DNA from: Bacteroidota bacterium | GTDB lineage: Bacteria; Bacteroidota; JABWAT01 | DNA length: 64,000 nt | NCBI GenBank assembly: GCA_013360915.1 | Contig: JABWAT010000001.1 | Location: 532,981 to 596,980 of the forward strand | Direction of reading: 5' to 3' | In this document: positions 1 to 64,000 of the stretch, piece by piece | Layout of the letters: every line of letters begins with the position of its first letter | Numbering within the stretch: the stretch's first letter is position 1 | The notes under the pieces: generated by a model | What the model was told of the DNA's origin: nothing | The model's input: the letters and a program-made list of their open reading frames with translations, nothing else | The model's database searches: none | Program-made: the position numbers and the translations under genes

Positions 1-504
1 TTCTGAAAGCATTCCCATTCCACTGGTAATTGAATTACCGATGAACTCGATTTTCCGGCTTGGCAGAGCACCATAGTCTCCGATCTGATCCGCCGAAAAA
101 TTCACCAGAATCACCCTTCCATTTTGTCCCTCGGTATCCTTGCAAAGAACAAGTGAATGGGAGCCAGGCAGCAGACTATCCGCCAGAATATAGGTCAGCT
201 TTCCCGGTTCAGTCCGGAAACGCCGGACCAATTCGTTATCGACCACCACCGAGAAATAGTTGTATGAAGAGCCGTAAAGGAATTCATCATGAATTTCCGC
301 GCGGATCTGTTTTCCTGTGAATTGAAGAAAAAAGGACACACCCGAGGCGGCAAATTCCACCGTTCCATCGGGAAGACTGACCATGCGCCCCATTTTCTGA
401 ATTCGCGGATCTCCCGCCAGAATGGTCACCTGCGTGGCATTTGCCATACTGGTGATCAGCAGCAGAAACAGAAAACATCCTACCCAACTCTTCCCTCTGT
501 TCAT
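1..504 (-). CDS. CE2-like acetyl esterase (SGNH), C-terminus beyond window
   Basis: Partial gene: only the first 168 codons lie in the window. The protein starts MNRGKSWVGCFLFLLLITSM, a signal peptide, followed by about 110 residues of beta-rich sequence typical of the N-terminal jelly-roll of carbohydrate esterase family 2. Then comes KIEFIGNSITSGMG, the block I oxyanion/nucleophile motif of SGNH esterases (Ser in GNSIT). CE2 enzymes remove O-acetyl groups from xylan and mannan oligosaccharides. The ATG lies 4 nt after the GH130 stop, so it is the third gene of the symporter-GH130 unit. Family assignment is by motif and context. The remaining catalytic residues cannot be seen. Confidence 0.75.
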   Translation of the reverse strand, partial: MNRGKSWVGCFLFLLLITSMANATQVTILAGDPRIQKMGRMVSLPDGTVEFAASGVSFFLQFTGKQIRAEIHDEFLYGSSYNYFSVVVDNELVRRFRTEPGKLTYILADSLLPGSHSLVLCKDTEGQNGRVILVNFSADQIGDYGALPSRKIEFIGNSITSGMGMLSE

Positions 505-508
505 GGTT

Positions 509-1678
509 TTATCCCAGATTTTTCTTGATTAGTTCAACACGCTGATCGACGGAACGCCGGCTGGTATATTCATCGGATGGGGTATTGAGGACATAGTCGA
601 GTAACTGATCCACCGACGAGACGGCTACATGCATCCGGGTATCACTTGAAGCGTAATAAATCAGGATTTCCCCATCCGGCTTTTCGATCCAGCCATTAGA
701 GAAGGTAACGTTGGAAACATCTCCTACCCGTTCTTCCCCTTCCGGAGCAATAAAGTGCCCGGCGGGTCTGGCAATTACTTTCTGCGGATTTTTCAGATCG
801 GAAAGGAACAGATATAATACATAACGGAGGCCTGCTGCGGTGTTTCTGACACCATGGGCCAACTGAAGCCACCCCTTGCTGGTTTTAATCGGAGCAGGTC
901 CAAGGCCGTTCTTCACTTCCTTAATCGTGTGGTAAACGCGTTCATCCACGATGGTTTCATCTGTAACCACCGCCGGGTTCATGGAATCAGAAAGTCCGAA
1001 ACCGATCCCCCCACCTGAACCCGCATCGATAAATCCATCCTGCGGACGGGTGTATAAGGCATATTTCCCATTGATAAACTCGGGATGCAGCACCACATTC
1101 CGCTGTTGAGGCGATTTGGTAACCAGATCGGGAAGACGGTCCCAGTTTTTAAAATCACGGGTGCGGACGATTCCGCATTGCGCCACTGCAGAGGATGTAT
1201 CGAAACGCGGTGCTGCCGGATCTTTCCGTTCGGTACAGAAAAGACCATAGTACCATCCGTCTTCATGTTTTACAATCCGCATATCGTACACATTGGTGTC
1301 GGGGACATCGGTTTGAGGCAGAATCACCGGGTAGTCCCAGAATCTGAACTGATCGATACCATTTGGAGACTCAGCCACCGCGAAAAAACTTTTCCGGTCA
1401 ACGCCTTCGACCCGAACCACCATCAGGTATTTTCCTTCGAAAAGCACGGCGCCTGCGTTGAAAGCGGCATTGATTCCCATCCGTTCCATCAGGAAGGGGT
1501 TTGTTTTTTCATTCAGATCATACCGCCAGAAAAGTGGGGTATGGGCAGCGGTGACCACGGGATACTGATACCGGGTATAGATACCATTGCCCGGAAGCAC
1601 CGGCGAATTTTTCCGGTTGATTAATGCTTCATGTTCGGCCTTGAGGGCAGCCAACCGGGTTTGAAAAACAGTGCTCAT
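509..1678 (-). CDS. GH130 4-O-beta-D-mannosyl-D-glucose phosphorylase
   Basis: A 389-residue protein without a signal peptide, so cytoplasmic. The [18 protein letters not shown] block near residues 60-77 and length close to 390 match subfamily GH130_1, the mannosylglucose phosphorylases known from Bacteroides fragilis and Ruminococcus albus. The general acid is likely Asp132 in VYDMRI. The reaction is beta-Man-1,4-Glc plus phosphate to mannose-1-phosphate plus glucose. It lies 26 nt downstream of the symporter gene, so import and phosphorolysis are probably co-transcribed. In known pathways the substrate is made from mannobiose by a 2-epimerase, or comes directly from glucomannan. No epimerase gene is in this window. 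Confidence 0.9.
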
Positions 1679-1704
1679 GACAAATCCAGATTAAAATTTA
1701 ACAG

Positions 1705-3072
1705 TTAATTTGAGGAACCAGCCGCCCGTCTTGCATCCAATTCGGCAGTGATGGCTTCCATTTTCTTTTCACTCAGTGGATAGATCAGGATAAACACCAC
1801 CGAAAGAACGGTTCCGATGGCCGGGAAAAAGGAAAGCATCAGCTTAATTCCATCCTGTGCCTCTGTGCTCTGAACCTCATTGGCCTGGAAGCCATACCAG
1901 GCCAGAAGCCAACCGGTCAGGGCCCCACCGAGGGTCCAGCCAAATTTTTGCGACATGGAGGAAGAGGAAAAAATGAGACCGGTTGCCCGCCGTCCGGTTT
2001 TCCATTCTGAATAATCGGTGATATCGGCATACATGGACCACAGGAGAGGGAAAATGCTGCCTGCACACATGCTGATCAGGGCCTGAAAAACAAGGATCAT
2101 GGTCATATTAGTCCCATCGATCCAGTAGAATGAAATGCTGAAAATCGTAGCCAGAACCATGGCCCACAGGTAAGTTTGCTTTTTACCGATTTTATTCGAA
2201 ACCGGAGTCACAAACAGAATTCCGACAATGTTAAACGCCTGACCTAAAACCAGATACCATGAAATCAGGCTCTGATCGCCAACGTAATATTTAAAGTAAT
2301 AAATGGCAGCGCCATCGCGGATCGAATTAAAAATGAGGGCCGAAATGCCCGATCCCAGCAAAATCCACCAGGGGTAGTTCACACCCAGGTCCCGCAAATC
2401 TTCCCTCAGTCTGGGTTTTTCGTCACTGATGGGTTGGACCCGTTCTTTCGTCCAGGCAAAATTCAGCCAGAAGAAAACCACAGCAAGCACCGCAAAAACG
2501 CCGGCTGTCATTTGCCATCCCATGGCCGCCTGTGCGGTATCTCCGCCAGTAAAAAACCGGACCAGCGGGTCTACCAGAGCAAGGGCGATGATTGAGCCGA
2601 TAAAGGCAAAAATCATCCGGTAAGAAGACAGCTCTGTACGTTCCTTCCCGTCGGATGACATCACACCCAGCAGGGATGCATACGGAACATTGATCAGGGA
2701 ATAAATCATCATCATAATCGAGTAAGTCACGTAGGCATAGATGATTTTTCCGGTCACATCCATTTCACCCGGGGTGGTAAAGGTGAGCACACCTGCAATG
2801 CCGAAAGGAACGGCCACCCACAGAATATAAGGACGGAATTTACCCCATCGGGTCTGTGTGCGATCAGCCAGAATCCCGACAACCGGGTCGAAAGCAGCAT
2901 CCCAGATACGGGTAATCAGGAACATGGTACCAACCACCGACGCGTCGATTCCGAAAATGTCGGTGTAAAAAAACATGAGGTACATCGAAAACAACTTCCA
3001 GAACATGGAAGAGGCGGCATCGCCAAAGCCGTATCCGATTTTTTCGCGGAGGCTCAGCTTTTCTGTGGTCAT
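1705..3072 (-). CDS. GPH-family (MelB-like) sugar:cation symporter
   Basis: A 455-residue inner-membrane protein with about 12 hydrophobic segments. The N-terminus KIGYGFGDAASSMFW and the loop DRTQTRWGKFRPYILW are hallmarks of the glycoside-pentoside-hexuronide symporters. It is the first gene of a unit with GH130 and the CE2 esterase, so the expected cargo is a mannose-containing disaccharide or short oligosaccharide. In the B. fragilis mannan pathway a sugar symporter is similarly next to the phosphorylase. Three copies of the locus palindrome lie 90-170 bp upstream. Exact substrate is inferred from context only. Confidence 0.88.
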   Translation of the reverse strand: MTTEKLSLREKIGYGFGDAASSMFWKLFSMYLMFFYTDIFGIDASVVGTMFLITRIWDAAFDPVVGILADRTQTRWGKFRPYILWVAVPFGIAGVLTFTTPGEMDVTGKIIYAYVTYSIMMMIYSLINVPYASLLGVMSSDGKERTELSSYRMIFAFIGSIIALALVDPLVRFFTGGDTAQAAMGWQMTAGVFAVLAVVFFWLNFAWTKERVQPISDEKPRLREDLRDLGVNYPWWILLGSGISALIFNSIRDGAAIYYFKYYVGDQSLISWYLVLGQAFNIVGILFVTPVSNKIGKKQTYLWAMVLATIFSISFYWIDGTNMTMILVFQALISMCAGSIFPLLWSMYADITDYSEWKTGRRATGLIFSSSSMSQKFGWTLGGALTGWLLAWYGFQANEVQSTEAQDGIKLMLSFFPAIGTVLSVVFILIYPLSEKKMEAITAELDARRAAGSSN

Positions 3073-3160
3073 GGGGTTTCTCTTTCATTAAAATGGTTAT
3101 CTCACTTTATTCACAAATTGTGCCAAAGGAGAAAAACCGGTTTAACGGTCCTTTTTGCGC

Positions 3161-3183
3161 GGTTTTATCAACTTTGTAAAAGG
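3161..3183. promoter_or_regulatory. Operator-like palindrome, copy 1 (imperfect)
   Basis: GGTTTTATCA-ACT-TTGTAAAAGG: the left arm matches the locus consensus GTTTTATCA fully, the right arm is degenerate. Centre near 3172, about 24 bp from copy 2. Supported mainly by its neighbours. Confidence 0.5.
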
Positions 3184-3185
3184 CT

Positions 3186-3206
3186 TGTTTATCTTTTTGA
3201 TAAAGG
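3186..3206. promoter_or_regulatory. Operator-like palindrome, copy 2
   Basis: TTTATC-N5-GATAAA perfect inverted repeat (3188-3204), the same spacing as the TTTATCA-N3-TGATAAA consensus with one mismatch next to the centre. It lies upstream of the symporter gene. Confidence 0.65.
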
Positions 3207-3215
3207 CCGTTTTGT

Positions 3216-3238
3216 GGTTTGATCAAAATGATAAAACC
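3216..3238. promoter_or_regulatory. Operator-like palindrome, copy 3
   Basis: GGTTTGATCA-AAA-TGATAAAACC, a 10-3-10 dyad with a single mismatch between arms. It shares the TGATAAAAC arm with the sites at 8621-8651 and 28661-28681. Confidence 0.7.
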
Positions 3239-3316
3239 GGACCCATGAACGTGCAGTGTCTCCGGAACGGGCAGAAAAGACGGATGGAAGCATGTCGGTT
3301 GAAAATGGGAGGCAAC

Positions 3317-3350
3317 ATTCCGGCAGGTAACTTTTTCAACCTGCCGGAAT
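3317..3350 (-). terminator. Perfect 12-bp stem-loop after the beta-mannosidase gene
   Basis: Arms ATTCCGGCAGGT and ACCTGCCGGAAT enclose a 10-nt loop. It sits 43 bp past the beta-mannosidase stop, where a transcript end is expected. On the minus strand no T-run follows the stem, so it may be a 3'-end stabilising hairpin rather than a classical intrinsic terminator. Confidence 0.5.
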
Positions 3351-3392
3351 CTGTCAATCAGAGAGGATCAATCGTTGGAGAAATGCCTGGTA

Positions 3393-6011
3393 TTAAAACC
3401 TGATTGGTTTTTCGGGTTGGGCCAGGGTTCGGAACTGCAACTGCGCTCTGAGGTCCGTTTCGGAGAGATCAGATGTAAACAAAACGGTTTTCTTTTCACC
3501 CGGCAGCAAGTCGAACCCGTTGTCAGAAAAGCGGATCATTTTTCCGGGGACCTGCAAAAGAAGGGCCCTCAGAAGGACCGGTGAGCTGACCACCACCGAG
3601 TACTGTCCATTCCCTTCATTGTTCAGCAAGGCCTGAATGACCGGATCGGGCAGTTTCATGTTTTTCGTTTCCGTAAAAAACAGGTGCGAAGACAGGTCAC
3701 CAGCAGATGATTTCAGACGGATATCTGCCACCACAGACATGGGGTCCGCGGACCGCAGCAGTTCTTTTACCGACATACGGAGTAATTCGGTGGATTGGTT
3801 GGCCTTAAGGGTTACCGGAACCCGGATCACCTGTTCTCTGACACCATCAAATGAAACAAGATCAATCTCCAGATTCCCCTGAATCGGTTCCATCCGATCT
3901 GTCACGCCTTTCAGAATAAAAAGACTATCCTGCCGGAGGGGAATGAGACAATTTTCCCGGTACAATTCACGGGCTGTGTAATGAAGCACCTTCCAGTTTC
4001 TGTAGTAGTCCACCGAACTCCAGGAAGCCACCGGCCAGCAATCATTGATTTGCCAGTACAATGTCCCCATGCAAAACGGCTGATTTCCCCGATGTGCATA
4101 AATGGCCTGCCGGACTCCCTCGGCCTGTTGTACCTGGGCCACATACACATACGATTCAAAATCGGCGGGTGTCTTGTATTCCTGTTCCATGTAGGTCTGA
4201 ATCAGCCGGTTGCCATATTCACGGTCCCGGCGTTCATCGGCCATGCACCGCTGATGAGACAGCATGACTTCTGAATGCAGGTGCCGGTCTTCGGGTTTGG
4301 TGAAGGCTTCAATCGCTGCCATTTCAGGATAAGACTGGAATCCGTATTCGCTGACGAACCGGGAAACATTCTGATGGTACCGGCTGAACGGTTCTTTGCC
4401 ATGCCAGACTCCCCAATAATGAATATCACCGGTTTCATATCCCTTGCCAGCAAAACCAGCCACCGGACTGGATGGTGTGTAAGCACGGGCCGGATCTGCT
4501 TCTGCAATGGCTTGTGGAATGGTCTGATCAAACAGCCGTGCATAATCAGCTTCATAAATGGCCTGTGTGCCGGCATCGTATTTCTCCTTCCAGCCCCAGG
4601 CTTTCCAGGAAATCTCGCATTCATTGTTTCCGCAGTAGAGAGCCACACTCGGATGGTTTCTGATCCGGGTCACATTGTCAATCACTTCCTGCCGTACACT
4701 GGCCAGGAACGTACTGTCTGCGGGATACATGCCGCAGGCAAACATCATATCCTGCCAGACAAGGATTCCCTTTTCATCGCAAACCTGATAAAAATCATCG
4801 GTTTCGTAGATTCCTCCCCCCCACACCCTGAGCATGTTCATATTGGCATCCACCGCATCCTGAACAATCGATTCATACCGGTCTCGGGTCACCCGTGACT
4901 GGAAATTATCCTGTGGAATGTAATTCGCTCCTTTCATAAAAACCGGTCTGCCGTTAAGCCGGATAAAAAACGAACGGCCCAGTGAATCGGGTTCACGCAC
5001 CAGTTCCAGAGACCGGATGCCAATGCGGGTTTTGCGGGCATCGGTGACCCCGGTTTTCGTTTTCACAATGACCACATGATCGGTAAGAGAAGGCTTACCA
5101 AGTCCGTTGCTCCACCACAGATCGGGGTTTTCCAGTACACCATCCAGATTGAGGATGGTGGATCCTGGTTCCAGGTCAGCCTCCCGGGTGGCAAGTTCCT
5201 TTCCATCAACCTGAACCGATATGGTCACGGTTTCTGGTTTGACGGTCTGAATGGTGACCGCTGTTTTTATGGTTGCCTCTTCCCCGGAAACAACCGGTGT
5301 GGTTACATAGACATTTTCGACCCGGAATCCGGACCAGGATTCAATATAAACCGGCCTCCAGATACCAGAGGTAACCAAACGTGGTCCCCAATCCCAGCCG
5401 AAATGAAATTGTGCCTTCCGGTTATAAACCGCCACCATGGTATCGGCCTGATCATTGTTTGGAAACGCCTGCAACCGGAAAGGCGCTGTTTTCCACTTCG
5501 GATAGGATTCATCAAATACATTTCTGAACCGGATCTGCAGTTCATTTTCGCCAACCCGAACCAATGGTTTCAGGTCAACCTTCCAGGTTCGGAACATGTT
5601 GTCGGTAGTCAGAACAGTATCTCCATTCAGCAACACGTCTGTATGGGTATCCAGTCCGTTAAAAACCAGCATCAGATGATCGGCTTCAATCTGTTCAGTG
5701 GTAATCCGGAACTGCGTCCGGTAAATCCAGTTCCGGTATCCGATCCACTGAAGTTGCTTTTCATTCAGCCCGAAGAATGGATCGGGAATCCGGCCGGCAG
5801 ACAGTAAATCGGTATGAACAGAACCAGGAACCGTGGCAGGAAGCCAGGATGAATCACTTTCCATCCGGAATTCCCAACCGATGGTCAGTTCCTGACGGGA
5901 AATGGTAGAAACGATTGGATCGGGCGAGCAGGCAGTCAGTCCGGCGGCCAGCGACATCAGAAGCGCTGAAAAATACCGGTACATACGGGAGGATTTTTTT
6001 GCGGATAACAT
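3393..6011 (-). CDS. GH2 beta-mannosidase, lipoprotein
   Basis: Hydrolyses non-reducing beta-mannosyl residues from mannooligosaccharides. An 872-residue protein with a GH2 sugar-binding domain, Ig-like domain and TIM barrel. The acid/base Glu is in LYCGNNECEISW (about residue 464) and the nucleophile in FVSEYGFQSYPE (about 555). I chose the ATG at 6011 because GGAGAA precedes it by nine bases. A longer reading frame to 6080 lacks such support. The signal LLMSLAAGLTAC ends in a lipobox, so it is probably membrane-anchored. It begins 25 nt after the GH26 stop and is the last gene of unit C. Confidence 0.92.
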   Translation of the reverse strand: MLSAKKSSRMYRYFSALLMSLAAGLTACSPDPIVSTISRQELTIGWEFRMESDSSWLPATVPGSVHTDLLSAGRIPDPFFGLNEKQLQWIGYRNWIYRTQFRITTEQIEADHLMLVFNGLDTHTDVLLNGDTVLTTDNMFRTWKVDLKPLVRVGENELQIRFRNVFDESYPKWKTAPFRLQAFPNNDQADTMVAVYNRKAQFHFGWDWGPRLVTSGIWRPVYIESWSGFRVENVYVTTPVVSGEEATIKTAVTIQTVKPETVTISVQVDGKELATREADLEPGSTILNLDGVLENPDLWWSNGLGKPSLTDHVVIVKTKTGVTDARKTRIGIRSLELVREPDSLGRSFFIRLNGRPVFMKGANYIPQDNFQSRVTRDRYESIVQDAVDANMNMLRVWGGGIYETDDFYQVCDEKGILVWQDMMFACGMYPADSTFLASVRQEVIDNVTRIRNHPSVALYCGNNECEISWKAWGWKEKYDAGTQAIYEADYARLFDQTIPQAIAEADPARAYTPSSPVAGFAGKGYETGDIHYWGVWHGKEPFSRYHQNVSRFVSEYGFQSYPEMAAIEAFTKPEDRHLHSEVMLSHQRCMADERRDREYGNRLIQTYMEQEYKTPADFESYVYVAQVQQAEGVRQAIYAHRGNQPFCMGTLYWQINDCWPVASWSSVDYYRNWKVLHYTARELYRENCLIPLRQDSLFILKGVTDRMEPIQGNLEIDLVSFDGVREQVIRVPVTLKANQSTELLRMSVKELLRSADPMSVVADIRLKSSAGDLSSHLFFTETKNMKLPDPVIQALLNNEGNGQYSVVVSSPVLLRALLLQVPGKMIRFSDNGFDLLPGEKKTVLFTSDLSETDLRAQLQFRTLAQPEKPIRF

Positions 6012-6036
6012 ACAGGTGATTTCTCCATCAGATAAG

Positions 6037-7167
6037 TCAGTGACCGGGAGGTTGATAAAGGCGCGGTACTTCGGAACCATTCAGTATATCGGGTTTTTGC
6101 ATCAGCCTGATAAAATCGGCAGAGGCCCGATGGCCCGGATACGGAACATAGTGGTGCTTTTTATCGGCGTTTCGCCAGAACATGACAAAAGAAATGGCAA
6201 CCGACTCTGATGTGATTTGCGGATACAAGGTTTGTGTAAACCAGGTTGAATCGGGAATTCCTTCCAATCCGGTCTCGGTCAACGCGGCAAGTTTTCCACG
6301 TTCCTCTGCAATCCTCGAAAGTATTCTGAGTTTTTTCCTAACACCTTCCAGCCCCGCCCCATCTGGTCCGAAATCCCAGTAATTATCCATACCAATCAGA
6401 TCGGTCAAATCATCGCCCGGGTAGCGCTCAAGGTAGTCTTCTTCAGAGTTAAAGCGGCAATCCGGACTGAATGCATACAGAAACTGATGCACTTCCCTGA
6501 TATCCCTCAGGTAGGTGACCGTTTCATGCCATAGTTGTTTAAACTCTTCCGGTGTGCAAAAACGGGCTCCCCACCAGAACCAGTTTCCATCCATTTCATG
6601 ATACGGTCTGAAGATGACCGGAATGGGAGTTCCACCCTCCGTTTTCAACTGGAGAACCCAGGCTGCAATCCGGTCCAGTTGCTGACGGTATTGATCGTGA
6701 TGGCTTCCGCCTTTCAGAATGGCTTTTACCGCCAGCGTGGTATCGTAAAAACTGCCACCAGTGACGGGATTTCCGTTATGCCAGCAGAAAATATTGACCC
6801 CGCCTGCATTCCAGGCCTGTCTGACCAGTGTTTTCAGTTGACCGGCTGATGCGGTATCCCTGCCAGATGCAATGCCGGCAAAATCCCAGCCATAAACGGC
6901 CGGATGGGATCGGGTTACCAGCTTCCAGTCGGACTGATCAGGCACTCCCTTCCATCCGACTCCGTATGCAGTCGGATCCTGGTGACCAACCAATATGGCT
7001 TTACCCTGCAGGTTTGTGAGATTTTGAAACAGGTATCGGGTTTCGGGGGTGGAAAGAGAATCCACCAGCCGGATATCCAACCGGCCCCGGGAGGAGGTTA
7101 CCGGAGGGGTTGAACATCCGCTGATGAACATCGCGATCAACAAACCGGCAGCAGCAATCCATCTCAT
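6037..7167 (-). CDS. GH26 beta-mannanase, lipoprotein
   Basis: A 376-residue protein with signal peptide and lipobox MFISGC. GH26 barrel: acid/base Glu191 in FRPYHEMDGNWFWWG and nucleophile Glu298 in ALTETGLEG. The WFWWG and HQDPTAYG motifs are typical of mannan-active GH26 enzymes. It cleaves internal or terminal mannobiosyl units of beta-1,4-mannan, but endo versus exo action cannot be read from sequence. The gene starts 3 nt after the GH5 stop, so the two are translationally linked. Confidence 0.92.
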   Translation of the reverse strand: MRWIAAAGLLIAMFISGCSTPPVTSSRGRLDIRLVDSLSTPETRYLFQNLTNLQGKAILVGHQDPTAYGVGWKGVPDQSDWKLVTRSHPAVYGWDFAGIASGRDTASAGQLKTLVRQAWNAGGVNIFCWHNGNPVTGGSFYDTTLAVKAILKGGSHHDQYRQQLDRIAAWVLQLKTEGGTPIPVIFRPYHEMDGNWFWWGARFCTPEEFKQLWHETVTYLRDIREVHQFLYAFSPDCRFNSEEDYLERYPGDDLTDLIGMDNYWDFGPDGAGLEGVRKKLRILSRIAEERGKLAALTETGLEGIPDSTWFTQTLYPQITSESVAISFVMFWRNADKKHHYVPYPGHRASADFIRLMQKPDILNGSEVPRLYQPPGH

Positions 7168-7170
7168 TTG

Positions 7171-8496
7171 CTATCGCTGCCGGGGAAAAGATTCTAACCG
7201 TTTACTGTGGTTCAGGATTAACTGAAGGGTGGATTCATCTCCGGCAAATACCGAGTTCAAACCCTGGGGTTCCTGCGGAGGGTCGCCCACAAACGGATCA
7301 CCGGGTTTCCAGATGGCATCCGGACGAGTTGCCGACGCCACTCCTCCCCAGGCCCAGATATTGGTTCCGGCCAGAGGGGATCCGGTTTCGAGACTGTCTT
7401 CAATCAGGTTGAAAATGAAATAAAAGTATTGATCACGATAGGTTACCGGGGTACCCAACCCGGTGAGTTCTCCATCACGACCCAAACCAAATTCTTCGAG
7501 AACAAGTGGTTTGTTGAGTTTCCGTGCCATGGCAATATGCGAATTGATGTAGTCAGCGGCCCGTTCCCTGGTTCGCGGAAACGTGGTTTCCATACTGTCT
7601 TTTTTATACCAACCCCAGTTTTTGGCCCACAAATGAAGGGTGGCATAATCGATGGCGGGCGAATCGTGTGCATCGAGGAAAACATCTTCACGCAGAATCG
7701 ATCCCACCGTGCCTTCCGACCCGGTTGAGACCAGATGATTCGGATCAAGGGTTTTGATGTAACGGGCAGTCTCATCAATCCATTTTACATAGGAAGGAAC
7801 ATTCACACTGCCATCCTGATCGGTGCCCGGTCTGGGTTCGTTGGCCAGTTGCCAGGCCATGATCACCGGATCGTCTTTGTATGGAAGTCCGGTTATCGAA
7901 TTCACGCGGCCAACCAGCCGGTCAATGGTTGCCCTGTATAATTGCTGAGCCTGCGGATTGGAATAAAAGCCAGCAGAAAAATTCATGAATCCGCGCCAGT
8001 CACCGAGTGAAGGATCTGGCATGTGCCCGGCCCCGGTCCATTCGTTGTAAACAGCCATTCCACCCGACCACTCCCAATAATTGGTGAGGTAAAGGACGGC
8101 CTTCATGTTTCGCTTTCCCATTTCTGAAAGAAGAAAATCGAGACCAATGGCAAGGCTGTCGTTAAATACACCGGCTGCAGGCTGAAAGACTGGCTTTACT
8201 GATTTCTGATGTGAAGCTGCTTCTGCCGAAGCAAGAATACGTAGGTTGGTCATTCCGTTTGCAGAAAGAAGATCCAGTTCCCTGATCAGACGATCACGGT
8301 TACCGGCCGGACTCTCCTGCCCCAGCCATGCGCCATACCACAGATTGGCTCCTGCAAACCGGTAGGGTTTTCCATCCAGGAAAAAACCGGTACCGGAAAC
8401 CGTGATGAAACCAGGTTTAACCGTGGAAACTGGTTCCGAACACCCGGCACATGCCAGCAGGCCGATCAACAGCAGGGTCCCGATACGGTTGTTCAT
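7171..8496 (-). CDS. GH5 endo-beta-1,4-mannanase (GH5_7-like), lipoprotein
   Basis: A 441-residue enzyme. I placed the start at the ATG at 8496 (MNNRIGTLLLIGLLACAGCS), which has GGGGAGA five bases upstream and gives a lipoprotein signal. The frame stays open to 8544. GH5 features: FFLDGKPYRFAGANLWYG near residues 38-54, acid/base Glu220 in WQLANEPRPG and nucleophile Glu335 in LVLEEFGLG. These match mannanases of subfamily 7. First gene of unit C. A perfect long palindrome lies about 140 bp upstream. Confidence 0.9.
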   Translation of the reverse strand: MNNRIGTLLLIGLLACAGCSEPVSTVKPGFITVSGTGFFLDGKPYRFAGANLWYGAWLGQESPAGNRDRLIRELDLLSANGMTNLRILASAEAASHQKSVKPVFQPAAGVFNDSLAIGLDFLLSEMGKRNMKAVLYLTNYWEWSGGMAVYNEWTGAGHMPDPSLGDWRGFMNFSAGFYSNPQAQQLYRATIDRLVGRVNSITGLPYKDDPVIMAWQLANEPRPGTDQDGSVNVPSYVKWIDETARYIKTLDPNHLVSTGSEGTVGSILREDVFLDAHDSPAIDYATLHLWAKNWGWYKKDSMETTFPRTRERAADYINSHIAMARKLNKPLVLEEFGLGRDGELTGLGTPVTYRDQYFYFIFNLIEDSLETGSPLAGTNIWAWGGVASATRPDAIWKPGDPFVGDPPQEPQGLNSVFAGDESTLQLILNHSKRLESFPRQR

Positions 8497-8620
8497 GCAT
8501 TCTCCCCAAACAGACAGCCGTACAAACTGCAAGGATTGTACCAAACAGGAAATGTGGGATTAAAAGCGGTTTTTACCGGGAAGACTCAGCAGGGCCGGAT
8601 TATCAGAATTATAAAGGGGG

Positions 8621-8651
8621 GAAAAGTTTTATCATAATGATAAAACTTTTC
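8621..8651. promoter_or_regulatory. 31-bp perfect palindrome, operator of GH5 unit
   Basis: Arm GAAAAGTTTTATCA (8621-8634), centre TAA, and the exact complement TGATAAAACTTTTC (8638-8651). It contains the locus consensus GTTTTATCA-N3-TGATAAAAC. It overlaps the stop codon of the GH28-like gene and lies upstream of the GH5-GH26-GH2 unit, so it could act both as operator and as a 3'-end hairpin. Confidence 0.75.
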
Positions 8652-10164
8652 AGCGAATTACCATACCGGAGACATCGGATGTTTTAACCGGGAGATACTC
8701 TTTTGAGGAAGCCGGAGTGACCGATTGTTCCATGATCAATCCCTGAACCTTTGTTGCCTCAACACCATGTGTCATCCATGGTTGAAGGGTGCCTGGCCAT
8801 TCAAGAGAAAAACCCGACAGGTAAACACGGCTTGCATGTTTGATCAAAAGACCAGGTAAATCGGATTCAAATAACTGCATCTCTCCCATACAACCGCGCA
8901 AATCGATGTTTCCGCCTGCAGATGATGCAAGTTGACTGTCTTTCCAGCGGAATGAAACATTCTCGAATCGGATACGATCAAGCGGACTCTCCTCTGATCC
9001 AAAAAGTAACAGACCCGATTCACCTGTGCAGGTGACATCGCGGAAGGTGATATTCCTGATTTGTCCCAAACGGACAGACTCTTTTCCTCGGACTGCGGAA
9101 ACATGTATCGGCTCGCCATTTCCCCACCAGTCGCCGGTGAATAACCTCGTATCAATAACGGTATTGGTAACCACCACATTCTCAATGGATCCTTCATCCC
9201 TGAGAAAAATTCCGATACCCCGATTCGAATTGGTGATGGTCACATTAGAGATAAGTACATTGCGGATGGTATTCTGATCAAGAAATCCGATTCTGATACC
9301 ACTTGAACTGGACTGAAGAGTACAATTGGAAATGGTAATGTTTTCAGATATCCTTCTGATTCCAGAGAAGCCGGGAAGTTCAAAATGATGCGCATACCCG
9401 GTAATTGCTATGGCATCATCACCCGTTCGTATATCGCAGTCAGAAACCCGTATGTTGGAACAGGAAGTCAGATCGAGTCCATCACTGTTTGGCGTGAGCG
9501 GACTGGTATGAATCCGGATGCCCGCAATGGTTGCATCGTCACAATCGGCAAGGTGGAGGGTCCAGAATGGAGCCCTGTTTATGGATACATCACGGATGGT
9601 CAGCCGATTACATTCAGAAAAAATCACAAGTTGTCTGGGACGGTCCCTGGGTACCACGGGGCCGTCTCCAATTCCACTTTCAACCTTCCGGAAGCCCTCC
9701 TTTTGTCTGGTATGAATGGTGCCGCCCCATTCAATACTCTTTGCCCGGGTCCAGTCGAAAAAGGCCGCCTCATTGCCATCAATTTCACCCGTTCCGCTGA
9801 TGGTTACACCAACTGCCTTCCTCGTATAAAGTATTCCAAAATACGTTTTTCCGAATCCGGGTTGATCCACCCACTGATAGTCGTTCAGGTCTGGGCTCCC
9901 CCGAAGAACCGATCCGGCTTCAAGTACCAGATTGACATGACTTTTCAGATTCAGAGTCCCTGTCATAAAAACCCCGGTAGGAACTACAACCCGACCGCCG
10001 CCACCTGATGAACAACTGTCAATTGCTTTCTGAATAGCTTTGGTGTTGATGGTTGTTCCATCTGATTTTGCACCAAACCGGGTAATCAGAAAATCCTCTG
10101 CCATTGCAGAACCGAAAAAGCTGACAAAAAGGAAGGTGAAACCAAAACTGGAAAGACGATTCAT
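8650..10164 (-). CDS. GH28-like right-handed beta-helix glycosidase, secreted
   Basis: A 504-residue protein from the ATG at 10164, which gives the signal peptide MNRLSSFGFTFLFVSFFGSA. The open frame extends to 10383 but overlaps the upstream gene. Pectinase-type motifs FGAKSDGTTINTKAIQKAID and SPLTPNSDGLDL (Asp228) with RTGDDAIAI (Asp249-250) supply the three GH28 aspartates. The usual GHG histidine motif is replaced by SSSGIRIG, as in divergent GH28 members, so the substrate may not be polygalacturonan. Second gene of unit B, 16 nt after the esterase. Confidence 0.75.
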   Translation of the reverse strand: MNRLSSFGFTFLFVSFFGSAMAEDFLITRFGAKSDGTTINTKAIQKAIDSCSSGGGGRVVVPTGVFMTGTLNLKSHVNLVLEAGSVLRGSPDLNDYQWVDQPGFGKTYFGILYTRKAVGVTISGTGEIDGNEAAFFDWTRAKSIEWGGTIHTRQKEGFRKVESGIGDGPVVPRDRPRQLVIFSECNRLTIRDVSINRAPFWTLHLADCDDATIAGIRIHTSPLTPNSDGLDLTSCSNIRVSDCDIRTGDDAIAITGYAHHFELPGFSGIRRISENITISNCTLQSSSSGIRIGFLDQNTIRNVLISNVTITNSNRGIGIFLRDEGSIENVVVTNTVIDTRLFTGDWWGNGEPIHVSAVRGKESVRLGQIRNITFRDVTCTGESGLLLFGSEESPLDRIRFENVSFRWKDSQLASSAGGNIDLRGCMGEMQLFESDLPGLLIKHASRVYLSGFSLEWPGTLQPWMTHGVEATKVQGLIMEQSVTPASSKEYLPVKTSDVSGMVIR

Positions 10165-10180
10165 GGATCTGGTGCCGTAA

Positions 10181-11083
10181 TTATTTTGATGGGTTAATGG
10201 AATTCCATGCACGCGCCGCCTGAATTCCCATATCCAGATAGGCAGGCGAATCGTAATGGTAAGGATCGGAATAGCCATAGGAATCGGTCGTGGTAACGAG
10301 AACGGCATGCCGGTCCGATTCCACATACCGTTTCTGAGCCTCACGGACCACATCGCCCCACTTCCAGACCTTACCCGATTCATGCTGATGGGACTCTGAA
10401 ATGCGGATGATCACCACCGGAAGGTCATCGGTACGAAGCGATGCACGAAACAGATCCATCATCCGCTTCAGATGAGTCTGGTATCGGTTGGCTATCTCTT
10501 CTGTAAAGGCGGCATCACTTTCACCCTGCATCCAGATAATGCCGGCGGGAATCAGTGTATCCGGTTCCCCGTCTCCATTGATATCAGCTACCGAAAGTCC
10601 ATTCCGTAAGGTTGCAAGAAAATGATCGTACTGATTGTTGCCATTTCCCTGGCGGTAATCGGGATCCCAGCATCCCCAGGTGGAGGCTGCATTGGTATCG
10701 AGTGAACTTCCCCCTTTCGGATATTTGATCAGGGCCATTTTCTGGCCGGGAAGCAACCTGTTTAATTCGCGACCGAAAGTGAGCTCCATCCCAAACTTAT
10801 CCGAGTACTGATGACTTCCGTTCCAGCCATAACCCGAACCATGGCCAGGCTGAAGTTGCACCCATTTTCCTGTTCCATTCACTGGCGCCTGATCATTTTG
10901 CATGGTCGATTGAAAAATCCAGACATCCGATAGCGTTTTTTTCAGGGAATCGGGCAAGTCAGCCACCTTTCCGAACCCTTCCATGTTGGACTGACCTCCC
11001 AGGTAAAAGAGTTTCCATTTTTCAGCGTGGCCTTCAGACATGAGGAAAATCGACAGGAGAACTGTCAGTAGTGTGTATTTCAT
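10181..11083 (-). CDS. SASA-domain carbohydrate acetylesterase (CE6-like)
   Basis: A 300-residue exported esterase (signal MKYTLLTVLLSIFLMSEGHA). YLGGQSNMEGFG holds the nucleophile Ser32, WMQGESDA is the conserved block, and DPYHYDSPAYLDMG holds the Asp/His pair. These are features of the sialate O-acetylesterase/CE6 superfamily. In this context it probably removes acetyl groups from hemicellulose so that mannanases can act. The start at 11083 is chosen for the signal peptide. An upstream ATG at 11125 would add 14 polar residues and has no ribosome site. Unit B leader gene. Confidence 0.82.
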   Translation of the reverse strand: MKYTLLTVLLSIFLMSEGHAEKWKLFYLGGQSNMEGFGKVADLPDSLKKTLSDVWIFQSTMQNDQAPVNGTGKWVQLQPGHGSGYGWNGSHQYSDKFGMELTFGRELNRLLPGQKMALIKYPKGGSSLDTNAASTWGCWDPDYRQGNGNNQYDHFLATLRNGLSVADINGDGEPDTLIPAGIIWMQGESDAAFTEEIANRYQTHLKRMMDLFRASLRTDDLPVVIIRISESHQHESGKVWKWGDVVREAQKRYVESDRHAVLVTTTDSYGYSDPYHYDSPAYLDMGIQAARAWNSINPSK

Positions 11084-11177
11084 GGGTTTAACCTGATTAT
11101 TGGTTGAAATCGCCTTGACGTTCATGCAGCGTAATCGTTTTTGGAAGAACCTTCCGGATTGAATCAGCCAATCAGGA

Positions 11178-11196
11178 CTGTATCATTTTGATAGGC
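11178..11196. promoter_or_regulatory. Operator-like palindrome upstream of esterase unit
   Basis: TATCA-TTT-TGATA perfect core (11181-11193) with partly conserved flanks, centred about 104 bp upstream of the esterase ATG and in the gap after the clan GH-A gene. A shorter match than the other copies. Confidence 0.6.
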
Positions 11197-11303
11197 CCTT
11201 TTGTGCGTTTTCGCCTATCCGGATTCTGGTTACCAACAAGAAAAAGTACGGGGCCTCTGGTTGTTTTCCTATTCGGAAAAAGGAAGAAAACTGCCCATTC
11301 CTC

Positions 11304-13358
11304 CTATTTACCCGGTTGCCCCGAACTCTGCAACGTGCAGTATGAAAGAGCCGGAATACTAAATTCTGCCTTTCCATTGCGGATGATGACTGGTTTTGAT
11401 GGTTCCATTCCTTTTTCAGCAGTGGTGACAAAGACTTGTAAAGAAGTCACTTCAGCCGGAAGTCCTGCCAGTTGGATGGGTCGTTCGGGTCCGCTGTTAA
11501 CCAGATGAATGGTCCATATCTGTTTTGAAAGACTTGCATTGGCAGCAACGGTTACGGTTGAATCGGAAGATTCTGCGGGAATCCAAAAGGACCCCGCCGG
11601 GGAAGAGCCCAATTGGCGGAGATTCCAGAACCGTTGTGTGGGGCGAAGAGGTCCGTGATCGTTATACAAGCCGTTCCCGGTAAGAACCGAATAATCCGAG
11701 GTCAACTGCCAGGGCATCAGGGTCTGGGGTTGGGCGATATTCCCTGTCCGGATGTACATATCAATTTCATCCAGCTGAAACCAGGGCTCCAGAAAAACCA
11801 TCGGATACCGGTGTGCAGCTGAATTGGTTCCACCTTCTGTAAGCATCAGGGGCAGATTAACCAACTTTGCAACGGCGACCCATTTCTTTAAATCATCATT
11901 CGTATTGCCATGATAGGAATGAAAGGCAATGGCACCGGCAAAGCGGTGCAGGTCGGGATCCTTTTTAACCGAATCCAGTAAGGACAGTGCATAATCGGTA
12001 CAAGCACCGGTATCAGCCAGCAACATTTTGGTTGGAAGACCAACCGAGGCGAAGTGAAGACCGATTGAACGGTATAAAACCTCGTGGTCTTTGGCTGTGT
12101 GTCTGACATCAACACCATAATCGGGTTCATTGAATGAAAACAACCGGGCCTCGACTCCATACGTTCTCTTCAGCCAGAAAAGGTAGGATGAGATCGATTC
12201 CTGAATTTTATCCAGTTTATTGGTATCCAGAAAGTACCCCTTTGGGGCGGGACGGTTTCTGTCAATGGCCCATTCCGGTGCCCACCAGACCGACACAATG
12301 ACCGGAATTCCCCGGGCGGCCAGTTTTTTTGCCAATTCCTGCTGCTTGTAAAAATTGGCACTTAGTGATCCTGATTCGGCTTTTTGAACCGGGTTTGTGT
12401 TTTCCCCGGGTTGCCATTCATTCCAGGAGAAGTTAATCCGCCCCCAGGTCACCCGTAAACTATCCAGCAGATAATCGATCACTGCAGGGTCTTTATCAGG
12501 AAATTGCCACCGGTAATTTCCACTGATTCCATCGAAAGATCTTCCGGGTAATTCTGGATTCAGCCGGATGGATACGGGTCCCGGCTTATTGGTACTTGTG
12601 CATTCGATCTGCACAGACAGGGAATCTGAAAATCCTGGGGTCAATGATCCATTTCTGATTTCAATATAAAGCTGATAGTCAGCTGTTTTTTGCAATGAGC
12701 TTGTTATTGCAAACTGCTGAGTGGGCCACGGATCATTCACATGATGCGGCGTGCTGATAAATTGTTTTTTCAGAATAACCGTTCTGGCCTTATCAATGTT
12801 AATTTTCCAGGTTCTCGTTTTAGTGGTGATAAGCACCTGATCGGCCACCCGTGAATCAATTGCCTGATTTCCAGCTTTGTTTTTTTCGGAAAGAAACAAA
12901 CTGCTGGCTTTTTTCCCGTTGCTCAGAAATTGAATTTCTCCCGACTGTAACACCTGGTACGGAAACTCGATGCAGTAATACAACCCGCTGCCCTCAGCGG
13001 AGGATTCTGCGGATACTTTAAATGTCTGACTGGCAAGCCCACGACCTTCATCTACCATGATGGTGGAAAAGGAAACCGGAAGGTTGAGAAGTTTGTGAGA
13101 TACTTCCCGTTTGTTCTGAAATACGTTGTATGTCTGGTTGCCTTCCCAATTGTACTTTTCCGTTGAAGTGTATCCGGTCCAATTGCTGTTGATAAAACGC
13201 AGAGAAGTTTCAAATGGAATCAACTCACCGTCTATCCGGATTCCCTTCATATTTCCCCAGGGACGCCATTCCGGTTGCCCTGCAATCGGTGAATTGAATA
13301 TCAGTACGGATGCGACTAGCAGGAAAAATCCTGACTGGGATTTACGGAACATTTTCAT
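11304..13358 (-). CDS. Clan GH-A glycoside hydrolase (GH30-like), family uncertain
   Basis: A 684-residue secreted protein. The start at 13358 has AAAGGA just upstream. The first ~290 residues are beta-rich and unrecognised. The barrel begins at RSFDGISGNYRWQF, with acid/base Glu in LFSFNEPDYGV and nucleophile in LMLTEGGTNSAA. A C-terminal beta-domain resembles that of GH30 enzymes. Arrangement and the NEP/TEGG motifs fit GH30 or GH39, but key family blocks are not exact. It is the last gene of unit A. A mannan side-chain or backbone activity is inference from context. Confidence 0.7.
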   Translation of the reverse strand: MKMFRKSQSGFFLLVASVLIFNSPIAGQPEWRPWGNMKGIRIDGELIPFETSLRFINSNWTGYTSTEKYNWEGNQTYNVFQNKREVSHKLLNLPVSFSTIMVDEGRGLASQTFKVSAESSAEGSGLYYCIEFPYQVLQSGEIQFLSNGKKASSLFLSEKNKAGNQAIDSRVADQVLITTKTRTWKINIDKARTVILKKQFISTPHHVNDPWPTQQFAITSSLQKTADYQLYIEIRNGSLTPGFSDSLSVQIECTSTNKPGPVSIRLNPELPGRSFDGISGNYRWQFPDKDPAVIDYLLDSLRVTWGRINFSWNEWQPGENTNPVQKAESGSLSANFYKQQELAKKLAARGIPVIVSVWWAPEWAIDRNRPAPKGYFLDTNKLDKIQESISSYLFWLKRTYGVEARLFSFNEPDYGVDVRHTAKDHEVLYRSIGLHFASVGLPTKMLLADTGACTDYALSLLDSVKKDPDLHRFAGAIAFHSYHGNTNDDLKKWVAVAKLVNLPLMLTEGGTNSAAHRYPMVFLEPWFQLDEIDMYIRTGNIAQPQTLMPWQLTSDYSVLTGNGLYNDHGPLRPTQRFWNLRQLGSSPAGSFWIPAESSDSTVTVAANASLSKQIWTIHLVNSGPERPIQLAGLPAEVTSLQVFVTTAEKGMEPSKPVIIRNGKAEFSIPALSYCTLQSSGQPGK

Positions 13359-13390
13359 TTTTCCTTTTACATTCAAAAACGTCACTGGTA

Positions 13391-15355
13391 TCAGCGGAGA
13401 AGAAAAAAGCGACCACCGGATGTTTGATCCCGGAATGTCATTTGCCACAAATAAATCCCGGTTGAAAAAGTCGTTGCCTTCACCGGAAAAAAGGATTCCC
13501 CGGCCGGAAGGAAGTAATCGGATTGATGAACGGTTTGTCCAATCAGATTAACAATCTGAAAGGAAACCATTCCTGCTTCCGGTAAAAAAACAGGAATGGT
13601 CGTTTCGGGATTAAACGGATTCGGGTAAGCATGTCCCGTACGGAACCGGTTGGGTACACCGGGATCGTGGTCATCAATACCGGTCTGGGTACCTTCCGGG
13701 ACCGGTACCACATCAGGATCGGCTTGTCCGGAGGCTTCGATTTCACGGATTCCGTATCCGGTGCCATTCCGTGAAATTCCCCAGACTCTGACATAGCGCC
13801 CACCTCCCAATAACTGGTTGACCGAATCGGTGCGTTCACCTGCTGGCTGATCGGTAAAGGTGCGTACCGTGGTCCATTTCACTGCATCATTGGACATATC
13901 GATCCGGTATGATTTTGCAGAGCCGGCAGACCAATAAATCCGGACCGAGGTGATCCGGTGAGGAGTACCCAGGTCAACGGCCAGCCACTGTGGATCGCGG
14001 TCGGCACTGAGCCATCGTGTGGAAAGCAATCCGTCGGTTGCCAGATTTGCATGAGAGCCGGTCAGAATATCCACCGAAGAAGCGCGGGCCGTTTTATTCA
14101 GAAAAAGGGAGGGTGTGCGGATGAGGACTTCATGCGTCACATCATGTGTTTCAAGACTATCGGTGGTGACCGATAAGGTGAACGAATGGGACCCAAGAGG
14201 CAATTCGATTGCAATGCTGTCGGTTTCGGAAAGCAAATCACCATTCAGACGCCATTCATAGTGGGTGATTTTCCCTCGATTGGTGAAGCTTGACGACCCT
14301 TTCAGTTTTACCAGTTCCTTTCCATCCCCATCGAAATCGAACAGAAGTTTACTTCCGGTCACAACAGCCTGCGGACCGAAGGACATGCGGTCGAGGGTGA
14401 TGACCCTGGGATCGTTATAAACCTGATTCAGCCAGTCACGTGAATTTTTTCCATCCTTATGCTGATCGGTATCGAGTACCATGTACGCCCAGGTGAGAAA
14501 ATACAGCCAGCCCTGGGTGGTTAAAATATCCGGATTGGTCAGTGTTCCATCCTCACCGATTCCAAACAATTTCCCCTTGCCACCAAATAATTGGTTGTAC
14601 TGTTTCCAGCTGCCATTGGTCCCATAATCAGGATAGTCCCAGACAATCAGGTCAACGGTTGAATCGCCCGGATACCAGTTGGGCTTGGTCGTCCCGTAAC
14701 TGGTCCAGACCCAGATCAGATTGTTCAGTTTGTGGTAATGGGTATGCCGGTCGTATATCAGATTCCAGAGTTTTTTACAGGACTCTCCGCCAGACATTCC
14801 CCACCAGAACCAGGCTCCTTCGGCTTCATGCAGAGGCCGCCAGAGAATGGCGATGCCCGCATCCTGCATTTTCTTCATTTCCACTGCCACCCGGTCAATA
14901 TCCCGGATGATGGCCTTGTAATTGGCGCTGCCGGTATCTGCCAGTGCAGCGGTCAGGTCAAAATTTTTATAATAAAAATCCCCTTTCCCATCCGGCGAAT
15001 TCCAATGCCATTGAAACTGGGCAATGCCACCTTTTTCCTTGACCCATTTAATGGCCTTGGCTGCATCGTTGTTTCCGCCCTGCCCGGGTGAAAGGCCGTT
15101 AAAATCATATCCCATCATGGCTGGTTCTTTTCCACCGGTGTTATCCCTGATGTACTGCAGATACCCTTCATCCATCTGCCCGGCAATTATTTTATGACCA
15201 TAAACCATATCGAGGAATTTTTTAAGGTCCTTCGCAGCCGGTGTAGCGTTGGGATTCACCAAAGGCTGAGAATGAAGTCCGGAGGATAGAAGCACTCCGC
15301 CCAACAGTAAAATGGTTTTAAAAAATGGTTTCATACCCGACCGTTTCCTTTTCAT
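13391..15355 (-). CDS. GH26 beta-mannanase with F5/8C module and type IX tail
   Basis: A 654-residue modular secreted enzyme. Signal peptide; GH26 domain at ~35-335 with acid/base Glu177 in WRPLHEAEGAWFWWG and nucleophile Glu268 in FGIGEDG; an Ig/PKD-like segment at ~345-420; a discoidin (F5/8 type C) carbohydrate-binding module at ~425-548; and a C-terminal sorting domain from AYPNPFNPETTIPV to the end. The tail predicts export by the type IX system to the cell surface. The ATG directly follows the TAA of the upstream GH2 gene. A second possible ATG lies at 15334. Confidence 0.92.
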   Translation of the reverse strand: MKRKRSGMKPFFKTILLLGGVLLSSGLHSQPLVNPNATPAAKDLKKFLDMVYGHKIIAGQMDEGYLQYIRDNTGGKEPAMMGYDFNGLSPGQGGNNDAAKAIKWVKEKGGIAQFQWHWNSPDGKGDFYYKNFDLTAALADTGSANYKAIIRDIDRVAVEMKKMQDAGIAILWRPLHEAEGAWFWWGMSGGESCKKLWNLIYDRHTHYHKLNNLIWVWTSYGTTKPNWYPGDSTVDLIVWDYPDYGTNGSWKQYNQLFGGKGKLFGIGEDGTLTNPDILTTQGWLYFLTWAYMVLDTDQHKDGKNSRDWLNQVYNDPRVITLDRMSFGPQAVVTGSKLLFDFDGDGKELVKLKGSSSFTNRGKITHYEWRLNGDLLSETDSIAIELPLGSHSFTLSVTTDSLETHDVTHEVLIRTPSLFLNKTARASSVDILTGSHANLATDGLLSTRWLSADRDPQWLAVDLGTPHRITSVRIYWSAGSAKSYRIDMSNDAVKWTTVRTFTDQPAGERTDSVNQLLGGGRYVRVWGISRNGTGYGIREIEASGQADPDVVPVPEGTQTGIDDHDPGVPNRFRTGHAYPNPFNPETTIPVFLPEAGMVSFQIVNLIGQTVHQSDYFLPAGESFFPVKATTFSTGIYLWQMTFRDQTSGGRFFLLR

Positions 15356-18322
15356 TTATTGATACCAGACCCGGTTTGTACCCACCATGGTCAGCCGGAT
15401 TCTGGCATCGGCGGTCTGGTCTGCGTGATAGATCCTTGCCGTTACTGTTTTTCTTTCACCCGGAAGTAAGCACAGGTAATTATCAGACCAGAAAACAGGA
15501 GTGAATTCAACATCACTTTCTGCACTGACCACCTGAAGGCGAGCCATAAATGCAACGGTTTTTCCCGTATTGGTGAGTGTCACCTGATAATGGTTTTCAT
15601 CGGCTGTCCGGGTCTTCGCTACGTTCATCGAGATGGTTGGTTCAGGCAGGACAGCCAGGAACCTGAAATCATTTTTGGGATCGAGCCAGTAAAAATTCTG
15701 AGCAAGTACCAATTTGTTCTCTCCGGTACCGGTGAGTTTCAACCAGGTTATCTCCTGCTGTTCCGGAATGGTGATTCCGGTAAGGGTCACACCATTCGAA
15801 TTCACCCGAACCGACACCTGTTTGTTCCATACTGGTTTTGCATCCTTAGTATAACCGGTGGCCGTAATCTCAACCGGATTGGCTGGTGACCCGGAACCAT
15901 TCAGCCAGGAGACAGAACGGTCATCTCTGTTTAACTGGATATGCTGCATACCCGCTGCAAGCCGGGTTGCATAAAATCCGGCATGAGCATGCAGATACCA
16001 GTCATAAATCTGCCAGGCAAGACTTGGCCAGCTCGAATTGGATTTCCACAGAAGAATCCCGCTCGAGTTCGACCACAACTGCCGGTTGATGGATTCAATC
16101 GACGCCCTGTAAACATCATAGTTGATGATCTGAGCCTTGCGGATGTAATCGGCAAACCCGGCTTCGGCGTTCGAGGTGTCTGGCGAACCGTAATAGTGTC
16201 TTAACTGGTTATCATATGCGGTGAATTTTCGCGTATCCTCACCCGGCCAGTCATTGGCATCATGGAAAGCCCAGGTACCATCCAGCGGAAATCTGCCCGG
16301 TAACCAGTTCTGTCCCCTTTCCGGCATGAAACGTCTGACCTGCTCCACTTCAGGGAGTCCACTGGGACCAATTTCACTTGAAAAACCGTTCAGTTTCGGG
16401 TGGATAAAATACTGCCAGGGTTCCATGGTGTGATACGGTCCGCCACCATGCAATCCATCCCCATCGGATTGTTTCAGATAAAAACGGCCAGAACGGGAAT
16501 CTTCCTGTTTCAGAATCGTATTCACTATCAGGTCCTCTCTCGGATTCGGACCTTCATTTCCACCGCACCACATGATCAGTGAAGGGTGGTTGCGGTATTT
16601 TCTCACTATGCCGGTTGTGGCTGTTTTAAATAACGACTCGTCGGGTTGGTACCCGGGTGTGTTTTTAAACGTTCCCCAGAAGTCATTCAGAAAATCCTGC
16701 CAGAGCAGAATTCCCATTTCATCCGCTGCCTGATAAAATGGTTTCGGCGCCACGCCGGTGGGTCCCCATACACGAAGAATATTCAGATTGGCATGTTTCG
16801 TTAGTTCAATTTCATGACGGTATCGGGAGGCCGTCCAGTTGAGCATCATATCAATGACCCAATTGCCACCTTTCAGATAAATATCCCGTCCATTGATCCT
16901 GAAAACCCGTTCCTTCCTTCCGATAAAGGTTTCCACCTGCCGGAATCCATACCGATGAGAAACAGTGGCCTGATCACCTGTTGTGGTCCGTGCATCCAGA
17001 CTGACATGATAAAGGGGTTGTCCTCCATATCCGGCAGGCCACCAAAGCCTGATTCCCTTCAGTTTCAGCGAGGGAAAGTCAGAGGGAAAAAATTCAACTG
17101 TTTTGCTTTCTCCCGGGCTGACAGAATAGGGTGCAGAAACCATCAGTGCGAGCCCCGGTCCTGTTACAGTCAGATTCACATTTCCGGCAAGAGCGGTTTT
17201 CCCGGCATTAACCAGACGGGCCGATACCATCAGATCAGCGCGGTTGGTATCCGGAAGAAATAGCCGGGAGGTCACGTACAAATCTTCCAGCAGCAGATCA
17301 TCGCTGCTGTCAATCCATACATCCTCAGTGATACCCATGTCACGGTCACGAACCGGCGGTTGCCAATCCCACCCCAAAACATCCCATTTGGTATAATTCT
17401 TACTGATCATCCCATCTGCCATGTTGGTTCCGGGATCGGCCAGCGGAGTAACCGGATCAGGAGCCGGTTTACCCGGTTGGTCGGGAGGCCAGATCATGAT
17501 GGCCATCCTGTTTTTTTCACCCGGTTTCAGCAAAGCAGTCACCTCAATCCGGAATGTTCTTTCCATTCCAATGAGCTCTTCAGGACCCGCGATTTGTGTA
17601 CCGTTGAGCCAGATTCCGGCTTTATAATTGATTTCTCCCAGGTTCAGCCAGAAGCGTTTTCCGGGCTGTCCGCCAGACCAGTCAAACGAGGTCACATACC
17701 AGTAAGGCCGGTTCCATGGATTTTTTCCCGGCAGGTGACTGTATTTCAGTAAGCCGTTTTCCCGGTTATAATCATCATTCATATCGGGAATCAGCATATT
17801 GTTCATCCCAATAACCGGATTCGGATACACACCGTTTCGAACATAAGCCGTCAGGACCGTTGCCGGAAGGGTGGTTGGCTGCCATTCTTTCCCGGTGAAG
17901 TCAGTGGTCGTGAGTTCCATACCGGAAACGGATATTTCAGAAACCGGTGCAACCCGCCAGTTGTACCGAAGCAAGGTGGCAGTGGAAGGGACCTCAGAGA
18001 GCGGCAGGTCATCCACTGTAAAGGTGAAAGTCTCTGACTGGATGCGTTTGTCTCCGGTAACGGCCACCACTTTCCACCGGTGTGTGCCAAATGACAACGC
18101 AAAGGGCACCGTGGAATGATCGGCAGAAGGCAATGCTGCCATTAACCGGTCATTGATAAAAACCTCGTAACGGTCACAGGAAACCGGTGTCCAACTCAGA
18201 ATCGGCATGTTGGTTGACAACACTTTTCCATTCGATGGAGTCACCAGTTTGGGATGGGTAACGGCCGGTAACTGAGTCGTTACCAGTAGGGCTGTAAGCA
18301 GGATTAAAAACCGTCTGGTCAT
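15356..18322 (-). CDS. GH2 enzyme of the endo-beta-mannosidase/exo-glucosaminidase type
   Basis: A 988-residue secreted GH2 protein. After the signal peptide comes a fibronectin-like domain (about 24-105), then sugar-binding, Ig-like and barrel domains. Acid/base Glu590 in MWCGGNEGPNP and nucleophile Glu650 in FSSEIGPSG. The block WPSLAWQIYDWYLHAHAGFY is characteristic of plant endo-beta-mannosidases and bacterial CsxA exo-glucosaminidases, not of ordinary beta-mannosidases. The true substrate is unknown. It is the upstream neighbour of the type IX GH26 gene with zero spacing. Confidence 0.85.
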   Translation of the reverse strand: MTRRFLILLTALLVTTQLPAVTHPKLVTPSNGKVLSTNMPILSWTPVSCDRYEVFINDRLMAALPSADHSTVPFALSFGTHRWKVVAVTGDKRIQSETFTFTVDDLPLSEVPSTATLLRYNWRVAPVSEISVSGMELTTTDFTGKEWQPTTLPATVLTAYVRNGVYPNPVIGMNNMLIPDMNDDYNRENGLLKYSHLPGKNPWNRPYWYVTSFDWSGGQPGKRFWLNLGEINYKAGIWLNGTQIAGPEELIGMERTFRIEVTALLKPGEKNRMAIMIWPPDQPGKPAPDPVTPLADPGTNMADGMISKNYTKWDVLGWDWQPPVRDRDMGITEDVWIDSSDDLLLEDLYVTSRLFLPDTNRADLMVSARLVNAGKTALAGNVNLTVTGPGLALMVSAPYSVSPGESKTVEFFPSDFPSLKLKGIRLWWPAGYGGQPLYHVSLDARTTTGDQATVSHRYGFRQVETFIGRKERVFRINGRDIYLKGGNWVIDMMLNWTASRYRHEIELTKHANLNILRVWGPTGVAPKPFYQAADEMGILLWQDFLNDFWGTFKNTPGYQPDESLFKTATTGIVRKYRNHPSLIMWCGGNEGPNPREDLIVNTILKQEDSRSGRFYLKQSDGDGLHGGGPYHTMEPWQYFIHPKLNGFSSEIGPSGLPEVEQVRRFMPERGQNWLPGRFPLDGTWAFHDANDWPGEDTRKFTAYDNQLRHYYGSPDTSNAEAGFADYIRKAQIINYDVYRASIESINRQLWSNSSGILLWKSNSSWPSLAWQIYDWYLHAHAGFYATRLAAGMQHIQLNRDDRSVSWLNGSGSPANPVEITATGYTKDAKPVWNKQVSVRVNSNGVTLTGITIPEQQEITWLKLTGTGENKLVLAQNFYWLDPKNDFRFLAVLPEPTISMNVAKTRTADENHYQVTLTNTGKTVAFMARLQVVSAESDVEFTPVFWSDNYLCLLPGERKTVTARIYHADQTADARIRLTMVGTNRVWYQ

Positions 18323-18401
18323 AACTTACCCTGTCTGTTTTCTGATTTGGTTGTGTTCAATTCCGGAAATTGATCGGATTACTGTGTTTTAGAATGAAAC
18401 G

Positions 18402-19061
18402 TCAAAGGGCCTCAATCAACACAAAATCGAGATAGGCCAGATTAGCACCCTGATTATACTTCAGGGTCAGAAGTTGTAGACCCGCTGCAGGAAAAACCAT
18501 TTCTCCGATCGTGGCCTGAGTCCAGATATGCCAGTTTCCGGTATCAACCGGCAAGGAAAGCTGAACGGCTTTTGCACCATTTAACCACAATTCGGACTGA
18601 TTATCCTTGTTGCCATAAACCGTGATGATCTTATAACGTCCCGGGACTTTCACATCGACCGTGTAATTCGTCCATTCCCCATTTTCCTGCCAGCCGATAT
18701 ATAACTGATTCACCTTCGGATCGACCGGATTCGGATGGTTGAAATCGGCCCAATCCTTGGTATAACTGATATCAACCCCTTCGTTTTCCCTGAAAAAGGC
18801 AATTGAGGCCGGTACTCCGGGCCGGTGATGACCGGGTGTCCGGTTTAAAGCAGAGCCATCGTTTGTGGGTGTGGTGTCGTGGTAGGCAACGCCTTCTCCG
18901 CCGAGATCATAAAACGCCAGCTCCACCCGACCCGGAATGGCTTGGGGCCCGCCGTTTCCCAACGAATCGCGCCAGGTCGTTCCCTTGTAGTCAACCGGAA
19001 TCTGGGCCTCTCCGATCTGAAAGACCAGCAGGTTAATTAAAAGAATATGAGGCGTTTTCAT
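18402..19061 (-). CDS. Stand-alone carbohydrate-binding protein (CBM6/35-like)
   Basis: A 219-residue exported protein with no catalytic domain. MKTPHILLINLLVFQIGEAQ is the signal. The rest is one beta-sandwich: GVDISYTKDWADFNH, a GEWTNYTVDVKVPGRYKI block and an NLAYLDFVLIE end, the pattern of CBM6/CBM35-type modules. The start at 19061 overlaps the stop of the upstream GH2 gene by 4 nt, so it is made together with that enzyme. It may help hold mannan near the cell. The ligand is inferred only from context. Confidence 0.75.
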   Translation of the reverse strand: MKTPHILLINLLVFQIGEAQIPVDYKGTTWRDSLGNGGPQAIPGRVELAFYDLGGEGVAYHDTTPTNDGSALNRTPGHHRPGVPASIAFFRENEGVDISYTKDWADFNHPNPVDPKVNQLYIGWQENGEWTNYTVDVKVPGRYKIITVYGNKDNQSELWLNGAKAVQLSLPVDTGNWHIWTQATIGEMVFPAAGLQLLTLKYNQGANLAYLDFVLIEAL

Positions 19062-22000
19062 GGGGTTTCCTTTAAATGCTCGGTTAAGGGAATCAATCGG
19101 TCTTCCACATTCCATCCTTCAACCTTGAGTTTGAATTCAGGACTGATATCAGATTCCAGATCCATGGTCACTTCACGGCTTTCTCCGGGCATCAGGCCAA
19201 TGAAATTGTCTGACCAGAAAACCGGTAAAACCCGTTCACCTGTCTTTCCGTCAATCAGGGAAAACCGGACCATCGGAGCCACTGCTGAACCTGTGTTTTT
19301 AATCTTAATTTTTCCCTGGCCACGCTTACCGGTCTGGTATGCAGATACCTGAATGCTTGTCTGACCCATGGATGCCAGATCCCGGTAATGTCCATCCGGT
19401 CGTTTCTGCCAATAAAAGTTGGAAGCCAGCACTTCACCTGCTTTTGAAAGCAACCGCAGCCGGATGAACCGGGTGGCCTCTCCATCATACTTCAAATGAA
19501 GTCCCGAAACGGATGCAGTCATGTTTTTTTCAGCAGTTATCGGATGGGTGGATTCGGAAACAATCCGGCCTGATAAATCAACCACCAGCACCTCGATCAC
19601 TCCATCTACCAAGGGTCGTTGTAAATTGTTTGAAACATGAAGCGTCCCATGCGAAGGGTGCATAAACAGATGCAGGGGAGAGGAGGCCGTTTTCATGGCA
19701 AAAAAAGCCGATGTGGGTTCGAGCCAGTAGTCATAGGTCTGACAGATCAGGGATGGCCAGGCCGGATGTGACATCCAAAGCAACACACCTGGCCCCCGGT
19801 GATATTGCCAGCTTTCCACCATTCCTTTCGGACCTTCCATGTTCATAAACCAGGCCTTGCGTGTAAAATCCTTCAGATTAACCGGCTTTCCGTAAAGGGA
19901 ATCCATGTCCCGCTGGTAAATCCGCACACGCGGTTGAGTCCAGTCATGCTTCCCCCACATGTCATTTACCGGCCAGAGAAAGCGTTCCGGCATCATGGCC
20001 TGAAAACTTTCCAGCACAGGCGGGGCCACAATGCCTTGTTCACTGTGAAAACTGGTTCCCCGGTTTTCGAAATACCAGTCGGGACTTTTGTTTTCATACG
20101 GACCCAGACCGGTAACCGGCCGGTCAGCCGAACTGGACAGGTAGTGCCGGGTATGATCGGTTTCCTGCAGCAGAACACGTAAGGCAGAATCCAGTATGGC
20201 AGGCGGATATCCTTCATTCCGACCCACCCACAATGCCACGGATGCCCGGTTCCGGCGGTTCAGGACTTTATCGCGTGCATTGGCCATGAACAGATTTTCA
20301 TCGGCAGGATGCGGACCATCCACCGGATTGGCCAGCCAGAAATCATCCCAGATTAACAGGCCGTACCGGTCACAGGCATTATAAAAGGCATCGTTTCCGA
20401 TCATGCCGACCCAATTGCGGATCATGTTGAAATTCATTTCCTTATGCAGGCGGACGGCCCGGTTAAAATCGGTATCGGAGTACCGCATCATCGATTCAGC
20501 CATGCCCCAGTTTCCACCACGAATGATCAGGGGAACCCCGTTAATCTGTAATCGCAGATGGGAATATTCGTAGAGGTAACTGAACTCACGATAACCAAAT
20601 ACCACCTGTTTCCGATCTGAGAGACCGCTTTTACCGGTTACAGAAAAAACCAGCGTGTCCAACGGCTGATTTCCATATCCATTGGGCCACCAGAGCGGTG
20701 GATTCTGAACCTTAAGAGCCGGGTGTTTTCCCGGGTCGGCACGGATCACTTTGCTTTCACCAGGATTCAGGGACAGGGGAATGGTAAATCGGAAATGGGA
20801 TGCCTGCCCGGTTAGCTCACCGGCCCAGGAAGTGGTGCCATGATTGGTAACCGTGATGGCTGTCTGAATGTTGACCTGACTGGTATCCGGAAGATCAAAA
20901 TCGGTGATAATAAGTGGATCGGATAGTGTGACTCCATCGGTGGTTTCGATCCGGACCGGTGCCCAAATTCCTGCATTCCGTCCGCGAATGGTAGGCATCC
21001 AGTTCCAACCGATGCTGGCCAGAATAGAGGGGCTATCGAGTCCGATGATTCCTCCATTGCCATCCGGATCATTCAAGTGTTGCTCGGTTACTGCTCCCGG
21101 ATTGTCATTGGGCTGAATGCGGATGGCGATGGCCACCCGTTTTCCAGGTGTGACCAACCGGCTGATCTCCATTTTTCCGCGGATGTAGGCGCCATCAACC
21201 CGTCCGGCTAACCCGCCGTTGACCCAAACTTCCGCCTTCCAGTTAATTCCATCCAGATGCAGCCAAACCAGTTTATTTTTCCAGGCTTTGGGAGATTCAA
21301 ATTCAGTCCGGTACCAGAACGGAGCCGTAAAAAACCAATCCGAAATCATCAGCTGCTGATCGCCAAATACCGGATCGGGAATGGCACCTGCAGCCAGGTA
21401 GTCGGTTAGCGGCGTCCCGGGAACGGTTGCAGGTATCCAATCTTCTTCAAAAAAACCTGGTGTCGATAGTTGTACCCGATCTGCCCGGATAAATGACTCC
21501 CGCTTCACCTGCCAGACCGAACCGTTCAACTCGGGCCCATTGCTGGTGAATCTGACTTTTCCCGTCGGTCGGATGGAGGGTCTGACAGGTTTTCCATACA
21601 CCTTCAGCGTATGAATTTCCGGATGCCGGGAAGAACCGGAAAGGGAAATCCGCACAAATCTCGCAGGAACCTCCGAAAAGCGTACGGAATCCGTTTTCCC
21701 CGACACCCTGTTTTGGGTTCCGACAGAAATCCACTCTTCTGGTTGATTCGGATGTCCCTTGCCGGATACTTCAATCCTGAACGATTCCGGCTGTTCGTTT
21801 CCCCACCCGATCATCACCGATGAAACCGGGGTGATTGAACCCAGATCGGTGTAAATCCATCCCTCACTCGTTTTGGATTTCCAGTAAGTGGAAGGCCAGG
21901 GATCGGTGGTCAGATGACCCGTGTGATCATAGTCGGCTGCTCCCGACTGCCACACCGCCCGGTTCAGTGCCACATTCATGTCGGTCTGTGTAAATCCCAA

Positions 22001-22069
22001 AACAGGCAACAGCAATGCAACGGCAACAATGAAAAGCCAATGACGGGTTAAGGAAGAGCGATTTCTCAT
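19058..22069 (-). CDS. GH2 enzyme with N-terminal F5/8C module
   Basis: A 1003-residue secreted protein. Signal peptide to ~29, discoidin module ~33-160, then GH2 domains. Acid/base Glu619 in ALWVGRNEGYPP and nucleophile Glu677 in FHSEQGIVAPP. The segment LLWMSHPAWPSLICQTYDYW again points to the endo-beta-mannosidase/CsxA branch. It differs strongly from the other GH2 genes here, so the two are paralogues with possibly different linkages. ATGA overlap with the reductase gene upstream. Confidence 0.85.
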   Translation of the reverse strand: MRNRSSLTRHWLFIVAVALLLPVLGFTQTDMNVALNRAVWQSGAADYDHTGHLTTDPWPSTYWKSKTSEGWIYTDLGSITPVSSVMIGWGNEQPESFRIEVSGKGHPNQPEEWISVGTQNRVSGKTDSVRFSEVPARFVRISLSGSSRHPEIHTLKVYGKPVRPSIRPTGKVRFTSNGPELNGSVWQVKRESFIRADRVQLSTPGFFEEDWIPATVPGTPLTDYLAAGAIPDPVFGDQQLMISDWFFTAPFWYRTEFESPKAWKNKLVWLHLDGINWKAEVWVNGGLAGRVDGAYIRGKMEISRLVTPGKRVAIAIRIQPNDNPGAVTEQHLNDPDGNGGIIGLDSPSILASIGWNWMPTIRGRNAGIWAPVRIETTDGVTLSDPLIITDFDLPDTSQVNIQTAITVTNHGTTSWAGELTGQASHFRFTIPLSLNPGESKVIRADPGKHPALKVQNPPLWWPNGYGNQPLDTLVFSVTGKSGLSDRKQVVFGYREFSYLYEYSHLRLQINGVPLIIRGGNWGMAESMMRYSDTDFNRAVRLHKEMNFNMIRNWVGMIGNDAFYNACDRYGLLIWDDFWLANPVDGPHPADENLFMANARDKVLNRRNRASVALWVGRNEGYPPAILDSALRVLLQETDHTRHYLSSSADRPVTGLGPYENKSPDWYFENRGTSFHSEQGIVAPPVLESFQAMMPERFLWPVNDMWGKHDWTQPRVRIYQRDMDSLYGKPVNLKDFTRKAWFMNMEGPKGMVESWQYHRGPGVLLWMSHPAWPSLICQTYDYWLEPTSAFFAMKTASSPLHLFMHPSHGTLHVSNNLQRPLVDGVIEVLVVDLSGRIVSESTHPITAEKNMTASVSGLHLKYDGEATRFIRLRLLSKAGEVLASNFYWQKRPDGHYRDLASMGQTSIQVSAYQTGKRGQGKIKIKNTGSAVAPMVRFSLIDGKTGERVLPVFWSDNFIGLMPGESREVTMDLESDISPEFKLKVEGWNVEDRLIPLTEHLKETP

Positions 22070-23067
22070 CCGGGTAGCCGCAAGATTGTTTCAATCGACG
22101 CCAGTTCTGCATCGGTAAGGCTACCGGCAGCTACCGATGCCACACAATCATCAATCTGACTGGTTTTACTGGCTCCGATCAGTACGGATGTCACCACCGG
22201 CGACCGTAACAGCCAGGCGATGGCCAACTGGGCAAGGGTCTGTCCGCGTTGAATGGCTATTTCATTCAGTTTCCTGATTTTTTCCAGTTTTTCCGGCGTG
22301 ATGGTGCTGGTCTGAAGGTAACCATGTGCTTTGGCTGCACGGGAATCTTCCGGGATACCTTTCAGATATTTATCGGTCAACAATCCCTGTGCAAGAGGCG
22401 AAAACACAATCAAACCAGTTCCGGTTTTGGCCAGAACATCGAGCAGGCCGCCTTCCACCCACCGGTCAAACATGGAATACCGCGCCTGATGAATCAGACA
22501 TGGGGTCCCGAGTGATTTCAGAATGGAAATCGCCTCTTCTGCTTTACCGGCCGGATAGTTGGAAATGGCAGCATACAATGCTTTTCCCTGCCGCACGGCC
22601 TGATCAAGCGCCATCATCGATTCTTCCACAGGTGTGTCGGGATCCGGGCGGTGATGGTAAAAAATGTCCACATAATCCAGACCCATCCGCTTCAGACTCT
22701 GATCCAGACTGGCAAGCAGATATTTCCGCGAGCCGAAATTGCCATACGGCCCCGGCCACATGTCATAACCGGCTTTTGTGCTGATGACCAGTTCATCGCG
22801 GTACGGTTTAAAATCCGCAGACAGAATCCGTCCGAAGTTTTCCTCTGCTGAACCCGGGGGCGGTCCGTAATTGTTTGCCAGATCGAAGTGGGTGATTCCC
22901 AGGTCAAAGGCACGCCGGACCATGGCCCTTCCGGTCTCATACAAATCATAGCCACCGAAATTGTGCCATAAACCCAGCGAAATGGCTGGCAAAACCAGAC
23001 CAGATTTTCCCGACCGGCGGTAGGGCATGGAATCATACCGGTCAGAGGAAGGCAGATAATGACTCAT
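22066..23067 (-). CDS. Aldo/keto reductase (YghZ/AKR14-like)
   Basis: A 333-residue cytoplasmic NADPH-dependent reductase. Catalytic tetrad visible: Asp62 and Tyr67 in FDLANNYG, Lys98 in STKAGYD, His in IFYHHRPD. Sequence features such as THFDLANNYGPPPGSAEENFG match the YghZ group that reduces glyceraldehyde-3-phosphate and other aldehydes. It is embedded between two secreted glycosidases with 4-nt overlaps on both sides, so it is part of the mannan operon. Its substrate there, perhaps a released sugar or aldehyde, is unknown. Confidence 0.88.
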   Translation of the reverse strand: MSHYLPSSDRYDSMPYRRSGKSGLVLPAISLGLWHNFGGYDLYETGRAMVRRAFDLGITHFDLANNYGPPPGSAEENFGRILSADFKPYRDELVISTKAGYDMWPGPYGNFGSRKYLLASLDQSLKRMGLDYVDIFYHHRPDPDTPVEESMMALDQAVRQGKALYAAISNYPAGKAEEAISILKSLGTPCLIHQARYSMFDRWVEGGLLDVLAKTGTGLIVFSPLAQGLLTDKYLKGIPEDSRAAKAHGYLQTSTITPEKLEKIRKLNEIAIQRGQTLAQLAIAWLLRSPVVTSVLIGASKTSQIDDCVASVAAGSLTDAELASIETILRLPG

Positions 23068-24560
23068 CGGGTCACCTCCATAACAGGGCTGTATCCGCTG
23101 TCACCCGATTGATTCACTCCTTTAATCCGGTAGTAGTAAGTTTTACCGGCAACGGCTGTTTCATCGGTGTATAAAATCAGTGCTTCTGATGCCTCGGGAC
23201 TGTATTCCCATTTCGTCACGTCCTGCAGAATGGAATCATGAAGTCCATCACGCAACACACTGAACGGACCAGCAGGTTTTTCAGCTCGTTCAATGGTGTA
23301 TGAACTGGCTCCCGTAGAACCACGCCAGGTAAACCCATGCCCGTGTTTCATCAGAATAGGGGCAGGAGAAGGCTTATCAACGGCAGGAACAGGCAATCCG
23401 CGGATTGCATAGGCTTCCTGACGAAGCAGATCCAGTGTGCGGATTTCCTCATAGATAAATCCGGCAGGAAAGCCAGGCACGTGGTAGGAATTCACCGGCG
23501 TTCCGCCTTCATTGTGATAATACCATCCCCCATCGCGGCGGTGACTGCGGATACTCCAGATCAGTCCACCCACAATCTGTTCCTCACGGATTGTTTTCAT
23601 GAGCTCACGCAGGTTTTCAATACCACCCAAACCAAATTCATCGACCATGAGCGGTTTCTTTCCCTTGCATTCTGCTCTTCCCTGCTTTGCAAAGGGAGCC
23701 AGTTGCCAGGGCCTTCCGCCCATCTTGTTCCAGTATTCGTACAGGTGATCGCTGATAATGTCGATGTTCGGATCCTCAAGAAAATCCTTGCGGTCGGCAC
23801 CACCGGCTTCCATGATCAGGTGATTGGGATCCACTTTCCTGATGTAGGCCGCCATCTCCTTGCTCCAGGCCAGAATTTTCGGAGACCAATCGTCCCATTT
23901 TAAACCCCGGTCACCGGGATAGCTACCAAATTCATTTCCCAATTGCCAGCACAGAATGGCCGGATCTTCCTTATACAACAGTCCGTTAACCGTATTCCGA
24001 CGGTTCAGTATGAAATCCAGAAAATGCCGGAAATCGGCCTTTACTTCTTCGTCGGTCCAGAACGATCCTTTTGGTTTTCCGGAAAGCGCCGAAAATTCAT
24101 CCACCCCTCGTATTCCACCAAAGGACTGGGAGGCAATAAACGGAATGATCATCCGGACGTTGTATTCATGACCCAGCGCAATCACCCGGTCCAGACACTG
24201 AAAGGCCTCTTCGTTATAGGTTCTCCGGGCCGTGATGTAAACCGGCATGCCATTATCTTCAGGGGTATAAACCGAGAGAGAAAAGGTTCGCGTCGCCAGC
24301 CCCCCCATCCGTCTGATTCCATCGAGGATATCCCGTATTTCATATTCATCAGGAAACCGGTTAGCCCGGTCTTTCCGTATCTGTGATTCATTCTGCTGTA
24401 TGTTCGGTGCGGCCAGTCCGAAAAACCGGAATTCCTTGTCACCATCCACCAGAATATCCCCTTTCCGTTTAATGATGTTGCCAGAGAAACCGTGGTCGCC
24501 GGCAACGGAAACCGACGAGCAGGCAAGGAGAAGCAGGAAGGCAGTCGTTGTGAATTTCAT
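23064..24560 (-). CDS. GH5 mannanase-like enzyme with C-terminal fibronectin-like domain
   Basis: A 498-residue exported protein. The start at 24560 gives signal MKFTTTAFLLLLAC, possibly a lipobox. The GH5 barrel carries acid/base Glu210 in CWQLGNEFGSYPG and nucleophile Glu308 in LMVDEFGLGG, the pattern of eukaryote-like endo-mannanases and related GH5 groups. A fibronectin type III-like domain fills ~400-498. It differs clearly from the GH5 at 7171-8496, so probably a distinct subfamily. It lies 54 nt after the esterase stop and overlaps the reductase start by 4 nt. Confidence 0.85.
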   Translation of the reverse strand: MKFTTTAFLLLLACSSVSVAGDHGFSGNIIKRKGDILVDGDKEFRFFGLAAPNIQQNESQIRKDRANRFPDEYEIRDILDGIRRMGGLATRTFSLSVYTPEDNGMPVYITARRTYNEEAFQCLDRVIALGHEYNVRMIIPFIASQSFGGIRGVDEFSALSGKPKGSFWTDEEVKADFRHFLDFILNRRNTVNGLLYKEDPAILCWQLGNEFGSYPGDRGLKWDDWSPKILAWSKEMAAYIRKVDPNHLIMEAGGADRKDFLEDPNIDIISDHLYEYWNKMGGRPWQLAPFAKQGRAECKGKKPLMVDEFGLGGIENLRELMKTIREEQIVGGLIWSIRSHRRDGGWYYHNEGGTPVNSYHVPGFPAGFIYEEIRTLDLLRQEAYAIRGLPVPAVDKPSPAPILMKHGHGFTWRGSTGASSYTIERAEKPAGPFSVLRDGLHDSILQDVTKWEYSPEASEALILYTDETAVAGKTYYYRIKGVNQSGDSGYSPVMEVTR

Positions 24561-24614
24561 AATCAATCCGGATTGAGTGAATAAAATGTGATACACTGAT
24601 TGGGAAAACACCGG

Positions 24615-26417
24615 CTACCTGACCAGAAGCAGTCGTTGAGTTCTGACCTGATTTCCGGCCTGAAACACGGCCACATACCATCCGGATGCCAGTTGACCTG
24701 CATTCAGATGATAAACAGACTGACCAGCCGGGCGTGTTATCTGATCCATAAACACAAGCTGCCCGGTCACCGAATACAGGCGGATGGAAATGGTGCCTGA
24801 ATGAAGAAGCCGGAGCGGAATAGATGTTTCCGGGTTAAACGGATTCGGATAGGGTGCACCTACCACAAACCGATCTGGTTGTGAGCTTCCTGATTCAACC
24901 GAAACCGGAGTAACCGGATGTGCAAAGACTTCCAGTTCATGTATTTGGATTCCGGCACCAGGAACAGATGAGCCAAGACTGAGAACCCGAAGGTATCTGA
25001 ACTCACCACTTAATCCGGAAATGCTGTCAATGCCACCCGTTGAAGTGATTCCGGCCCTGATGTTTTTTAATTGGTTGGAAGTGGTTACCCCTTGCAGATT
25101 ATAACTGGTTGCATGAACCGACCCCCAGTTAATCAGGACAGTCTTTATCTGATATGCTTTCCCGAAATCGACCTGAAACCAGGGCGAAATCCCTGCGCCT
25201 GCTTCCCAGAAGGTTGAATCAAGGCCATCCACCCCAAGTGATGGATCGGACAAACGGACCGTGGATGATGCTTTTGCAGGTCGCTGATAGGCCCGGTTGA
25301 TTTGGTCGGATGGTAACCTGAATACGGTGATGGTATCGGTTGTGGTCACCTGACCCGTTGCTTTAAGAATATAATGAGTGGTGGAATCCGGCTTTACCCA
25401 CATGAAACCATCGGATTCAACCGTTTTATCATCTATAAGCACCGCCGACCCGGTTGCGGTTGTCCAGGAAATCAGGGCCGAATCCTGATAGCCAAGATCC
25501 AGATAGCGTGGAAAAACCGTGAAAGAGGTGATCGTTCCGGGCGCCAGAAACCTCAGAAAAAGCCGTGCGGTATCGGGGTGTTCCCCTGCAGTGATAAGGG
25601 TAAAAGTGGTATCAGAGGAAAGGGTGATGTTAACCGTGCCGGCCTCTTCAACAGGCACACCATTCACCTTCGGCGCAGAACCGGGTGTGGTCAGCCAGTT
25701 AATGGTGATATTTTCATTCAATTCAGCAGCTTTTGCCGATGAAGTAAACCAGCGGATATAGCCGGAAGGGGATGACAAAATGGAATCTCTTGCAACACCG
25801 GCCATGAAAGCATACCCGTTTGTATTCGGATGAATCCCATCAGTAAACCATCCTTCTTTATCCAGCATTGCTGTATAAAAATCGATGGTCTCCACACGGG
25901 CCATCTGCATGACTGAATCGATTTTGGGGAGCAATTCATTCAGGAGAATAGCACCGGAAATTCCGAAACCATCCTGAAAAACAGGAACCGGCCGGCAAGC
26001 ATAAATCTGAATCTGCGGATTGACTTCCCTGAACTCGCCGATGATTTGCAGGTAATCGGAAACAAACTCGTTCTGGTAGATCCAATTCTGGGGTTTGGTA
26101 TCATTCGTTCCCAGTTTGATAATCAGAATATGTGGGTTAAAGGCCAGCGCGTTCTGATAAGCCGCTTCCTTACGAATGGGAAAATCACCTTTGTTTAACA
26201 GGGTCCGGCTTCCAACCCCGAAGTTTTTAACCGAATAACCGCTCCCCAGCAGGCTGCCCAGTTGTTGCGGGTAGGCTGAAGCATCGTTGCTGCCCTGTGT
26301 GATGGAATTGCCTATGCAGGCCACACGGAGCGGTTCATCCGGCTGGGCCCTGAGTCCAACCGGACTCAGGATCACCAACCCGATAACAATGGCCGGAACA
26401 AGGTAAACCGGTTTCAT
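24615..26417 (-). CDS. SGNH esterase with F5/8C module and type IX tail
   Basis: A 600-residue secreted protein. SGNH domain at ~28-215: Ser38 in CIGNSITQG, Asn in KLGTNDTKP, Asp193/His196 in FTDGIHPN. Two beta-domains follow, then a discoidin module at ~375-495, and a Por-type sorting domain from APYPNPFNPETSIPL to RLLLVR. Likely a surface deacetylase acting on acetylated mannan. The acyl group is an inference. The ATG overlaps the GH26 stop by one base (TAATG). Confidence 0.85.
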   Translation of the reverse strand: MKPVYLVPAIVIGLVILSPVGLRAQPDEPLRVACIGNSITQGSNDASAYPQQLGSLLGSGYSVKNFGVGSRTLLNKGDFPIRKEAAYQNALAFNPHILIIKLGTNDTKPQNWIYQNEFVSDYLQIIGEFREVNPQIQIYACRPVPVFQDGFGISGAILLNELLPKIDSVMQMARVETIDFYTAMLDKEGWFTDGIHPNTNGYAFMAGVARDSILSSPSGYIRWFTSSAKAAELNENITINWLTTPGSAPKVNGVPVEEAGTVNITLSSDTTFTLITAGEHPDTARLFLRFLAPGTITSFTVFPRYLDLGYQDSALISWTTATGSAVLIDDKTVESDGFMWVKPDSTTHYILKATGQVTTTDTITVFRLPSDQINRAYQRPAKASSTVRLSDPSLGVDGLDSTFWEAGAGISPWFQVDFGKAYQIKTVLINWGSVHATSYNLQGVTTSNQLKNIRAGITSTGGIDSISGLSGEFRYLRVLSLGSSVPGAGIQIHELEVFAHPVTPVSVESGSSQPDRFVVGAPYPNPFNPETSIPLRLLHSGTISIRLYSVTGQLVFMDQITRPAGQSVYHLNAGQLASGWYVAVFQAGNQVRTQRLLLVR

Positions 26418-27532
26418 TATTGATACATGGCGGGCAGATCTTCCAGAAACAAGGTCATGGGATCTGCTTCAAATTTTTTAAAATCAGGAACCGACGGATG
26501 TCCGGGATAAGGCCCGAAATGATGTCCGTAATCGGCATTTCTCCAGACCAGCATGTAGGTTATCCGACGGGCATACGGGTCGGCGAGGATGGGATTCAGC
26601 CATTTTTCGGTCCAGAAAACCGGATCCTTGATCATGTTGGACCCACCTTCAGCGAGAGCCGGAATTTTACCGCGCTTTTCAGCAATCCGGACCATCAGAC
26701 TCAATTGTTTAATCCGGTCCGGAGTCATCTCGTTGTAATAATCCACCGAAATGATATCAACAAAGTCATCACCCGGGTACCGGCTCAGCCAGGTGGCTTC
26801 ATCAGGGATCTTGCCCCAATTGTATGCATAAATCAGGTTATGAACACCCTTCACATCCCTCAGGTAAGTTACGGTAAACTTCCAGAGCGCGATATATTCT
26901 TCGGGCGTACAGACATTCACACCCCACCAGAACCAGTTTCCTTCGTTTTCATGCCATGGCCTGAAAATAACCGGAACCAACGTTCCGTCTTCTGTTTTCA
27001 GAGATAGAAAAAAGGAAGCCACCCGATCAAGCCAGAGTTTTAGCAAGTCATGTTTCTCGCCACCGGGAAGAATGGCATACAGGGCGGGGGTCACATCCCA
27101 GGCCGTTTTCCTGGTAACCGGATGGTCGGGGTGCCAGGAAACGGTGTTCACGCCCCCCCGTTTATACGCTTCAATGATCCACTTCTTCATCAGTTTGAAG
27201 GAAACCGTATCAATATTATACCAATTGCCGTGTTCCAGCTTGCCAATTTCCCAGCCAAACATGCCGGGATATTTACCCACCGCATCCTTTACATCCGACC
27301 GGAATTCCTCTGCATCCCAGGTCATCCCGTAGGCAGTGGCATCCTGATGCCCGAATAAAATTCCTTTTCCAGAGAGGGCCTTCAGATTGGTGAATAGTGC
27401 ACGGGTTTCAGTTGTGGCCTTATTATCTGTCAGATCAGATTGGGCTTCGGCCGGCCCTGCTGTGCAGGACAAAAATGAAATGGCAAGCAGGCAGGTGACT
27501 AACCTTTGTCGATTTATCATCAGTTTCCTCAT
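26417..27532 (-). CDS. GH26 beta-mannanase/mannobiohydrolase
   Basis: A 371-residue exported GH26 protein. Acid/base Glu195 in FRPWHENEGNWFWWG and nucleophile Glu295 in ALAEGGSNM. FGHQDATAYGMTW is near residues 60-72. Signal LLAISFLSC could be a lipobox. It resembles single-domain mannobiose-releasing GH26 enzymes of Bacteroidota, but product size cannot be judged here. The listed ATG is adjacent to the kinase stop. The ATG at 27520 has AGGA at better spacing and may be the real start. Confidence 0.9.
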   Translation of the reverse strand: MRKLMINRQRLVTCLLAISFLSCTAGPAEAQSDLTDNKATTETRALFTNLKALSGKGILFGHQDATAYGMTWDAEEFRSDVKDAVGKYPGMFGWEIGKLEHGNWYNIDTVSFKLMKKWIIEAYKRGGVNTVSWHPDHPVTRKTAWDVTPALYAILPGGEKHDLLKLWLDRVASFFLSLKTEDGTLVPVIFRPWHENEGNWFWWGVNVCTPEEYIALWKFTVTYLRDVKGVHNLIYAYNWGKIPDEATWLSRYPGDDFVDIISVDYYNEMTPDRIKQLSLMVRIAEKRGKIPALAEGGSNMIKDPVFWTEKWLNPILADPYARRITYMLVWRNADYGHHFGPYPGHPSVPDFKKFEADPMTLFLEDLPAMYQ

Positions 27533-28495
27533 TTAATCAGCAATTTCCCGCCAGATCAGGGCAGCAGCGCCCAGGATGGCAATATTTCCATCGGCTAAGC
27601 CGGAGAGTTTAATTTTTATTTTATTCCGCCAGAGAGAATGAACATGGGCTTCAAAGGATTCACGGGTTGGTTTCAGAATCAGATCACCTGCCTTTGCCAA
27701 TCCTCCTACCAGGATAATGGCTTCCGGTGCCGTATAGGCCACTGCATCGGCCAGACCCATTCCCAAAATATCGCCTGTTCGTTTAAAGGCCTCCAGAGCA
27801 AGCTCATCACCATTCTGAGCGGCTTCAGCAATTCGCTTTCCATTAAGATCGGTAAACGGAATGGCCCTCAGTTCACTGGTGATGTTTAAATCTGCCATCA
27901 GTTCAACGGCTGTCCGTCTGATGCCCGAGGCAGACGCATATGTTTCCAGACATCCGCGGCGACCGCACCCGCACTGGCGACCACCTCTGATCACCACGGT
28001 ATGCCCCACTTCACCCGCAAACCCGTCAAACCCATAAATCATATCACCATTGGCCACAATTCCGCTGCCTAAACCGGTACCAAGCGTAATGACCATGAAA
28101 TCTCTGAGCCCCTGTGCCCCTCCGAATTGTAACTCGCCAAAAGCGGCAGCATTTGCATCATTCGTCAGGCGGATGGGAACAGAATACCATTGCTTCATTT
28201 TTTCAGCATACTCAATGGTTCCCCAATTCAGGTTGGGCGGATTAACGATGGTACCCTGATAGAAATTTCCATTCGGAGCCCCGATCCCGATTCCCTCAAG
28301 GGAATAAGTGGCATGCATCCGGTCCCAGGCCTCCTCAATGGAGTAATGGAGCCGCTCCAGATGCAATTCACCTGGTTCGAAAGCCCGGGTGGGAAACGAG
28401 GCTTCATAATGAACCTTTCCATACATATCGACAAAGCCAAAATTGGTGGTCGTTCCACCAATATCCACGCCGAGACAAACCCAGGTTTTTTCCAC
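27533..28495 (-). CDS. ROK-family hexokinase (glucose/mannose kinase candidate)
   Basis: A 320-residue cytoplasmic kinase. GVDIGGTTTNFG is the phosphate-binding loop, LTNDANAAAFGE carries the catalytic Asp, and GHTVVIRGGRQCGCGRRGC is the ROK zinc site. No N-terminal helix-turn-helix, so it is an enzyme rather than a ROK repressor. It likely phosphorylates glucose and/or mannose released inside the cell, as RokA does in B. fragilis. Leader gene of the ten-gene unit A, with a palindromic operator about 170 bp upstream. Confidence 0.9.
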   Translation of the reverse strand: MEKTWVCLGVDIGGTTTNFGFVDMYGKVHYEASFPTRAFEPGELHLERLHYSIEEAWDRMHATYSLEGIGIGAPNGNFYQGTIVNPPNLNWGTIEYAEKMKQWYSVPIRLTNDANAAAFGELQFGGAQGLRDFMVITLGTGLGSGIVANGDMIYGFDGFAGEVGHTVVIRGGRQCGCGRRGCLETYASASGIRRTAVELMADLNITSELRAIPFTDLNGKRIAEAAQNGDELALEAFKRTGDILGMGLADAVAYTAPEAIILVGGLAKAGDLILKPTRESFEAHVHSLWRNKIKIKLSGLADGNIAILGAAALIWREIAD

Positions 28496-28660
28496 AATTC
28501 ACCTTGTTTTTATAGTTGGTTACTTTTCACCACACGTAAGCTATGCAGGAATTGTGCCGAGCTACCTGATTTTAAGAACAGCCAAAAAAAGCATGCAGAA
28601 CCGCAGAAAGATCCGCAAAGGGTTTCTTTAGTCAGGTAGGTGTTTACTAAATCAATAAGA

Positions 28661-28681
28661 ATTTTATCAAATTGATAAAGT
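28661..28681. promoter_or_regulatory. Operator-like palindrome upstream of unit A
   Basis: TTTATCA-AAT-TGATAAA perfect dyad (28663-28679), with AT flanks matching the consensus seen upstream of the other three units. It lies about 170 bp before the kinase start. Confidence 0.7.
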
Positions 28682-28898
28682 TAATCAGGAAGTTGAGAAG
28701 AAAGGTGGGTGGAAATCGGTGTTGAGAAAAAACCTGCAAGGAGAACAGAAACCTGTGATCAGTTTAAACAAGTGAATGGTGTTGAAAAAACCCGGACCCT
28801 GAGGTGAAAGTTTACCCCGATGAAGTCGGGGAAGGAACAAGGGTTTTTCCAGTAATCAGAAACGAGTGATCAGAAATCAGTTGAACCCATGATCAGAT

Positions 28899-29012
28899 GT
28901 CATCCCGGCGCAGGCCGGGATCTCTGAATGCAAAGGATGCTCGGAGGCCAACTTACAGGGAATAATATTCCGCTTCTCCATCAGTGCCCGACTTACAACA
29001 CCAGGAATGACT
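28899..29012. repeat. MITE/REP-like element
   Basis: About 114 bp with imperfect terminal inverted repeats: GTCATCCCGG at one end and CCAGGAATGAC, the complement of GTCATTCCTGG, at the other. The left end contains the strong hairpin ATCCCGGC-GCAG-GCCGGGAT (28902-28921). This looks like the widespread GTCAT-type small repeats of bacterial genomes. No transposase is nearby. Confidence 0.6.
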
Positions 29013-29018
29013 GCCTGC

Positions 29019-29050
29019 AAAAAATGCCTGTTTTTCCAGCAAAAAACAGG
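29019..29050 (-). terminator. Probable intrinsic terminator of ispG unit
   Basis: On the minus strand: stem CCTGTTTTT / AAAAACAGG (29027-29050) with a 6-nt loop, followed by CA and six T residues (29019-29024). It lies about 150 bp past the ispG stop. Confidence 0.6.
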
Positions 29051-29138
29051 AAATAGACCCTCTCCCCTTTCCCTCTCCGGCGGAGATGGAGTCATTCCAC
29101 ATTCAGGTCCCCGTGTTTATTGACAGGATGTATTCCGT

Positions 29139-29180
29139 ATTCTGAATTCTGAATTCTGAATTCTGAATTCTGAATTCTGT
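29139..29180. repeat. Tandem heptamer array (ATTCTGA)n
   Basis: Six head-to-tail copies of the 7-mer ATTCTGA, the last ending in T. It lies just downstream of the ispG stop in a non-coding stretch. Length variation between strains would be expected. Confidence 0.9.
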
Positions 29181-29196
29181 CTCCTGTCTCCTTTCC

Positions 29197-31206
29197 TCAG
29201 GCCTCCACCCATTTTCCATGGTCCCGGATCAGATCAATCAGGGTTTCATCGGCCTGTTCCTGCGGTATCCCCTTTTTCACAAGTTCTTTGCCAACATAGA
29301 GGTCAATTTTTCCCGGACCCGATCCGACGTATCCGAAATCGGCATCTGCCATCTCACCGGGACCGTTCACGATACAGCCCATGATGGCAATTTTAACCCC
29401 TTTCAGATGACCCGTTTTCGATTTGATCCGCTCAGTGGTGGACTGAAGATTGAACAATGTGCGTCCACAGGATGGACAGGAAATATACTCGGTTTTCACG
29501 GTCCGCTGACGGGCTGCCTGAAGAATGTTGAACATGACCCGTTTCTTGTCACCCGCGGAAGCAGGTCCGCCCAGCAGAACCAGATCTCCGAAACCATCGG
29601 TCAGCATGGAACCGGCCCTGACCGATAAACCCAGCACATCGTCTCCGGATAATCCGGGTGATGAAAGGGAAAGAACCAGCGGCATTTCCTCTCCGGTAAG
29701 GTGACGGCACTCGATCAGTTCCCGATAAAAACTGATCCAGGAATCATCGGTTTCACCCGATAAAAGCAACGAAGTCACCCCGTTCTGTTTCAGAATGTCA
29801 ATCACATCCTGCAGCACACCCGACCAGTTCCAGTTCCCCTGCCTGACTGTCAGAATCAGAGGCCGGTCGGTCACCCGGTAACGGGCGGCACCAGCCAATA
29901 CATCTTCATCGGTCAGAACCCAGTTTATAAACCGGATCTGATAAGGCAGATGCGCCGGAACCAGATCGGGATTTTCAACCCGGATTCCCATTTCGGGCAC
30001 AACAGGGAGGCGTCGGCTTTGGGCGGCCAGCTGAAACACATCCAGTACATCGGCTTCGTTTCTTACCGGAAATTCAATCATTTCCAGCACGGGTTCATCA
30101 CCCGGTCCGGAAGGTCCGTGTTCGGTCAGCAAGGCAACAAAATCTTCCGGAGAAGGAAGTGAATCGAGGGAAACCCCGGCACGGATCAATCCTTTTTCTC
30201 CGAGATTTAACCGGTTACCCTTCACCTGATCGGACGGTTTCCGGGTAAAATCCATGAAATCCCGGACGGTATCCGATTCCATTCTGATGGCATATTTTTT
30301 CGTTTGCGGTGACTGATAAGTGGCCGCTATGGCACGCGCTACCGGTATCTCATACCAGGCATCCTCGGTCAGACTCACCCGGATGGTATCTCCGATTCCA
30401 TCTTCAAGCAGAGCACCAATTCCGATAGCCGATTTGATGCGACCATCTTCGCCATCGCCCGCCTCGGTCACACCGAGATGTAACGGATAGGTCATTCCCA
30501 GACCGTTCATTCGGGCAACCAGCAACCGGTAGGCCTGAATCATAACCTGTGTATTGCTCGATTTCATTGAAAGCACAATGTTGCGGTAATCGTACAACTC
30601 GGCTACCCGCAAAAACTCCAGAGCGGATTCCACCATGCCTTCCGGGGTATCACCATACCGGTTCATGATCCGGTCAGACAGCGACCCGTGATTGGTCCCG
30701 ATCCGCATGGCCACGCCATTTTCCTTGCACTTCTTCACCAGCGGGGCAAATTTTTCGTGGATGTAATCCAATGCTTCCTGATACTCGGATTCAGTATAAT
30801 CCCTGACTTCAAATTTTTTCCGGTCGGCATAATTTCCCGGATTAATCCGCACTTTATCCACAAACTCAGCTGCCTTCATTGCAGCGTTCGGGGTAAAGTG
30901 AATATCGGCCACCAGCGGCACCGATAATCCCTGCCGTTTCATCTCGTCGCGGATGTTTTTCAGATTCTCGGCATCCTTGATGCTTGGTGCGGTGATCCGC
31001 ACAATTTCACATCCCACTTCAATCAGTTTGCGGACCTGTTCCACGGTACCTGCTGTATCCATGGTATCGCTGGTGGTCATGGATTGAATCCGGATGGGGT
31101 TGTTGCCACCAATCCCGATGCCGCCAACCAGGACCTCGTGGGTCTTCCGGCGTGTTCTCAGGTAGGGATTTTCTATATAGCTTAATCGGACAGGATGTAA
31201 ACTCAT
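29197..31206 (-). CDS. ispG: 4-hydroxy-3-methylbut-2-enyl diphosphate synthase, large form
   Basis: Seventh step of the MEP isoprenoid pathway, converting MEcPP to HMBPP. At 669 residues it is the long form with an insert between the TIM barrel (about 1-290) and the C-terminal [4Fe-4S] domain, as in Bacteroidota, Chlamydiae and plants. Cluster cysteines are Cys577 and Cys580 (CPSCG) and Cys611 (GCIVNGPGE). N-terminal blocks IQSMTTSDTMDTAGTVEQV and MRIGTNHGS are typical. The start overlaps the transporter stop by 4 nt. IspH is also encoded in this window. Confidence 0.96.
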   Translation of the reverse strand: MSLHPVRLSYIENPYLRTRRKTHEVLVGGIGIGGNNPIRIQSMTTSDTMDTAGTVEQVRKLIEVGCEIVRITAPSIKDAENLKNIRDEMKRQGLSVPLVADIHFTPNAAMKAAEFVDKVRINPGNYADRKKFEVRDYTESEYQEALDYIHEKFAPLVKKCKENGVAMRIGTNHGSLSDRIMNRYGDTPEGMVESALEFLRVAELYDYRNIVLSMKSSNTQVMIQAYRLLVARMNGLGMTYPLHLGVTEAGDGEDGRIKSAIGIGALLEDGIGDTIRVSLTEDAWYEIPVARAIAATYQSPQTKKYAIRMESDTVRDFMDFTRKPSDQVKGNRLNLGEKGLIRAGVSLDSLPSPEDFVALLTEHGPSGPGDEPVLEMIEFPVRNEADVLDVFQLAAQSRRLPVVPEMGIRVENPDLVPAHLPYQIRFINWVLTDEDVLAGAARYRVTDRPLILTVRQGNWNWSGVLQDVIDILKQNGVTSLLLSGETDDSWISFYRELIECRHLTGEEMPLVLSLSSPGLSGDDVLGLSVRAGSMLTDGFGDLVLLGGPASAGDKKRVMFNILQAARQRTVKTEYISCPSCGRTLFNLQSTTERIKSKTGHLKGVKIAIMGCIVNGPGEMADADFGYVGSGPGKIDLYVGKELVKKGIPQEQADETLIDLIRDHGKWVEA

Positions 31207-31901
31207 GGTCGTTTCCAGGGAATCAGTTCAAAACTTTTGTCGTCACGCGCCGTCTCTGTCAGAAATCTGGCTTCATCACCCAGATACCGGTCCACCGCCC
31301 AGTGCGCGAAGTAAATGACAGGTGTAATCGATAAGGCAATTAAAAATTTATAAATGTAGTTGGTCAGCCCGATTGAGGTCAGTTCTGACAGAGCCATCTG
31401 TGAGCCAAAGGCGATGTACAACACCACCAGCGAATCCACCAGTTGTGAGACGATGGTAGAACCGGTGGCCCGCAGCCAGATATGGCGGTTACCGGTTCCC
31501 TTTCTGATGAGATAGAATACCTGTATGTCGATCATTTGCCCGATCAGGTACGCAATCATCGACCCGATGATCACCATCCCCGAATTCGCAAAAACCATGC
31601 GGAATGCCTCATCAGATACGGGTGAATTCGGGGCAGCCGGAATATTCACATCAATCATGATCAGGGCAAAAACCACAACCAGCATGACCATACCCACCAG
31701 GGTAACAAACCGGACACCCCGGCGGCCATAGTACTCGTTCAGCAGATCGGTGATGATAAAGGTGACCGGGAATGGAATCACCCCCATGGTCATGGTGAAT
31801 CCGGCAACCTGAATAAATTTGGAAGCAGTCACTTCAGCCATGATCAGGAACGTGAGGAACAAGGCCATCAGAATCAGAAAAAGTCGTTGTCCTTTGGTCA
31901 C
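31203..31901 (-). CDS. yhhQ: Queuosine precursor transporter, YhhQ/VUT family
   Basis: A 232-residue inner-membrane protein with about six hydrophobic helices. FPVTFIITDLLNEYYGRRG and the charged SQLVDSLVVLYIAF helix are diagnostic of the YhhQ family, which imports 7-cyano/7-aminomethyl-deazaguanine for tRNA queuosine. The start is GTG at 31901 with GGAG eight bases upstream. It overlaps ispG by 4 nt. I saw no preQ1 riboswitch in the 190-bp leader. Confidence 0.88.
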   Translation of the reverse strand: MTKGQRLFLILMALFLTFLIMAEVTASKFIQVAGFTMTMGVIPFPVTFIITDLLNEYYGRRGVRFVTLVGMVMLVVVFALIMIDVNIPAAPNSPVSDEAFRMVFANSGMVIIGSMIAYLIGQMIDIQVFYLIRKGTGNRHIWLRATGSTIVSQLVDSLVVLYIAFGSQMALSELTSIGLTNYIYKFLIALSITPVIYFAHWAVDRYLGDEARFLTETARDDKSFELIPWKRP

Positions 31902-32037
31902 AACCCGGATCTCCGTTTTTGGGGAAAGAACAAAAGTAGCCCGAAAATAATTCTTTCTCTACCCGCGACTGATTTCATTAATCACCCATGCTCCCGACGG
32001 ACAGTTGGTACAGTTTTGGCATATCGGCCAGACCGGT

Positions 32038-32068
32038 TTTTAACTGAAAGCGAAACTGTTTACCTTTA
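32038..32068 (+). promoter_or_regulatory. Candidate promoter of phosphohexomutase gene
   Basis: TTT-N20-TACCTTTA, near the TTTG/TAnnTTTG form of Bacteroidota promoters. AGGAG sits at the right distance from the ATG at 32094. The -33 element is imperfect. Confidence 0.4.
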
Positions 32069-32093
32069 CCCGTTTAAACTCAGGAGATAACAA

Positions 32094-33467
32094 ATGATCA
32101 ACCCGGGAATTTTCCGCGAATACGACATCCGTGGAATCGTTGACAAAGATCTGACCGATGCCACCGTGACTCTGCTGGCAAAAGGAGCGGCCACCTACTT
32201 TCTGAATCACCAGTGTAAAACAGTAACCGTGGGACGCGATGTCCGGTTAAGTGGAAAACGATTCCGTGATATCGTGGTGAATGAATTTGTCAATGCAGGA
32301 CTCCATGTCATTGATCTGGGCGAAATCACCTCACCGATGTCTTACTGGTCCACTTTCAAATTACCGGTCGATGGCGCCATCATGATCACTGCCAGCCATA
32401 ATCCTGCCGATTATAACGGATTTAAAATTTCGGTCGGAACCAATTCCATTTATGGCTCCCGCATTCAGGACCTGCTTAAACTCATCCAATCCGGTCAATT
32501 CAAAACCGGCAAAGGGTCGGTCGTCGAAAAAAACATTAAACCAGAGTACATGGCCGATATCGTGTCCCGCATTAAACTGGGACGCAAAATGAAAGTGGTC
32601 ACCGATTGCGCCAATGCCACCGGGGGGCTGATCGCTCCCGAATTTTACAGAGCCATCGGTTGTGAAGTGATTGAACTGTACACCGAGCCCGATGGTCGTT
32701 TTCCCAATCACCATCCCGACCCTACAGTGGATAAATACCTGGTCGATCTGATTGCCAAGGTGAAGGAAACCAGTGCCGATATGGGAATCGGTTTTGATGG
32801 AGATTCAGACCGGATTGGAGTGGTTGATAACCTCGGCCGTGTCATCCGGGGAGATGCGCTGCTCGCCATTCTCTCAAGGGATGTTTTGAAACGGAATCCC
32901 GGATCTGAAATCGTTTTCGATGTAAAATGTTCTCAGGGCCTGATCGAAGACATCGAGGCACACGGCGGAAAACCAGTCATGTGGAAAACAGGTCACTCCC
33001 TCATCAAAAATAAAATGAAGGACATCAACGGACTTATTGCCGGTGAAATGAGCGGTCACCTGTTCATTGCCGATAATTACTATGGATTTGATGATGCCAT
33101 TTTCGATGGCGCCCGTGTAATTGAACTGGTTTCCCATTCAAAGGAACCCTTATCGGTCCATCATGATCAGTTCCCTAAATACTTCTCCACACCCGAAACC
33201 CGTCTTGATGTCGCCAATGATGACATCAAGTTTAAAATGGTCGAACAGGCCGTCACTTTCTTTAAAGCCAATCACCAGGTCATTGATATAGATGGAGTTC
33301 GTGTTCAGTTTGGCGACGGTTGGGGTCTGATCAGAGCATCGAATACACAGCCGGTTATTGTCGTCCGGTTCGAGGCCCGCACACCTGAACGCCGCGATGA
33401 AATCAAGGACTTCATGCTGAATAAACTGGCTGAATACGGCGAGTTTCATGAAGGACACGGTCACTGA
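32094..33467 (+). CDS. Phosphomannomutase/phosphoglucomutase
   Basis: A 457-residue cytoplasmic enzyme interconverting hexose 1- and 6-phosphates. Phospho-serine loop TASHNP (Ser101), metal site DGDSD (Asp235, 237, 239) and sugar-specificity loop GEMSGH (Glu318) match the ManB/AlgC group that acts on both mannose and glucose phosphates. It could turn the mannose-1-phosphate from GH130 into mannose-6-phosphate, although it is a separate transcription unit. A strong terminator follows. Confidence 0.92.
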   Translation: MINPGIFREYDIRGIVDKDLTDATVTLLAKGAATYFLNHQCKTVTVGRDVRLSGKRFRDIVVNEFVNAGLHVIDLGEITSPMSYWSTFKLPVDGAIMITASHNPADYNGFKISVGTNSIYGSRIQDLLKLIQSGQFKTGKGSVVEKNIKPEYMADIVSRIKLGRKMKVVTDCANATGGLIAPEFYRAIGCEVIELYTEPDGRFPNHHPDPTVDKYLVDLIAKVKETSADMGIGFDGDSDRIGVVDNLGRVIRGDALLAILSRDVLKRNPGSEIVFDVKCSQGLIEDIEAHGGKPVMWKTGHSLIKNKMKDINGLIAGEMSGHLFIADNYYGFDDAIFDGARVIELVSHSKEPLSVHHDQFPKYFSTPETRLDVANDDIKFKMVEQAVTFFKANHQVIDIDGVRVQFGDGWGLIRASNTQPVIVVRFEARTPERRDEIKDFMLNKLAEYGEFHEGHGH

Positions 33468-33475
33468 GTTGAAAA

Positions 33476-33514
33476 CCGGGAATCTGCCTCACAATGGCGG
33501 GTTCCCGGACTTTT
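33476..33514 (+). terminator. Intrinsic terminator after phosphohexomutase gene
   Basis: A 13-bp stem, including G-T pairs, between 33476-33488 and 33496-33508 with a 7-nt loop, followed by ACTTTT. It separates this gene from the convergent peptidase gene. Confidence 0.8.
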
Positions 33515-33569
33515 CCGGACACGTGCTCCTTAAAAAGGATTCGCGCGGGTTGACCGATCTGAAGATACC

Positions 33570-36056
33570 TTACTTTACCAGCACCAGTTTGATCATACTG
33601 GTCTGATTGCCTGCCCTTAACACACAGAAATAAACACCGGAAGCCTGCGAAACCGGATTCCAGGAAATCTGATGATGCCCGGCGGGTAACTCTTCACGGA
33701 CGAGGGTGGTGACTTCCCTTCCCAGCATGTCAAAGACCGACAGCTGAATGGCATGGTCATGGCCATTGTAAAACTTCAAACGAACCTGTCCGTTAAACGG
33801 ATTCGGCCAGGCAGGAAACAAATGCAGACAGTCGGCATGCAACCCATCCGGCAAGTCGGCACCAAGGGCCGTTTCGCCCCAATCATTCAGTATGGCGGAA
33901 AGAAACAGCTTTGCATCGGCCGGTTTGGTGTAATAAAGCGGATACGTCAGAACCACTGCCGAACCGGGTCCCTTTCCGGTTCTGATTGCCACCGGTAATC
34001 CTTTCAGTTTGGCAGCTGCAGTCCCATCTGCATACCCTGTGCCGTACACCTGTAATATTTCTGCTCCTTCGGCCGGTTGCATCGTGGTGATGTTGTTCAG
34101 ATGGTATTTCATAGACGATTTGGTTTTGGAAGAATCCAGATGAACGTCATTCATTCCCGGATCAACCGCCACCGCATGATTAAAATACGTGCTGTTCACA
34201 TGATATATTTCCTTCACACCCAGTTTTTCCAGCATGAAGGATTCCTCCGGCAGAGTAACCGTGTTGGATGGGTTGTCATAAAAGGCACGCTCAGGCTTAT
34301 AACCAGAATATACAAAATGGCCACCTGCCTGCAGATAGGAGCCGATATCGTCTGCTGCAGCAAAAGCCATGGTCTGGTCAACAAGATCGTCCCCTACCCA
34401 TATCACTGTTGAATAACGACCCAAATCAGCCAGTTTGGCGCCTTTCATTTCATCGGCATCATGAAAAGTCACCGACCAGCCAGACAGGGTTTCCGAGTAA
34501 AAATCATCCACCTGATCATCGGAGGGTTGCAGCAGAACACCCGTTCCGTTCAGCGTTTCATCAACCAGTAAGATGCCGGGGTTCAGTTCAATCAGCCGGC
34601 TTCGGACCGGTTCACCCTCATGGCTTTCATTTCCATCACCATCCACCGAAACCACCCGGTAATACCAATACCCATCGGTAGATCCGGGCTCATCTTCATA
34701 ATATGTAGTGGTGATCAGGTCACCGGAAACCAGATCTCCTTTTTCTTCAAAGAGTCCGGAACGATAAACGCGGTAACCGGTTACATCCAGTTCGGGAGAG
34801 GCCTTCCAGGTCAGGTGAATAGAGGTCTGATCCGGAGTATCAGCAATCTCACTGACAGCAGAGGGAATGGTCCCTGGTGTTCCGGTTACCTGTGACGGGA
34901 ATCCAAAATCCTCTGCTCCCGTGCGGGGAATGATTGTGATGGTTGTGAATTGTCCTTCTGTGAGTCCGGTGATCAGGACCGAAGGCTGGGTTGTTTCGAC
35001 CGAATCGGGCTCACGGCCGGGTTGCTCAAATTTCACAACCCAGGAACTGGCTGGTCTGCCTGATCCGGGTGTCCAGGAACAATGCAGGGACTGACCATCC
35101 CCTCCATCGCGCACCACCGTATTCCTGACAGGCTTCGGCAGCCATTGTTCACCAACCATAACTGCGCCGGTTATCTTAACCACTTCTTCCATGTAGTCCG
35201 GATTGCAGGCAGACAGCAGGTCACCAGAGGTGTGGTAATTGGGGTCGGAATCACCAATGAAAAAAAACAGGGAAGGAAATCCATTCAGGACAAAGGGAAC
35301 GTGATCTGAACTGCCACTGTAATCGGGTACGACCTGAATCCCTGCATACAAGGGAGCATATTTCTGCGCCACTGCCGGCATGGTATCCTGTGCACCGTAG
35401 AAATACGCAAGAACCGACCAGTTGGGTCTGGACCGGCGCTCAACGGCAATCATATCCATGTTCAGCATCAGACTTACTTTTTTACCCTGATTTTTCAGAG
35501 TATTGGCCATGAAATAGCCACCATACAATCCCAACTCTTCAGCTGCAAATGCCACAAACTTCAGGGTAATATCCGGTTTAAAACCCGTTTGCATGACCAC
35601 CCGTGCCAGTTCAAGCGTACCTGCTGTTCCACTGGCATTGTCATTTGCACCCGGGGCCCGGTTCAGATCATTCATGTTGATGCTGTCGTAATGGCCGCCA
35701 ATCACCATCAGTTCATCAGGATTCCGTGTTCCGGGAATGGTGGCCACCACATTGGCCTGCCAGTAGGCGGTCCCATTCCGGTTAATTACAAAGGAATCGA
35801 GTTTCACATCGGTGATCCCCATATCCAGAAAACGTTTTTTCAGATAGGCGGCCACTTCCCACCGGTTCCCATTCAGGCAGTATCTCGTTTGAAAGGCCTC
35901 CAGATCCCGGACGGTGCGGATCAGGCTGTCTGACCGGATGGATTCCAGCAGACCATTTATCGTGGGATTCTGACCATACTGAATAGGCTGTGCAGCAATC
36001 AGAAGAGGAAAAATCAGCAGAAGAAAAGTAAGAGGAAGGAACAGAAACCGTCTCAT
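33570..36056 (-). CDS. Secreted M28 metallopeptidase with type IX tail
   Basis: An 828-residue protein (start ATG 36056, with GGAG five bases upstream). Signal peptide. M28 domain ~35-310 with zinc ligands His122, Asp139, Glu174 and Asp201, catalytic Glu173 (AAEELG) and a late His in SSDHVPF: an aminopeptidase or glutamate-carboxypeptidase-like fold. Two fibronectin type III domains at ~320-500. Then a region with VIWVGDDLVDQT and LQAGGHFVYSG that looks like a class I glutamine-amidotransferase fold. A Por-type sorting domain (FPAWPNPFNGQVRL...) ends the protein. Substrate unknown. Confidence 0.88.
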   Translation of the reverse strand: MRRFLFLPLTFLLLIFPLLIAAQPIQYGQNPTINGLLESIRSDSLIRTVRDLEAFQTRYCLNGNRWEVAAYLKKRFLDMGITDVKLDSFVINRNGTAYWQANVVATIPGTRNPDELMVIGGHYDSINMNDLNRAPGANDNASGTAGTLELARVVMQTGFKPDITLKFVAFAAEELGLYGGYFMANTLKNQGKKVSLMLNMDMIAVERRSRPNWSVLAYFYGAQDTMPAVAQKYAPLYAGIQVVPDYSGSSDHVPFVLNGFPSLFFFIGDSDPNYHTSGDLLSACNPDYMEEVVKITGAVMVGEQWLPKPVRNTVVRDGGDGQSLHCSWTPGSGRPASSWVVKFEQPGREPDSVETTQPSVLITGLTEGQFTTITIIPRTGAEDFGFPSQVTGTPGTIPSAVSEIADTPDQTSIHLTWKASPELDVTGYRVYRSGLFEEKGDLVSGDLITTTYYEDEPGSTDGYWYYRVVSVDGDGNESHEGEPVRSRLIELNPGILLVDETLNGTGVLLQPSDDQVDDFYSETLSGWSVTFHDADEMKGAKLADLGRYSTVIWVGDDLVDQTMAFAAADDIGSYLQAGGHFVYSGYKPERAFYDNPSNTVTLPEESFMLEKLGVKEIYHVNSTYFNHAVAVDPGMNDVHLDSSKTKSSMKYHLNNITTMQPAEGAEILQVYGTGYADGTAAAKLKGLPVAIRTGKGPGSAVVLTYPLYYTKPADAKLFLSAILNDWGETALGADLPDGLHADCLHLFPAWPNPFNGQVRLKFYNGHDHAIQLSVFDMLGREVTTLVREELPAGHHQISWNPVSQASGVYFCVLRAGNQTSMIKLVLVK

Positions 36057-36140
36057 GACCACTCCACCCAACTATATTACGGATAAAAAGATACGATAAT
36101 AATTAATTATAAACCAGCCACTCTGCACAAAGGAAATCAG

Positions 36141-38246
36141 TCAGGCAATTTCAGCCAGATTGATCAGGGCTTGATGAGAGGTGACTATCTGAGAGCGAAG
36201 CAATGCATGGCTGGGTTTTCTGAGGTGGGGATCATCGGCCAGAATTGCCCGGGCCAGCTGTCCGGACAGTTGCAGGATGGGATAATCCCGGGCCAGATCG
36301 AGCAATTTCATGTCGGGTAATCCCGATTGCCGGGTTCCAAGAATATCACCGGCTCCCCGTATTTCCAGGTCTTTTTCGGCAATTTCAAATCCGTTGTTGG
36401 TTCTCTCCATGGTGGTCAGCCGTTCTCGGGCTTCTGAGGTGAGTTTATCTGAAATCACCAGAAAACAATAGCTGGCCTCGGCTCCGCGTCCCACCCGACC
36501 CCGAAGCTGATGCAATTGTGACAGACCAAACCGGTCGGCATGCTCAATAATCATCACGGTGGCATTGGGAACATCTACCCCCACTTCGATAACCGTGGTG
36601 GAAACCAGTATCTGAATCTGGTTGGCTTTGAAGGATGCCATGATTTCATCCTTTTCCTGAACAGGTAACCGGCCATGCAGCAAACCGACTTTGTAAGCGG
36701 GAAACCACTCAGAAATTTCACGGTGAGCATCTGTGGCAGCTTTCAGATCCGATTTTTCGGATTCTTCAATCAGCGGGTACACAAAATAAACCTGCCGTCC
36801 CCGGTTGATCTGATCGGCGATGGTGCGGTTCAGTTGCGGACGGTCCAGATCCCTGATGATCACGGTTTTTACCGGTTGCCGACCCGACGGTAACTCGGTG
36901 ATCCGGCTGACTTCCAGATCACCATAAACGGTCATGGCCAGAGTTCGGGGAATGGGAGTGGCCGACATGACCAGCACATGCGGCATCAGCCCCTTGGCGC
37001 GCAGCATGGCTCGTTGAAGAACCCCAAACCGATGCTGCTCATCGACCACAATCAGTCCCAGGTTTTTGAATATAACCCCCTCGCTGATAAGTGCATGGGT
37101 TCCGACCGCCAGTTGGGCCAGTCCCGATTGCAACATGCCCGTTCCGGTGGTTCTGCCGGCGCTTTTCAGACCACCGGTTAACAAAACCACATCCAGACCA
37201 AGGGGTTTCAGATAGCGAGTCATGGTCTGATAATGTTGTTCGGCCAGAATTTCAGTCGGTGCCATCAGTGCTGCCTGGTAACCATTGTCGACCGCCATCA
37301 GCATAGACATCATTGCCACAACCGTTTTACCACTTCCCACATCCCCCTGAAGCAGGCGGTTCATGGGATGCGGCTTCTTCAGATCATTCCGGATGTCTCT
37401 GAGTACATCGATCTGTCCCTGAGTGAGTTTGAAAGGCAATCCCTGATAAAACTGACGGGTATACTGATCGGGTGCAGAAAAGGCGAGTCCCCGGTCACTG
37501 GTTTCTGTCTGGAGTTTTCGCAGTTCCATGGCCAGTGAAAAAGACAGGATGTCATCCAGCTTCAACCGACGGGTGGCAAGTTGCAAGTGCTCTGGCGATT
37601 GGGGGCGGTGAATCCACTGCAGTGCAGAAGCCCGGTCAGGAACCTCAGCCATGGCCCGCCACTTCTCATCGAGCGGGTCGCTGACGGTGGCCCAGTTCAA
37701 CCGGTCCATGACCTTCAGAATGGTCCGGCGGAATCCTCGGGAATCGAGCCCCATCCGTTTCAACAGGTCACCCGAAGGATACAGCGGAATGATGCCACCG
37801 GTATTCAGTAATTGCAGTTCATCCTGATCATCCTTCAACGCATCATAATCGGGATGAACCAGAGAAAACCGGCTTCCGAACACATCGGGCTTTCCCGAGA
37901 CGGCAAAGGATCCCCCGATGGAAAAAACAGATTTCAGGTAATTGATTCCCTGAAAGAAAATGAGTTCGACCACGCCGGTGCCGTCATCGAGCATGACCGA
38001 GAACCGCTGACCACGGTTTTTGTTTTTAATCAGGTCGGCACGGGTGACGGTTCCCATCAGAGTCACCACACCCGTCTGATGCCGCAGATTCCTGATCTTA
38101 CAGATTGCAGACCGGTCCAGATACCGGCGGGGATAGGTTCCCAATAAGTCAGCCACGGTTTCAATCCCGGCCTGACGCAGTGCTTTCGCACGTTCCGGAC
38201 CTATTCCGGGTGCAAACTGGATATCGGAGGAATAGGTGAGATCCAT
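36141..38246 (-). CDS. recG: ATP-dependent DNA helicase RecG
   Basis: A 701-residue helicase that remodels stalled forks and branched DNA. N-terminal wedge/OB domain (PGIGPERAKALRQAGIETV, then a FFQGINYLK region), Walker A GDVGSGKT, DEQH box VVDEQHRFG, motif III SATPIPRTL and motif VI QLRGRVGRG. Length is normal for the family. It follows ispH in the same direction with a 99-bp gap. Confidence 0.96.
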   Translation of the reverse strand: MDLTYSSDIQFAPGIGPERAKALRQAGIETVADLLGTYPRRYLDRSAICKIRNLRHQTGVVTLMGTVTRADLIKNKNRGQRFSVMLDDGTGVVELIFFQGINYLKSVFSIGGSFAVSGKPDVFGSRFSLVHPDYDALKDDQDELQLLNTGGIIPLYPSGDLLKRMGLDSRGFRRTILKVMDRLNWATVSDPLDEKWRAMAEVPDRASALQWIHRPQSPEHLQLATRRLKLDDILSFSLAMELRKLQTETSDRGLAFSAPDQYTRQFYQGLPFKLTQGQIDVLRDIRNDLKKPHPMNRLLQGDVGSGKTVVAMMSMLMAVDNGYQAALMAPTEILAEQHYQTMTRYLKPLGLDVVLLTGGLKSAGRTTGTGMLQSGLAQLAVGTHALISEGVIFKNLGLIVVDEQHRFGVLQRAMLRAKGLMPHVLVMSATPIPRTLAMTVYGDLEVSRITELPSGRQPVKTVIIRDLDRPQLNRTIADQINRGRQVYFVYPLIEESEKSDLKAATDAHREISEWFPAYKVGLLHGRLPVQEKDEIMASFKANQIQILVSTTVIEVGVDVPNATVMIIEHADRFGLSQLHQLRGRVGRGAEASYCFLVISDKLTSEARERLTTMERTNNGFEIAEKDLEIRGAGDILGTRQSGLPDMKLLDLARDYPILQLSGQLARAILADDPHLRKPSHALLRSQIVTSHQALINLAEIA

Positions 38247-38345
38247 ATCGGAAGGATGACTGAACAGAAGATTACACGCACCAGGCGAACGGGACCGGTA
38301 AACCCGGATCCCTCAGCCAAATCCAGTTCCCTTGCCGGGGGTCCA

Positions 38346-39605
38346 TCAGACCGGTCCTCCAGCCTCGGCCACCGGTTTCTGGTCGGCAAGGCGGGCCAAT
38401 ACTTCCTCGGGCTTAGCATGCTCCGGAAAGAAGTCGAGCAGCCGGAGAATCACACCATCCAGCGTAGAATCGGGACAACTCGCACCAGAATTCATCAGAA
38501 AGGTGGGAATCCGGTTTTTTACAGGAAGCCATCCGGCGGTTTCCTGCAAGGTTTTATTCCGCCAGTCAAAATGATGGATTCTGGTTTCTGACCGGATTTC
38601 TGTACGGTCCTTAATGAAATAAGTGGGCATCCGGTGTTCACACAGCTCAACAAGATGAGAGGTGTTAGATGAATTGTAGCCACCCACCACAAACGCCACA
38701 TCAGCCGGATGGTCCAGAGCCGATAAAGTGGCTGTCTGGTTTTCATTGGTGGCATAACAAAGGGTATCGGCGGTATCGGCCCAATGCATTCTGACCTCAG
38801 CGGTTCCCCAGCGATCGGTGACGGCCTGTTTCAGCACTTCCATAATGGACTTCGTTTCGGTGGCCAACATGGTGGTCTGATTGATCACACCAAATTTTTG
38901 AAGGTCCGTCTCCGGATTAAATCCGGGTGTTGCCTTACTTCCCAGCCGATCCTGAAACGCCTGAACCGATTGGGTGCCCCTGATCACCGATGCCAGGAAA
39001 TTGGCTTCTTCCAGATCGAGAATGACCACGGCAGGGCCTGCTTTTGATACATGGGAAAGGGTTGCACGGGTTTCCTCGTGATTATACTTTCCGTGAATGA
39101 CGTTGGAGTACCCTTTTTCACCCAGTTCAATTCCTTTTTTCCATACCTTTTCCACAAACGGACAGGTGGTATCGAACCGGTATGGATTGATCCCCCGCTT
39201 TTCAAGATCAGATTGGATTTCAAGCGTGGTTCCAAAGGCAGGAACCACCACGATATCATCGGGAGACAACTCATCGAGGGGAATTATCTGCCGTCCGTTG
39301 GGTTCATAAATAAAACGGACTCCCTTTTTCTGCAGATCGGTGTTCACGGTCGGATTGTGAATCATTTCAGAAAGAAAAAACACCCGTCTTCCCTGGTTTT
39401 CCTCGATGGTACGGTATGCAATTTCAATGGCATTCTGTACCCCATAGCAAAAACCGAAATGACGCGGGATTACAAACCGGACCGGTCCGAAATCGAGCAG
39501 GGTCGGCGTAAAATTCCGCCGGCGGGGATCCCTGGCTGTCTGAATTTCCTTCACACGGGTAATGATAACCGACCGGTATATATCGGGAATATCAAATTTT
39601 TTCAT
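38346..39605 (-). CDS. ispH: 4-hydroxy-3-methylbut-2-enyl diphosphate reductase, large form
   Basis: Final MEP pathway step, HMBPP to IPP and DMAPP. The 419-residue long form resembles those of cyanobacteria and plants rather than the ~310-residue E. coli enzyme. The three [4Fe-4S] cysteines are Cys53 (FGFCYGVQ), Cys148 (TTCPFVEKVWK) and Cys377 (GASCPDS). An N-terminal extension of ~40 residues precedes the core. Together with ispG it shows that this organism uses the MEP route. Confidence 0.94.
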   Translation of the reverse strand: MKKFDIPDIYRSVIITRVKEIQTARDPRRRNFTPTLLDFGPVRFVIPRHFGFCYGVQNAIEIAYRTIEENQGRRVFFLSEMIHNPTVNTDLQKKGVRFIYEPNGRQIIPLDELSPDDIVVVPAFGTTLEIQSDLEKRGINPYRFDTTCPFVEKVWKKGIELGEKGYSNVIHGKYNHEETRATLSHVSKAGPAVVILDLEEANFLASVIRGTQSVQAFQDRLGSKATPGFNPETDLQKFGVINQTTMLATETKSIMEVLKQAVTDRWGTAEVRMHWADTADTLCYATNENQTATLSALDHPADVAFVVGGYNSSNTSHLVELCEHRMPTYFIKDRTEIRSETRIHHFDWRNKTLQETAGWLPVKNRIPTFLMNSGASCPDSTLDGVILRLLDFFPEHAKPEEVLARLADQKPVAEAGGPV

Positions 39606-39691
39606 AATGGGGGCAGTTTACCAAATTCTGTTTACAAGTCCAACCCGTTTAAACAGAGTTGAGCCGCCTTTCATTCCGTTTCACCGGGAAA

Positions 39692-40657
39692 TCAGTTTTT
39701 TTTCAGATCCAGTTTCAAGCCAATGTCAAACCGTGAAACATCCGCAAAAGTCGATTTCTGGAAAAGGAACAAGGTGCCTTCTTCGTTCAGCCGAACCTCG
39801 AACTCGATGGCAGCTGTTCCACCGGTGGTATAAAAGTCATCCATCAGCCGGCCCCGGGTTCCAATGGCAGGATCAGTATGGTTCAGGTAAGCCCACAATT
39901 CCAGCCGGTTTTCCCATTCTGGAGTGATCCAGGCAAGCAGGTCTGTTTCAGCAGTCAGACCCACAGAACCTGCCCGGTCAGTAAGATTGACCAGCGCCTC
40001 GGCTGTTAATTCGATCCATCCGGGCCCCGACCCGTTCAGCCGGTGACGGTATTCACTTCGGCCATAGGTAGTCCGGTTGACTTGTTCGGCTGATACTTCA
40101 AAACTGATTACCTTACTGGTTCTGAAGGAAAGTTCCACTTCCGCATAGTTGGCCCGCATTCTGCGTTCAAAAAAATTAGGGTTGGTCACATCGTACAGAC
40201 TCCCGGCCACCATCTCGGCAGTAAGCGATTCAAAACGATAGTCAGCCCGCATTCCATCAATCCAACCGTTGCCCCCCAGACCGGTACTTGACACAAATCC
40301 CTTCACACTCGGAATGGCTCCGGCCTGAATCCGCCAGTTTTCTCCGGTCTGGAGCCAGAACAAATGGCGCAGATTCATCGTGAAGGGAAATCGTTGACCG
40401 GGAACCTTGAAATCACGAAGGTCGGCCCAGCGTGAAGTGTAGGAATTTCCGGTGGAAATCAGTCCGGCCACCGATCCGTTTCCGGTCACCTGAACTTGCC
40501 AGTTCAAACGCAACGCTCCCTGAATCCGGTTTTTGTCCCTTCCGGAATCAATATTATCGTATCTTGACTCGGTTATCAGCCGGACAGGCCCAAGAGACTG
40601 ACCAGCGCCTACAACCGGAAGAATGATGAAAACGAACCAGATGAAAAACCGGTTCAT
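39692..40657 (-). CDS. Outer-membrane beta-barrel protein, unknown function
   Basis: A 321-residue exported protein. After signal MNRFFIWFVFIILPVVGAGQ, the sequence is made of alternating short amphipathic beta strands with aromatic girdles (WQVQVTGNGSVAGLISTG, RMRANYAEVELSFRT), ending in a charged strand FDIGLKLDLKKN. This fits a 12-16 strand porin-like barrel. It overlaps the PorD-like gene by 4 nt (ATGA), so the two are translated together. I do not recognise a specific family. Confidence 0.65.
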   Translation of the reverse strand: MNRFFIWFVFIILPVVGAGQSLGPVRLITESRYDNIDSGRDKNRIQGALRLNWQVQVTGNGSVAGLISTGNSYTSRWADLRDFKVPGQRFPFTMNLRHLFWLQTGENWRIQAGAIPSVKGFVSSTGLGGNGWIDGMRADYRFESLTAEMVAGSLYDVTNPNFFERRMRANYAEVELSFRTSKVISFEVSAEQVNRTTYGRSEYRHRLNGSGPGWIELTAEALVNLTDRAGSVGLTAETDLLAWITPEWENRLELWAYLNHTDPAIGTRGRLMDDFYTTGGTAAIEFEVRLNEEGTLFLFQKSTFADVSRFDIGLKLDLKKN

Positions 40658-41595
40658 CGCAGATTCTGGTACTCGCTCAGGTGTGAGGGGTCGGCAGACT
40701 GAAGCAACCGGTAAACCTGTTGACGGATTTCTGGTGGTGATGCAGCAAAAAATTCACTGATCTCCTTATACTTCGCATCGAAGAACAACCTTCTCCAGAT
40801 CGAATTGGGATACTTCTTGTTCGTTTCTGCAATGAGGCTCAATCCGTCAATAACTCCCTGTTCGCCCGTCAGGGGGTTCAATTGCATCACATCCAGCCCA
40901 TCGTAATGAAATTTAAAGAAACCATTTCTAAAATTGATATATTTTGGATCCAGAAACTCATCTATCAGGACTTTCCGGCTGTCAGAGGTTGTGGTGGAAG
41001 GAAGCCAGCCAATGACACTGGTTACGCCTGACAGTGAAGCGATCCGTTGAGCACGGGCGTAATAAATCTGCCCACCCTGCGGATCATAAGAGTCGGCATC
41101 CAGACCCAGAATCAGATAGACATAGAAATCGAGCAGTGAGGAAAGCGACTCAAAAGCCTGCTCGGTATGCTGTGGCTGATACCCTGTGTAAAATTCAAAT
41201 TCCACAAGTTTATCGGTATAACGGATCAGACTGGTTGGTTTTCCTGTTCCAAAAACCGGCCGTGAGGCAGCCACAAACATCTGTCCGGTAAATTTCCGGT
41301 TCATCGAGGCGGTTTCAATTACAAAACTGAGGGTCAGTCTGATCTGATTATCAGGAGTGAAGGTCGGATCACTGGTATACCGGTACTGACCGATGTAGTC
41401 CCGGATGGCTTGTTCCAGACCGCCCAATACCTGACGGTCTGCATCATTGGTCAGTTTCTGCACATTGACAGAGACATCGACCTGAAATTCCTGTGCCCGC
41501 GTCTGACCTGCGATCATCAACAGAACCAGAACTGGCAAAAAAATGGAACGGAACACGCCTACCCCTCTTGATATCTGCTTTTTTATACAGTACAT
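40654..41595 (-). CDS. PorD/DUF4835-like type IX secretion-associated protein
   Basis: A 313-residue periplasmic or outer-membrane-associated protein with signal IFLPVLVLLMIAGQTRAQ. The order of motifs (VSVNVQKL, QAIRDYIGQYRYT, FVAASRPVFGT, LLDFYVYLILGLDADSY, YYARAQRI, FHYDGLDVMQL) matches the DUF4835 family, annotated as PorD in Bacteroidota and linked to type IX secretion. This suits the sorting tails on four proteins in the window. Its ATG lies inside the lexA promoter region, so its own transcript must start within or beyond lexA's leader. Confidence 0.78.
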   Translation of the reverse strand: MYCIKKQISRGVGVFRSIFLPVLVLLMIAGQTRAQEFQVDVSVNVQKLTNDADRQVLGGLEQAIRDYIGQYRYTSDPTFTPDNQIRLTLSFVIETASMNRKFTGQMFVAASRPVFGTGKPTSLIRYTDKLVEFEFYTGYQPQHTEQAFESLSSLLDFYVYLILGLDADSYDPQGGQIYYARAQRIASLSGVTSVIGWLPSTTTSDSRKVLIDEFLDPKYINFRNGFFKFHYDGLDVMQLNPLTGEQGVIDGLSLIAETNKKYPNSIWRRLFFDAKYKEISEFFAASPPEIRQQVYRLLQSADPSHLSEYQNLR

Positions 41596-41598
41596 TTA
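41568..41598 (+). promoter_or_regulatory. lexA promoter (TTG-N20-TACATTTA)
   Basis: TTG at 41568-41570 and TACATTTA at 41591-41598, 20 bp apart, matching the Bacteroidota -33/-7 pattern. A CTG-N10-CAG dyad occupies the spacer. Confidence 0.6.
41575..41590. promoter_or_regulatory. Candidate LexA box at lexA
   Basis: CTGCTTTTTTATACAG has the CTG-N10-CAG spacing of gammaproteobacterial SOS boxes and lies between the -33 and -7 elements, ideal for self-repression. The same pattern occurs at recA (48144-48159). Confidence 0.6.
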
Positions 41599-41628
41599 CA
41601 TACAGTAAACATTTATACAGGAGTTTCC

Positions 41629-42270
41629 ATGGCAGAAGGACTGACTGAACGTCAAAAACAAATCCTCCATTATCTCCTGCAATACAAATCCCGTACGGGG
41701 TTTCCCCCTTCGTTTCAGGAGATTGCAGCCCAGTTTCAGTTTGCCTCCCTGACGGCCGTCAAAGATCATTTAAAGGCGCTGGAAAAGAAAGGTTTCATTA
41801 AGAAATCGGGGTTTAAAGCCCGTGCCATCGAAGTGGTCATGCAACCGGGTGATCCCGATTTTATGCCTGATGGAATACCGATTATCGGCCGTGTGGCTGC
41901 CGGAACGCCCATCCTGGCACAGGAGAACATTCTCGGTTACCTCAATTTCGGAAACTACTTCGCCGAGAACGGAAATATTTTTGCCCTGAAGGTTCAGGGA
42001 GATTCCATGAAGGATGAAGGCATTCTTGATGGGGACCTTGTCATTATCAAACATCAGGATACCGCCCGAAACGGTGACATTGTGGTGGCCATTATTGACG
42101 AGGAAGCCACCGTAAAAACCTTTTTCCATGAAGGAGAACAAATTCGTCTTCAACCGCAGAATCCTAAATACAAGCCCATTTATGTCGGCGAAAACCAGAG
42201 TTTCCGTATAGGTGGCAAGGTCATTGGGGTTGTCAGAAAAAGTGGATCGGCCTATACACGTGCCTCCTGA
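41629..42270 (+). CDS. lexA: LexA repressor
   Basis: SOS master repressor, 213 residues. Winged helix at ~1-70 (LTERQKQILHYLLQYKSRTG, SLTAVKDHLKALEKKG). Self-cleavage site Ala91-Gly92 in GRVAAGTP, catalytic Ser126 in QGDSMKDEG and Lys163 in ATVKTF. RecA filaments stimulate cleavage and derepress repair genes. Forms an operon with dinB five bases downstream. AGGAG overlaps the third of three ATACAG repeats ahead of the start. Confidence 0.96.
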   Translation: MAEGLTERQKQILHYLLQYKSRTGFPPSFQEIAAQFQFASLTAVKDHLKALEKKGFIKKSGFKARAIEVVMQPGDPDFMPDGIPIIGRVAAGTPILAQENILGYLNFGNYFAENGNIFALKVQGDSMKDEGILDGDLVIIKHQDTARNGDIVVAIIDEEATVKTFFHEGEQIRLQPQNPKYKPIYVGENQSFRIGGKVIGVVRKSGSAYTRAS

Positions 42271-42275
42271 CCGCT

Positions 42276-43421
42276 ATGATACTTCATCTGGATCTGGATA
42301 CCTTTTTCGTTTCGTGTGAACGGTTAGTGAACCCTGAACTGATCGGTAAACCCGTCATCATTGGCGGGTTGCCGACAGAACGGGGCGTGGTGGCAGCCTG
42401 TTCCTACGAAGCGAGACAGTTTGGGGTCTACAGTTCCATGCCGCTTCGCTGGGCGGCAAAAGCATGTCCTCAAGCCATTTTTATGCATGGCACCCGCGGA
42501 CTGTACAGCACCTACTCGAAAAAAGTCACTGCCATTATCCGTGACTTTGCTCCACGGTACGAAAAGGCCTCGGTCGATGAATTTTATCTGGATATTTCTG
42601 GTCTTTACCAATACATTTTCAGGTCACCTGTCGAAGTGGCCAGACTACTTCAGAAAAACATCGATGATCAGCTTGGCCTGCCTTCTTCCTGCGGAATCGG
42701 CCGAAACCGGCTGATTGCGAAAATCGGCTCGAGACTGGCCAAACCACATGGCATTTTTTTCGTTCCCCCTGGCTCTGAAGAGGAATTGTTATCTCCCCTT
42801 CCCATCAGCATCATCCCCGGAATCGGAGACTCCATGGAATCTTCCCTGCATAAGCGGGGAATCCGGCTGGTCCGTGACCTTCAGGCCATTCCAGAATCCA
42901 CCTTGATGGATTGGTACGGAAAATACGGCTCCGAATTGTTTCAGAAGGCTCATGGGATCGGTCGTGCCACCATCGATGAAGAGCAGGAACGCAAATCAGT
43001 TTCCTCAGAGACAACCTTTCATGAAGACTCCAGTGACCCGGTCTATATCAGAAAACAATTTCTGTCTTGCGTACAGGAAACCGGATTTACCCTGAGGAAA
43101 CATCAGTTGAAGGGCCTTACCCTGACCCTGAAACTGCGCGATTCCACCTTCGAAACACATACTTACGCTCAGACGCTCCCCTACGCTATTAATGACGATT
43201 ATACCCTGATTAACCGCGGACTCGAACTTTTGCAGACTCACCTGACTCCTGAAAAGAAAATCCGTCTGGTGGGTTTCGGTGTTTCCAGATTGGTTCATGC
43301 CAATGATCAGGCAGATGATCTGTTTTCCGGGCAGGAAACCGATCGGTTTAACCGGTTATCTCATCAGATCGATTTACTGAAAACCAAATTCGGAAAACGT
43401 TCCCTCGGGATGGCCGGATAA
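42276..43421 (+). CDS. dinB: DNA polymerase IV, Y family
   Basis: Error-prone translesion polymerase, 381 residues. Palm carboxylates in LHLDLDTFFVSCE and SVDEFYLDISG; a CGIGRNRLIAKIGSRLAKP thumb motif; little-finger domain at ~240-345. Coupled to lexA, so damage-inducible by inference. The C-terminus is short, without an evident long clamp-binding tail beyond FGKRSLGMAG. Confidence 0.94.
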   Translation: MILHLDLDTFFVSCERLVNPELIGKPVIIGGLPTERGVVAACSYEARQFGVYSSMPLRWAAKACPQAIFMHGTRGLYSTYSKKVTAIIRDFAPRYEKASVDEFYLDISGLYQYIFRSPVEVARLLQKNIDDQLGLPSSCGIGRNRLIAKIGSRLAKPHGIFFVPPGSEEELLSPLPISIIPGIGDSMESSLHKRGIRLVRDLQAIPESTLMDWYGKYGSELFQKAHGIGRATIDEEQERKSVSSETTFHEDSSDPVYIRKQFLSCVQETGFTLRKHQLKGLTLTLKLRDSTFETHTYAQTLPYAINDDYTLINRGLELLQTHLTPEKKIRLVGFGVSRLVHANDQADDLFSGQETDRFNRLSHQIDLLKTKFGKRSLGMAG

Positions 43422-43483
43422 ATACCTGTGCAATTCCTGCAGCAGCCACTTTTTTTCGGGGTCTGAATTTGTAATCTTCACTC

Positions 43484-44164
43484 ATGGATTTTTCAATCGG
43501 CAGCATCCTTTACCCGCTTACCATCGCCCTGCTGGGATCGTTGCATTGCATGGGCATGTGTGGCGGATTCTCTGTTCTGATAGCCAATTCTTCTTCTGCA
43601 CCATTCCGGTACCCGCTTTATCAGACAGGCAAAACCCTGGCGTATATCCTGTTGGCATCCGGAATCTATTTTCTGACCATGGTAATCACCCATGCCGGTG
43701 CCATGACCACCGCCCGGTATGGAGTTACCCTGATCGCAGGATTGGCCATGGCTTGGCTTTCACTGACAGGTTTGTTTAAGGGACGATATCCCGGAACCGG
43801 AATCTCCCTGCCTTCCCGCTGGCTTCAGAAAGCTGTTTCAAGACCCATTGTTTTTGGTTTTCTCAATGGTCTCATGCCGTGTGGACTGGTTTACATGCTT
43901 CTTGTCGCCATTCCGCTTGCAGATTCCTGGCCCGAGGCTTTGCTGCTTGCAGCTTTATTTGGGTTGGGTACAGTTCCATCTCTTGGCCTGGTGTATTGGG
44001 GTTCCTCACTTCTGAAGACCTCCCACTGGCGCTGGATAGAAAAAGTCCTGTACCTGTTTCTTCTTCTTTTTGCACTCATCACCATCCTTCGTGCCATTCC
44101 GGCTACCGAGAAAATGGTGCATAACTGGTTTCCTCACAGCATCAGAGAGTTATTTTTGTTTTGA
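43484..44164 (+). CDS. SafE/DsbD_2-type membrane protein
   Basis: A 226-residue inner-membrane protein with six predicted helices. The paired motifs GSLHCMGMCGG (Cys22, Cys26) and NGLMPCGLVY are typical of the sulfite exporter TauE/SafE, DsbD_2 branch, thought to handle copper or redox equivalents, often near cytochrome oxidase genes. No such genes are nearby here. The ligand is unknown. Confidence 0.75.
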   Translation: MDFSIGSILYPLTIALLGSLHCMGMCGGFSVLIANSSSAPFRYPLYQTGKTLAYILLASGIYFLTMVITHAGAMTTARYGVTLIAGLAMAWLSLTGLFKGRYPGTGISLPSRWLQKAVSRPIVFGFLNGLMPCGLVYMLLVAIPLADSWPEALLLAALFGLGTVPSLGLVYWGSSLLKTSHWRWIEKVLYLFLLLFALITILRAIPATEKMVHNWFPHSIRELFLF

Positions 44165-44233
44165 ACCAGACAGTCCGTTTCTGTGGTGGCTGAAAAACCT
44201 GTTTCCAGATCATCATTCACTAAAGCTCATCCA

Positions 44234-44701
44234 ATGACCGCTTCCAATCATTATCAGATCATAACCGACCAACCTCTGTCGGTAACCGATGCCTTTTCAT
44301 TCATTCAATCACCCGTTGCCGGCGGACAGGTGCTCTTCACCGGAACCATCCGCAATCACCACGAGGGGAAAACAGTCCTGTCACTCGAGTATCATCTGTT
44401 CGGAGACATGGCTGAGAAGGAGATTACCCGGATTATTGCAGAGGCCAATTCCAGATGGCCGCTGACCCGGGTTTACGTGGCTCACAAGACAGGGCACTGT
44501 AACATAGGAGACCTCGCTGTCATTGTTGCAGTCAGTTCGGTGCACCGGTCCGAAGCGTTTGAAGCCAGCCGGTTTCTGATCGATGAAATTAAACACCGGG
44601 TTCCCATCTGGAAAAAAGAGACCACCACCGAAGGTGTTTTTTGGGTGGAAGGCTGCAATCATGTTCATTCCGGTAGTAACCACGGCACACAGAAAAAATA
44701 A
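44234..44701 (+). CDS. moaE: Molybdopterin synthase catalytic subunit
   Basis: A 155-residue MoaE, inserting dithiolene sulfur into precursor Z together with MoaD. FTGTIRNHHEGKTVLSLEYH, AVSSVHRSEAF and KHRVPIWKKE with the catalytic lysine are characteristic. I used the ATG at 44234. The frame is open from a GTG at 44183 but those 17 residues are not conserved in type. MoaD and other moa genes are not in the window. Confidence 0.9.
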   Translation: MTASNHYQIITDQPLSVTDAFSFIQSPVAGGQVLFTGTIRNHHEGKTVLSLEYHLFGDMAEKEITRIIAEANSRWPLTRVYVAHKTGHCNIGDLAVIVAVSSVHRSEAFEASRFLIDEIKHRVPIWKKETTTEGVFWVEGCNHVHSGSNHGTQKK

Positions 44702-44707
44702 ACCAGC

Positions 44708-45355
44708 ATGTTTCATCCCGCCCTTTCCGATTATCTGAATTCCCTTTTCCCGGTAGATTCCCCTAACTTTTCTTCCTGGATGGAGCTTGCCAGACAGGAA
44801 AATTACCCGGTAATGGATCAGGATGCTCTGTCTTTTCTTCAGGCCTTTGCCGGTATTACCCGCCCGGCCACAATTCTTGAACTGGGCTGCGGATTCGGAA
44901 TGGTTTCGTTTCACTTGCTGCTTGCCACTCCTGGGTCAATAATCACCGGAGTTGATTACCGGGCAGACAATCATCAGCGCTTTCTTCAGCTGTCCAACGG
45001 ATTCACCGATCCCAACCGGTTCAGATTTGTGGCTGGTCATGCGGTTGGTTTTATCAGGGACTCAACCGACACCTATGACTGGATTCTGGTAGATATCGAC
45101 AAACGGTTTTATCCAGAGATTCTCGAGGACTGTATTCTCCATCTGAAACCGGGAGGCTTCCTCATTGCCGACAACGTTCTCTGGAAGGGCTGGATGTGGG
45201 AACCTGAAACATCGAAAAATATCAGCCCAATCCTGGAATGGAACCAGAAAATTTCGAGTGATCCCCGCCTGGAAAGCAGAATTATTCCGATTGGCGATGG
45301 CCTGTCTGTTTCAAGGAAAAAGAGTCTTCCCGAAGACCGGTTTAACCTCCTCTGA
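44708..45355 (+). CDS. Class I SAM O-methyltransferase (TrmR/family 3)
   Basis: A 215-residue methyltransferase. SAM motif ILELGCGFGMVSFHL, TYDWILVDIDK, and the metal-site block LIADNVLWKGW that marks the family 3 O-methyltransferases, including TrmR (tRNA 5-hydroxyuridine) and catechol-type enzymes. It follows moaE by six bases. Substrate uncertain. Confidence 0.82.
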   Translation: MFHPALSDYLNSLFPVDSPNFSSWMELARQENYPVMDQDALSFLQAFAGITRPATILELGCGFGMVSFHLLLATPGSIITGVDYRADNHQRFLQLSNGFTDPNRFRFVAGHAVGFIRDSTDTYDWILVDIDKRFYPEILEDCILHLKPGGFLIADNVLWKGWMWEPETSKNISPILEWNQKISSDPRLESRIIPIGDGLSVSRKKSLPEDRFNLL

Positions 45356-45407
45356 AACAGGTCTGATTTACCACTCGTCTTCTTAATTATCTTTGGCACC
45401 GATTCCC

Positions 45408-45439
45408 TTGCTTTTCAGTTTTCAGGAATCGTATATTTG
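45408..45439 (+). promoter_or_regulatory. rpmB promoter (TTG-N21-TATATTTG)
   Basis: TTG at 45408-45410 and a perfect TAnnTTTG box at 45432-45439, 48 bases before the rpmB ATG. A good match to the Bacteroidota housekeeping promoter. Confidence 0.6.
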
Positions 45440-45486
45440 CAGTTCTTAAAAAAATCGAGCCCATTCCAGGGGCAGGAGAATATAAA

Positions 45487-45678
45487 ATGGCAATGCGTTG
45501 TGATATCTGCGGAAAAGAACCGGTATACGGCAATCATGTGAGTCATGCCAATAACCGCGCCCGCCGCCGGTGGGTACCAAACCTGCAGAAAGTTCGTGCC
45601 GTTGTTGAAGGCCGTCACACCCGGATCAAGGCCTGCACCAACTGCATTAAATCCGGGTTGGTCGTCAAACCGGCCTGA
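45487..45678 (+). CDS. rpmB: 50S ribosomal protein L28
   Basis: A 63-residue ribosomal protein, full length for the family. MRCDICGKEPVYGNHVSHAN and the CTNCIKSG end give the C-x2-C...C-x2-C zinc-binding form of L28. Monocistronic by its own promoter and terminator. Confidence 0.97.
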   Translation: MAMRCDICGKEPVYGNHVSHANNRARRRWVPNLQKVRAVVEGRHTRIKACTNCIKSGLVVKPA

Positions 45679-45694
45679 GAAATAAACCCAGAGG

Positions 45695-45716
45695 AAAGGC
45701 CGGAAAGGCCTTTTTT
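45695..45716 (+). terminator. rpmB terminator
   Basis: AAAGGCC - GGAAA - GGCCTTT stem-loop followed by TTT, 17 bases past the rpmB stop. Confidence 0.8.
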
Positions 45717-45733
45717 CATTTTCAGACAATTGC

Positions 45734-46342
45734 ATGACCGGTCATCCACTGCTTTCCCTTCCTAATCAGTTTACTCTGCTCCGGATCTTTCTGACCCCGG
45801 TCTTTTACTTTTTTTTCTTTGATGAATCGGTAACCGGCACCCTGTTATGTGCCTTCCTGTTTGCGGTTGCCGCCCTGACCGATTGGTATGATGGCTACCT
45901 GGCACGCCGGTATAACCTGATCACCCGCTGGGGAAAGTTCCTCGATCCCCTGGCCGATAAGATTCTTACCCTGACCGCCTTTTACGCCTTTTACAAATCG
46001 GGCCTCATGCCCGGTTGGATGCTCGTCACCATTGCCGGAAGGGACATCCTCCTGACCACCTACCGGCTTTATCAGGAATCAAAGGGATATTCCATCCCTG
46101 CAAATCAGATTGCCAAATGGAAAACGGCCTCCCAACTGGTCATGATTATTCTGGTACTTTTCTCAGTTCTTTATCCTCGGTTATTCCCCGGTGATCCTGT
46201 CATCAGTCCCCTTTTACTGATGTTTCAGGAAAGTATCACCCTCGAAATTCTGTTTGGCCTGCTGACGGCCTATACCGTTTTCAGCGGAATTGTATATCTG
46301 ATAGAAGATGCAGCCATGCGGAACTCCCGCAATTCGTCCTGA
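45734..46342 (+). CDS. pgsA: CDP-diacylglycerol-glycerol-3-phosphate 3-phosphatidyltransferase
   Basis: Makes phosphatidylglycerophosphate in the inner membrane. A 202-residue protein with four to six helices. The CDP-alcohol transferase signature is complete: DWYDGYLARR then RWGKFLDPLADK. It is next to pgpA, the following step, nine bases away. Confidence 0.93.
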   Translation: MTGHPLLSLPNQFTLLRIFLTPVFYFFFFDESVTGTLLCAFLFAVAALTDWYDGYLARRYNLITRWGKFLDPLADKILTLTAFYAFYKSGLMPGWMLVTIAGRDILLTTYRLYQESKGYSIPANQIAKWKTASQLVMIILVLFSVLYPRLFPGDPVISPLLLMFQESITLEILFGLLTAYTVFSGIVYLIEDAAMRNSRNSS

Positions 46343-46350
46343 CCCGGTTT

Positions 46351-46818
46351 ATGCCCAAATTCAGGTTATCACCTTCCTTCCACCGGTTCGCTGGCAGTCT
46401 GGCCGGAATCGGCTATCTGAAACCAGCACCCGGTACCTGGGGCAGTCTGGCCGCAACCGGGGCCTTTCTGGTTTTACAGTCTTCCTTCATATGGTTTTTC
46501 CTGAGTTTGCTGATCCTGAGTCTGATTCTGTCGGTCTGGTCGGGTAATGAGGTGACCATCGGAGGCCATCAGGATCCTTCCTGGTTTGTTCTGGATGAGT
46601 GGGCCGGTCAATCGATCACACTTCTGCTCATACCTGTTGTTACCTGGTGGAGTGTCCTGCTTGCCTTTTTATTGTTTCGTGTGTTCGATATCCTGAAACC
46701 AGCCGGAATCAATCGTCTTCAGGATCTGCCCGGCGGATGGGGAATCCTGATGGATGACGTTTTGGCTGGTATTTATGCCGCTGGCGTTTGCTGGCTCGTC
46801 TGGGGGCTGATGGGATGA
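46351..46818 (+). CDS. pgpA: Phosphatidylglycerophosphatase A
   Basis: A 155-residue membrane phosphatase giving phosphatidylglycerol. The blocks KPAPGTWGSLAA, FVLDEWAGQSI and LFRVFDILKPAGI are diagnostic of PgpA. Its stop overlaps the cinA start (ATGA). Confidence 0.93.
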   Translation: MPKFRLSPSFHRFAGSLAGIGYLKPAPGTWGSLAATGAFLVLQSSFIWFFLSLLILSLILSVWSGNEVTIGGHQDPSWFVLDEWAGQSITLLLIPVVTWWSVLLAFLLFRVFDILKPAGINRLQDLPGGWGILMDDVLAGIYAAGVCWLVWGLMG

Positions 46819-48065
46819 AAGCAGCCATCCTTTCCATCGGCGATGAACTCCTCATCGGACAGGTCATTAACAGCAATGCGGCTACCATCGGCCGGATTCT
46901 GACAGAGGAGGGATTTAAAGTTACCTCTGTCCTCAGCATTGGCGATGATGCTGATCAGATCAGACAAGCCATCAACGATTTGCTCGATTCAAATCAGGTC
47001 GTTATCTCAACAGGAGGTCTTGGCCCCACCCATGACGATATCACCAAGCAGGTCCTGCTGGGACTGTTTGGAGGAACCTGGATTCAGTCACCCGGTCAGT
47101 TGGAAATTATCCGGTCCATTTTCGAAAAACGCGGAAGAACGGTTTCGGATCTGAACCGCCAGCAGGCAGACTACCCTTCTTCTTCGCGCCCCCTGATTAA
47201 TGAGGTCGGGACGGCACCCGGTTTGTGGTTCACACGCGGCGATTCTGACTTGTTTGTGCTTCCCGGTGTACCTGCCGAAATGAAATTCCTGATGGAAAAC
47301 CGCATCAGACCCCTGCTAAAAGAGAAAAACAAGGGGCGGTTTATTATACAGCGCACACTGCGCACAACGGGAATAGCCGAATCCACCCTGGCAGAAACCA
47401 TCGGACCTGTATCCGGCTTCCTTCCTGACGGAGCGACCCTGGCTTTCCTTCCCGGATTTGGTGGCGTCCGCCTGCGGATCATGATTGCGGGAACCGACCG
47501 CCAGTGGATGACAGAGCAACTAAACCAGATTGCAGATTTTCTGATTGAAAAGGCAGGAATCCATTACTTTGCAGAAGGAGACGATGATCTGGAAGATGTG
47601 ATCGTTGATCTGCTGACCCGCCATCAACAGACACTGAGTCTTGCTGAATCCTGCACTGGCGGGTTAATCTCAGACCGTCTCACGAATGTACCCGGGGCCT
47701 CTGCCATTTATCTGGCAGGATTGAATGCCTATTCAAACGACGCCAAAATAAAATGGTTGGGCGTCACGCCCGAAACACTCCGCCAGCATGGAGCGGTCAG
47801 CGCAGAAACCGCATCGGCCATGGCAGCAGGAATCAGGCAGGCAACCGGCTCCACTTACAGCCTTTCTGTAACCGGTATTGCAGGACCTTCCGGCGGTACC
47901 CCAGAGAAACCTGTAGGCCTTGTTTTCATTGCCATTGCAACTCCTTCAGTCCTCCACACCTTCCGGACCATCATGCCCGGTGACCGGCGACAGTTCAAGG
48001 AAAGAGTGTCTTCCTGGGCCCTTAACCACCTGAGGGAATGCATTCTGAACCAGTTGAAATCCTGA
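46815..48065 (+). CDS. cinA: CinA-like protein, nicotinamide nucleotide amidase
   Basis: A 416-residue two-domain protein: N-terminal MoaB-like COG1058 domain (MKAAILSIGDELLIGQ, STGGLGPTHDD) and C-terminal NMN deamidase domain (LSLAESCTGGLISDRL, VTGIAGPSGGTPEKPVG). It recycles NMN to NaMN in NAD metabolism. The start at 46815 is chosen for the 4-nt overlap with pgpA. Often found just before recA, as here. Confidence 0.93.
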   Translation: MKAAILSIGDELLIGQVINSNAATIGRILTEEGFKVTSVLSIGDDADQIRQAINDLLDSNQVVISTGGLGPTHDDITKQVLLGLFGGTWIQSPGQLEIIRSIFEKRGRTVSDLNRQQADYPSSSRPLINEVGTAPGLWFTRGDSDLFVLPGVPAEMKFLMENRIRPLLKEKNKGRFIIQRTLRTTGIAESTLAETIGPVSGFLPDGATLAFLPGFGGVRLRIMIAGTDRQWMTEQLNQIADFLIEKAGIHYFAEGDDDLEDVIVDLLTRHQQTLSLAESCTGGLISDRLTNVPGASAIYLAGLNAYSNDAKIKWLGVTPETLRQHGAVSAETASAMAAGIRQATGSTYSLSVTGIAGPSGGTPEKPVGLVFIAIATPSVLHTFRTIMPGDRRQFKERVSSWALNHLRECILNQLKS

Positions 48066-48143
48066 AATCAGATTCCTACCTTCAACACAGGCTGATTTGT
48101 CACTGACACCCGGCCGATCCCGATTTCAGACACCCACGTACTA

Positions 48144-48159
48144 CTGTTTTTTTTTACAG
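48144..48159. promoter_or_regulatory. Candidate LexA box at recA
   Basis: CTGTTTTTTTTTACAG, flanked by TA and GT, is a CTG-N10-CAG dyad eight bases before the -33 element. Same spacing as the dyad at lexA. Confidence 0.6.
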
Positions 48160-48167
48160 GTTTTCTG

Positions 48168-48198
48168 TTGATTTTAACCAGATTGACCTGCATATTTG
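48168..48198 (+). promoter_or_regulatory. recA promoter (TTG-N20-CATATTTG)
   Basis: TTG at 48168-48170 and CATATTTG at 48191-48198, one mismatch to TAnnTTTG, 34 bases before the recA ATG. Confidence 0.6.
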
Positions 48199-48231
48199 TT
48201 TAGTAGTTATGAACCCCGAAAGGATTGCACA

Positions 48232-49275
48232 ATGAGCGCAGAAATCAACGACGGCAAATTAAAAGCATTAACCGTTGCCATGGAGCAACTGGACAGGCAA
48301 TTCGGAAAAGGAACCATCATGAAACTGGGTGATCGTCCCCAGGTTCCGATCCGGACCATTTCTTCGGGGAGCATTTCTCTGGATTCCTGTCTGGGAATCG
48401 GTGGATTTCCCCGTGGCCGGATAGTTGAGATCTATGGCCCGGAATCCTCTGGTAAAACCACACTGGCCATTCACGTGATTGCAGAAGCACAAAAGCAGGG
48501 TGGCCTGGCAGCCATTATCGATGCCGAACATGCCTTCGATCCGCGTTACGCAGAAAAATTGGGTGTCGACATTAAAAACCTGCTGATTTCCCAACCGGAT
48601 AATGGCGAACAGGCACTTGAAATTGCAGAAACACTGGTCCGCTCCGGTGCATTGGATGTTCTGGTGGTCGACTCTGTAGCGGCACTGGTACCCAAGGCAG
48701 AAATTGAAGGAGAGATGGGTGACAGCCATGTGGGGTTGCAGGCCCGGCTTATGTCTCAGGCTCTCAGAAAACTGACGGGAACCATCTCGAAAACCGGTTC
48801 AGTGGCCATTTTCATTAATCAGCTGCGTGATAAAATCGGAGTGATGTTTGGAAATCCAGAAACCACCACAGGCGGTAAGTCCCTTAAATTTTATGCTTCC
48901 ATCCGCCTCGATATCCGCAAGATCGGCCAGATCAAGGAAGGCGAATCGGTGGTTGGTTCCCGCACAAAGGTCAAGGTGGTGAAGAACAAGGTGGCTCCTC
49001 CCTTTATGGAATGCGAGTTTGACATCAATTTCGGTGAAGGAATCAGCAAACTGGGAGAAATTATCGACCTCGGTGTTGATCACAAGATCATTGGCAAAAG
49101 CGGATCCTGGTTCAGTTACGGCGAGGAAAAGCTGGGGCAAGGTCGGGATGCTGTTAAACGCCTCCTGATGGAAAATCCCGATCTGAGTCAGGAGATAGAA
49201 CTGAAGATTAAACGTGCCATGAATTTCCCGGAACCTGAAATTGTTGCAGAAACAGGAAAAACCAAAGCCCGTTAA
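48232..49275 (+). CDS. recA: Recombinase RecA
   Basis: A 347-residue strand-exchange ATPase and LexA coprotease. Walker [10 protein letters not shown], Walker [12 protein letters not shown]2-region [16 protein letters not shown]. The ATG at 48232 is preceded by AAAGGA. Followed by recX with an overlap. Confidence 0.98.
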
Positions 49276-49918
49276 CGGGATCATCACAGCCATCGACACC
49301 CAATCGGCCAGAACCGGTCGGGTGTCCGTTTTTATTGACGGCAGTTTCTTCTGTGGCCTGAATGCTGCAACCGCTGCCCGGATGCGGCTGAAACCAGGCA
49401 GACCGGTGGATGAAGCTTTCTGCGTGGTTTTGCTTTCCGCAGCTGAACAGGATTCCGCTCTGAACCTGGCCCTGGCCTCCCTTTCCCGCGCTTCTCAACC
49501 TGCTGACCGGATTCGGAAGAAACTGGTGTTGCGTGGTTTCAGCGAACAAACCGCTGCATCCATCATTTCTCGTCTCCGCGAAGAAGGCTACCTGAATGAT
49601 GACGAATACGCCCGCAAATTTGTGATGGATGCGATCCGGCTGAAAAAATGGGGTATGATCCGGATTAAAAAAGAACTGTCCAAAAAAGGCATTCAGCCGG
49701 ATAGTATCCAAAAGGCAGTGGATCTTCAACCGGAAACCGGAACGGATGAAATAGTCCGGGTGGTCCTGAAAAAATTCGGGCAGCAACCCGATACGGTACG
49801 GGTCACACGTTTTCTTCAGTACAGAGGCTATTCCTGGGAAGAAATCAACCGGATTATCAGGGTAGTCCGGAAAACCAGTAACGATCAGCAGTTACCGGAC
49901 GGGGAAGATTTTCCCTGA
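49241..49918 (+). CDS. recX: RecX-type RecA modulator
   Basis: A 225-residue all-helical regulator. RecX repeats near [39 protein letters not shown] and [17 protein letters not shown]. No good ATG exists. Translation may begin at TTG 49241 or nearby, inside the recA 3' end. The N-terminal ~65 residues are a beta-rich extension as in some longer RecX proteins. Confidence 0.88.
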
Positions 49919-49929
49919 GGCCAGACCAC

Positions 49930-50343
49930 TCACCGGTCAGGCAGAACCAGTTCGGTCTCGTTTCGGGCAGGCTGCTCCGGCTGAGGACGCTGCATTCGTT
50001 CCACCATCTGGAAATACAGATAGAAAATCAGAACGATCATTCCACCCGTCACCACGGTCAATAAAAGCGTGAACCACTCAAAATTCCGATAAATCGGACT
50101 CCTCCGCTCCTGCTCAATGCGATTGATTCTGTTTTTTAAACGATTATCGAAAGACTCTGAAACTCCTGCCTGAGGTATCGATCGGAATAATTGCCTGAAT
50201 GCCAATTGTTCATCCAGACTTTTCCTGCAAATCACACAGCCGGATGTGTGTTTCCTGATTTTATCCAGAGCATCCGGTCCAGGTCTGTGCAGAAAGGAAA
50301 GGATCTGCTTTTCCCAATGTTCTGAGCAATAGGTCGAGTTCAT
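49930..50343 (-). CDS. Anti-sigma factor with zinc-binding motif
   Basis: A 137-residue single-pass membrane protein. The N-terminal domain carries HTSGCVIC (His32, Cys36, Cys39), the ZAS anti-sigma motif. A transmembrane helix lies at ~88-111 and a short proline-rich tail follows. The ATG at 50343 overlaps the sigma factor stop, the usual layout for a cognate pair. The inducing signal is unknown. Confidence 0.82.
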   Translation of the reverse strand: MNSTYCSEHWEKQILSFLHRPGPDALDKIRKHTSGCVICRKSLDEQLAFRQLFRSIPQAGVSESFDNRLKNRINRIEQERRSPIYRNFEWFTLLLTVVTGGMIVLIFYLYFQMVERMQRPQPEQPARNETELVLPDR

Positions 50344-50990
50344 CGGCGGTCCATCTCCTGCCGGATAAAATGCTTCAGCATGACTCTGCCACGGTTTATT
50401 TTGCTCTTCACTGTTCCCAGGTTCAGATTCATAATGGCGGCAATTTCTTCGTACGTGCAACCTTCCATATCGCGCAGAATCACGGCTTCCCTGAAAACCG
50501 GATTGATACTGGCCAGCGCCCTTTCAATGATGTCGGTCTGACTGGTTGCATCCGAAATATAATCCGGCGACAACGATACATCGGCAATCTGGTCAAAATA
50601 GTCGGACTGATCATCTTCCCGCATCAGCGAAGAACCCAGAACCACCCAACGGTGTTTTTTTTGCCAGACCGACCGGGCCAGATTCAGGGTGATGGTGTAA
50701 ATCCAGGTGGTGGCTTTATAGGAGGCATCGTAACGGTGAATGTTGATGTAAACCCGCACCATGGCTTCCTGAACCACGTCCTCGGCATCTTCACGGTTGC
50801 CAAGATAGCGCAACACAAGGTTCATCAGTTGGTTTTTAAATCGTGCAACGACTTCATCGAACACAGACTGATCCCCTGCCTTCAGTTGTAACAGCAATTC
50901 TTCATTACTGACATCACGGGTGATCACAGTTAATCGATGCTCCTTCCGGTCCGTCACCGGCCGTCTGTTGAGTAGTGGTAGTGGTCGCAT
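50340..50990 (-). CDS. ECF-family RNA polymerase sigma factor
   Basis: A 216-residue sigma factor. Region 2 at ~35-105 (VARFKNQLMNLVLRYLGNRE, DVVQEAMVRVYINIHRYD) and region 4 at ~160-210 (LASINPVFREAVILRDMEG, TYEEIAAIMNLNLGTVKSKI). Directs a stress or envelope response by family knowledge. Paired with the anti-sigma gene. Confidence 0.92.
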   Translation of the reverse strand: MRPLPLLNRRPVTDRKEHRLTVITRDVSNEELLLQLKAGDQSVFDEVVARFKNQLMNLVLRYLGNREDAEDVVQEAMVRVYINIHRYDASYKATTWIYTITLNLARSVWQKKHRWVVLGSSLMREDDQSDYFDQIADVSLSPDYISDATSQTDIIERALASINPVFREAVILRDMEGCTYEEIAAIMNLNLGTVKSKINRGRVMLKHFIRQEMDRR

Positions 50991-51062
50991 GTGTCCGTTG
51001 CGGGTGCCTGCTTTCTTATTCAGATTGTACCAGACGGCAGGACCAATGTTCCCGCTCAGGAC

Positions 51063-52067
51063 TTAATCCTCGCGGCGATCCACATTACAGACATCTGAAA
51101 TGTAGGCACAAAATTGGATGTCAGGTGGCAGCGGACTGAATCCTTTCAAGCCAGCATCCAGATCGGCCAACCGGTCAATGAAATGTTCAATTTTTCTTGC
51201 AGCGCGTGGACCCAGCGCTTTTACCTGTTCCAACTCGATCTTTTCGGGATAGCGCTGGGGAGGCGGCATGTTTTTATCGGTAGCCAGTTGCCATGATTTC
51301 ATCCACATGGATTTAAAGGAAACGGCCAGACTGGCTGCCATTCCAACCGGATTGTCTCCGGACTGAATCATTTTTGTGGCAATGAGCTGGGCACGGGCTT
51401 CATCACCCTTAACAATGGCATCCTTCAGTTCCCATGGGTTCCATTCACGCCTGATTCCGGTCAGGTCGGCCACCACTTCGGTGGTAAGTTTTCTTCCCGG
51501 GATGTCTGCCAGTGACATCTTCTCGAATTCTGCCGCAATCATGGAAACGGCTGTTCCCATCGATTGGATAATGAATTCAACCGCTTCTTCGTTTATTGAC
51601 AATTGCCAGGCAGAAGCCAACTGAGGGATCCATTCCCTTACCTGGTTTTCGTAAATGGCTGGCTGTTCAATCACTGCATCCTTCGGCACCGCACGCCAGG
51701 GATTGGTGGTCCGGTTCACCTTGGTGGCCATGAACAATAAAAAGGTAGAAGAAACCGGTTTTTTTATGTACCCGGCCAGAGCATCCTTTTCCTTAAGCAG
51801 TTTATCGGCATCCCGCACAATGACCACTCGTCTTTCTGCCATCATGGGATACGCAGAGGCGAGTCCGGCCACCTCAGATCCACTGGTTTCAGAACCATAC
51901 AGAACCTGATAATTAAAGTCTGGAGCGGTCCCGTCATAAAACCGCTGGACCAACTGTCGTTCAATTTGTTGCTGGAGATAGAATTCATCGGAAACCACCA
52001 GCATCACCGGCGCAAAGTCAGCGCGGGATGCCCAGCGGATCATGTCGGTAAATGATCGGAAATCCAT
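51063..52067 (-). CDS. holA: DNA polymerase III delta subunit
   Basis: A 334-residue clamp-loader subunit. MDFRSFTDMIRW start at 52067 chosen over the upstream-extended frame. Blocks MLVVSDEFYLQQQIERQL, ASAYPMMAERRVVIVRD and LTGIRREWNPWELKDAI fit HolA domain I-II. The C-terminal collar domain ends the protein. Confidence 0.85.
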   Translation of the reverse strand: MDFRSFTDMIRWASRADFAPVMLVVSDEFYLQQQIERQLVQRFYDGTAPDFNYQVLYGSETSGSEVAGLASAYPMMAERRVVIVRDADKLLKEKDALAGYIKKPVSSTFLLFMATKVNRTTNPWRAVPKDAVIEQPAIYENQVREWIPQLASAWQLSINEEAVEFIIQSMGTAVSMIAAEFEKMSLADIPGRKLTTEVVADLTGIRREWNPWELKDAIVKGDEARAQLIATKMIQSGDNPVGMAASLAVSFKSMWMKSWQLATDKNMPPPQRYPEKIELEQVKALGPRAARKIEHFIDRLADLDAGLKGFSPLPPDIQFCAYISDVCNVDRRED

Positions 52068-52205
52068 GGAAGTAATAATGGCAATCGGGACATTAACAAT
52101 CAAAAAGCAACGCCTGAATCCATACACTTTAGTGGCCTACGGGCCGGTTATTCCATGTTTTCGGCCAGTAATCTCTTATCTTTGAACCGCACAACGGAGG
52201 TTAAC

Positions 52206-52952
52206 ATGGCACTGCTCGAAGAATTTGAACAATCGGGAAACTGGCTCTTCAGATACCGGACCTACCTGCCGCTGGTGTTAGTGGCACTGGCGGTTCTGGT
52301 CATTTTCTTCGATCCGTCACCTGTGTTTTCCCATCAGGACCCGGTTTTCACTGGTATTTGTATCGGTCTGTCGCTTTTCGGCCTGATCATCCGGGCCATT
52401 ACCATCGGGTACGTTCCCCGGCTGACCTCGGGAAGAAATACCAAGAAGCAGGTTGCCAACTACCTGAACACTGAAGGCATCTATTCAACAGTCCGGCATC
52501 CGCTGTATGTTGGCAATTTCTTTATGTGGATCGGAATTGTACTGTTCAGCGGGAATATCTGGTTTACAGTCGCCGTCATTCTGGCCTACTGGCTTTACTA
52601 TGAGCGGATCATGTTTGCCGAGGAACAATTTCTTCGCGGAAAATTCGGACAAACCTATCTGGCCTGGGCCAACCACACTCCTCCGTTTATTCCCAATTTA
52701 TCAAAATGGAAAGGTCCGGATATGGATTTTTCCTGGCGAACCGTCATCAAGCGGGAAGACAATGGCTTTCTTGGTATGGTCGTTGCATTTGCCTTTGTAG
52801 ATCTGCTGAGAAATCTTAAGGACGGCGAAAAGTACCTTCTCTCCGATTTCTGGATGTATACTCTCGGATCCAGTGTGGTAATTTATCTGATTACCCGTAC
52901 GCTCAGAAAAACAACCTCACTTTTAAATGCCGAGCGGAAGCCCTCGGCCTGA
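52206..52952 (+). CDS. Isoprenylcysteine carboxyl methyltransferase-like membrane protein
   Basis: A 248-residue membrane protein, five or so helices. YSTVRHPLYVGNFFMWIG and the following EEQFLRGKFGQTYLAW carry the SAM-binding pattern of the ICMT/PEMT family. The ATG at 52206 has a strong GGAGG. A TATCTTTG box lies at 52177. The substrate is unknown and may be a lipid. Confidence 0.75.
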   Translation: MALLEEFEQSGNWLFRYRTYLPLVLVALAVLVIFFDPSPVFSHQDPVFTGICIGLSLFGLIIRAITIGYVPRLTSGRNTKKQVANYLNTEGIYSTVRHPLYVGNFFMWIGIVLFSGNIWFTVAVILAYWLYYERIMFAEEQFLRGKFGQTYLAWANHTPPFIPNLSKWKGPDMDFSWRTVIKREDNGFLGMVVAFAFVDLLRNLKDGEKYLLSDFWMYTLGSSVVIYLITRTLRKTTSLLNAERKPSA

Positions 52953-52958
52953 GACAGA

Positions 52959-53441
52959 TCATAGCAACTTTTCGATAAGAGGTCTTAACTGCCCGGGTGA
53001 CATGGATGGACTGTACCTGCCCACTACTGTTCCGGTGCGGTCAACAATAAACTTTGTGAAATTCCACGGAATCCGCTGAATTCCCAGAAACCCTGTCTTT
53101 TCTTTTTTTAACCATTTCCAAAGCGGAAGTGCCGTTTTTCCATTGACCTCAATTTTTTGGGACAATGGGAAGGTAACCCCGTAATTGATTTCACAGAAAT
53201 CTCTGATTGCTTCCTCATTCCCGCTTTCCTGGCGTCCAAACTGATTGCAGGGAAATCCGATAACAACCAATCCCCGATCACCGAATTCCATCCAGAGAGA
53301 TTGAAGTTCCTTGTATTGTGGTGTATAACCACATCCGCTGGCAGTATTGACCAACAGCAGCACTTTCCCCTGAAAGGACTTCATGGAAATGGTGGTTCCA
53401 CCAATGCTGTTAAATCCGAACTGATAAATTGTTTCATTCAT
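52959..53441 (-). CDS. Glutathione peroxidase-family thiol peroxidase
   Basis: A 160-residue thioredoxin-fold peroxidase. Peroxidatic Cys37 in VNTASGCGYTPQ, Gln67 in FPCNQFGRQE and Trp in PWNFTKF complete the GPx triad. As a cysteine form it probably uses thioredoxin. The ATG at 53441 is preferred over an upstream TTG. Confidence 0.92.
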   Translation of the reverse strand: MNETIYQFGFNSIGGTTISMKSFQGKVLLLVNTASGCGYTPQYKELQSLWMEFGDRGLVVIGFPCNQFGRQESGNEEAIRDFCEINYGVTFPLSQKIEVNGKTALPLWKWLKKEKTGFLGIQRIPWNFTKFIVDRTGTVVGRYSPSMSPGQLRPLIEKLL

Positions 53442-53551
53442 AATGTCACTGAACAACTTACCGGAAGGAAGCGGTTCCGTTCAGGCAAGCATTTACCGGA
53501 AGTCTTTATGGACTTTTCGTATCTTTGTGTCTTGTTTAAAAGGATTGTTTT

Positions 53552-54925
53552 ATGCCATTAATGGTCAGTATTTCGGGGATTCGGGGGATTGTCAGTGATG
53601 GACTGACTCCACAGGTCATTGTTGATTTTGTTTCTGCCTATGCAACATGGGCCCGTCAGGCATCCCAAACCGACCAGCCTACCATCATTCTTGGCCGCGA
53701 CTCCCGCGTGACGGGTAAAATGGTGTCCGAATTGGTCAGCTCCACACTGAATTGGTCCGGATGTCACGTCATCGACCTGGGTGTGGTTCCAACCCCGACG
53801 GTTCAGGTGGCAGTTGAACATTTCAGTGCACAGGGTGGCATCATTGTTTCAGCATCTCACAATCCTGCCGAGTGGAATGCCCTGAAACTGCTCAATGGAA
53901 CCGGCGAGTTTATGTCACCCGAAGAAGGAGAAACACTCCTTGCCATTAAGAACACAGGGAATTTTCACTTTTCCGCCTGGAACCAAACCGGTTCTTTCAA
54001 GAAAATACGCGATTTCCATCAACATCATATCGAAACCCTGCTATCATTCCCCTTTATTGATTATTCAGCCATCAGGAAGGCCGGATTCAAGGTGGTGGTG
54101 GATGGGGTTGAAGGCGCCGGATCGGTTGCGCTTCCCATGCTGCTTGAGAAACTGGGTTGCACTGTGATCAGAATGAATTGCGGAGCCTCGGGCCTGTTTC
54201 CGCATACACCCGAACCATTGCCGCAAAACCTGACCGGATTAATGGAACGCGTCGTTTCTGAAAAGGCCGATCTTGGGCTGGCCCTGGATCCCGATGCAGA
54301 CCGACTGGCTGCCATCATGGAGAATGGCGAACCTTTCGGAGAGGAATACACCATCACTGCAGCCACTGATTACTTTCTCAAACATAAAAAAGGCGATGTG
54401 GTCGTAAATCTTTCCACCACAAGGGCGGTCGCTGACGTGGCCAGACGACATGGGACCAAATGCCACTATTCAAAAGTCGGCGAAATAAATGTAGTAAAAA
54501 TGATGCAGGAAACCGGCGCTGTTATTGGTGGCGAAGGGTCGGGCGGAGTCATTCTTCCCGATTCACATTATGGCCGGGATTCACTGGTGGCGGCTCTGTT
54601 GATCATCGCCTGGCTGGCTGACGGTAAAAAGCCTGTGAGCGAATTAAGGAAGGGACTACCCTTCTACGAGATGGCAAAGAAAAAAGTGGATCTGGGCACT
54701 CAATCACCCGATCCGGTCATTGAACAGGTACGGAAATCCCTGCAGGGAACTCCGATGGATACACGCGATGGGCTGAAAATTGATTTTCCGGACCGGTGGG
54801 TTCATCTGAGAAAATCGAATACAGAACCGATTATCCGGATTTACACCGAAGCACCAACCGCAGCGGAGGCAGAAAAGCTGGCAAGTGAGTTCGTGGAAAA
54901 AATCAGGAGCCTGGTTCAATCATGA
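53552..54925 (+). CDS. Phosphohexomutase, GlmM-like
   Basis: A 457-residue alpha-D-phosphohexomutase. Ser102 in SASHNPAEWNALK, metal loop ALDPDADRLA, GEGSGGVILPDSHYGRD sugar loop and RKSNTEPIIRIYTEA phosphate site. The GEGSGG loop and SISGIRGIVSDGLTP start resemble archaeal/Bacteroidota phosphoglucosamine mutases, distinct from the GEMSG enzyme at 32094. It probably supplies glucosamine-1-phosphate. AGGA is seven bases from the ATG, and a TATCTTTG box lies at 53520. Overlaps the EutN-like gene by 4 nt. Confidence 0.88.
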   Translation: MPLMVSISGIRGIVSDGLTPQVIVDFVSAYATWARQASQTDQPTIILGRDSRVTGKMVSELVSSTLNWSGCHVIDLGVVPTPTVQVAVEHFSAQGGIIVSASHNPAEWNALKLLNGTGEFMSPEEGETLLAIKNTGNFHFSAWNQTGSFKKIRDFHQHHIETLLSFPFIDYSAIRKAGFKVVVDGVEGAGSVALPMLLEKLGCTVIRMNCGASGLFPHTPEPLPQNLTGLMERVVSEKADLGLALDPDADRLAAIMENGEPFGEEYTITAATDYFLKHKKGDVVVNLSTTRAVADVARRHGTKCHYSKVGEINVVKMMQETGAVIGGEGSGGVILPDSHYGRDSLVAALLIIAWLADGKKPVSELRKGLPFYEMAKKKVDLGTQSPDPVIEQVRKSLQGTPMDTRDGLKIDFPDRWVHLRKSNTEPIIRIYTEAPTAAEAEKLASEFVEKIRSLVQS

Positions 54926-55200
54926 TTCTATGTAAAGTTACCGGAACAGTGGTCTCTCCGGTTAAAAAGCCTGAATTGAATCCGTTAAAATTACTGGTTG
55001 TTCAGCCCATCAAGCCCGACGGGACTCCCGATGGCGCAGACATGCTTGCTATTGACTACTGTCAGGCTGGTATAGGTGACCGGGTGCTGGTGGCGGTTGA
55101 AGGGGATGTGGTGAAGCAGGTCACCGGCTCGGCGGATGTACCGGCCAATACCATCATCATGGCGGTGGTGGATGATCTGGATATCACAATTACGAAATAA
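54922..55200 (+). CDS. EutN/CcmL-type microcompartment vertex protein
   Basis: A 92-residue protein of the pentameric BMC-P shell family. MILCKVTGTVVSPVKKPELN, LKLLVVQPI, the AGIGDRVLVAVEG block and TIIMAVVDDLDI match EutN/CcmL closely in order and length. No hexameric shell protein or encapsulated enzyme is near, so it is a lone vertex protein. Translation is coupled to the phosphohexomutase. Its role outside a shell is unknown. A sugar- or nucleotide-binding or scaffold role is only a guess. Confidence 0.85.
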   Translation: MILCKVTGTVVSPVKKPELNPLKLLVVQPIKPDGTPDGADMLAIDYCQAGIGDRVLVAVEGDVVKQVTGSADVPANTIIMAVVDDLDITITK

Positions 55201-55213
55201 AACCGGAGCAATT

Positions 55214-58024
55214 ATGACTCGGACCTTTTTTTTGCTGCTTTTCTTCCTGCTTCCCTTTTCATCAACTGCACAGCAGATCCCATCTGAACGTAAACAAGCC
55301 AACCCTCCCATTTACATTGCTTTCTTATGGCACATGCACCAACCAATTTACTGGCCGTATGAATCGATTGTTCAGACCGAATCGCGCGGAGCCTACAGTT
55401 ATTCTGTCTATTCAATTCACAACAGCCGCTCCGGACCTTACACCACCTGGCCTTGGAATGCCGTTCAGAAGGGTATTTCGGCCGGCCTCGGTCATTTTGG
55501 AGCTCAGGTCAGTTTTTCTGGTAGTCTGATTGAGAACCTGAACAATCTGAAAACGGCCGGACAAACCAACTTTTCCAATTGGACCAGTTCATGGGTGACT
55601 GGTAAAGCTGCACAAACCAGTCTCGGGAATCCGAGACTCGACATGATCGGATTTGGTTACCATCACCCGCTGATGGGACTGATCCGGTACGAGGATATCC
55701 GCAGACAGATTGCTGCCCATCGGGATTTAACGGTTGCTACGTTTGGAGGGTCGTATTCCAAGGGTATTTTCCCGCCCGAAAATGCCTTTGCCAACCGAAT
55801 GATCCCAGCGTTGGCCGATGAAGGAATCGAATGGGTTCTGGTGGATAACATCCACTTTGATCGTGCTGCAGCAAATTATCCGTGGAACAAGGGCGGCAGT
55901 GTGGTCGAACCGAATCCGGCCGACCAGTTAAACGCCGATCCGGGTGACTGGGTTCAATTAAACGGCTTGTGGGCTCCGACCAAAACTTCCGCCCGTTGGG
56001 GTCGTCAGCCGAGATATGTTTCCTACACGGATCCGGCAACCGGTGTAACCTCCAAAATAATTGCCGTTCCCACCGACCGGTACATGGGAAATGAAGATGG
56101 AAGAGGAGGTTTCGGCGCCCTGAATTATGAATCGGTCATGAGCCAGATCGAATCTTATAACACCGACCCCGATCACCCGATTCTGATCGTGCTTCATCAT
56201 GACGGAGACAATTTTGGCGGAGGAACGGAAAGCTATTATGGCAGCAATTTTCAGAGTTTTGTCGATTGGGTTAAATCGAACTCCAGCCGGTTTGTCTGTA
56301 CCACTGTTCAGGATTATCTGGAACAATTTCCACCCAATCCCGATGACGTTATACATATTGAAGCCGGAAGCTGGGCCGGGGCCGATGCCGGTGACCCAGA
56401 GTTTAAAAAGTGGCTCGGAGATCCTTCAGGTGGTTACAGTCCCGATTGGAACAGCTGGGCATCCATCACTTATGCTCAAAACCTGGTCAGCACTGCCGAT
56501 CAGCAGGCTCCTGGTTCTCCTTCAGCTCAGAATGGATGGAAATACCTGATGAACGCACAGGCCAGCGATTACTGGTACTGGGATGGAACGGAAATGTGGG
56601 ATTCCCACCCGACCCGCGGCGCCAATCTGGCCGTCGAATCGGTGCTTCCGGTGATTTCTGAGCAGTCTGACCTGACCCCGCCAACCATCTTTGTTCCCCA
56701 GCGTGAACCGTACAATCCGGGTGGAATGGAATGGGAAAAGATCCAGCCAAAGACTTTTACTGTGACAACTCTGGTGGCCGACTTCAGCGGTGTGGAATCG
56801 GTCGTATTAAAGGTGCGCCAGGATCTTGATGGTAAAAACGGATCTTCAACCCAAAATGAAACCTACGCCGGTGGGTCTGAAGTGGGTGACTGGATTTCCC
56901 TGCCAATGGTTTCCACGACCAGGGTTTCACAAACCGATCCCTTGCCACTCGGGCAGGCGACCTATTATGAGGCAAGTGTAACCGGGTATGAGAATGCCCT
57001 TCTCGACTACTACGTGGAAGCGACAGATAAAAAAGGTCATGTTGCCAGGTCTCCCATTCTTCATGTCTGGGTGGATGATGGTGAAACCGACCCGAATCCG
57101 GTTGATGGCCCGGTGACCATTTCGCCCGCCGAGCCGACTATTAATGACACGATTACCATTCAGGTGAAAAAGGCAACCATTGGAGGCAAACTGCATTGGG
57201 GTGTCAACAACGCCGGCAGTAACTGGCAAAAACCCGATCAGGTGTATTGGCCGGAAGGGTCTGCACTGTTTGGAGGCACAGGACCAGCGGTTCAGTCTCC
57301 CTTCAGCGGTCCTGTCGATTCTGTCCTGACCATCAAAATCGGTCCATTTAATCATTCCAATCAGAAAGTGTACCGCGTTGCCTTTGTTTTAAACTACAAC
57401 AACGGAACCTGGGATAACAACGGCGGTAAGGATTTTGGGTTTGAAGTGTCAGGAAACGACACTGGCACCGACAGCCTGGTGGTTCATTTTTATAAACCGG
57501 TCAACTGGGGCTCAGCGTGGTGTTACTACTGGAATTCGGCAGGTGGACCCGGACCAGGCTGGCCCGGAACTGCCATGACATCGGAAGGAGAAGGCTGGTA
57601 CCGGTTTGTTATTAAGAACACCACTCAGGCCAACCTGATATTCAGTGACAATGGCAGCAAGCAGACTGCCGATCTCTTCCGAAGCTCTGAAGGCTGGTAT
57701 TACAATGGGGCCTGGTACAACAGTAAACCGGTGGTTGTTTCTGCCTCGAGCGAAACACCGCTGTCTTTCTCACTGGGCAACCCATGGCCCAATCCTTTTA
57801 ATCCGACTGCCAGGATTCCCGTGACCCTTCCCACCAGTCAGAAAATACGGCTGGAAGTATACGATTTGCTTGGTAAACAGGCAATGGTTCTGGCAAACGG
57901 CGTGTATCCGCGTGGGAAATATGAGTTCGGAATCAGGGCCACCGGTCTGGCATCAGGAATGTATATCGTCCGGCTGACCGGAGCAGAGGGAATCAGGACT
58001 CAGCGATTGGTTTTAGCCCGCTGA
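55214..58024 (+). CDS. Secreted GH57 amylase-like enzyme with starch-binding module and type IX tail
   Basis: A 936-residue protein from the ATG at 55214 (GGAG upstream). Signal peptide. GH57 barrel with FLWHMHQP (His-Met-His-Gln-Pro 40-44), nucleophile Glu189 in GIFPPENAF and acid Asp330/332 in VLHHDGDNFGGG. Then Ig-like domains at ~500-740, and a CBM25/26-like module near 755-840 (FYKPVNWGSAWCYYWN). The type IX sorting domain starts at PWPNPFNPTARI. It likely cleaves alpha-glucans at the cell surface. The stop codon abuts the dnaB stop. Confidence 0.85.
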   Translation: MTRTFFLLLFFLLPFSSTAQQIPSERKQANPPIYIAFLWHMHQPIYWPYESIVQTESRGAYSYSVYSIHNSRSGPYTTWPWNAVQKGISAGLGHFGAQVSFSGSLIENLNNLKTAGQTNFSNWTSSWVTGKAAQTSLGNPRLDMIGFGYHHPLMGLIRYEDIRRQIAAHRDLTVATFGGSYSKGIFPPENAFANRMIPALADEGIEWVLVDNIHFDRAAANYPWNKGGSVVEPNPADQLNADPGDWVQLNGLWAPTKTSARWGRQPRYVSYTDPATGVTSKIIAVPTDRYMGNEDGRGGFGALNYESVMSQIESYNTDPDHPILIVLHHDGDNFGGGTESYYGSNFQSFVDWVKSNSSRFVCTTVQDYLEQFPPNPDDVIHIEAGSWAGADAGDPEFKKWLGDPSGGYSPDWNSWASITYAQNLVSTADQQAPGSPSAQNGWKYLMNAQASDYWYWDGTEMWDSHPTRGANLAVESVLPVISEQSDLTPPTIFVPQREPYNPGGMEWEKIQPKTFTVTTLVADFSGVESVVLKVRQDLDGKNGSSTQNETYAGGSEVGDWISLPMVSTTRVSQTDPLPLGQATYYEASVTGYENALLDYYVEATDKKGHVARSPILHVWVDDGETDPNPVDGPVTISPAEPTINDTITIQVKKATIGGKLHWGVNNAGSNWQKPDQVYWPEGSALFGGTGPAVQSPFSGPVDSVLTIKIGPFNHSNQKVYRVAFVLNYNNGTWDNNGGKDFGFEVSGNDTGTDSLVVHFYKPVNWGSAWCYYWNSAGGPGPGWPGTAMTSEGEGWYRFVIKNTTQANLIFSDNGSKQTADLFRSSEGWYYNGAWYNSKPVVVSASSETPLSFSLGNPWPNPFNPTARIPVTLPTSQKIRLEVYDLLGKQAMVLANGVYPRGKYEFGIRATGLASGMYIVRLTGAEGIRTQRLVLAR

Positions 58025-59536
58025 TCAGAACGGGACCGGGCCCTCGGGAGGAATTCCGAAATCGGCCGGGTTGATTGGTGCCTCGGAGTGGGCTTCCGGT
58101 AGCGGAGGCCTGTCTCCGTAATCAATAAACCGGTTTTCAAAGGCCGCAAACTGCTTCACAAACTGCAGAACGACTGTTCCGGTGGCTCCATTCCGTTGTT
58201 TCCCGATAATGATTTCAGCCGCACCTTCCACGTCACCGCCACCTTCAACTTCCTTATCGCCGTAATACTCGGGTCGGTAGATAAACATCACCACATCGGC
58301 ATCCTGCTCGATGGCACCCGACTCACGCAGGTCCGAGAGAATTGGCCGTTTCGGACTTCTGGTCTCGACCTGTCTAGATAACTGGGCCAGAGCGACCACA
58401 GGCACATCCAATTCCTTTGCCAGGTTTTTCAATGCCCGGCTGATGGATGAAATTTCCTGTTCACGGGATGCCGAATTTTTGGGTCCGTGTACAAACTGAA
58501 GGTAATCGACCACAATCATGTCGATATTTTTTTCGTATTTCAGACGGCGGGCCTTCGCACGGATTTCCATCACCGTCAGACCGGGAGTGTCATCGATATA
58601 AATAGCAGCTTTATCCAGTTCCCCTGCCGCTTTCACCACCTTGATCCATTCAGAATCATTCAGCCGACCGGTCCGGGCCCGTTGGGCATCGACCCGTGCG
58701 GTTGAAAACAACATCCGTTCAATCAGTGAGACACCAGACATTTCGAGGGAGAAAACCAACACCGCCTTTTTAAACTTCAGTGCGGTGTTCTGAGCAATAC
58801 TCATGGCAAATGCAGTCTTGCCCATGGAAGGCCGCGCAGCAATGATGATCAGATCCGATTTCTGAAATCCGCCGGTCATGCGGTCCATTTCAACAAATCC
58901 GGTGGGAATTCCACTGATCCCGTCACTGGATTCCTGAATCTGTTGTAAACGGTTGATCGCTTTATGAAGCAGATCATTGATGGGAACGGCACTTTTCCGC
59001 AGGCGTTCAGCACTGATTTTGAATAACTCCTGCTCGGCTTTATCGAGCAGATCAAAAGCGTCATCCTCTTCTTCAAATGCATTGGTGGAAAGTTCTGATC
59101 CGATGCCAATGATCCGGCGGAGAATATACTTTTCGAGTACGATCCGCGAGTGGTATTCGATATTGGCCGAAGAGGAAACCTGTGCCGTCAGTCCGGCCAG
59201 GTAGGCTGCTCCGCCTACGGCTTCCAGTTGATCCCGCCGGCGCAACTCTTCTGATACCGTTACCAGATCAATGGCCTCATTACGTTCAACCATCTGTGTG
59301 ATGGTGGCCATGATAATTTTGTGGGCCGGCCGGTAAAAACAGTCGTCATTGATCAGATCAACGGCTTTGAAAAACGCATCCGGATCAATCAGGATAGCAC
59401 CCAGTACGGCTTGTTCCACCTCGGGGGCCTGCGGGGGAATGCGGCCATTCACCACATCCGGAAGGTCTTTTGCAAAGGAAGACAAGGAACCCCGGGCTGT
59501 TTTCTTTCCAACCCCGGCTTGTTTGGAGTCACTCAT
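58025..59536 (-). CDS. dnaB: Replicative DNA helicase DnaB
   Basis: A 503-residue hexameric helicase. N-terminal domain IPPQAPEVEQAVLGAILIDP; RecA-like domain with Walker A ARPSMGKTAFA, Walker B MIVVDYLQF and arginine finger region GKQRNGATGTV. No intein. Last gene of the yicC-to-dnaB run, 10 nt after the glycosylase stop. Confidence 0.97.
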   Translation of the reverse strand: MSDSKQAGVGKKTARGSLSSFAKDLPDVVNGRIPPQAPEVEQAVLGAILIDPDAFFKAVDLINDDCFYRPAHKIIMATITQMVERNEAIDLVTVSEELRRRDQLEAVGGAAYLAGLTAQVSSSANIEYHSRIVLEKYILRRIIGIGSELSTNAFEEEDDAFDLLDKAEQELFKISAERLRKSAVPINDLLHKAINRLQQIQESSDGISGIPTGFVEMDRMTGGFQKSDLIIIAARPSMGKTAFAMSIAQNTALKFKKAVLVFSLEMSGVSLIERMLFSTARVDAQRARTGRLNDSEWIKVVKAAGELDKAAIYIDDTPGLTVMEIRAKARRLKYEKNIDMIVVDYLQFVHGPKNSASREQEISSISRALKNLAKELDVPVVALAQLSRQVETRSPKRPILSDLRESGAIEQDADVVMFIYRPEYYGDKEVEGGGDVEGAAEIIIGKQRNGATGTVVLQFVKQFAAFENRFIDYGDRPPLPEAHSEAPINPADFGIPPEGPVPF

Positions 59537-59546
59537 GTTTTTTGGG

Positions 59547-60242
59547 TCAGCCGGCGGCTGAATCGTACAGTTTACGGAGGAATTTCACATCCTCCCAGGT
59601 GGCAGGTTTCCGGTTCGGATCCCGGAGCAGAGCGGCAGGGTGGTAAGTTACAACCACCGGAATTCCTTTGTATTGGTGCACTTTCCCTCTGAAATCACCA
59701 AGTGAAGTCCCTTTTCCTAACAGGCTGGTTGCGGCCGTGGATCCGAGTGCTAATATAATTTTAGGTTGAATGATTTCAATCTGACGGTTCAGATGATTCA
59801 TACAGGAAGAAACTTCATCCGGTTCAGGAGCACGGTTTTTGGGAGGCCGGCATTTTACAATGTTTGCAATGTAAACATCCTGACGCGAAAACTGAATGGC
59901 TTTGAGAATGGCAGTCAGTAATTGCCCTGCTCTGCCTACAAACGGATAACCGCTTTCATCTTCATCGGCTCCCGGGCCCTCACCTATCACCATCAGGCGG
60001 GCATCGGCATTGCCACTTCCGAAAACCAGATTTTTCCTGCCAGTCCCCAGTTTACAGGACAGGCAACCTGCAATCTGCTGCTGGAATGCTGTCAGACTGG
60101 CCTGTTTTTCACTGATCACTGCCGGAGTGTTTTCCTCTGTTGCCGCAGGCAGTGTGGATCCGAACAATTCTTCCTGCTGGGTCAGCCAGTCTTTGCTGAT
60201 TGCAAATAATTTTCTGAGTTCTTCCGGGGTCCAGTTTTCCAT
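59547..60242 (-). CDS. Family 4 uracil-DNA glycosylase
   Basis: A 231-residue iron-sulfur glycosylase. Cluster cysteines Cys60 and Cys63 (CLSC), Cys131 and Cys147. Motif GEGPGADEDESGYPFVGRAG and TYHPAALLRDP define the type 4 UDG group. An N-terminal ~50-residue extension is present. Start at ATG 60242 overlaps the coaBC stop by one base (TGATG). Confidence 0.92.
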   Translation of the reverse strand: MENWTPEELRKLFAISKDWLTQQEELFGSTLPAATEENTPAVISEKQASLTAFQQQIAGCLSCKLGTGRKNLVFGSGNADARLMVIGEGPGADEDESGYPFVGRAGQLLTAILKAIQFSRQDVYIANIVKCRPPKNRAPEPDEVSSCMNHLNRQIEIIQPKIILALGSTAATSLLGKGTSLGDFRGKVHQYKGIPVVVTYHPAALLRDPNRKPATWEDVKFLRKLYDSAAG

Positions 60243-61453
60243 CAGGCTTTCATTTTCCGGGTACAATAGGCCAGAATGTCCCTTGCCACTACCGATTTGG
60301 GTGCAAGCGAAATCACCTGTGTATCATCGTGGGTGATCAGGGTTACTTCATTGGTATCGGTATTGAAACCGGCACCGGGGACCCGCGGGTTGTTTAAAAT
60401 GACCAGATCCAGATGTTTCGATATCAGCTTCTGACGGGCATTCGCTACATCGTCATCGGTTTCCAGTGCAAAACCAACCAAAAACTGGTTAGTTTTTTTC
60501 TGACCCAATCCTTTCAGAATATCCGGATTCGGAATCAGTTTCAGAACGGGATCATTCGTGAGTTCACGTTTAATCTTTTTTGAGGATGGACTTTCAACGC
60601 GGTAATCGGCAACCGCGGCGGCCATCAGAACCAGATCTGCCTTGTCGAACACCGATTCCATGGCGTCCTTCATTTCCAGAGCTGTTTCCACCCGGATGAG
60701 GTGAACACCGTCGGGAGGATTCAGTGCAACCGGGCCGCTGACGAGCGTCACCTGAGCTCCGGCCAGACGGGCAGCTTCGGCAAGGGCATACCCCATTTTT
60801 CCACTGGAATGATTTGAAATGAAACGCACAGGATCAATGGCTTCACGGGTCGGTCCGGCTGAAATCACAACCTGCTTGCCTTCAAGAGGACGGTTCGTGG
60901 AAAAGTGTCCGGATAAAACCTCGACCAGTTCAGCAGGTTCAGGCAACCGTCCCGGACCCGACAGACCGCTGGCGAGGGCCCCTTCAGCCGGTGATATGAT
61001 CTGTGCACCGCGCTGTTTTAACAGAGAAAGATTGTCCTGTGTCGCCCGATGCTGCCACATGTCAGAATCCATGGATGGAGCAAGAAAAACCGGTGTGGTT
61101 GCAGGTAAGGAAAGGTACAGCGCCCCGAGCATGGTATCAGCCATTCCGGTTGCCAGTTTTGCCAGCGTGTTTGCTGTTGCCGGGGCAATGAGCATGGCGT
61201 CTGCCGATCGGGCCAGATGGACATGAACCGTCCAGCTGCCATCACGGTTATCAGGAAAAACCGATTCCAGAACCGGATGTTCCGAAACGGTTCCAAGAGT
61301 CAATGGGGAAACAAACCGGGTGGCAGCAGGAGTCATGACCACATGGACGTCTGCCCCCGTCTTTTTCAGCAGTCTGACAAGTTCTGGTGTTTTATATGCA
61401 GCAATGCCGCCCGTTACACCCAGAAGAATCTTTTTCCCGGTCAGTGAACTCAC
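60242..61453 (-). CDS. coaBC: Bifunctional phosphopantothenoylcysteine decarboxylase/synthetase
   Basis: A 403-residue flavoprotein for coenzyme A synthesis. CoaC half with GVTGGIAAYKTPELVRLLKK, APATANTLAKLATGMAD and PSMDSDMW; CoaB half with VVISAGPTREAIDPVRFISN and MAAAVADYR. Start GTG at 61453 overlaps rpoZ by 4 nt. Confidence 0.96.
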   Translation of the reverse strand: MSSLTGKKILLGVTGGIAAYKTPELVRLLKKTGADVHVVMTPAATRFVSPLTLGTVSEHPVLESVFPDNRDGSWTVHVHLARSADAMLIAPATANTLAKLATGMADTMLGALYLSLPATTPVFLAPSMDSDMWQHRATQDNLSLLKQRGAQIISPAEGALASGLSGPGRLPEPAELVEVLSGHFSTNRPLEGKQVVISAGPTREAIDPVRFISNHSSGKMGYALAEAARLAGAQVTLVSGPVALNPPDGVHLIRVETALEMKDAMESVFDKADLVLMAAAVADYRVESPSSKKIKRELTNDPVLKLIPNPDILKGLGQKKTNQFLVGFALETDDDVANARQKLISKHLDLVILNNPRVPGAGFNTDTNEVTLITHDDTQVISLAPKSVVARDILAYCTRKMKA

Positions 61454-61737
61454 GACTTATAGTGAAATTCGAAATCTTTATCTGATTTTTCGATAATGGA
61501 TTGAACAGTTGGCTTGTTTTTCATTTCATATTCAATGCTGATACGCGCCTGCTCAACATTTACTTCATTCTCTTCTTCGCTTTCAACCAACTCACTGAAA
61601 AGAGAAAGTTTATCATGAAGCTCTGCTCTGATTTCATCATTGATGTGACGGGCACGTTTGGCCAGAACATTGATGGCTTCATAGATATTGGTATTCGACC
61701 CAATTAACTTATCGGTATCAACCGGATTGATTGGCAT
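61450..61737 (-). CDS. rpoZ: RNA polymerase omega subunit
   Basis: A 95-residue omega-like protein. SNTNIYEAINVLAKRARHIN matches the conserved helices. Position between gmk and coaBC is the classic one. The tail after residue 65 is acidic and group-specific. GGAG lies six bases before the ATG. Confidence 0.85.
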   Translation of the reverse strand: MPINPVDTDKLIGSNTNIYEAINVLAKRARHINDEIRAELHDKLSLFSELVESEEENEVNVEQARISIEYEMKNKPTVQSIIEKSDKDFEFHYKS

Positions 61738-61749
61738 AAATGGCTCCTT

Positions 61750-62316
61750 CTATTCTTTTTCTAAAAATTGGCTGATGATCCTGGTACAATCAGCAATGGC
61801 TGTTTCCAGTTGATCATTGACGACCCTGACGTCAAATTGTTTACCCAGTTCCATTTCCATGGGAACCCGATCCAGTCGCCGGCGGAGTGACTCTTCACTT
61901 TCAGTATTCCGGGCTTTTAACCTGGCAATTAACACCTCCAGATCGGGAGGTTCAATAAAAATGGTGAGGGCCCGGTGCTGAAACTGTTTCTTGATATTCA
62001 GCCCACCCTTGACATCAATATCGAGAATGACGTGCATTCCCTGATCGATCATGTCGCGCACATGTGAAAGAAGCGTCCCGTACAGATTGCCGAAAACTTC
62101 TTCCCATTCAATAAATTCCTGATCTGATACCCGTTTCATGAACTGATCACGGGTCAGAAAAAAATAATCAACTCCATCCGCTTCCATGGGACGGGCAGGA
62201 CGTGTGGTTGCCGAGACGGAAAAATGCAAGGACGGAATGGCTTTCTGAACCGCCCGGGCTATCGTGGTCTTTCCGGCCCCGCTCGGGGCACAGAACACAA
62301 CAATTTTTCCGGTCAT
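61750..62316 (-). CDS. gmk: Guanylate kinase
   Basis: GMP to GDP phosphorylation. A 188-residue kinase with P-loop APSGAGKTT, SVSATTRPARPMEADGVDYFF and EFIEWEEVFGNLYGT. The ATG at 62316 has GGAG at five bases and is better than the GTG at 62322, which overlaps the yicC stop. Confidence 0.96.
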   Translation of the reverse strand: MTGKIVVFCAPSGAGKTTIARAVQKAIPSLHFSVSATTRPARPMEADGVDYFFLTRDQFMKRVSDQEFIEWEEVFGNLYGTLLSHVRDMIDQGMHVILDIDVKGGLNIKKQFQHRALTIFIEPPDLEVLIARLKARNTESEESLRRRLDRVPMEMELGKQFDVRVVNDQLETAIADCTRIISQFLEKE

Positions 62317-62318
62317 GA

Positions 62319-63197
62319 TCACTCCAGATTCTGCAGTTGTTCTCTGATTCGCTCGAGCTCTTCCTTCATCAAGACCACCAATTGGGAAATATCGGCACTG
62401 GCCGACTTAGATCCGATGGTATTGATCTCCCGGTTTATTTCCTGCACAAGGAAGTTCAGTTTTCTTCCCACCGATTCATGACCATCAAGGGCCGTCAGGA
62501 AATAGGCCAGGTGGCTTTTTAACCGTACCTGTTCTTCGGTTATATCCATCCGGTCGGCCAACAATACAATTTCAAGTTCAAGACGGTCCGGATTGATTTT
62601 TTCCTCACCAATCAATTGGGCCACCCGATCATGCAGCTTTTGTCTTTCAACAGGCAGGCGCTCATCAGTGAGCACCCTGACCTGCTCGGAAATAGACCCA
62701 ATCGACTCAATGCGTGAACGCAGATCACCGGTCAGGGTCTCCCCTTCCCGTTTTCTCATTTCTTTCAGCCGGGAGATGGCCTGCAGCAACGCAGGCTGAA
62801 CGGCTCTCCATTCCGGCTCACCGGAATCTCCGGTTTCGGGTGCTTTAAAAATTTCACTGAACCGCAGCAGGTGATCCATCCGGATGGGTTCCTGAATTCC
62901 CGCCTTTTCCCTGACTTTTTCAAGCGTTGACAAGACCGACGACAAGGCCTGTTCATCAACCGTCAGTGCCGTTTCAGGTGAGGATTCCCGCTCAATCACC
63001 ACGGTCAGCTGAATTTTACCGCGCTGAAGTTCCCGGCGGAGAATATCCTTTATTTCTGCTTCACGGTTTTGAATGGATTTCGGCAACCGGCTGTTCAGTT
63101 CAACAAACCGGTTATTCAGCGACCGGATTTCAACCATGGCATTGATTCCATCGGACCAGTGTGTTCCGGTCCCAAATCCGGTCATTGATTCAAGCAT
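62319..63197 (-). CDS. yicC: YicC-family endoribonuclease
   Basis: A 292-residue protein. Start MLESMTGFG at 63197, the conserved N-terminus of the family, then EIRSLNNRFVELNSRLP and, near the end, FLVQEINREINTIGSKS. YicC homologues are RNases acting on small RNAs. Leader gene of the six-gene run. Confidence 0.9.
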   Translation of the reverse strand: MLESMTGFGTGTHWSDGINAMVEIRSLNNRFVELNSRLPKSIQNREAEIKDILRRELQRGKIQLTVVIERESSPETALTVDEQALSSVLSTLEKVREKAGIQEPIRMDHLLRFSEIFKAPETGDSGEPEWRAVQPALLQAISRLKEMRKREGETLTGDLRSRIESIGSISEQVRVLTDERLPVERQKLHDRVAQLIGEEKINPDRLELEIVLLADRMDITEEQVRLKSHLAYFLTALDGHESVGRKLNFLVQEINREINTIGSKSASADISQLVVLMKEELERIREQLQNLE

Positions 63198-63221
63198 AAA
63201 ACCTGCATTTGAAGAAACCTG

Positions 63222-63252
63222 CAAAAGTACGTTATATTCGGTCTGAATTCAA
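63222..63252 (-). promoter_or_regulatory. yicC operon promoter (TTG-N20-TACTTTTG)
   Basis: On the minus strand, TTG (63252-63250) and a perfect TAnnTTTG box TACTTTTG (63229-63222) are 20 bp apart. The -33 element overlaps the first codon of the divergent aminotransferase gene. Confidence 0.6.
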
Positions 63253-64000
63253 TGACTGACATCAACTTAAGCCGTCTGCACCGCTGGGGTGAAGGGATCT
63301 TCACCACCCTTCTCATTCAATCGGGCCATCCCGTCAACCTGGATGCCCATCTGGTCCGCCTGAAACAGGCTGGTCAGCTCATTGGCCTGACCCCTGCTCT
63401 GGACCGCGAATTTTTTTTGCAGCAGATATCCCGGCTGTCTCATGGAACCAATTGTGTCATCCGTTTGGAATTCAGTGTTCCAGATGATCTCACAGACCCA
63501 CCTCAGGTGTCCTTATCGGCCCGTCCATTACCAAAAGAGTGGTCTCAGTTACCCGAAACTGGTGTTTCACTGGTGGAATCAGCCATCAGCTATTCGCCTC
63601 CGTTTCCCGATGTCGGCTGGATAAAATGGAATGCCTGGCAACCCTGGGCCATCCTCAGACGCCAGCTTCAGTCAGAATGGGATGTCATCGTCACCGATGG
63701 TTCTGAATGGCTGGAGACCACCCGGGCAGGTCTGGTTGCTGTGAGAAATGATGAGTGGTTTACCAATCAATCCGGCGGCCGGTGCCTGAAGAGCACCGCC
63801 ATCGCGGCTGTTAAAATCTGGAGGGAAACTCTGGGCCTGACGGTGCAGGAAACTGTATTCACCCGTGAATTCTGCAACGAGGTCAGCCAGTGGTTTGTGG
63901 CCAATGCAGTGATTGGTCTGGTTCCTGTGGTTTCCATCACCCTGCGTGACGGGTTGGTCCGGTCGTTTCCGCCTGCAAACGGCCCGGCTCATGAGTTCCG
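63252..64000 (+). CDS. Class IV aminotransferase-like (PabC/IlvE fold), C-terminus beyond window
   Basis: Partial, 249 codons present. MTDINLSRLHRWGEGIFTTLL resembles the GDGVFETL start of fold-type IV PLP enzymes, followed by LDAHLVRLKQAGQLIGL. WIKWNAW likely holds the PLP lysine, LETTRAGLVAVRNDEW the cofactor-binding Glu region, and FVANAVIGLVPV the C-terminal core. Divergent from typical PabC, for instance many Trp residues. It could make p-aminobenzoate or act on a branched-chain amino acid. Confidence 0.7.
   Translation, partial: MTDINLSRLHRWGEGIFTTLLIQSGHPVNLDAHLVRLKQAGQLIGLTPALDREFFLQQISRLSHGTNCVIRLEFSVPDDLTDPPQVSLSARPLPKEWSQLPETGVSLVESAISYSPPFPDVGWIKWNAWQPWAILRRQLQSEWDVIVTDGSEWLETTRAGLVAVRNDEWFTNQSGGRCLKSTAIAAVKIWRETLGLTVQETVFTREFCNEVSQWFVANAVIGLVPVVSITLRDGLVRSFPPANGPAHEF

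Follow-up and report, generated by a model that had tools for sequence, protein, structure and literature searches.

The 64-kb stretch of DNA analysed here, referred to as the window, carries a group of mannan units preceded by copies of one palindrome, TTTATCA-N3-TGATAAA. Very probably, an NtrC-family response regulator uses this dyad as its enhancer, or upstream activating site, together with sigma-54 promoters, and the regulator would be the one encoded in a candidate sensor-regulator trio that lies outside the window. The observed base of this circuit is formed by the sites themselves, the promoter elements, the order and domains of the genes, the presence of rpoN and conservation in two families (f1 and f7).

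Dyads upstream of the mannan units

The pattern searched is a 17-bp palindrome with a 7-3-7 layout and an odd centre. In the window two sites match it without mismatch, at 8628..8644 upstream of the GH5-GH26-GH2 unit and at 28663..28679 upstream of the long ROK-kinase/GH26/GH5/GH2 unit. Two further sites with one mismatch each, 3188..3204 and 3219..3235, lie in the promoter of the GPH symporter/GH130 unit, and both 8628..8644 and 3188..3204 have counterparts in three relatives (G001-G003). All four were also recovered with a scoring matrix trained on other genomes only, using 21 sites from eight genomes. The GPH/GH130 promoter holds a weak third dyad with two mismatches, found by pattern (3164..3180; matrix score 8.0), and by pattern and matrix we observed a weak second dyad beside the perfect site of the GH5-GH26-GH2 promoter (8599..8615, two mismatches) and a doubtful one upstream of the acetylesterase/GH28-like unit (11179..11195, three mismatches).

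When up to three mismatches are allowed, the pattern occurs 15 times in the window, whereas shuffled sequence had a mean of 3.15 and a maximum of 8. In the matrix scan the top four scores (21.1-28.8) fall at 3188, 3219, 8628 and 28663; these four sites score at least 14, where 0.05 would be expected from 20 shuffles. The next-best score of 11.1 is common to 11179 and a site within a called gene at 52697. The dyads in the window are real. The first-pass annotation had placed six sites correctly, with 0, 0, 1, 1, 2 and 3 mismatches to the pattern; four of these, the top four in the matrix scan, are strong, and those at 3164 and 11179 are weak. Its statement that no site lies inside the operons holds at up to one mismatch and fails at two, as a two-mismatch site at 6098 is within the GH26 gene. 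It had also brought four units under one dyad, which is weak for the 11179 unit, given the low score and the lack of a sigma-54 element there.

The units are encoded on the reverse strand. The GPH/GH130 unit starts with a GPH-family sugar:cation symporter (1705..3072; TIGR00792, PF13347) and includes a GH130 manno-oligosaccharide phosphorylase family protein (509..1678; PF04041). The first gene of the GH5-GH26-GH2 unit encodes a GH5-like glycosidase (7171..8496; PF00150, a weak match below its cut-off), which probably starts at the ATG with its first base at 8496 instead of the called TTG; it shares the unit with a GH26 mannanase family protein (6037..7167; PF02156) and a GH2 beta-mannosidase-like protein (3393..6080; PF22666, PF17753). 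A SASA-family acetylesterase (10181..11125; PF03629) opens the third unit, and a ROK sugar kinase (27533..28495; PF00480), whose 320 aa leave no room for a DNA-binding domain as well, opens the long unit. The remainder of the long unit (11304..27532) encodes GH26, GH5-like and GH2 proteins, an aldo/keto reductase, a GDSL esterase and CBM proteins, and its last gene (11304-13448) had no Pfam match. No susD-like gene appeared among the genes scanned; what is present instead is a secreted set of the PorV/T9SS type.

Sites across the genome

With at most one mismatch the whole genome contains 12 sites, compared with none for a reversed control; with at most two the counts are 61 and 8. Nine of the 12 best sites are intergenic: eight precede glycan-related genes, and the ninth precedes the genome's single gene of the LacI family. 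Of the other three, one falls right at the beginning of a DUF5060/GH5-like gene and two are deep in genes. The prospect that sites might be equally common inside genes, which would have told against a regulon, was thus not borne out at up to one mismatch. As had been proposed, a coherent predicted mannan regulon emerges from the strong sites, and it reaches beyond the window. The two-mismatch sites are mostly background, because 32 of the 39 examined (of 49 counted) fall within called genes, and we rejected them as further members. Dyad counts in 60 relatives carry little information alone, as outside the family both the counts and their controls vary widely.

A candidate sensor-regulator trio left of the window

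Some 17-22 kb to the left of the window, on the reverse strand, lies a trio of genes (C1:511292-515595) encoding a membrane-anchored extracellular sugar-binding protein (SBP_bac_1), a two-pass membrane histidine kinase (HATPase_c) and, last, an NtrC-type response regulator (receiver and Sigma54_activat). The trio is itself preceded by a dyad, so that, as the first-pass annotation anticipated, an operon that encodes a regulator and carries its own copy of the site does exist. The regulator matches the AAA+ sigma-54 interaction domain (PF00158, E 8.5e-72) and the receiver domain (PF00072, E 9e-12), and its conserved aspartate 63 is the predicted phosphorylation site. The GAFTGA loop, which contacts sigma-54, is intact, reading EKGAFTGAQ in the window's genome and in G001. 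The G002 and G003 regulators have GSFTGA in its place, a type of substitution also reported for LevR (PMC3162934).

No HisKA model matched the trio kinase. For the C-terminal domain of the regulator, relaxing the threshold to E 10 still gave no Pfam HTH match, and as a separate profile this domain found no fitting solved structure in the PDB. The regulator aligns end to end with NtrX/NorR-type proteins and with 5m7n, and hhalign of its C-terminus against the C-termini of 17 other activators, a set that leaves out two trio-like paralogues, gave 95%. These alignments are the basis for a putative Fis-type HTH at the C-terminus.

Sigma-54-like promoter elements

Three promoters in the window contain a -24/-12-like element on the reverse strand. 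That of the GPH/GH130 unit, TGGCACAATTTGTGAA (3110..3125; score 11.6), is 38 bp from the nearest dyad and forms a block conserved in G001-G003. The second, TGGTACAATCCTTGCA (8528..8543; score 15.4), is 55 bp from the nearest dyad, and the third, CGGCACAATTCCTGCA (28544..28559; score 15.3), is 103 bp from the dyad at 28663..28679. Using a score cut-off of 7.9, which was set after an earlier result had been seen, we found such an element 38-103 bp downstream of the dyad in 22 of 34 dyad-gene pairs, which are not independent, as they include orthologous promoters and count five dyads between divergent genes twice. On the far side of the dyad the count was 0 of 34, and control anchors gave 45 of 852. 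In the aligned promoters of four genomes the element likewise comes after the dyad. In several cases the -12 element has GT or GA at its end in place of GC.

The element is missing at four of the nine dyad promoters of the window's own genome (SASA, the trio itself, GH97 and LacI), and the trio's dyad is without one in all four family members. A cruder test, which used whole upstream regions and mechanical gene starts and is weaker than the one above, gave 4/7 against 18/103 in the own genome and 12/19 against 24/141 in the relatives at a score of at least 7. At higher cut-offs the excess in the relatives is not significant (5/19 against 15/141 at 9 or above; 2/19 against 10/141 at 11 or above). 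The sigma factor gene, rpoN (PF04552), is present in all four family genomes. The first-pass annotation had read the palindrome as an operator; activator enhancer sites upstream of sigma-54 promoters are more likely than repressor operators.

Conservation of the trio and its dyads

In all four family members the trio adjoins the mannan genes and is preceded by a dyad, which has two mismatches in G001 and one in the others. The combination of trio, dyads and mannan genes is found in a second family as well as in the three family relatives. Beyond the family, the binding protein, kinase and regulator genes are found together in 10 of 11 stretches from other genomes. Among the six f7 genomes whose regulator is at least 70% identical, five have dyads with at most one mismatch within the stretch; in the sixth, a dyad precedes the orthologous TonB operon on another contig. 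Genome G061 has three perfect dyads, all of them within about 35 kb of the trio, where they precede the same transport and glycosidase units. The stretch from G119, a member of another family (55% GC, regulator 68% identical), contains no dyad, and dyads beside the trio were seen in f1 and f7 only. The value for L279, on the left side of site 2-18, was left out as a contig-edge artefact.

Proposed mechanism

We infer all five steps of the mechanism, the ligand and direct binding of the dyad as follows. The anchored binding protein would capture a manno-oligosaccharide on the outer side of the inner membrane, and the sugar-loaded protein would then switch the histidine kinase, which would phosphorylate the response regulator. 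The regulator may assemble on one to three dyads and, spending ATP, would open sigma-54 RNA polymerase at the -24/-12 promoter 38-103 bp downstream. The transporter, secreted glycosidases and phosphorolysis genes would in this way be switched on together.

Alternative explanations

It is very improbable that the dyads are bound by a different sigma-54 activator of the genome, with the trio as no more than a target. The genome has 17 matches to PF00158, up to 16 of them besides the regulator, of which several are weak AAA+ hits and not activators. However, it is the trio's activator that sits in the mannan locus in every family member, and dyads accompany its closest orthologues in the second family. 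The divergent paralogue loci L253, L255, L256 and L257 have no dyad at up to one mismatch.

LacI proteins often govern sugar genes, and the product of the single LacI-family gene (C8:8380-9456), which has one of the 12 best dyads about 230 bp upstream, was for that reason first taken as the regulator, with the dyad as its operator. We rejected this answer once the orthologues showed a different, even palindrome of the TTGGAAG type by the start of the gene; it adjoins the start in the own genome and in all three family relatives. The same palindrome is present in 11 of 15 more distant LacI homologues (absent in L156, L157, L158 and L033), and the recognition helices are nearly identical in most of the homologues compared. 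In G001-G003 no TTTATCA dyad accompanies the LacI orthologue within the stretches read, whereas the mannan genes of these genomes do have it. The motif shape also differs, as LacI motifs are even and usually have a central CG (1251 of 1303 are even palindromes and 1173 have the central CG in the set described in PMC4052901), in contrast to the odd and variable centre here. An odd centre is by itself compatible with LacI, because 4% of LacI regulators in that account have odd motifs (PMC4052901). Genome-wide, in seven genomes, the TTGGAAG palindrome was little above control, which weakens the rejection. Given its own different and conserved palindrome, LacI is probably not the regulator, and we consider the operator reading very improbable.

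Two other classes named in the first-pass annotation, GntR and ROK, fared no better. The genome has no match to the GntR model PF00392 at E 0.001, and the three ROK matches, in open frames of 315, 321 and 252 aa, are too short for a kinase plus a DNA-binding domain; both classes were rejected. The odd centre is also unlike Crp/Fnr sites, which typically have even spacing.

A repressor of some other family (TetR, LysR, LytTR or other) binding the dyad near the sigma-54 promoters is highly unlikely. The dyad resembles tet-type half sites with two extra spacer bases and also fits T-N11-A, and on C7 a LytTR-type regulator and its kinase are transcribed divergently from a GH26 gene that has a dyad. 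Yet among the genes looked at near the sites, none of this kind was accompanied by a conserved dyad, and the C7 pair and the dyad-adjacent kinase/regulator pair of G003 share about 31-33% identity. They are not close relatives of each other, and we rejected both. The least probable explanation, which we regard as barely credible, is that the palindromes function in RNA, as hairpins or terminators. In its favour, the arms of some can be prolonged into long hairpins (8621-8651; C1:515678), and several dyads closely follow a stop codon. But dyads also lie between divergent genes (L105, L106, L249 and L275), and from genome to genome the 17-bp core is kept while its centre varies.

Relation to known systems

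A binding protein feeds a histidine kinase in ChvE-VirA, XylFII-LytS-YesN, HptA-HptSR and LuxP-LuxQ-LuxO, as proposed here, and LuxO too is an NtrC-type regulator. The sugar three-component systems among these have regulators of the AraC or OmpR type and are not known to work through sigma-54, and we know of none described for mannan loci of Bacteroidota-type bacteria. In Bacteroidetes, SusR, hybrid two-component and ECF-sigma/anti-sigma systems co-regulate TonB-linked glycan uptake and glycosidases, as in the regulon described here, and to our knowledge none of the polysaccharide-locus regulators uses a sigma-54 enhancer. Our literature search found no described case of this exact dyad or of a sigma-54-controlled polysaccharide locus.

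The closest layout is that of NtrB-NtrC in enterobacteria, where a receiver-AAA+-HTH regulator, as is predicted here, has a partner kinase and the NtrC box, which also spans 17 bp as a 7-3-7 palindrome, lies upstream of a promoter of the -24/-12 type. The dyad has the layout of the NtrC consensus TGCACCAnnnTGGTGCA, which is given together with TGGCACnnTTnTTGC in PMC8743547. In contrast to that system, the half-site is another one, the kinase here is a membrane protein accompanied by a sugar-binding protein, and the targets are polysaccharide genes. The LevR/CelR/ManR-type activators of Firmicutes, for which PMC10864463 names a PRD domain, likewise place sugar use under sigma-54 control, as described for mannose-family PTS genes (PMC3162934, PMC10864463, PMC8262876). 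They are PTS-controlled, whereas here we see a binding protein and a kinase and no PTS link. Thermotoga ManR is a ROK regulator and represents a different solution (PMC3750489).

With the enhancer reading, a palindrome that had no known partner becomes part of a circuit open to experiment, for which there are candidates for the regulator gene, the sensor, the sigma factor and the set of promoters. This reading suggests that in Bacteroidota-type bacteria sigma-54 can run a whole regulon for secreted polysaccharide degradation. It also yields a rule, in which a dyad with a -24/-12 element 40-100 bp on would predict the ligand of each related trio from the genes preceded. More tentatively, and with slightly more doubt than confidence, we suggest a lineage-wide class of glycan sensors made up of a binding protein, a kinase and an NtrC-type regulator, in which each paralogue would have its own polysaccharide and its own TTATYA-N3-TRATAA variant, and sigma-54 would replace SusR and hybrid two-component regulators for secreted systems in Ignavibacteria/Kryptonia-like bacteria. 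Such a class is hinted at by the kinase homologues, found in 41 of 394 genomes of the phylum with the window's family among them, and by the variant dyads CTTATCAATTTAATAAG and ATTATTAAATTGATAAT, which adjoin divergent trios.

High-stringency dyads mark promoters of glycan genes

All six copies of the TTTATCA-N3-TGATAAA dyad reported in the first-pass annotation were recovered by pattern matching, starting at window positions 3164, 3188, 3219, 8628, 11179 and 28663. The copies at 8628 and 28663 match exactly, 3188 and 3219 carry one mismatch each, 3164 two and 11179 three. At up to three mismatches the window contains 15 matches, against a mean of 3.15 and a maximum of 8 in 100 dinucleotide shuffles. 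When the window was ranked with a matrix derived from eight genomes other than its own (21 sites), 28663, 8628, 3188 and 3219 took ranks one to four (scores 28.8 to 21.1), with all remaining sites at 11.1 or below. The copy at 11179, before the SASA acetylesterase unit, scored the same as a site within a called gene.

Across the whole genome (G000; 3.65 Mb, 51 contigs), in which the window spans C1:532981-596980, we found 12 dyads with at most one mismatch and none in the reversed control, and 61 with at most two compared with 8 in the control. Nine of the 12 are intergenic, so at this stringency the sites are not equally common in coding regions; equal frequency there had been named earlier as counting against a regulon. 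Glycan-related genes lie downstream of eight of the nine: C1:515678 precedes a solute-binding protein gene, C1:530920 and 530938 a secreted CBM9 protein gene heading a TonB operon, 3188 and 3219 the GPH/GH130 unit, 8628 the GH5-GH26-GH2 unit, 28663 the long ROK-kinase unit, and one on contig C18 a GH97 gene. The ninth, on C8, precedes the sole LacI-family gene of the genome. Of the three non-intergenic copies, two are deep within genes and the other overlaps the start of a DUF5060/GH5-like gene (C7). At two mismatches (49 counted), 32 of the 39 examined fall inside called genes. By these intergenic and intragenic counts, high-stringency dyads are promoter elements of glycan genes and low-stringency ones mostly background. 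C7 also carries a group of weaker dyads before a secreted GH26 gene; between this and a histidine kinase gene (L019, 5500-5640) the dyads adjoin a low-complexity CCAGCAG-type repeat.

Three relatives from another genus of the same family (G001, G002 and G003) contain 6, 16 and 16 dyads with at most one mismatch, versus 2, 1 and 1 in the control. Some sit within genes, and in the stretches read the intergenic ones precede orthologues of the G000 units, namely GPH/GH130, GH5-GH26, the secreted CBM9 protein, a 2-epimerase-like gene and the binding-protein operon. In G003 a tandem pair (L115, 3633-6796) lies between an unrelated sensor-kinase unit, whose response regulator shares about 31% identity with the LytTR regulator on C7, and a gene for a secreted protein; that gene has a sigma-54-like element (8.2).

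Sigma-54-like elements accompany many of the dyads

Promoter alignment from four genomes revealed that another block, downstream of the dyad, is conserved as well (TTTGGCACAATTTGTGA and similar); it reads as GG-N10-G(C), the sigma-54 -24/-12 element. Typical elements of this kind are described for Bacteroidetes sigma-54 in parts of a Flavobacterium psychrophilum study (PMC9723704). We scored 34 dyad-gene pairs from nine genomes, counting five dyads between divergent genes twice, for an element of at least 7.9 located 30-110 bp from the dyad towards the gene. It was present on the gene side in 22/34 pairs, at +38 to +103, and on the far side in 0/34. Controls gave 70/3400 in shuffles and 45/852 at anchors within the loci tested (Fisher 1.7e-18, a descriptive value because the cut-off was set after earlier scoring and orthologous promoters are not independent). 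Within G000 the GPH, GH5, ROK, CBM9 and C7 GH26 promoters pass; those of SASA, the binding-protein operon, GH97 and LacI have no element at this score. The canonical GC at -12 occurs in only some elements, with GT or GA in others.

An earlier, cruder test, which took the entire upstream region and set gene starts mechanically, gave a weaker outcome. At a score of at least 7 the frequencies were 4/7 versus 18/103 in G000 and 12/19 versus 24/141 in the relatives; at 9 or more, 4/7 versus 8/103 and 5/19 versus 15/141 (p 0.07 for the relatives); at 11 or more the relatives' excess was non-significant (2/19 versus 10/141).

At the C7 DUF5060/GH5-like gene (L018, 5318-7141) a perfect dyad overlaps the gene start and a sigma-54-like element (12.0) lies upstream of it, the reverse order. 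A near-perfect element, TGGCACCGTTCTTGCA, precedes a GH2 mannosidase gene in G002 (L109, ~940-955) and G003 (L102, ~8074-8089), with no dyad close by at up to two mismatches.

Candidate regulators

A search for a LacI, GntR, ROK or Crp-type gene carrying its own site had been proposed. The LacI gene, with a dyad upstream in G000, looked like such a regulator but is probably a false lead: a different, even palindrome, GTGGAAGCCTTTCCAA, lies beside its start. Palindromes of this type (TTTGGAAGCGCTTCCAAA) occur at the LacI gene in 3/3 family relatives and 11/15 more distant homologues (not in L156, L157, L158 or L033), most of which have a nearly identical recognition helix, and the TTTATCA dyad is absent from the gene in all three relatives. 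One survey counts 1251 even palindromes among 1303 LacI motifs (PMC4052901). In this lineage the conserved TTGGAAGC-type palindrome beside LacI-family gene starts (L020 6430-6460 on C8; L027-L032, L037, L150-L155, L160) apparently serves for autoregulation, as operator of a separate LacI regulon. In G000 no GntR domain was found, and none of the ROK proteins has the length needed for an added DNA-binding domain. With one LacI-family gene and no GntR-domain gene detected, the genome has few classical sugar regulators for a glycan degrader.

The rpoN gene is present in all four family genomes. Among 17 PF00158 matches in G000, one (C1:511739-512242) lies within the mannan locus and has a counterpart among the mannan genes of G001, G002 and G003. 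It belongs to a trio of genes outside the window (C1:511292-515595, minus strand), and the order dyad, solute-binding protein, kinase, regulator is constant in G000-G003, the dyad having 1, 2, 1 and 1 mismatches respectively. The binding protein (SBP_bac_1) has one hydrophobic segment, at the N-terminus, the kinase (HATPase_c) has two, and the regulator combines receiver, Sigma54_activat and lid domains. The relatives' regulators are 73-74% identical to that of G000, with a nearly invariant last helix. Neither Pfam nor a PDB profile recognised the C-terminal domain; NtrX, NorR and TIGR02915 models align through to the regulator's end, the NtrX-type chain 5m7n (labelled nitrogen assimilation regulatory protein) aligns over residues 12-484, and hhalign matched the C-terminal domain to the C-termini of 17 other activators at 95%. 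Like the dyad, the published NtrC consensus TGCACCAnnnTGGTGCA (PMC8743547) follows a 7-3-7 layout.

A probable sugar-responsive three-component system

Judged from these comparisons, the dyads are probably enhancers of a sugar-responsive sigma-54 three-component system, the trio, which would be the most economical reading of the data. The anchored binding protein, kinase and NtrC-type regulator would form a sugar switch, with the dyads serving as the regulator's enhancers and sigma-54 RNA polymerase sitting at the target promoters. Two things temper our confidence: the outcome of the cruder promoter test, and the fact that conservation of the dyad beside the trio has been shown for two families rather than for several. 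In the window's family a dyad without a sigma-54 element precedes the trio. Here the trio comes after a same-strand GH26-type gene belonging to the TonB operon, which makes its transcription by read-through possible. In G061 and G344, from further afield, both dyad and element precede it.

NtrC-type two-component systems are textbook matter. Sigma-54 control of sugar genes is also known, and portions of three papers describe it for LevR/CelR-type regulators (PMC3162934; PMC10864463; PMC8262876). What appears to be new here is the proposed control of a polysaccharide locus by sigma-54 in Bacteroidota-type bacteria, for which we found no described case in the literature searched, which covered few subscription papers; excerpts of the Melioribacter genome paper mention mannan enzymes and no such regulator (PMC3534657).

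The trio beyond the family

Of 394 genomes sampled from the phylum, 41, including the window's family, encode a kinase homologue. We read stretches from 11 other genomes with a kinase match, together with a paralogous pair of G000. The trio genes are together in 10 of the 11; in the eleventh (L254) a simple gene caller gave no clear gene order. In six genomes, all of a second family (f7), the regulator shares the last helix and has an identity of 70% or more. A dyad with at most one mismatch lies within the 16-17-kb stretch in five of these; the sixth (G360) carries it on a different contig, ahead of the orthologous CBM9-TonB-PorV operon. Shuffled stretches (30 shuffles each) gave 0 to 0.03 dyads per stretch. 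G119, from another family (regulator 68% identical, 55% GC), has no dyad in its stretch.

All three perfect dyads of G061 fall within ~35 kb of the trio, as against 2/3 at the trio locus in G187, whose third has no sigma-54 element nearby, and 1/2 in G344. The three perfect and two one-mismatch dyads of G061 precede units whose sigma-54 scores are 14.1 (GH5-like), 13.3 (unit containing GH5-GH26-GH2), 11.2 (trio), 10.1 (epimerase), 5.7 (CBM9-TonB) and 5.3 (GPH-GH130); the last two are under the cut-off, yet both read TGGCATTATTTATG.

The loci of divergent paralogues (L253, L255, L256 and L257) have no dyad at up to one mismatch (0/4). Degenerate relatives such as CTTATCAATTTAATAAG and ATTATTAAATTGATAAT lie beside the divergent trios in three of the four (L255 6585, 6608 and 11227; L256 7233; L257 6802), and are possibly boxes of paralogous regulators. 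The paralogous kinase and NtrC-type regulator pair of G000 (L253, 7538-10521, on C18), with no binding-protein gene in the stretch read, stands beside another TonB/secreted-protein unit. Elsewhere in the window, lexA (41629-42270) and recA (48196-49275) lie ~6 kb apart.
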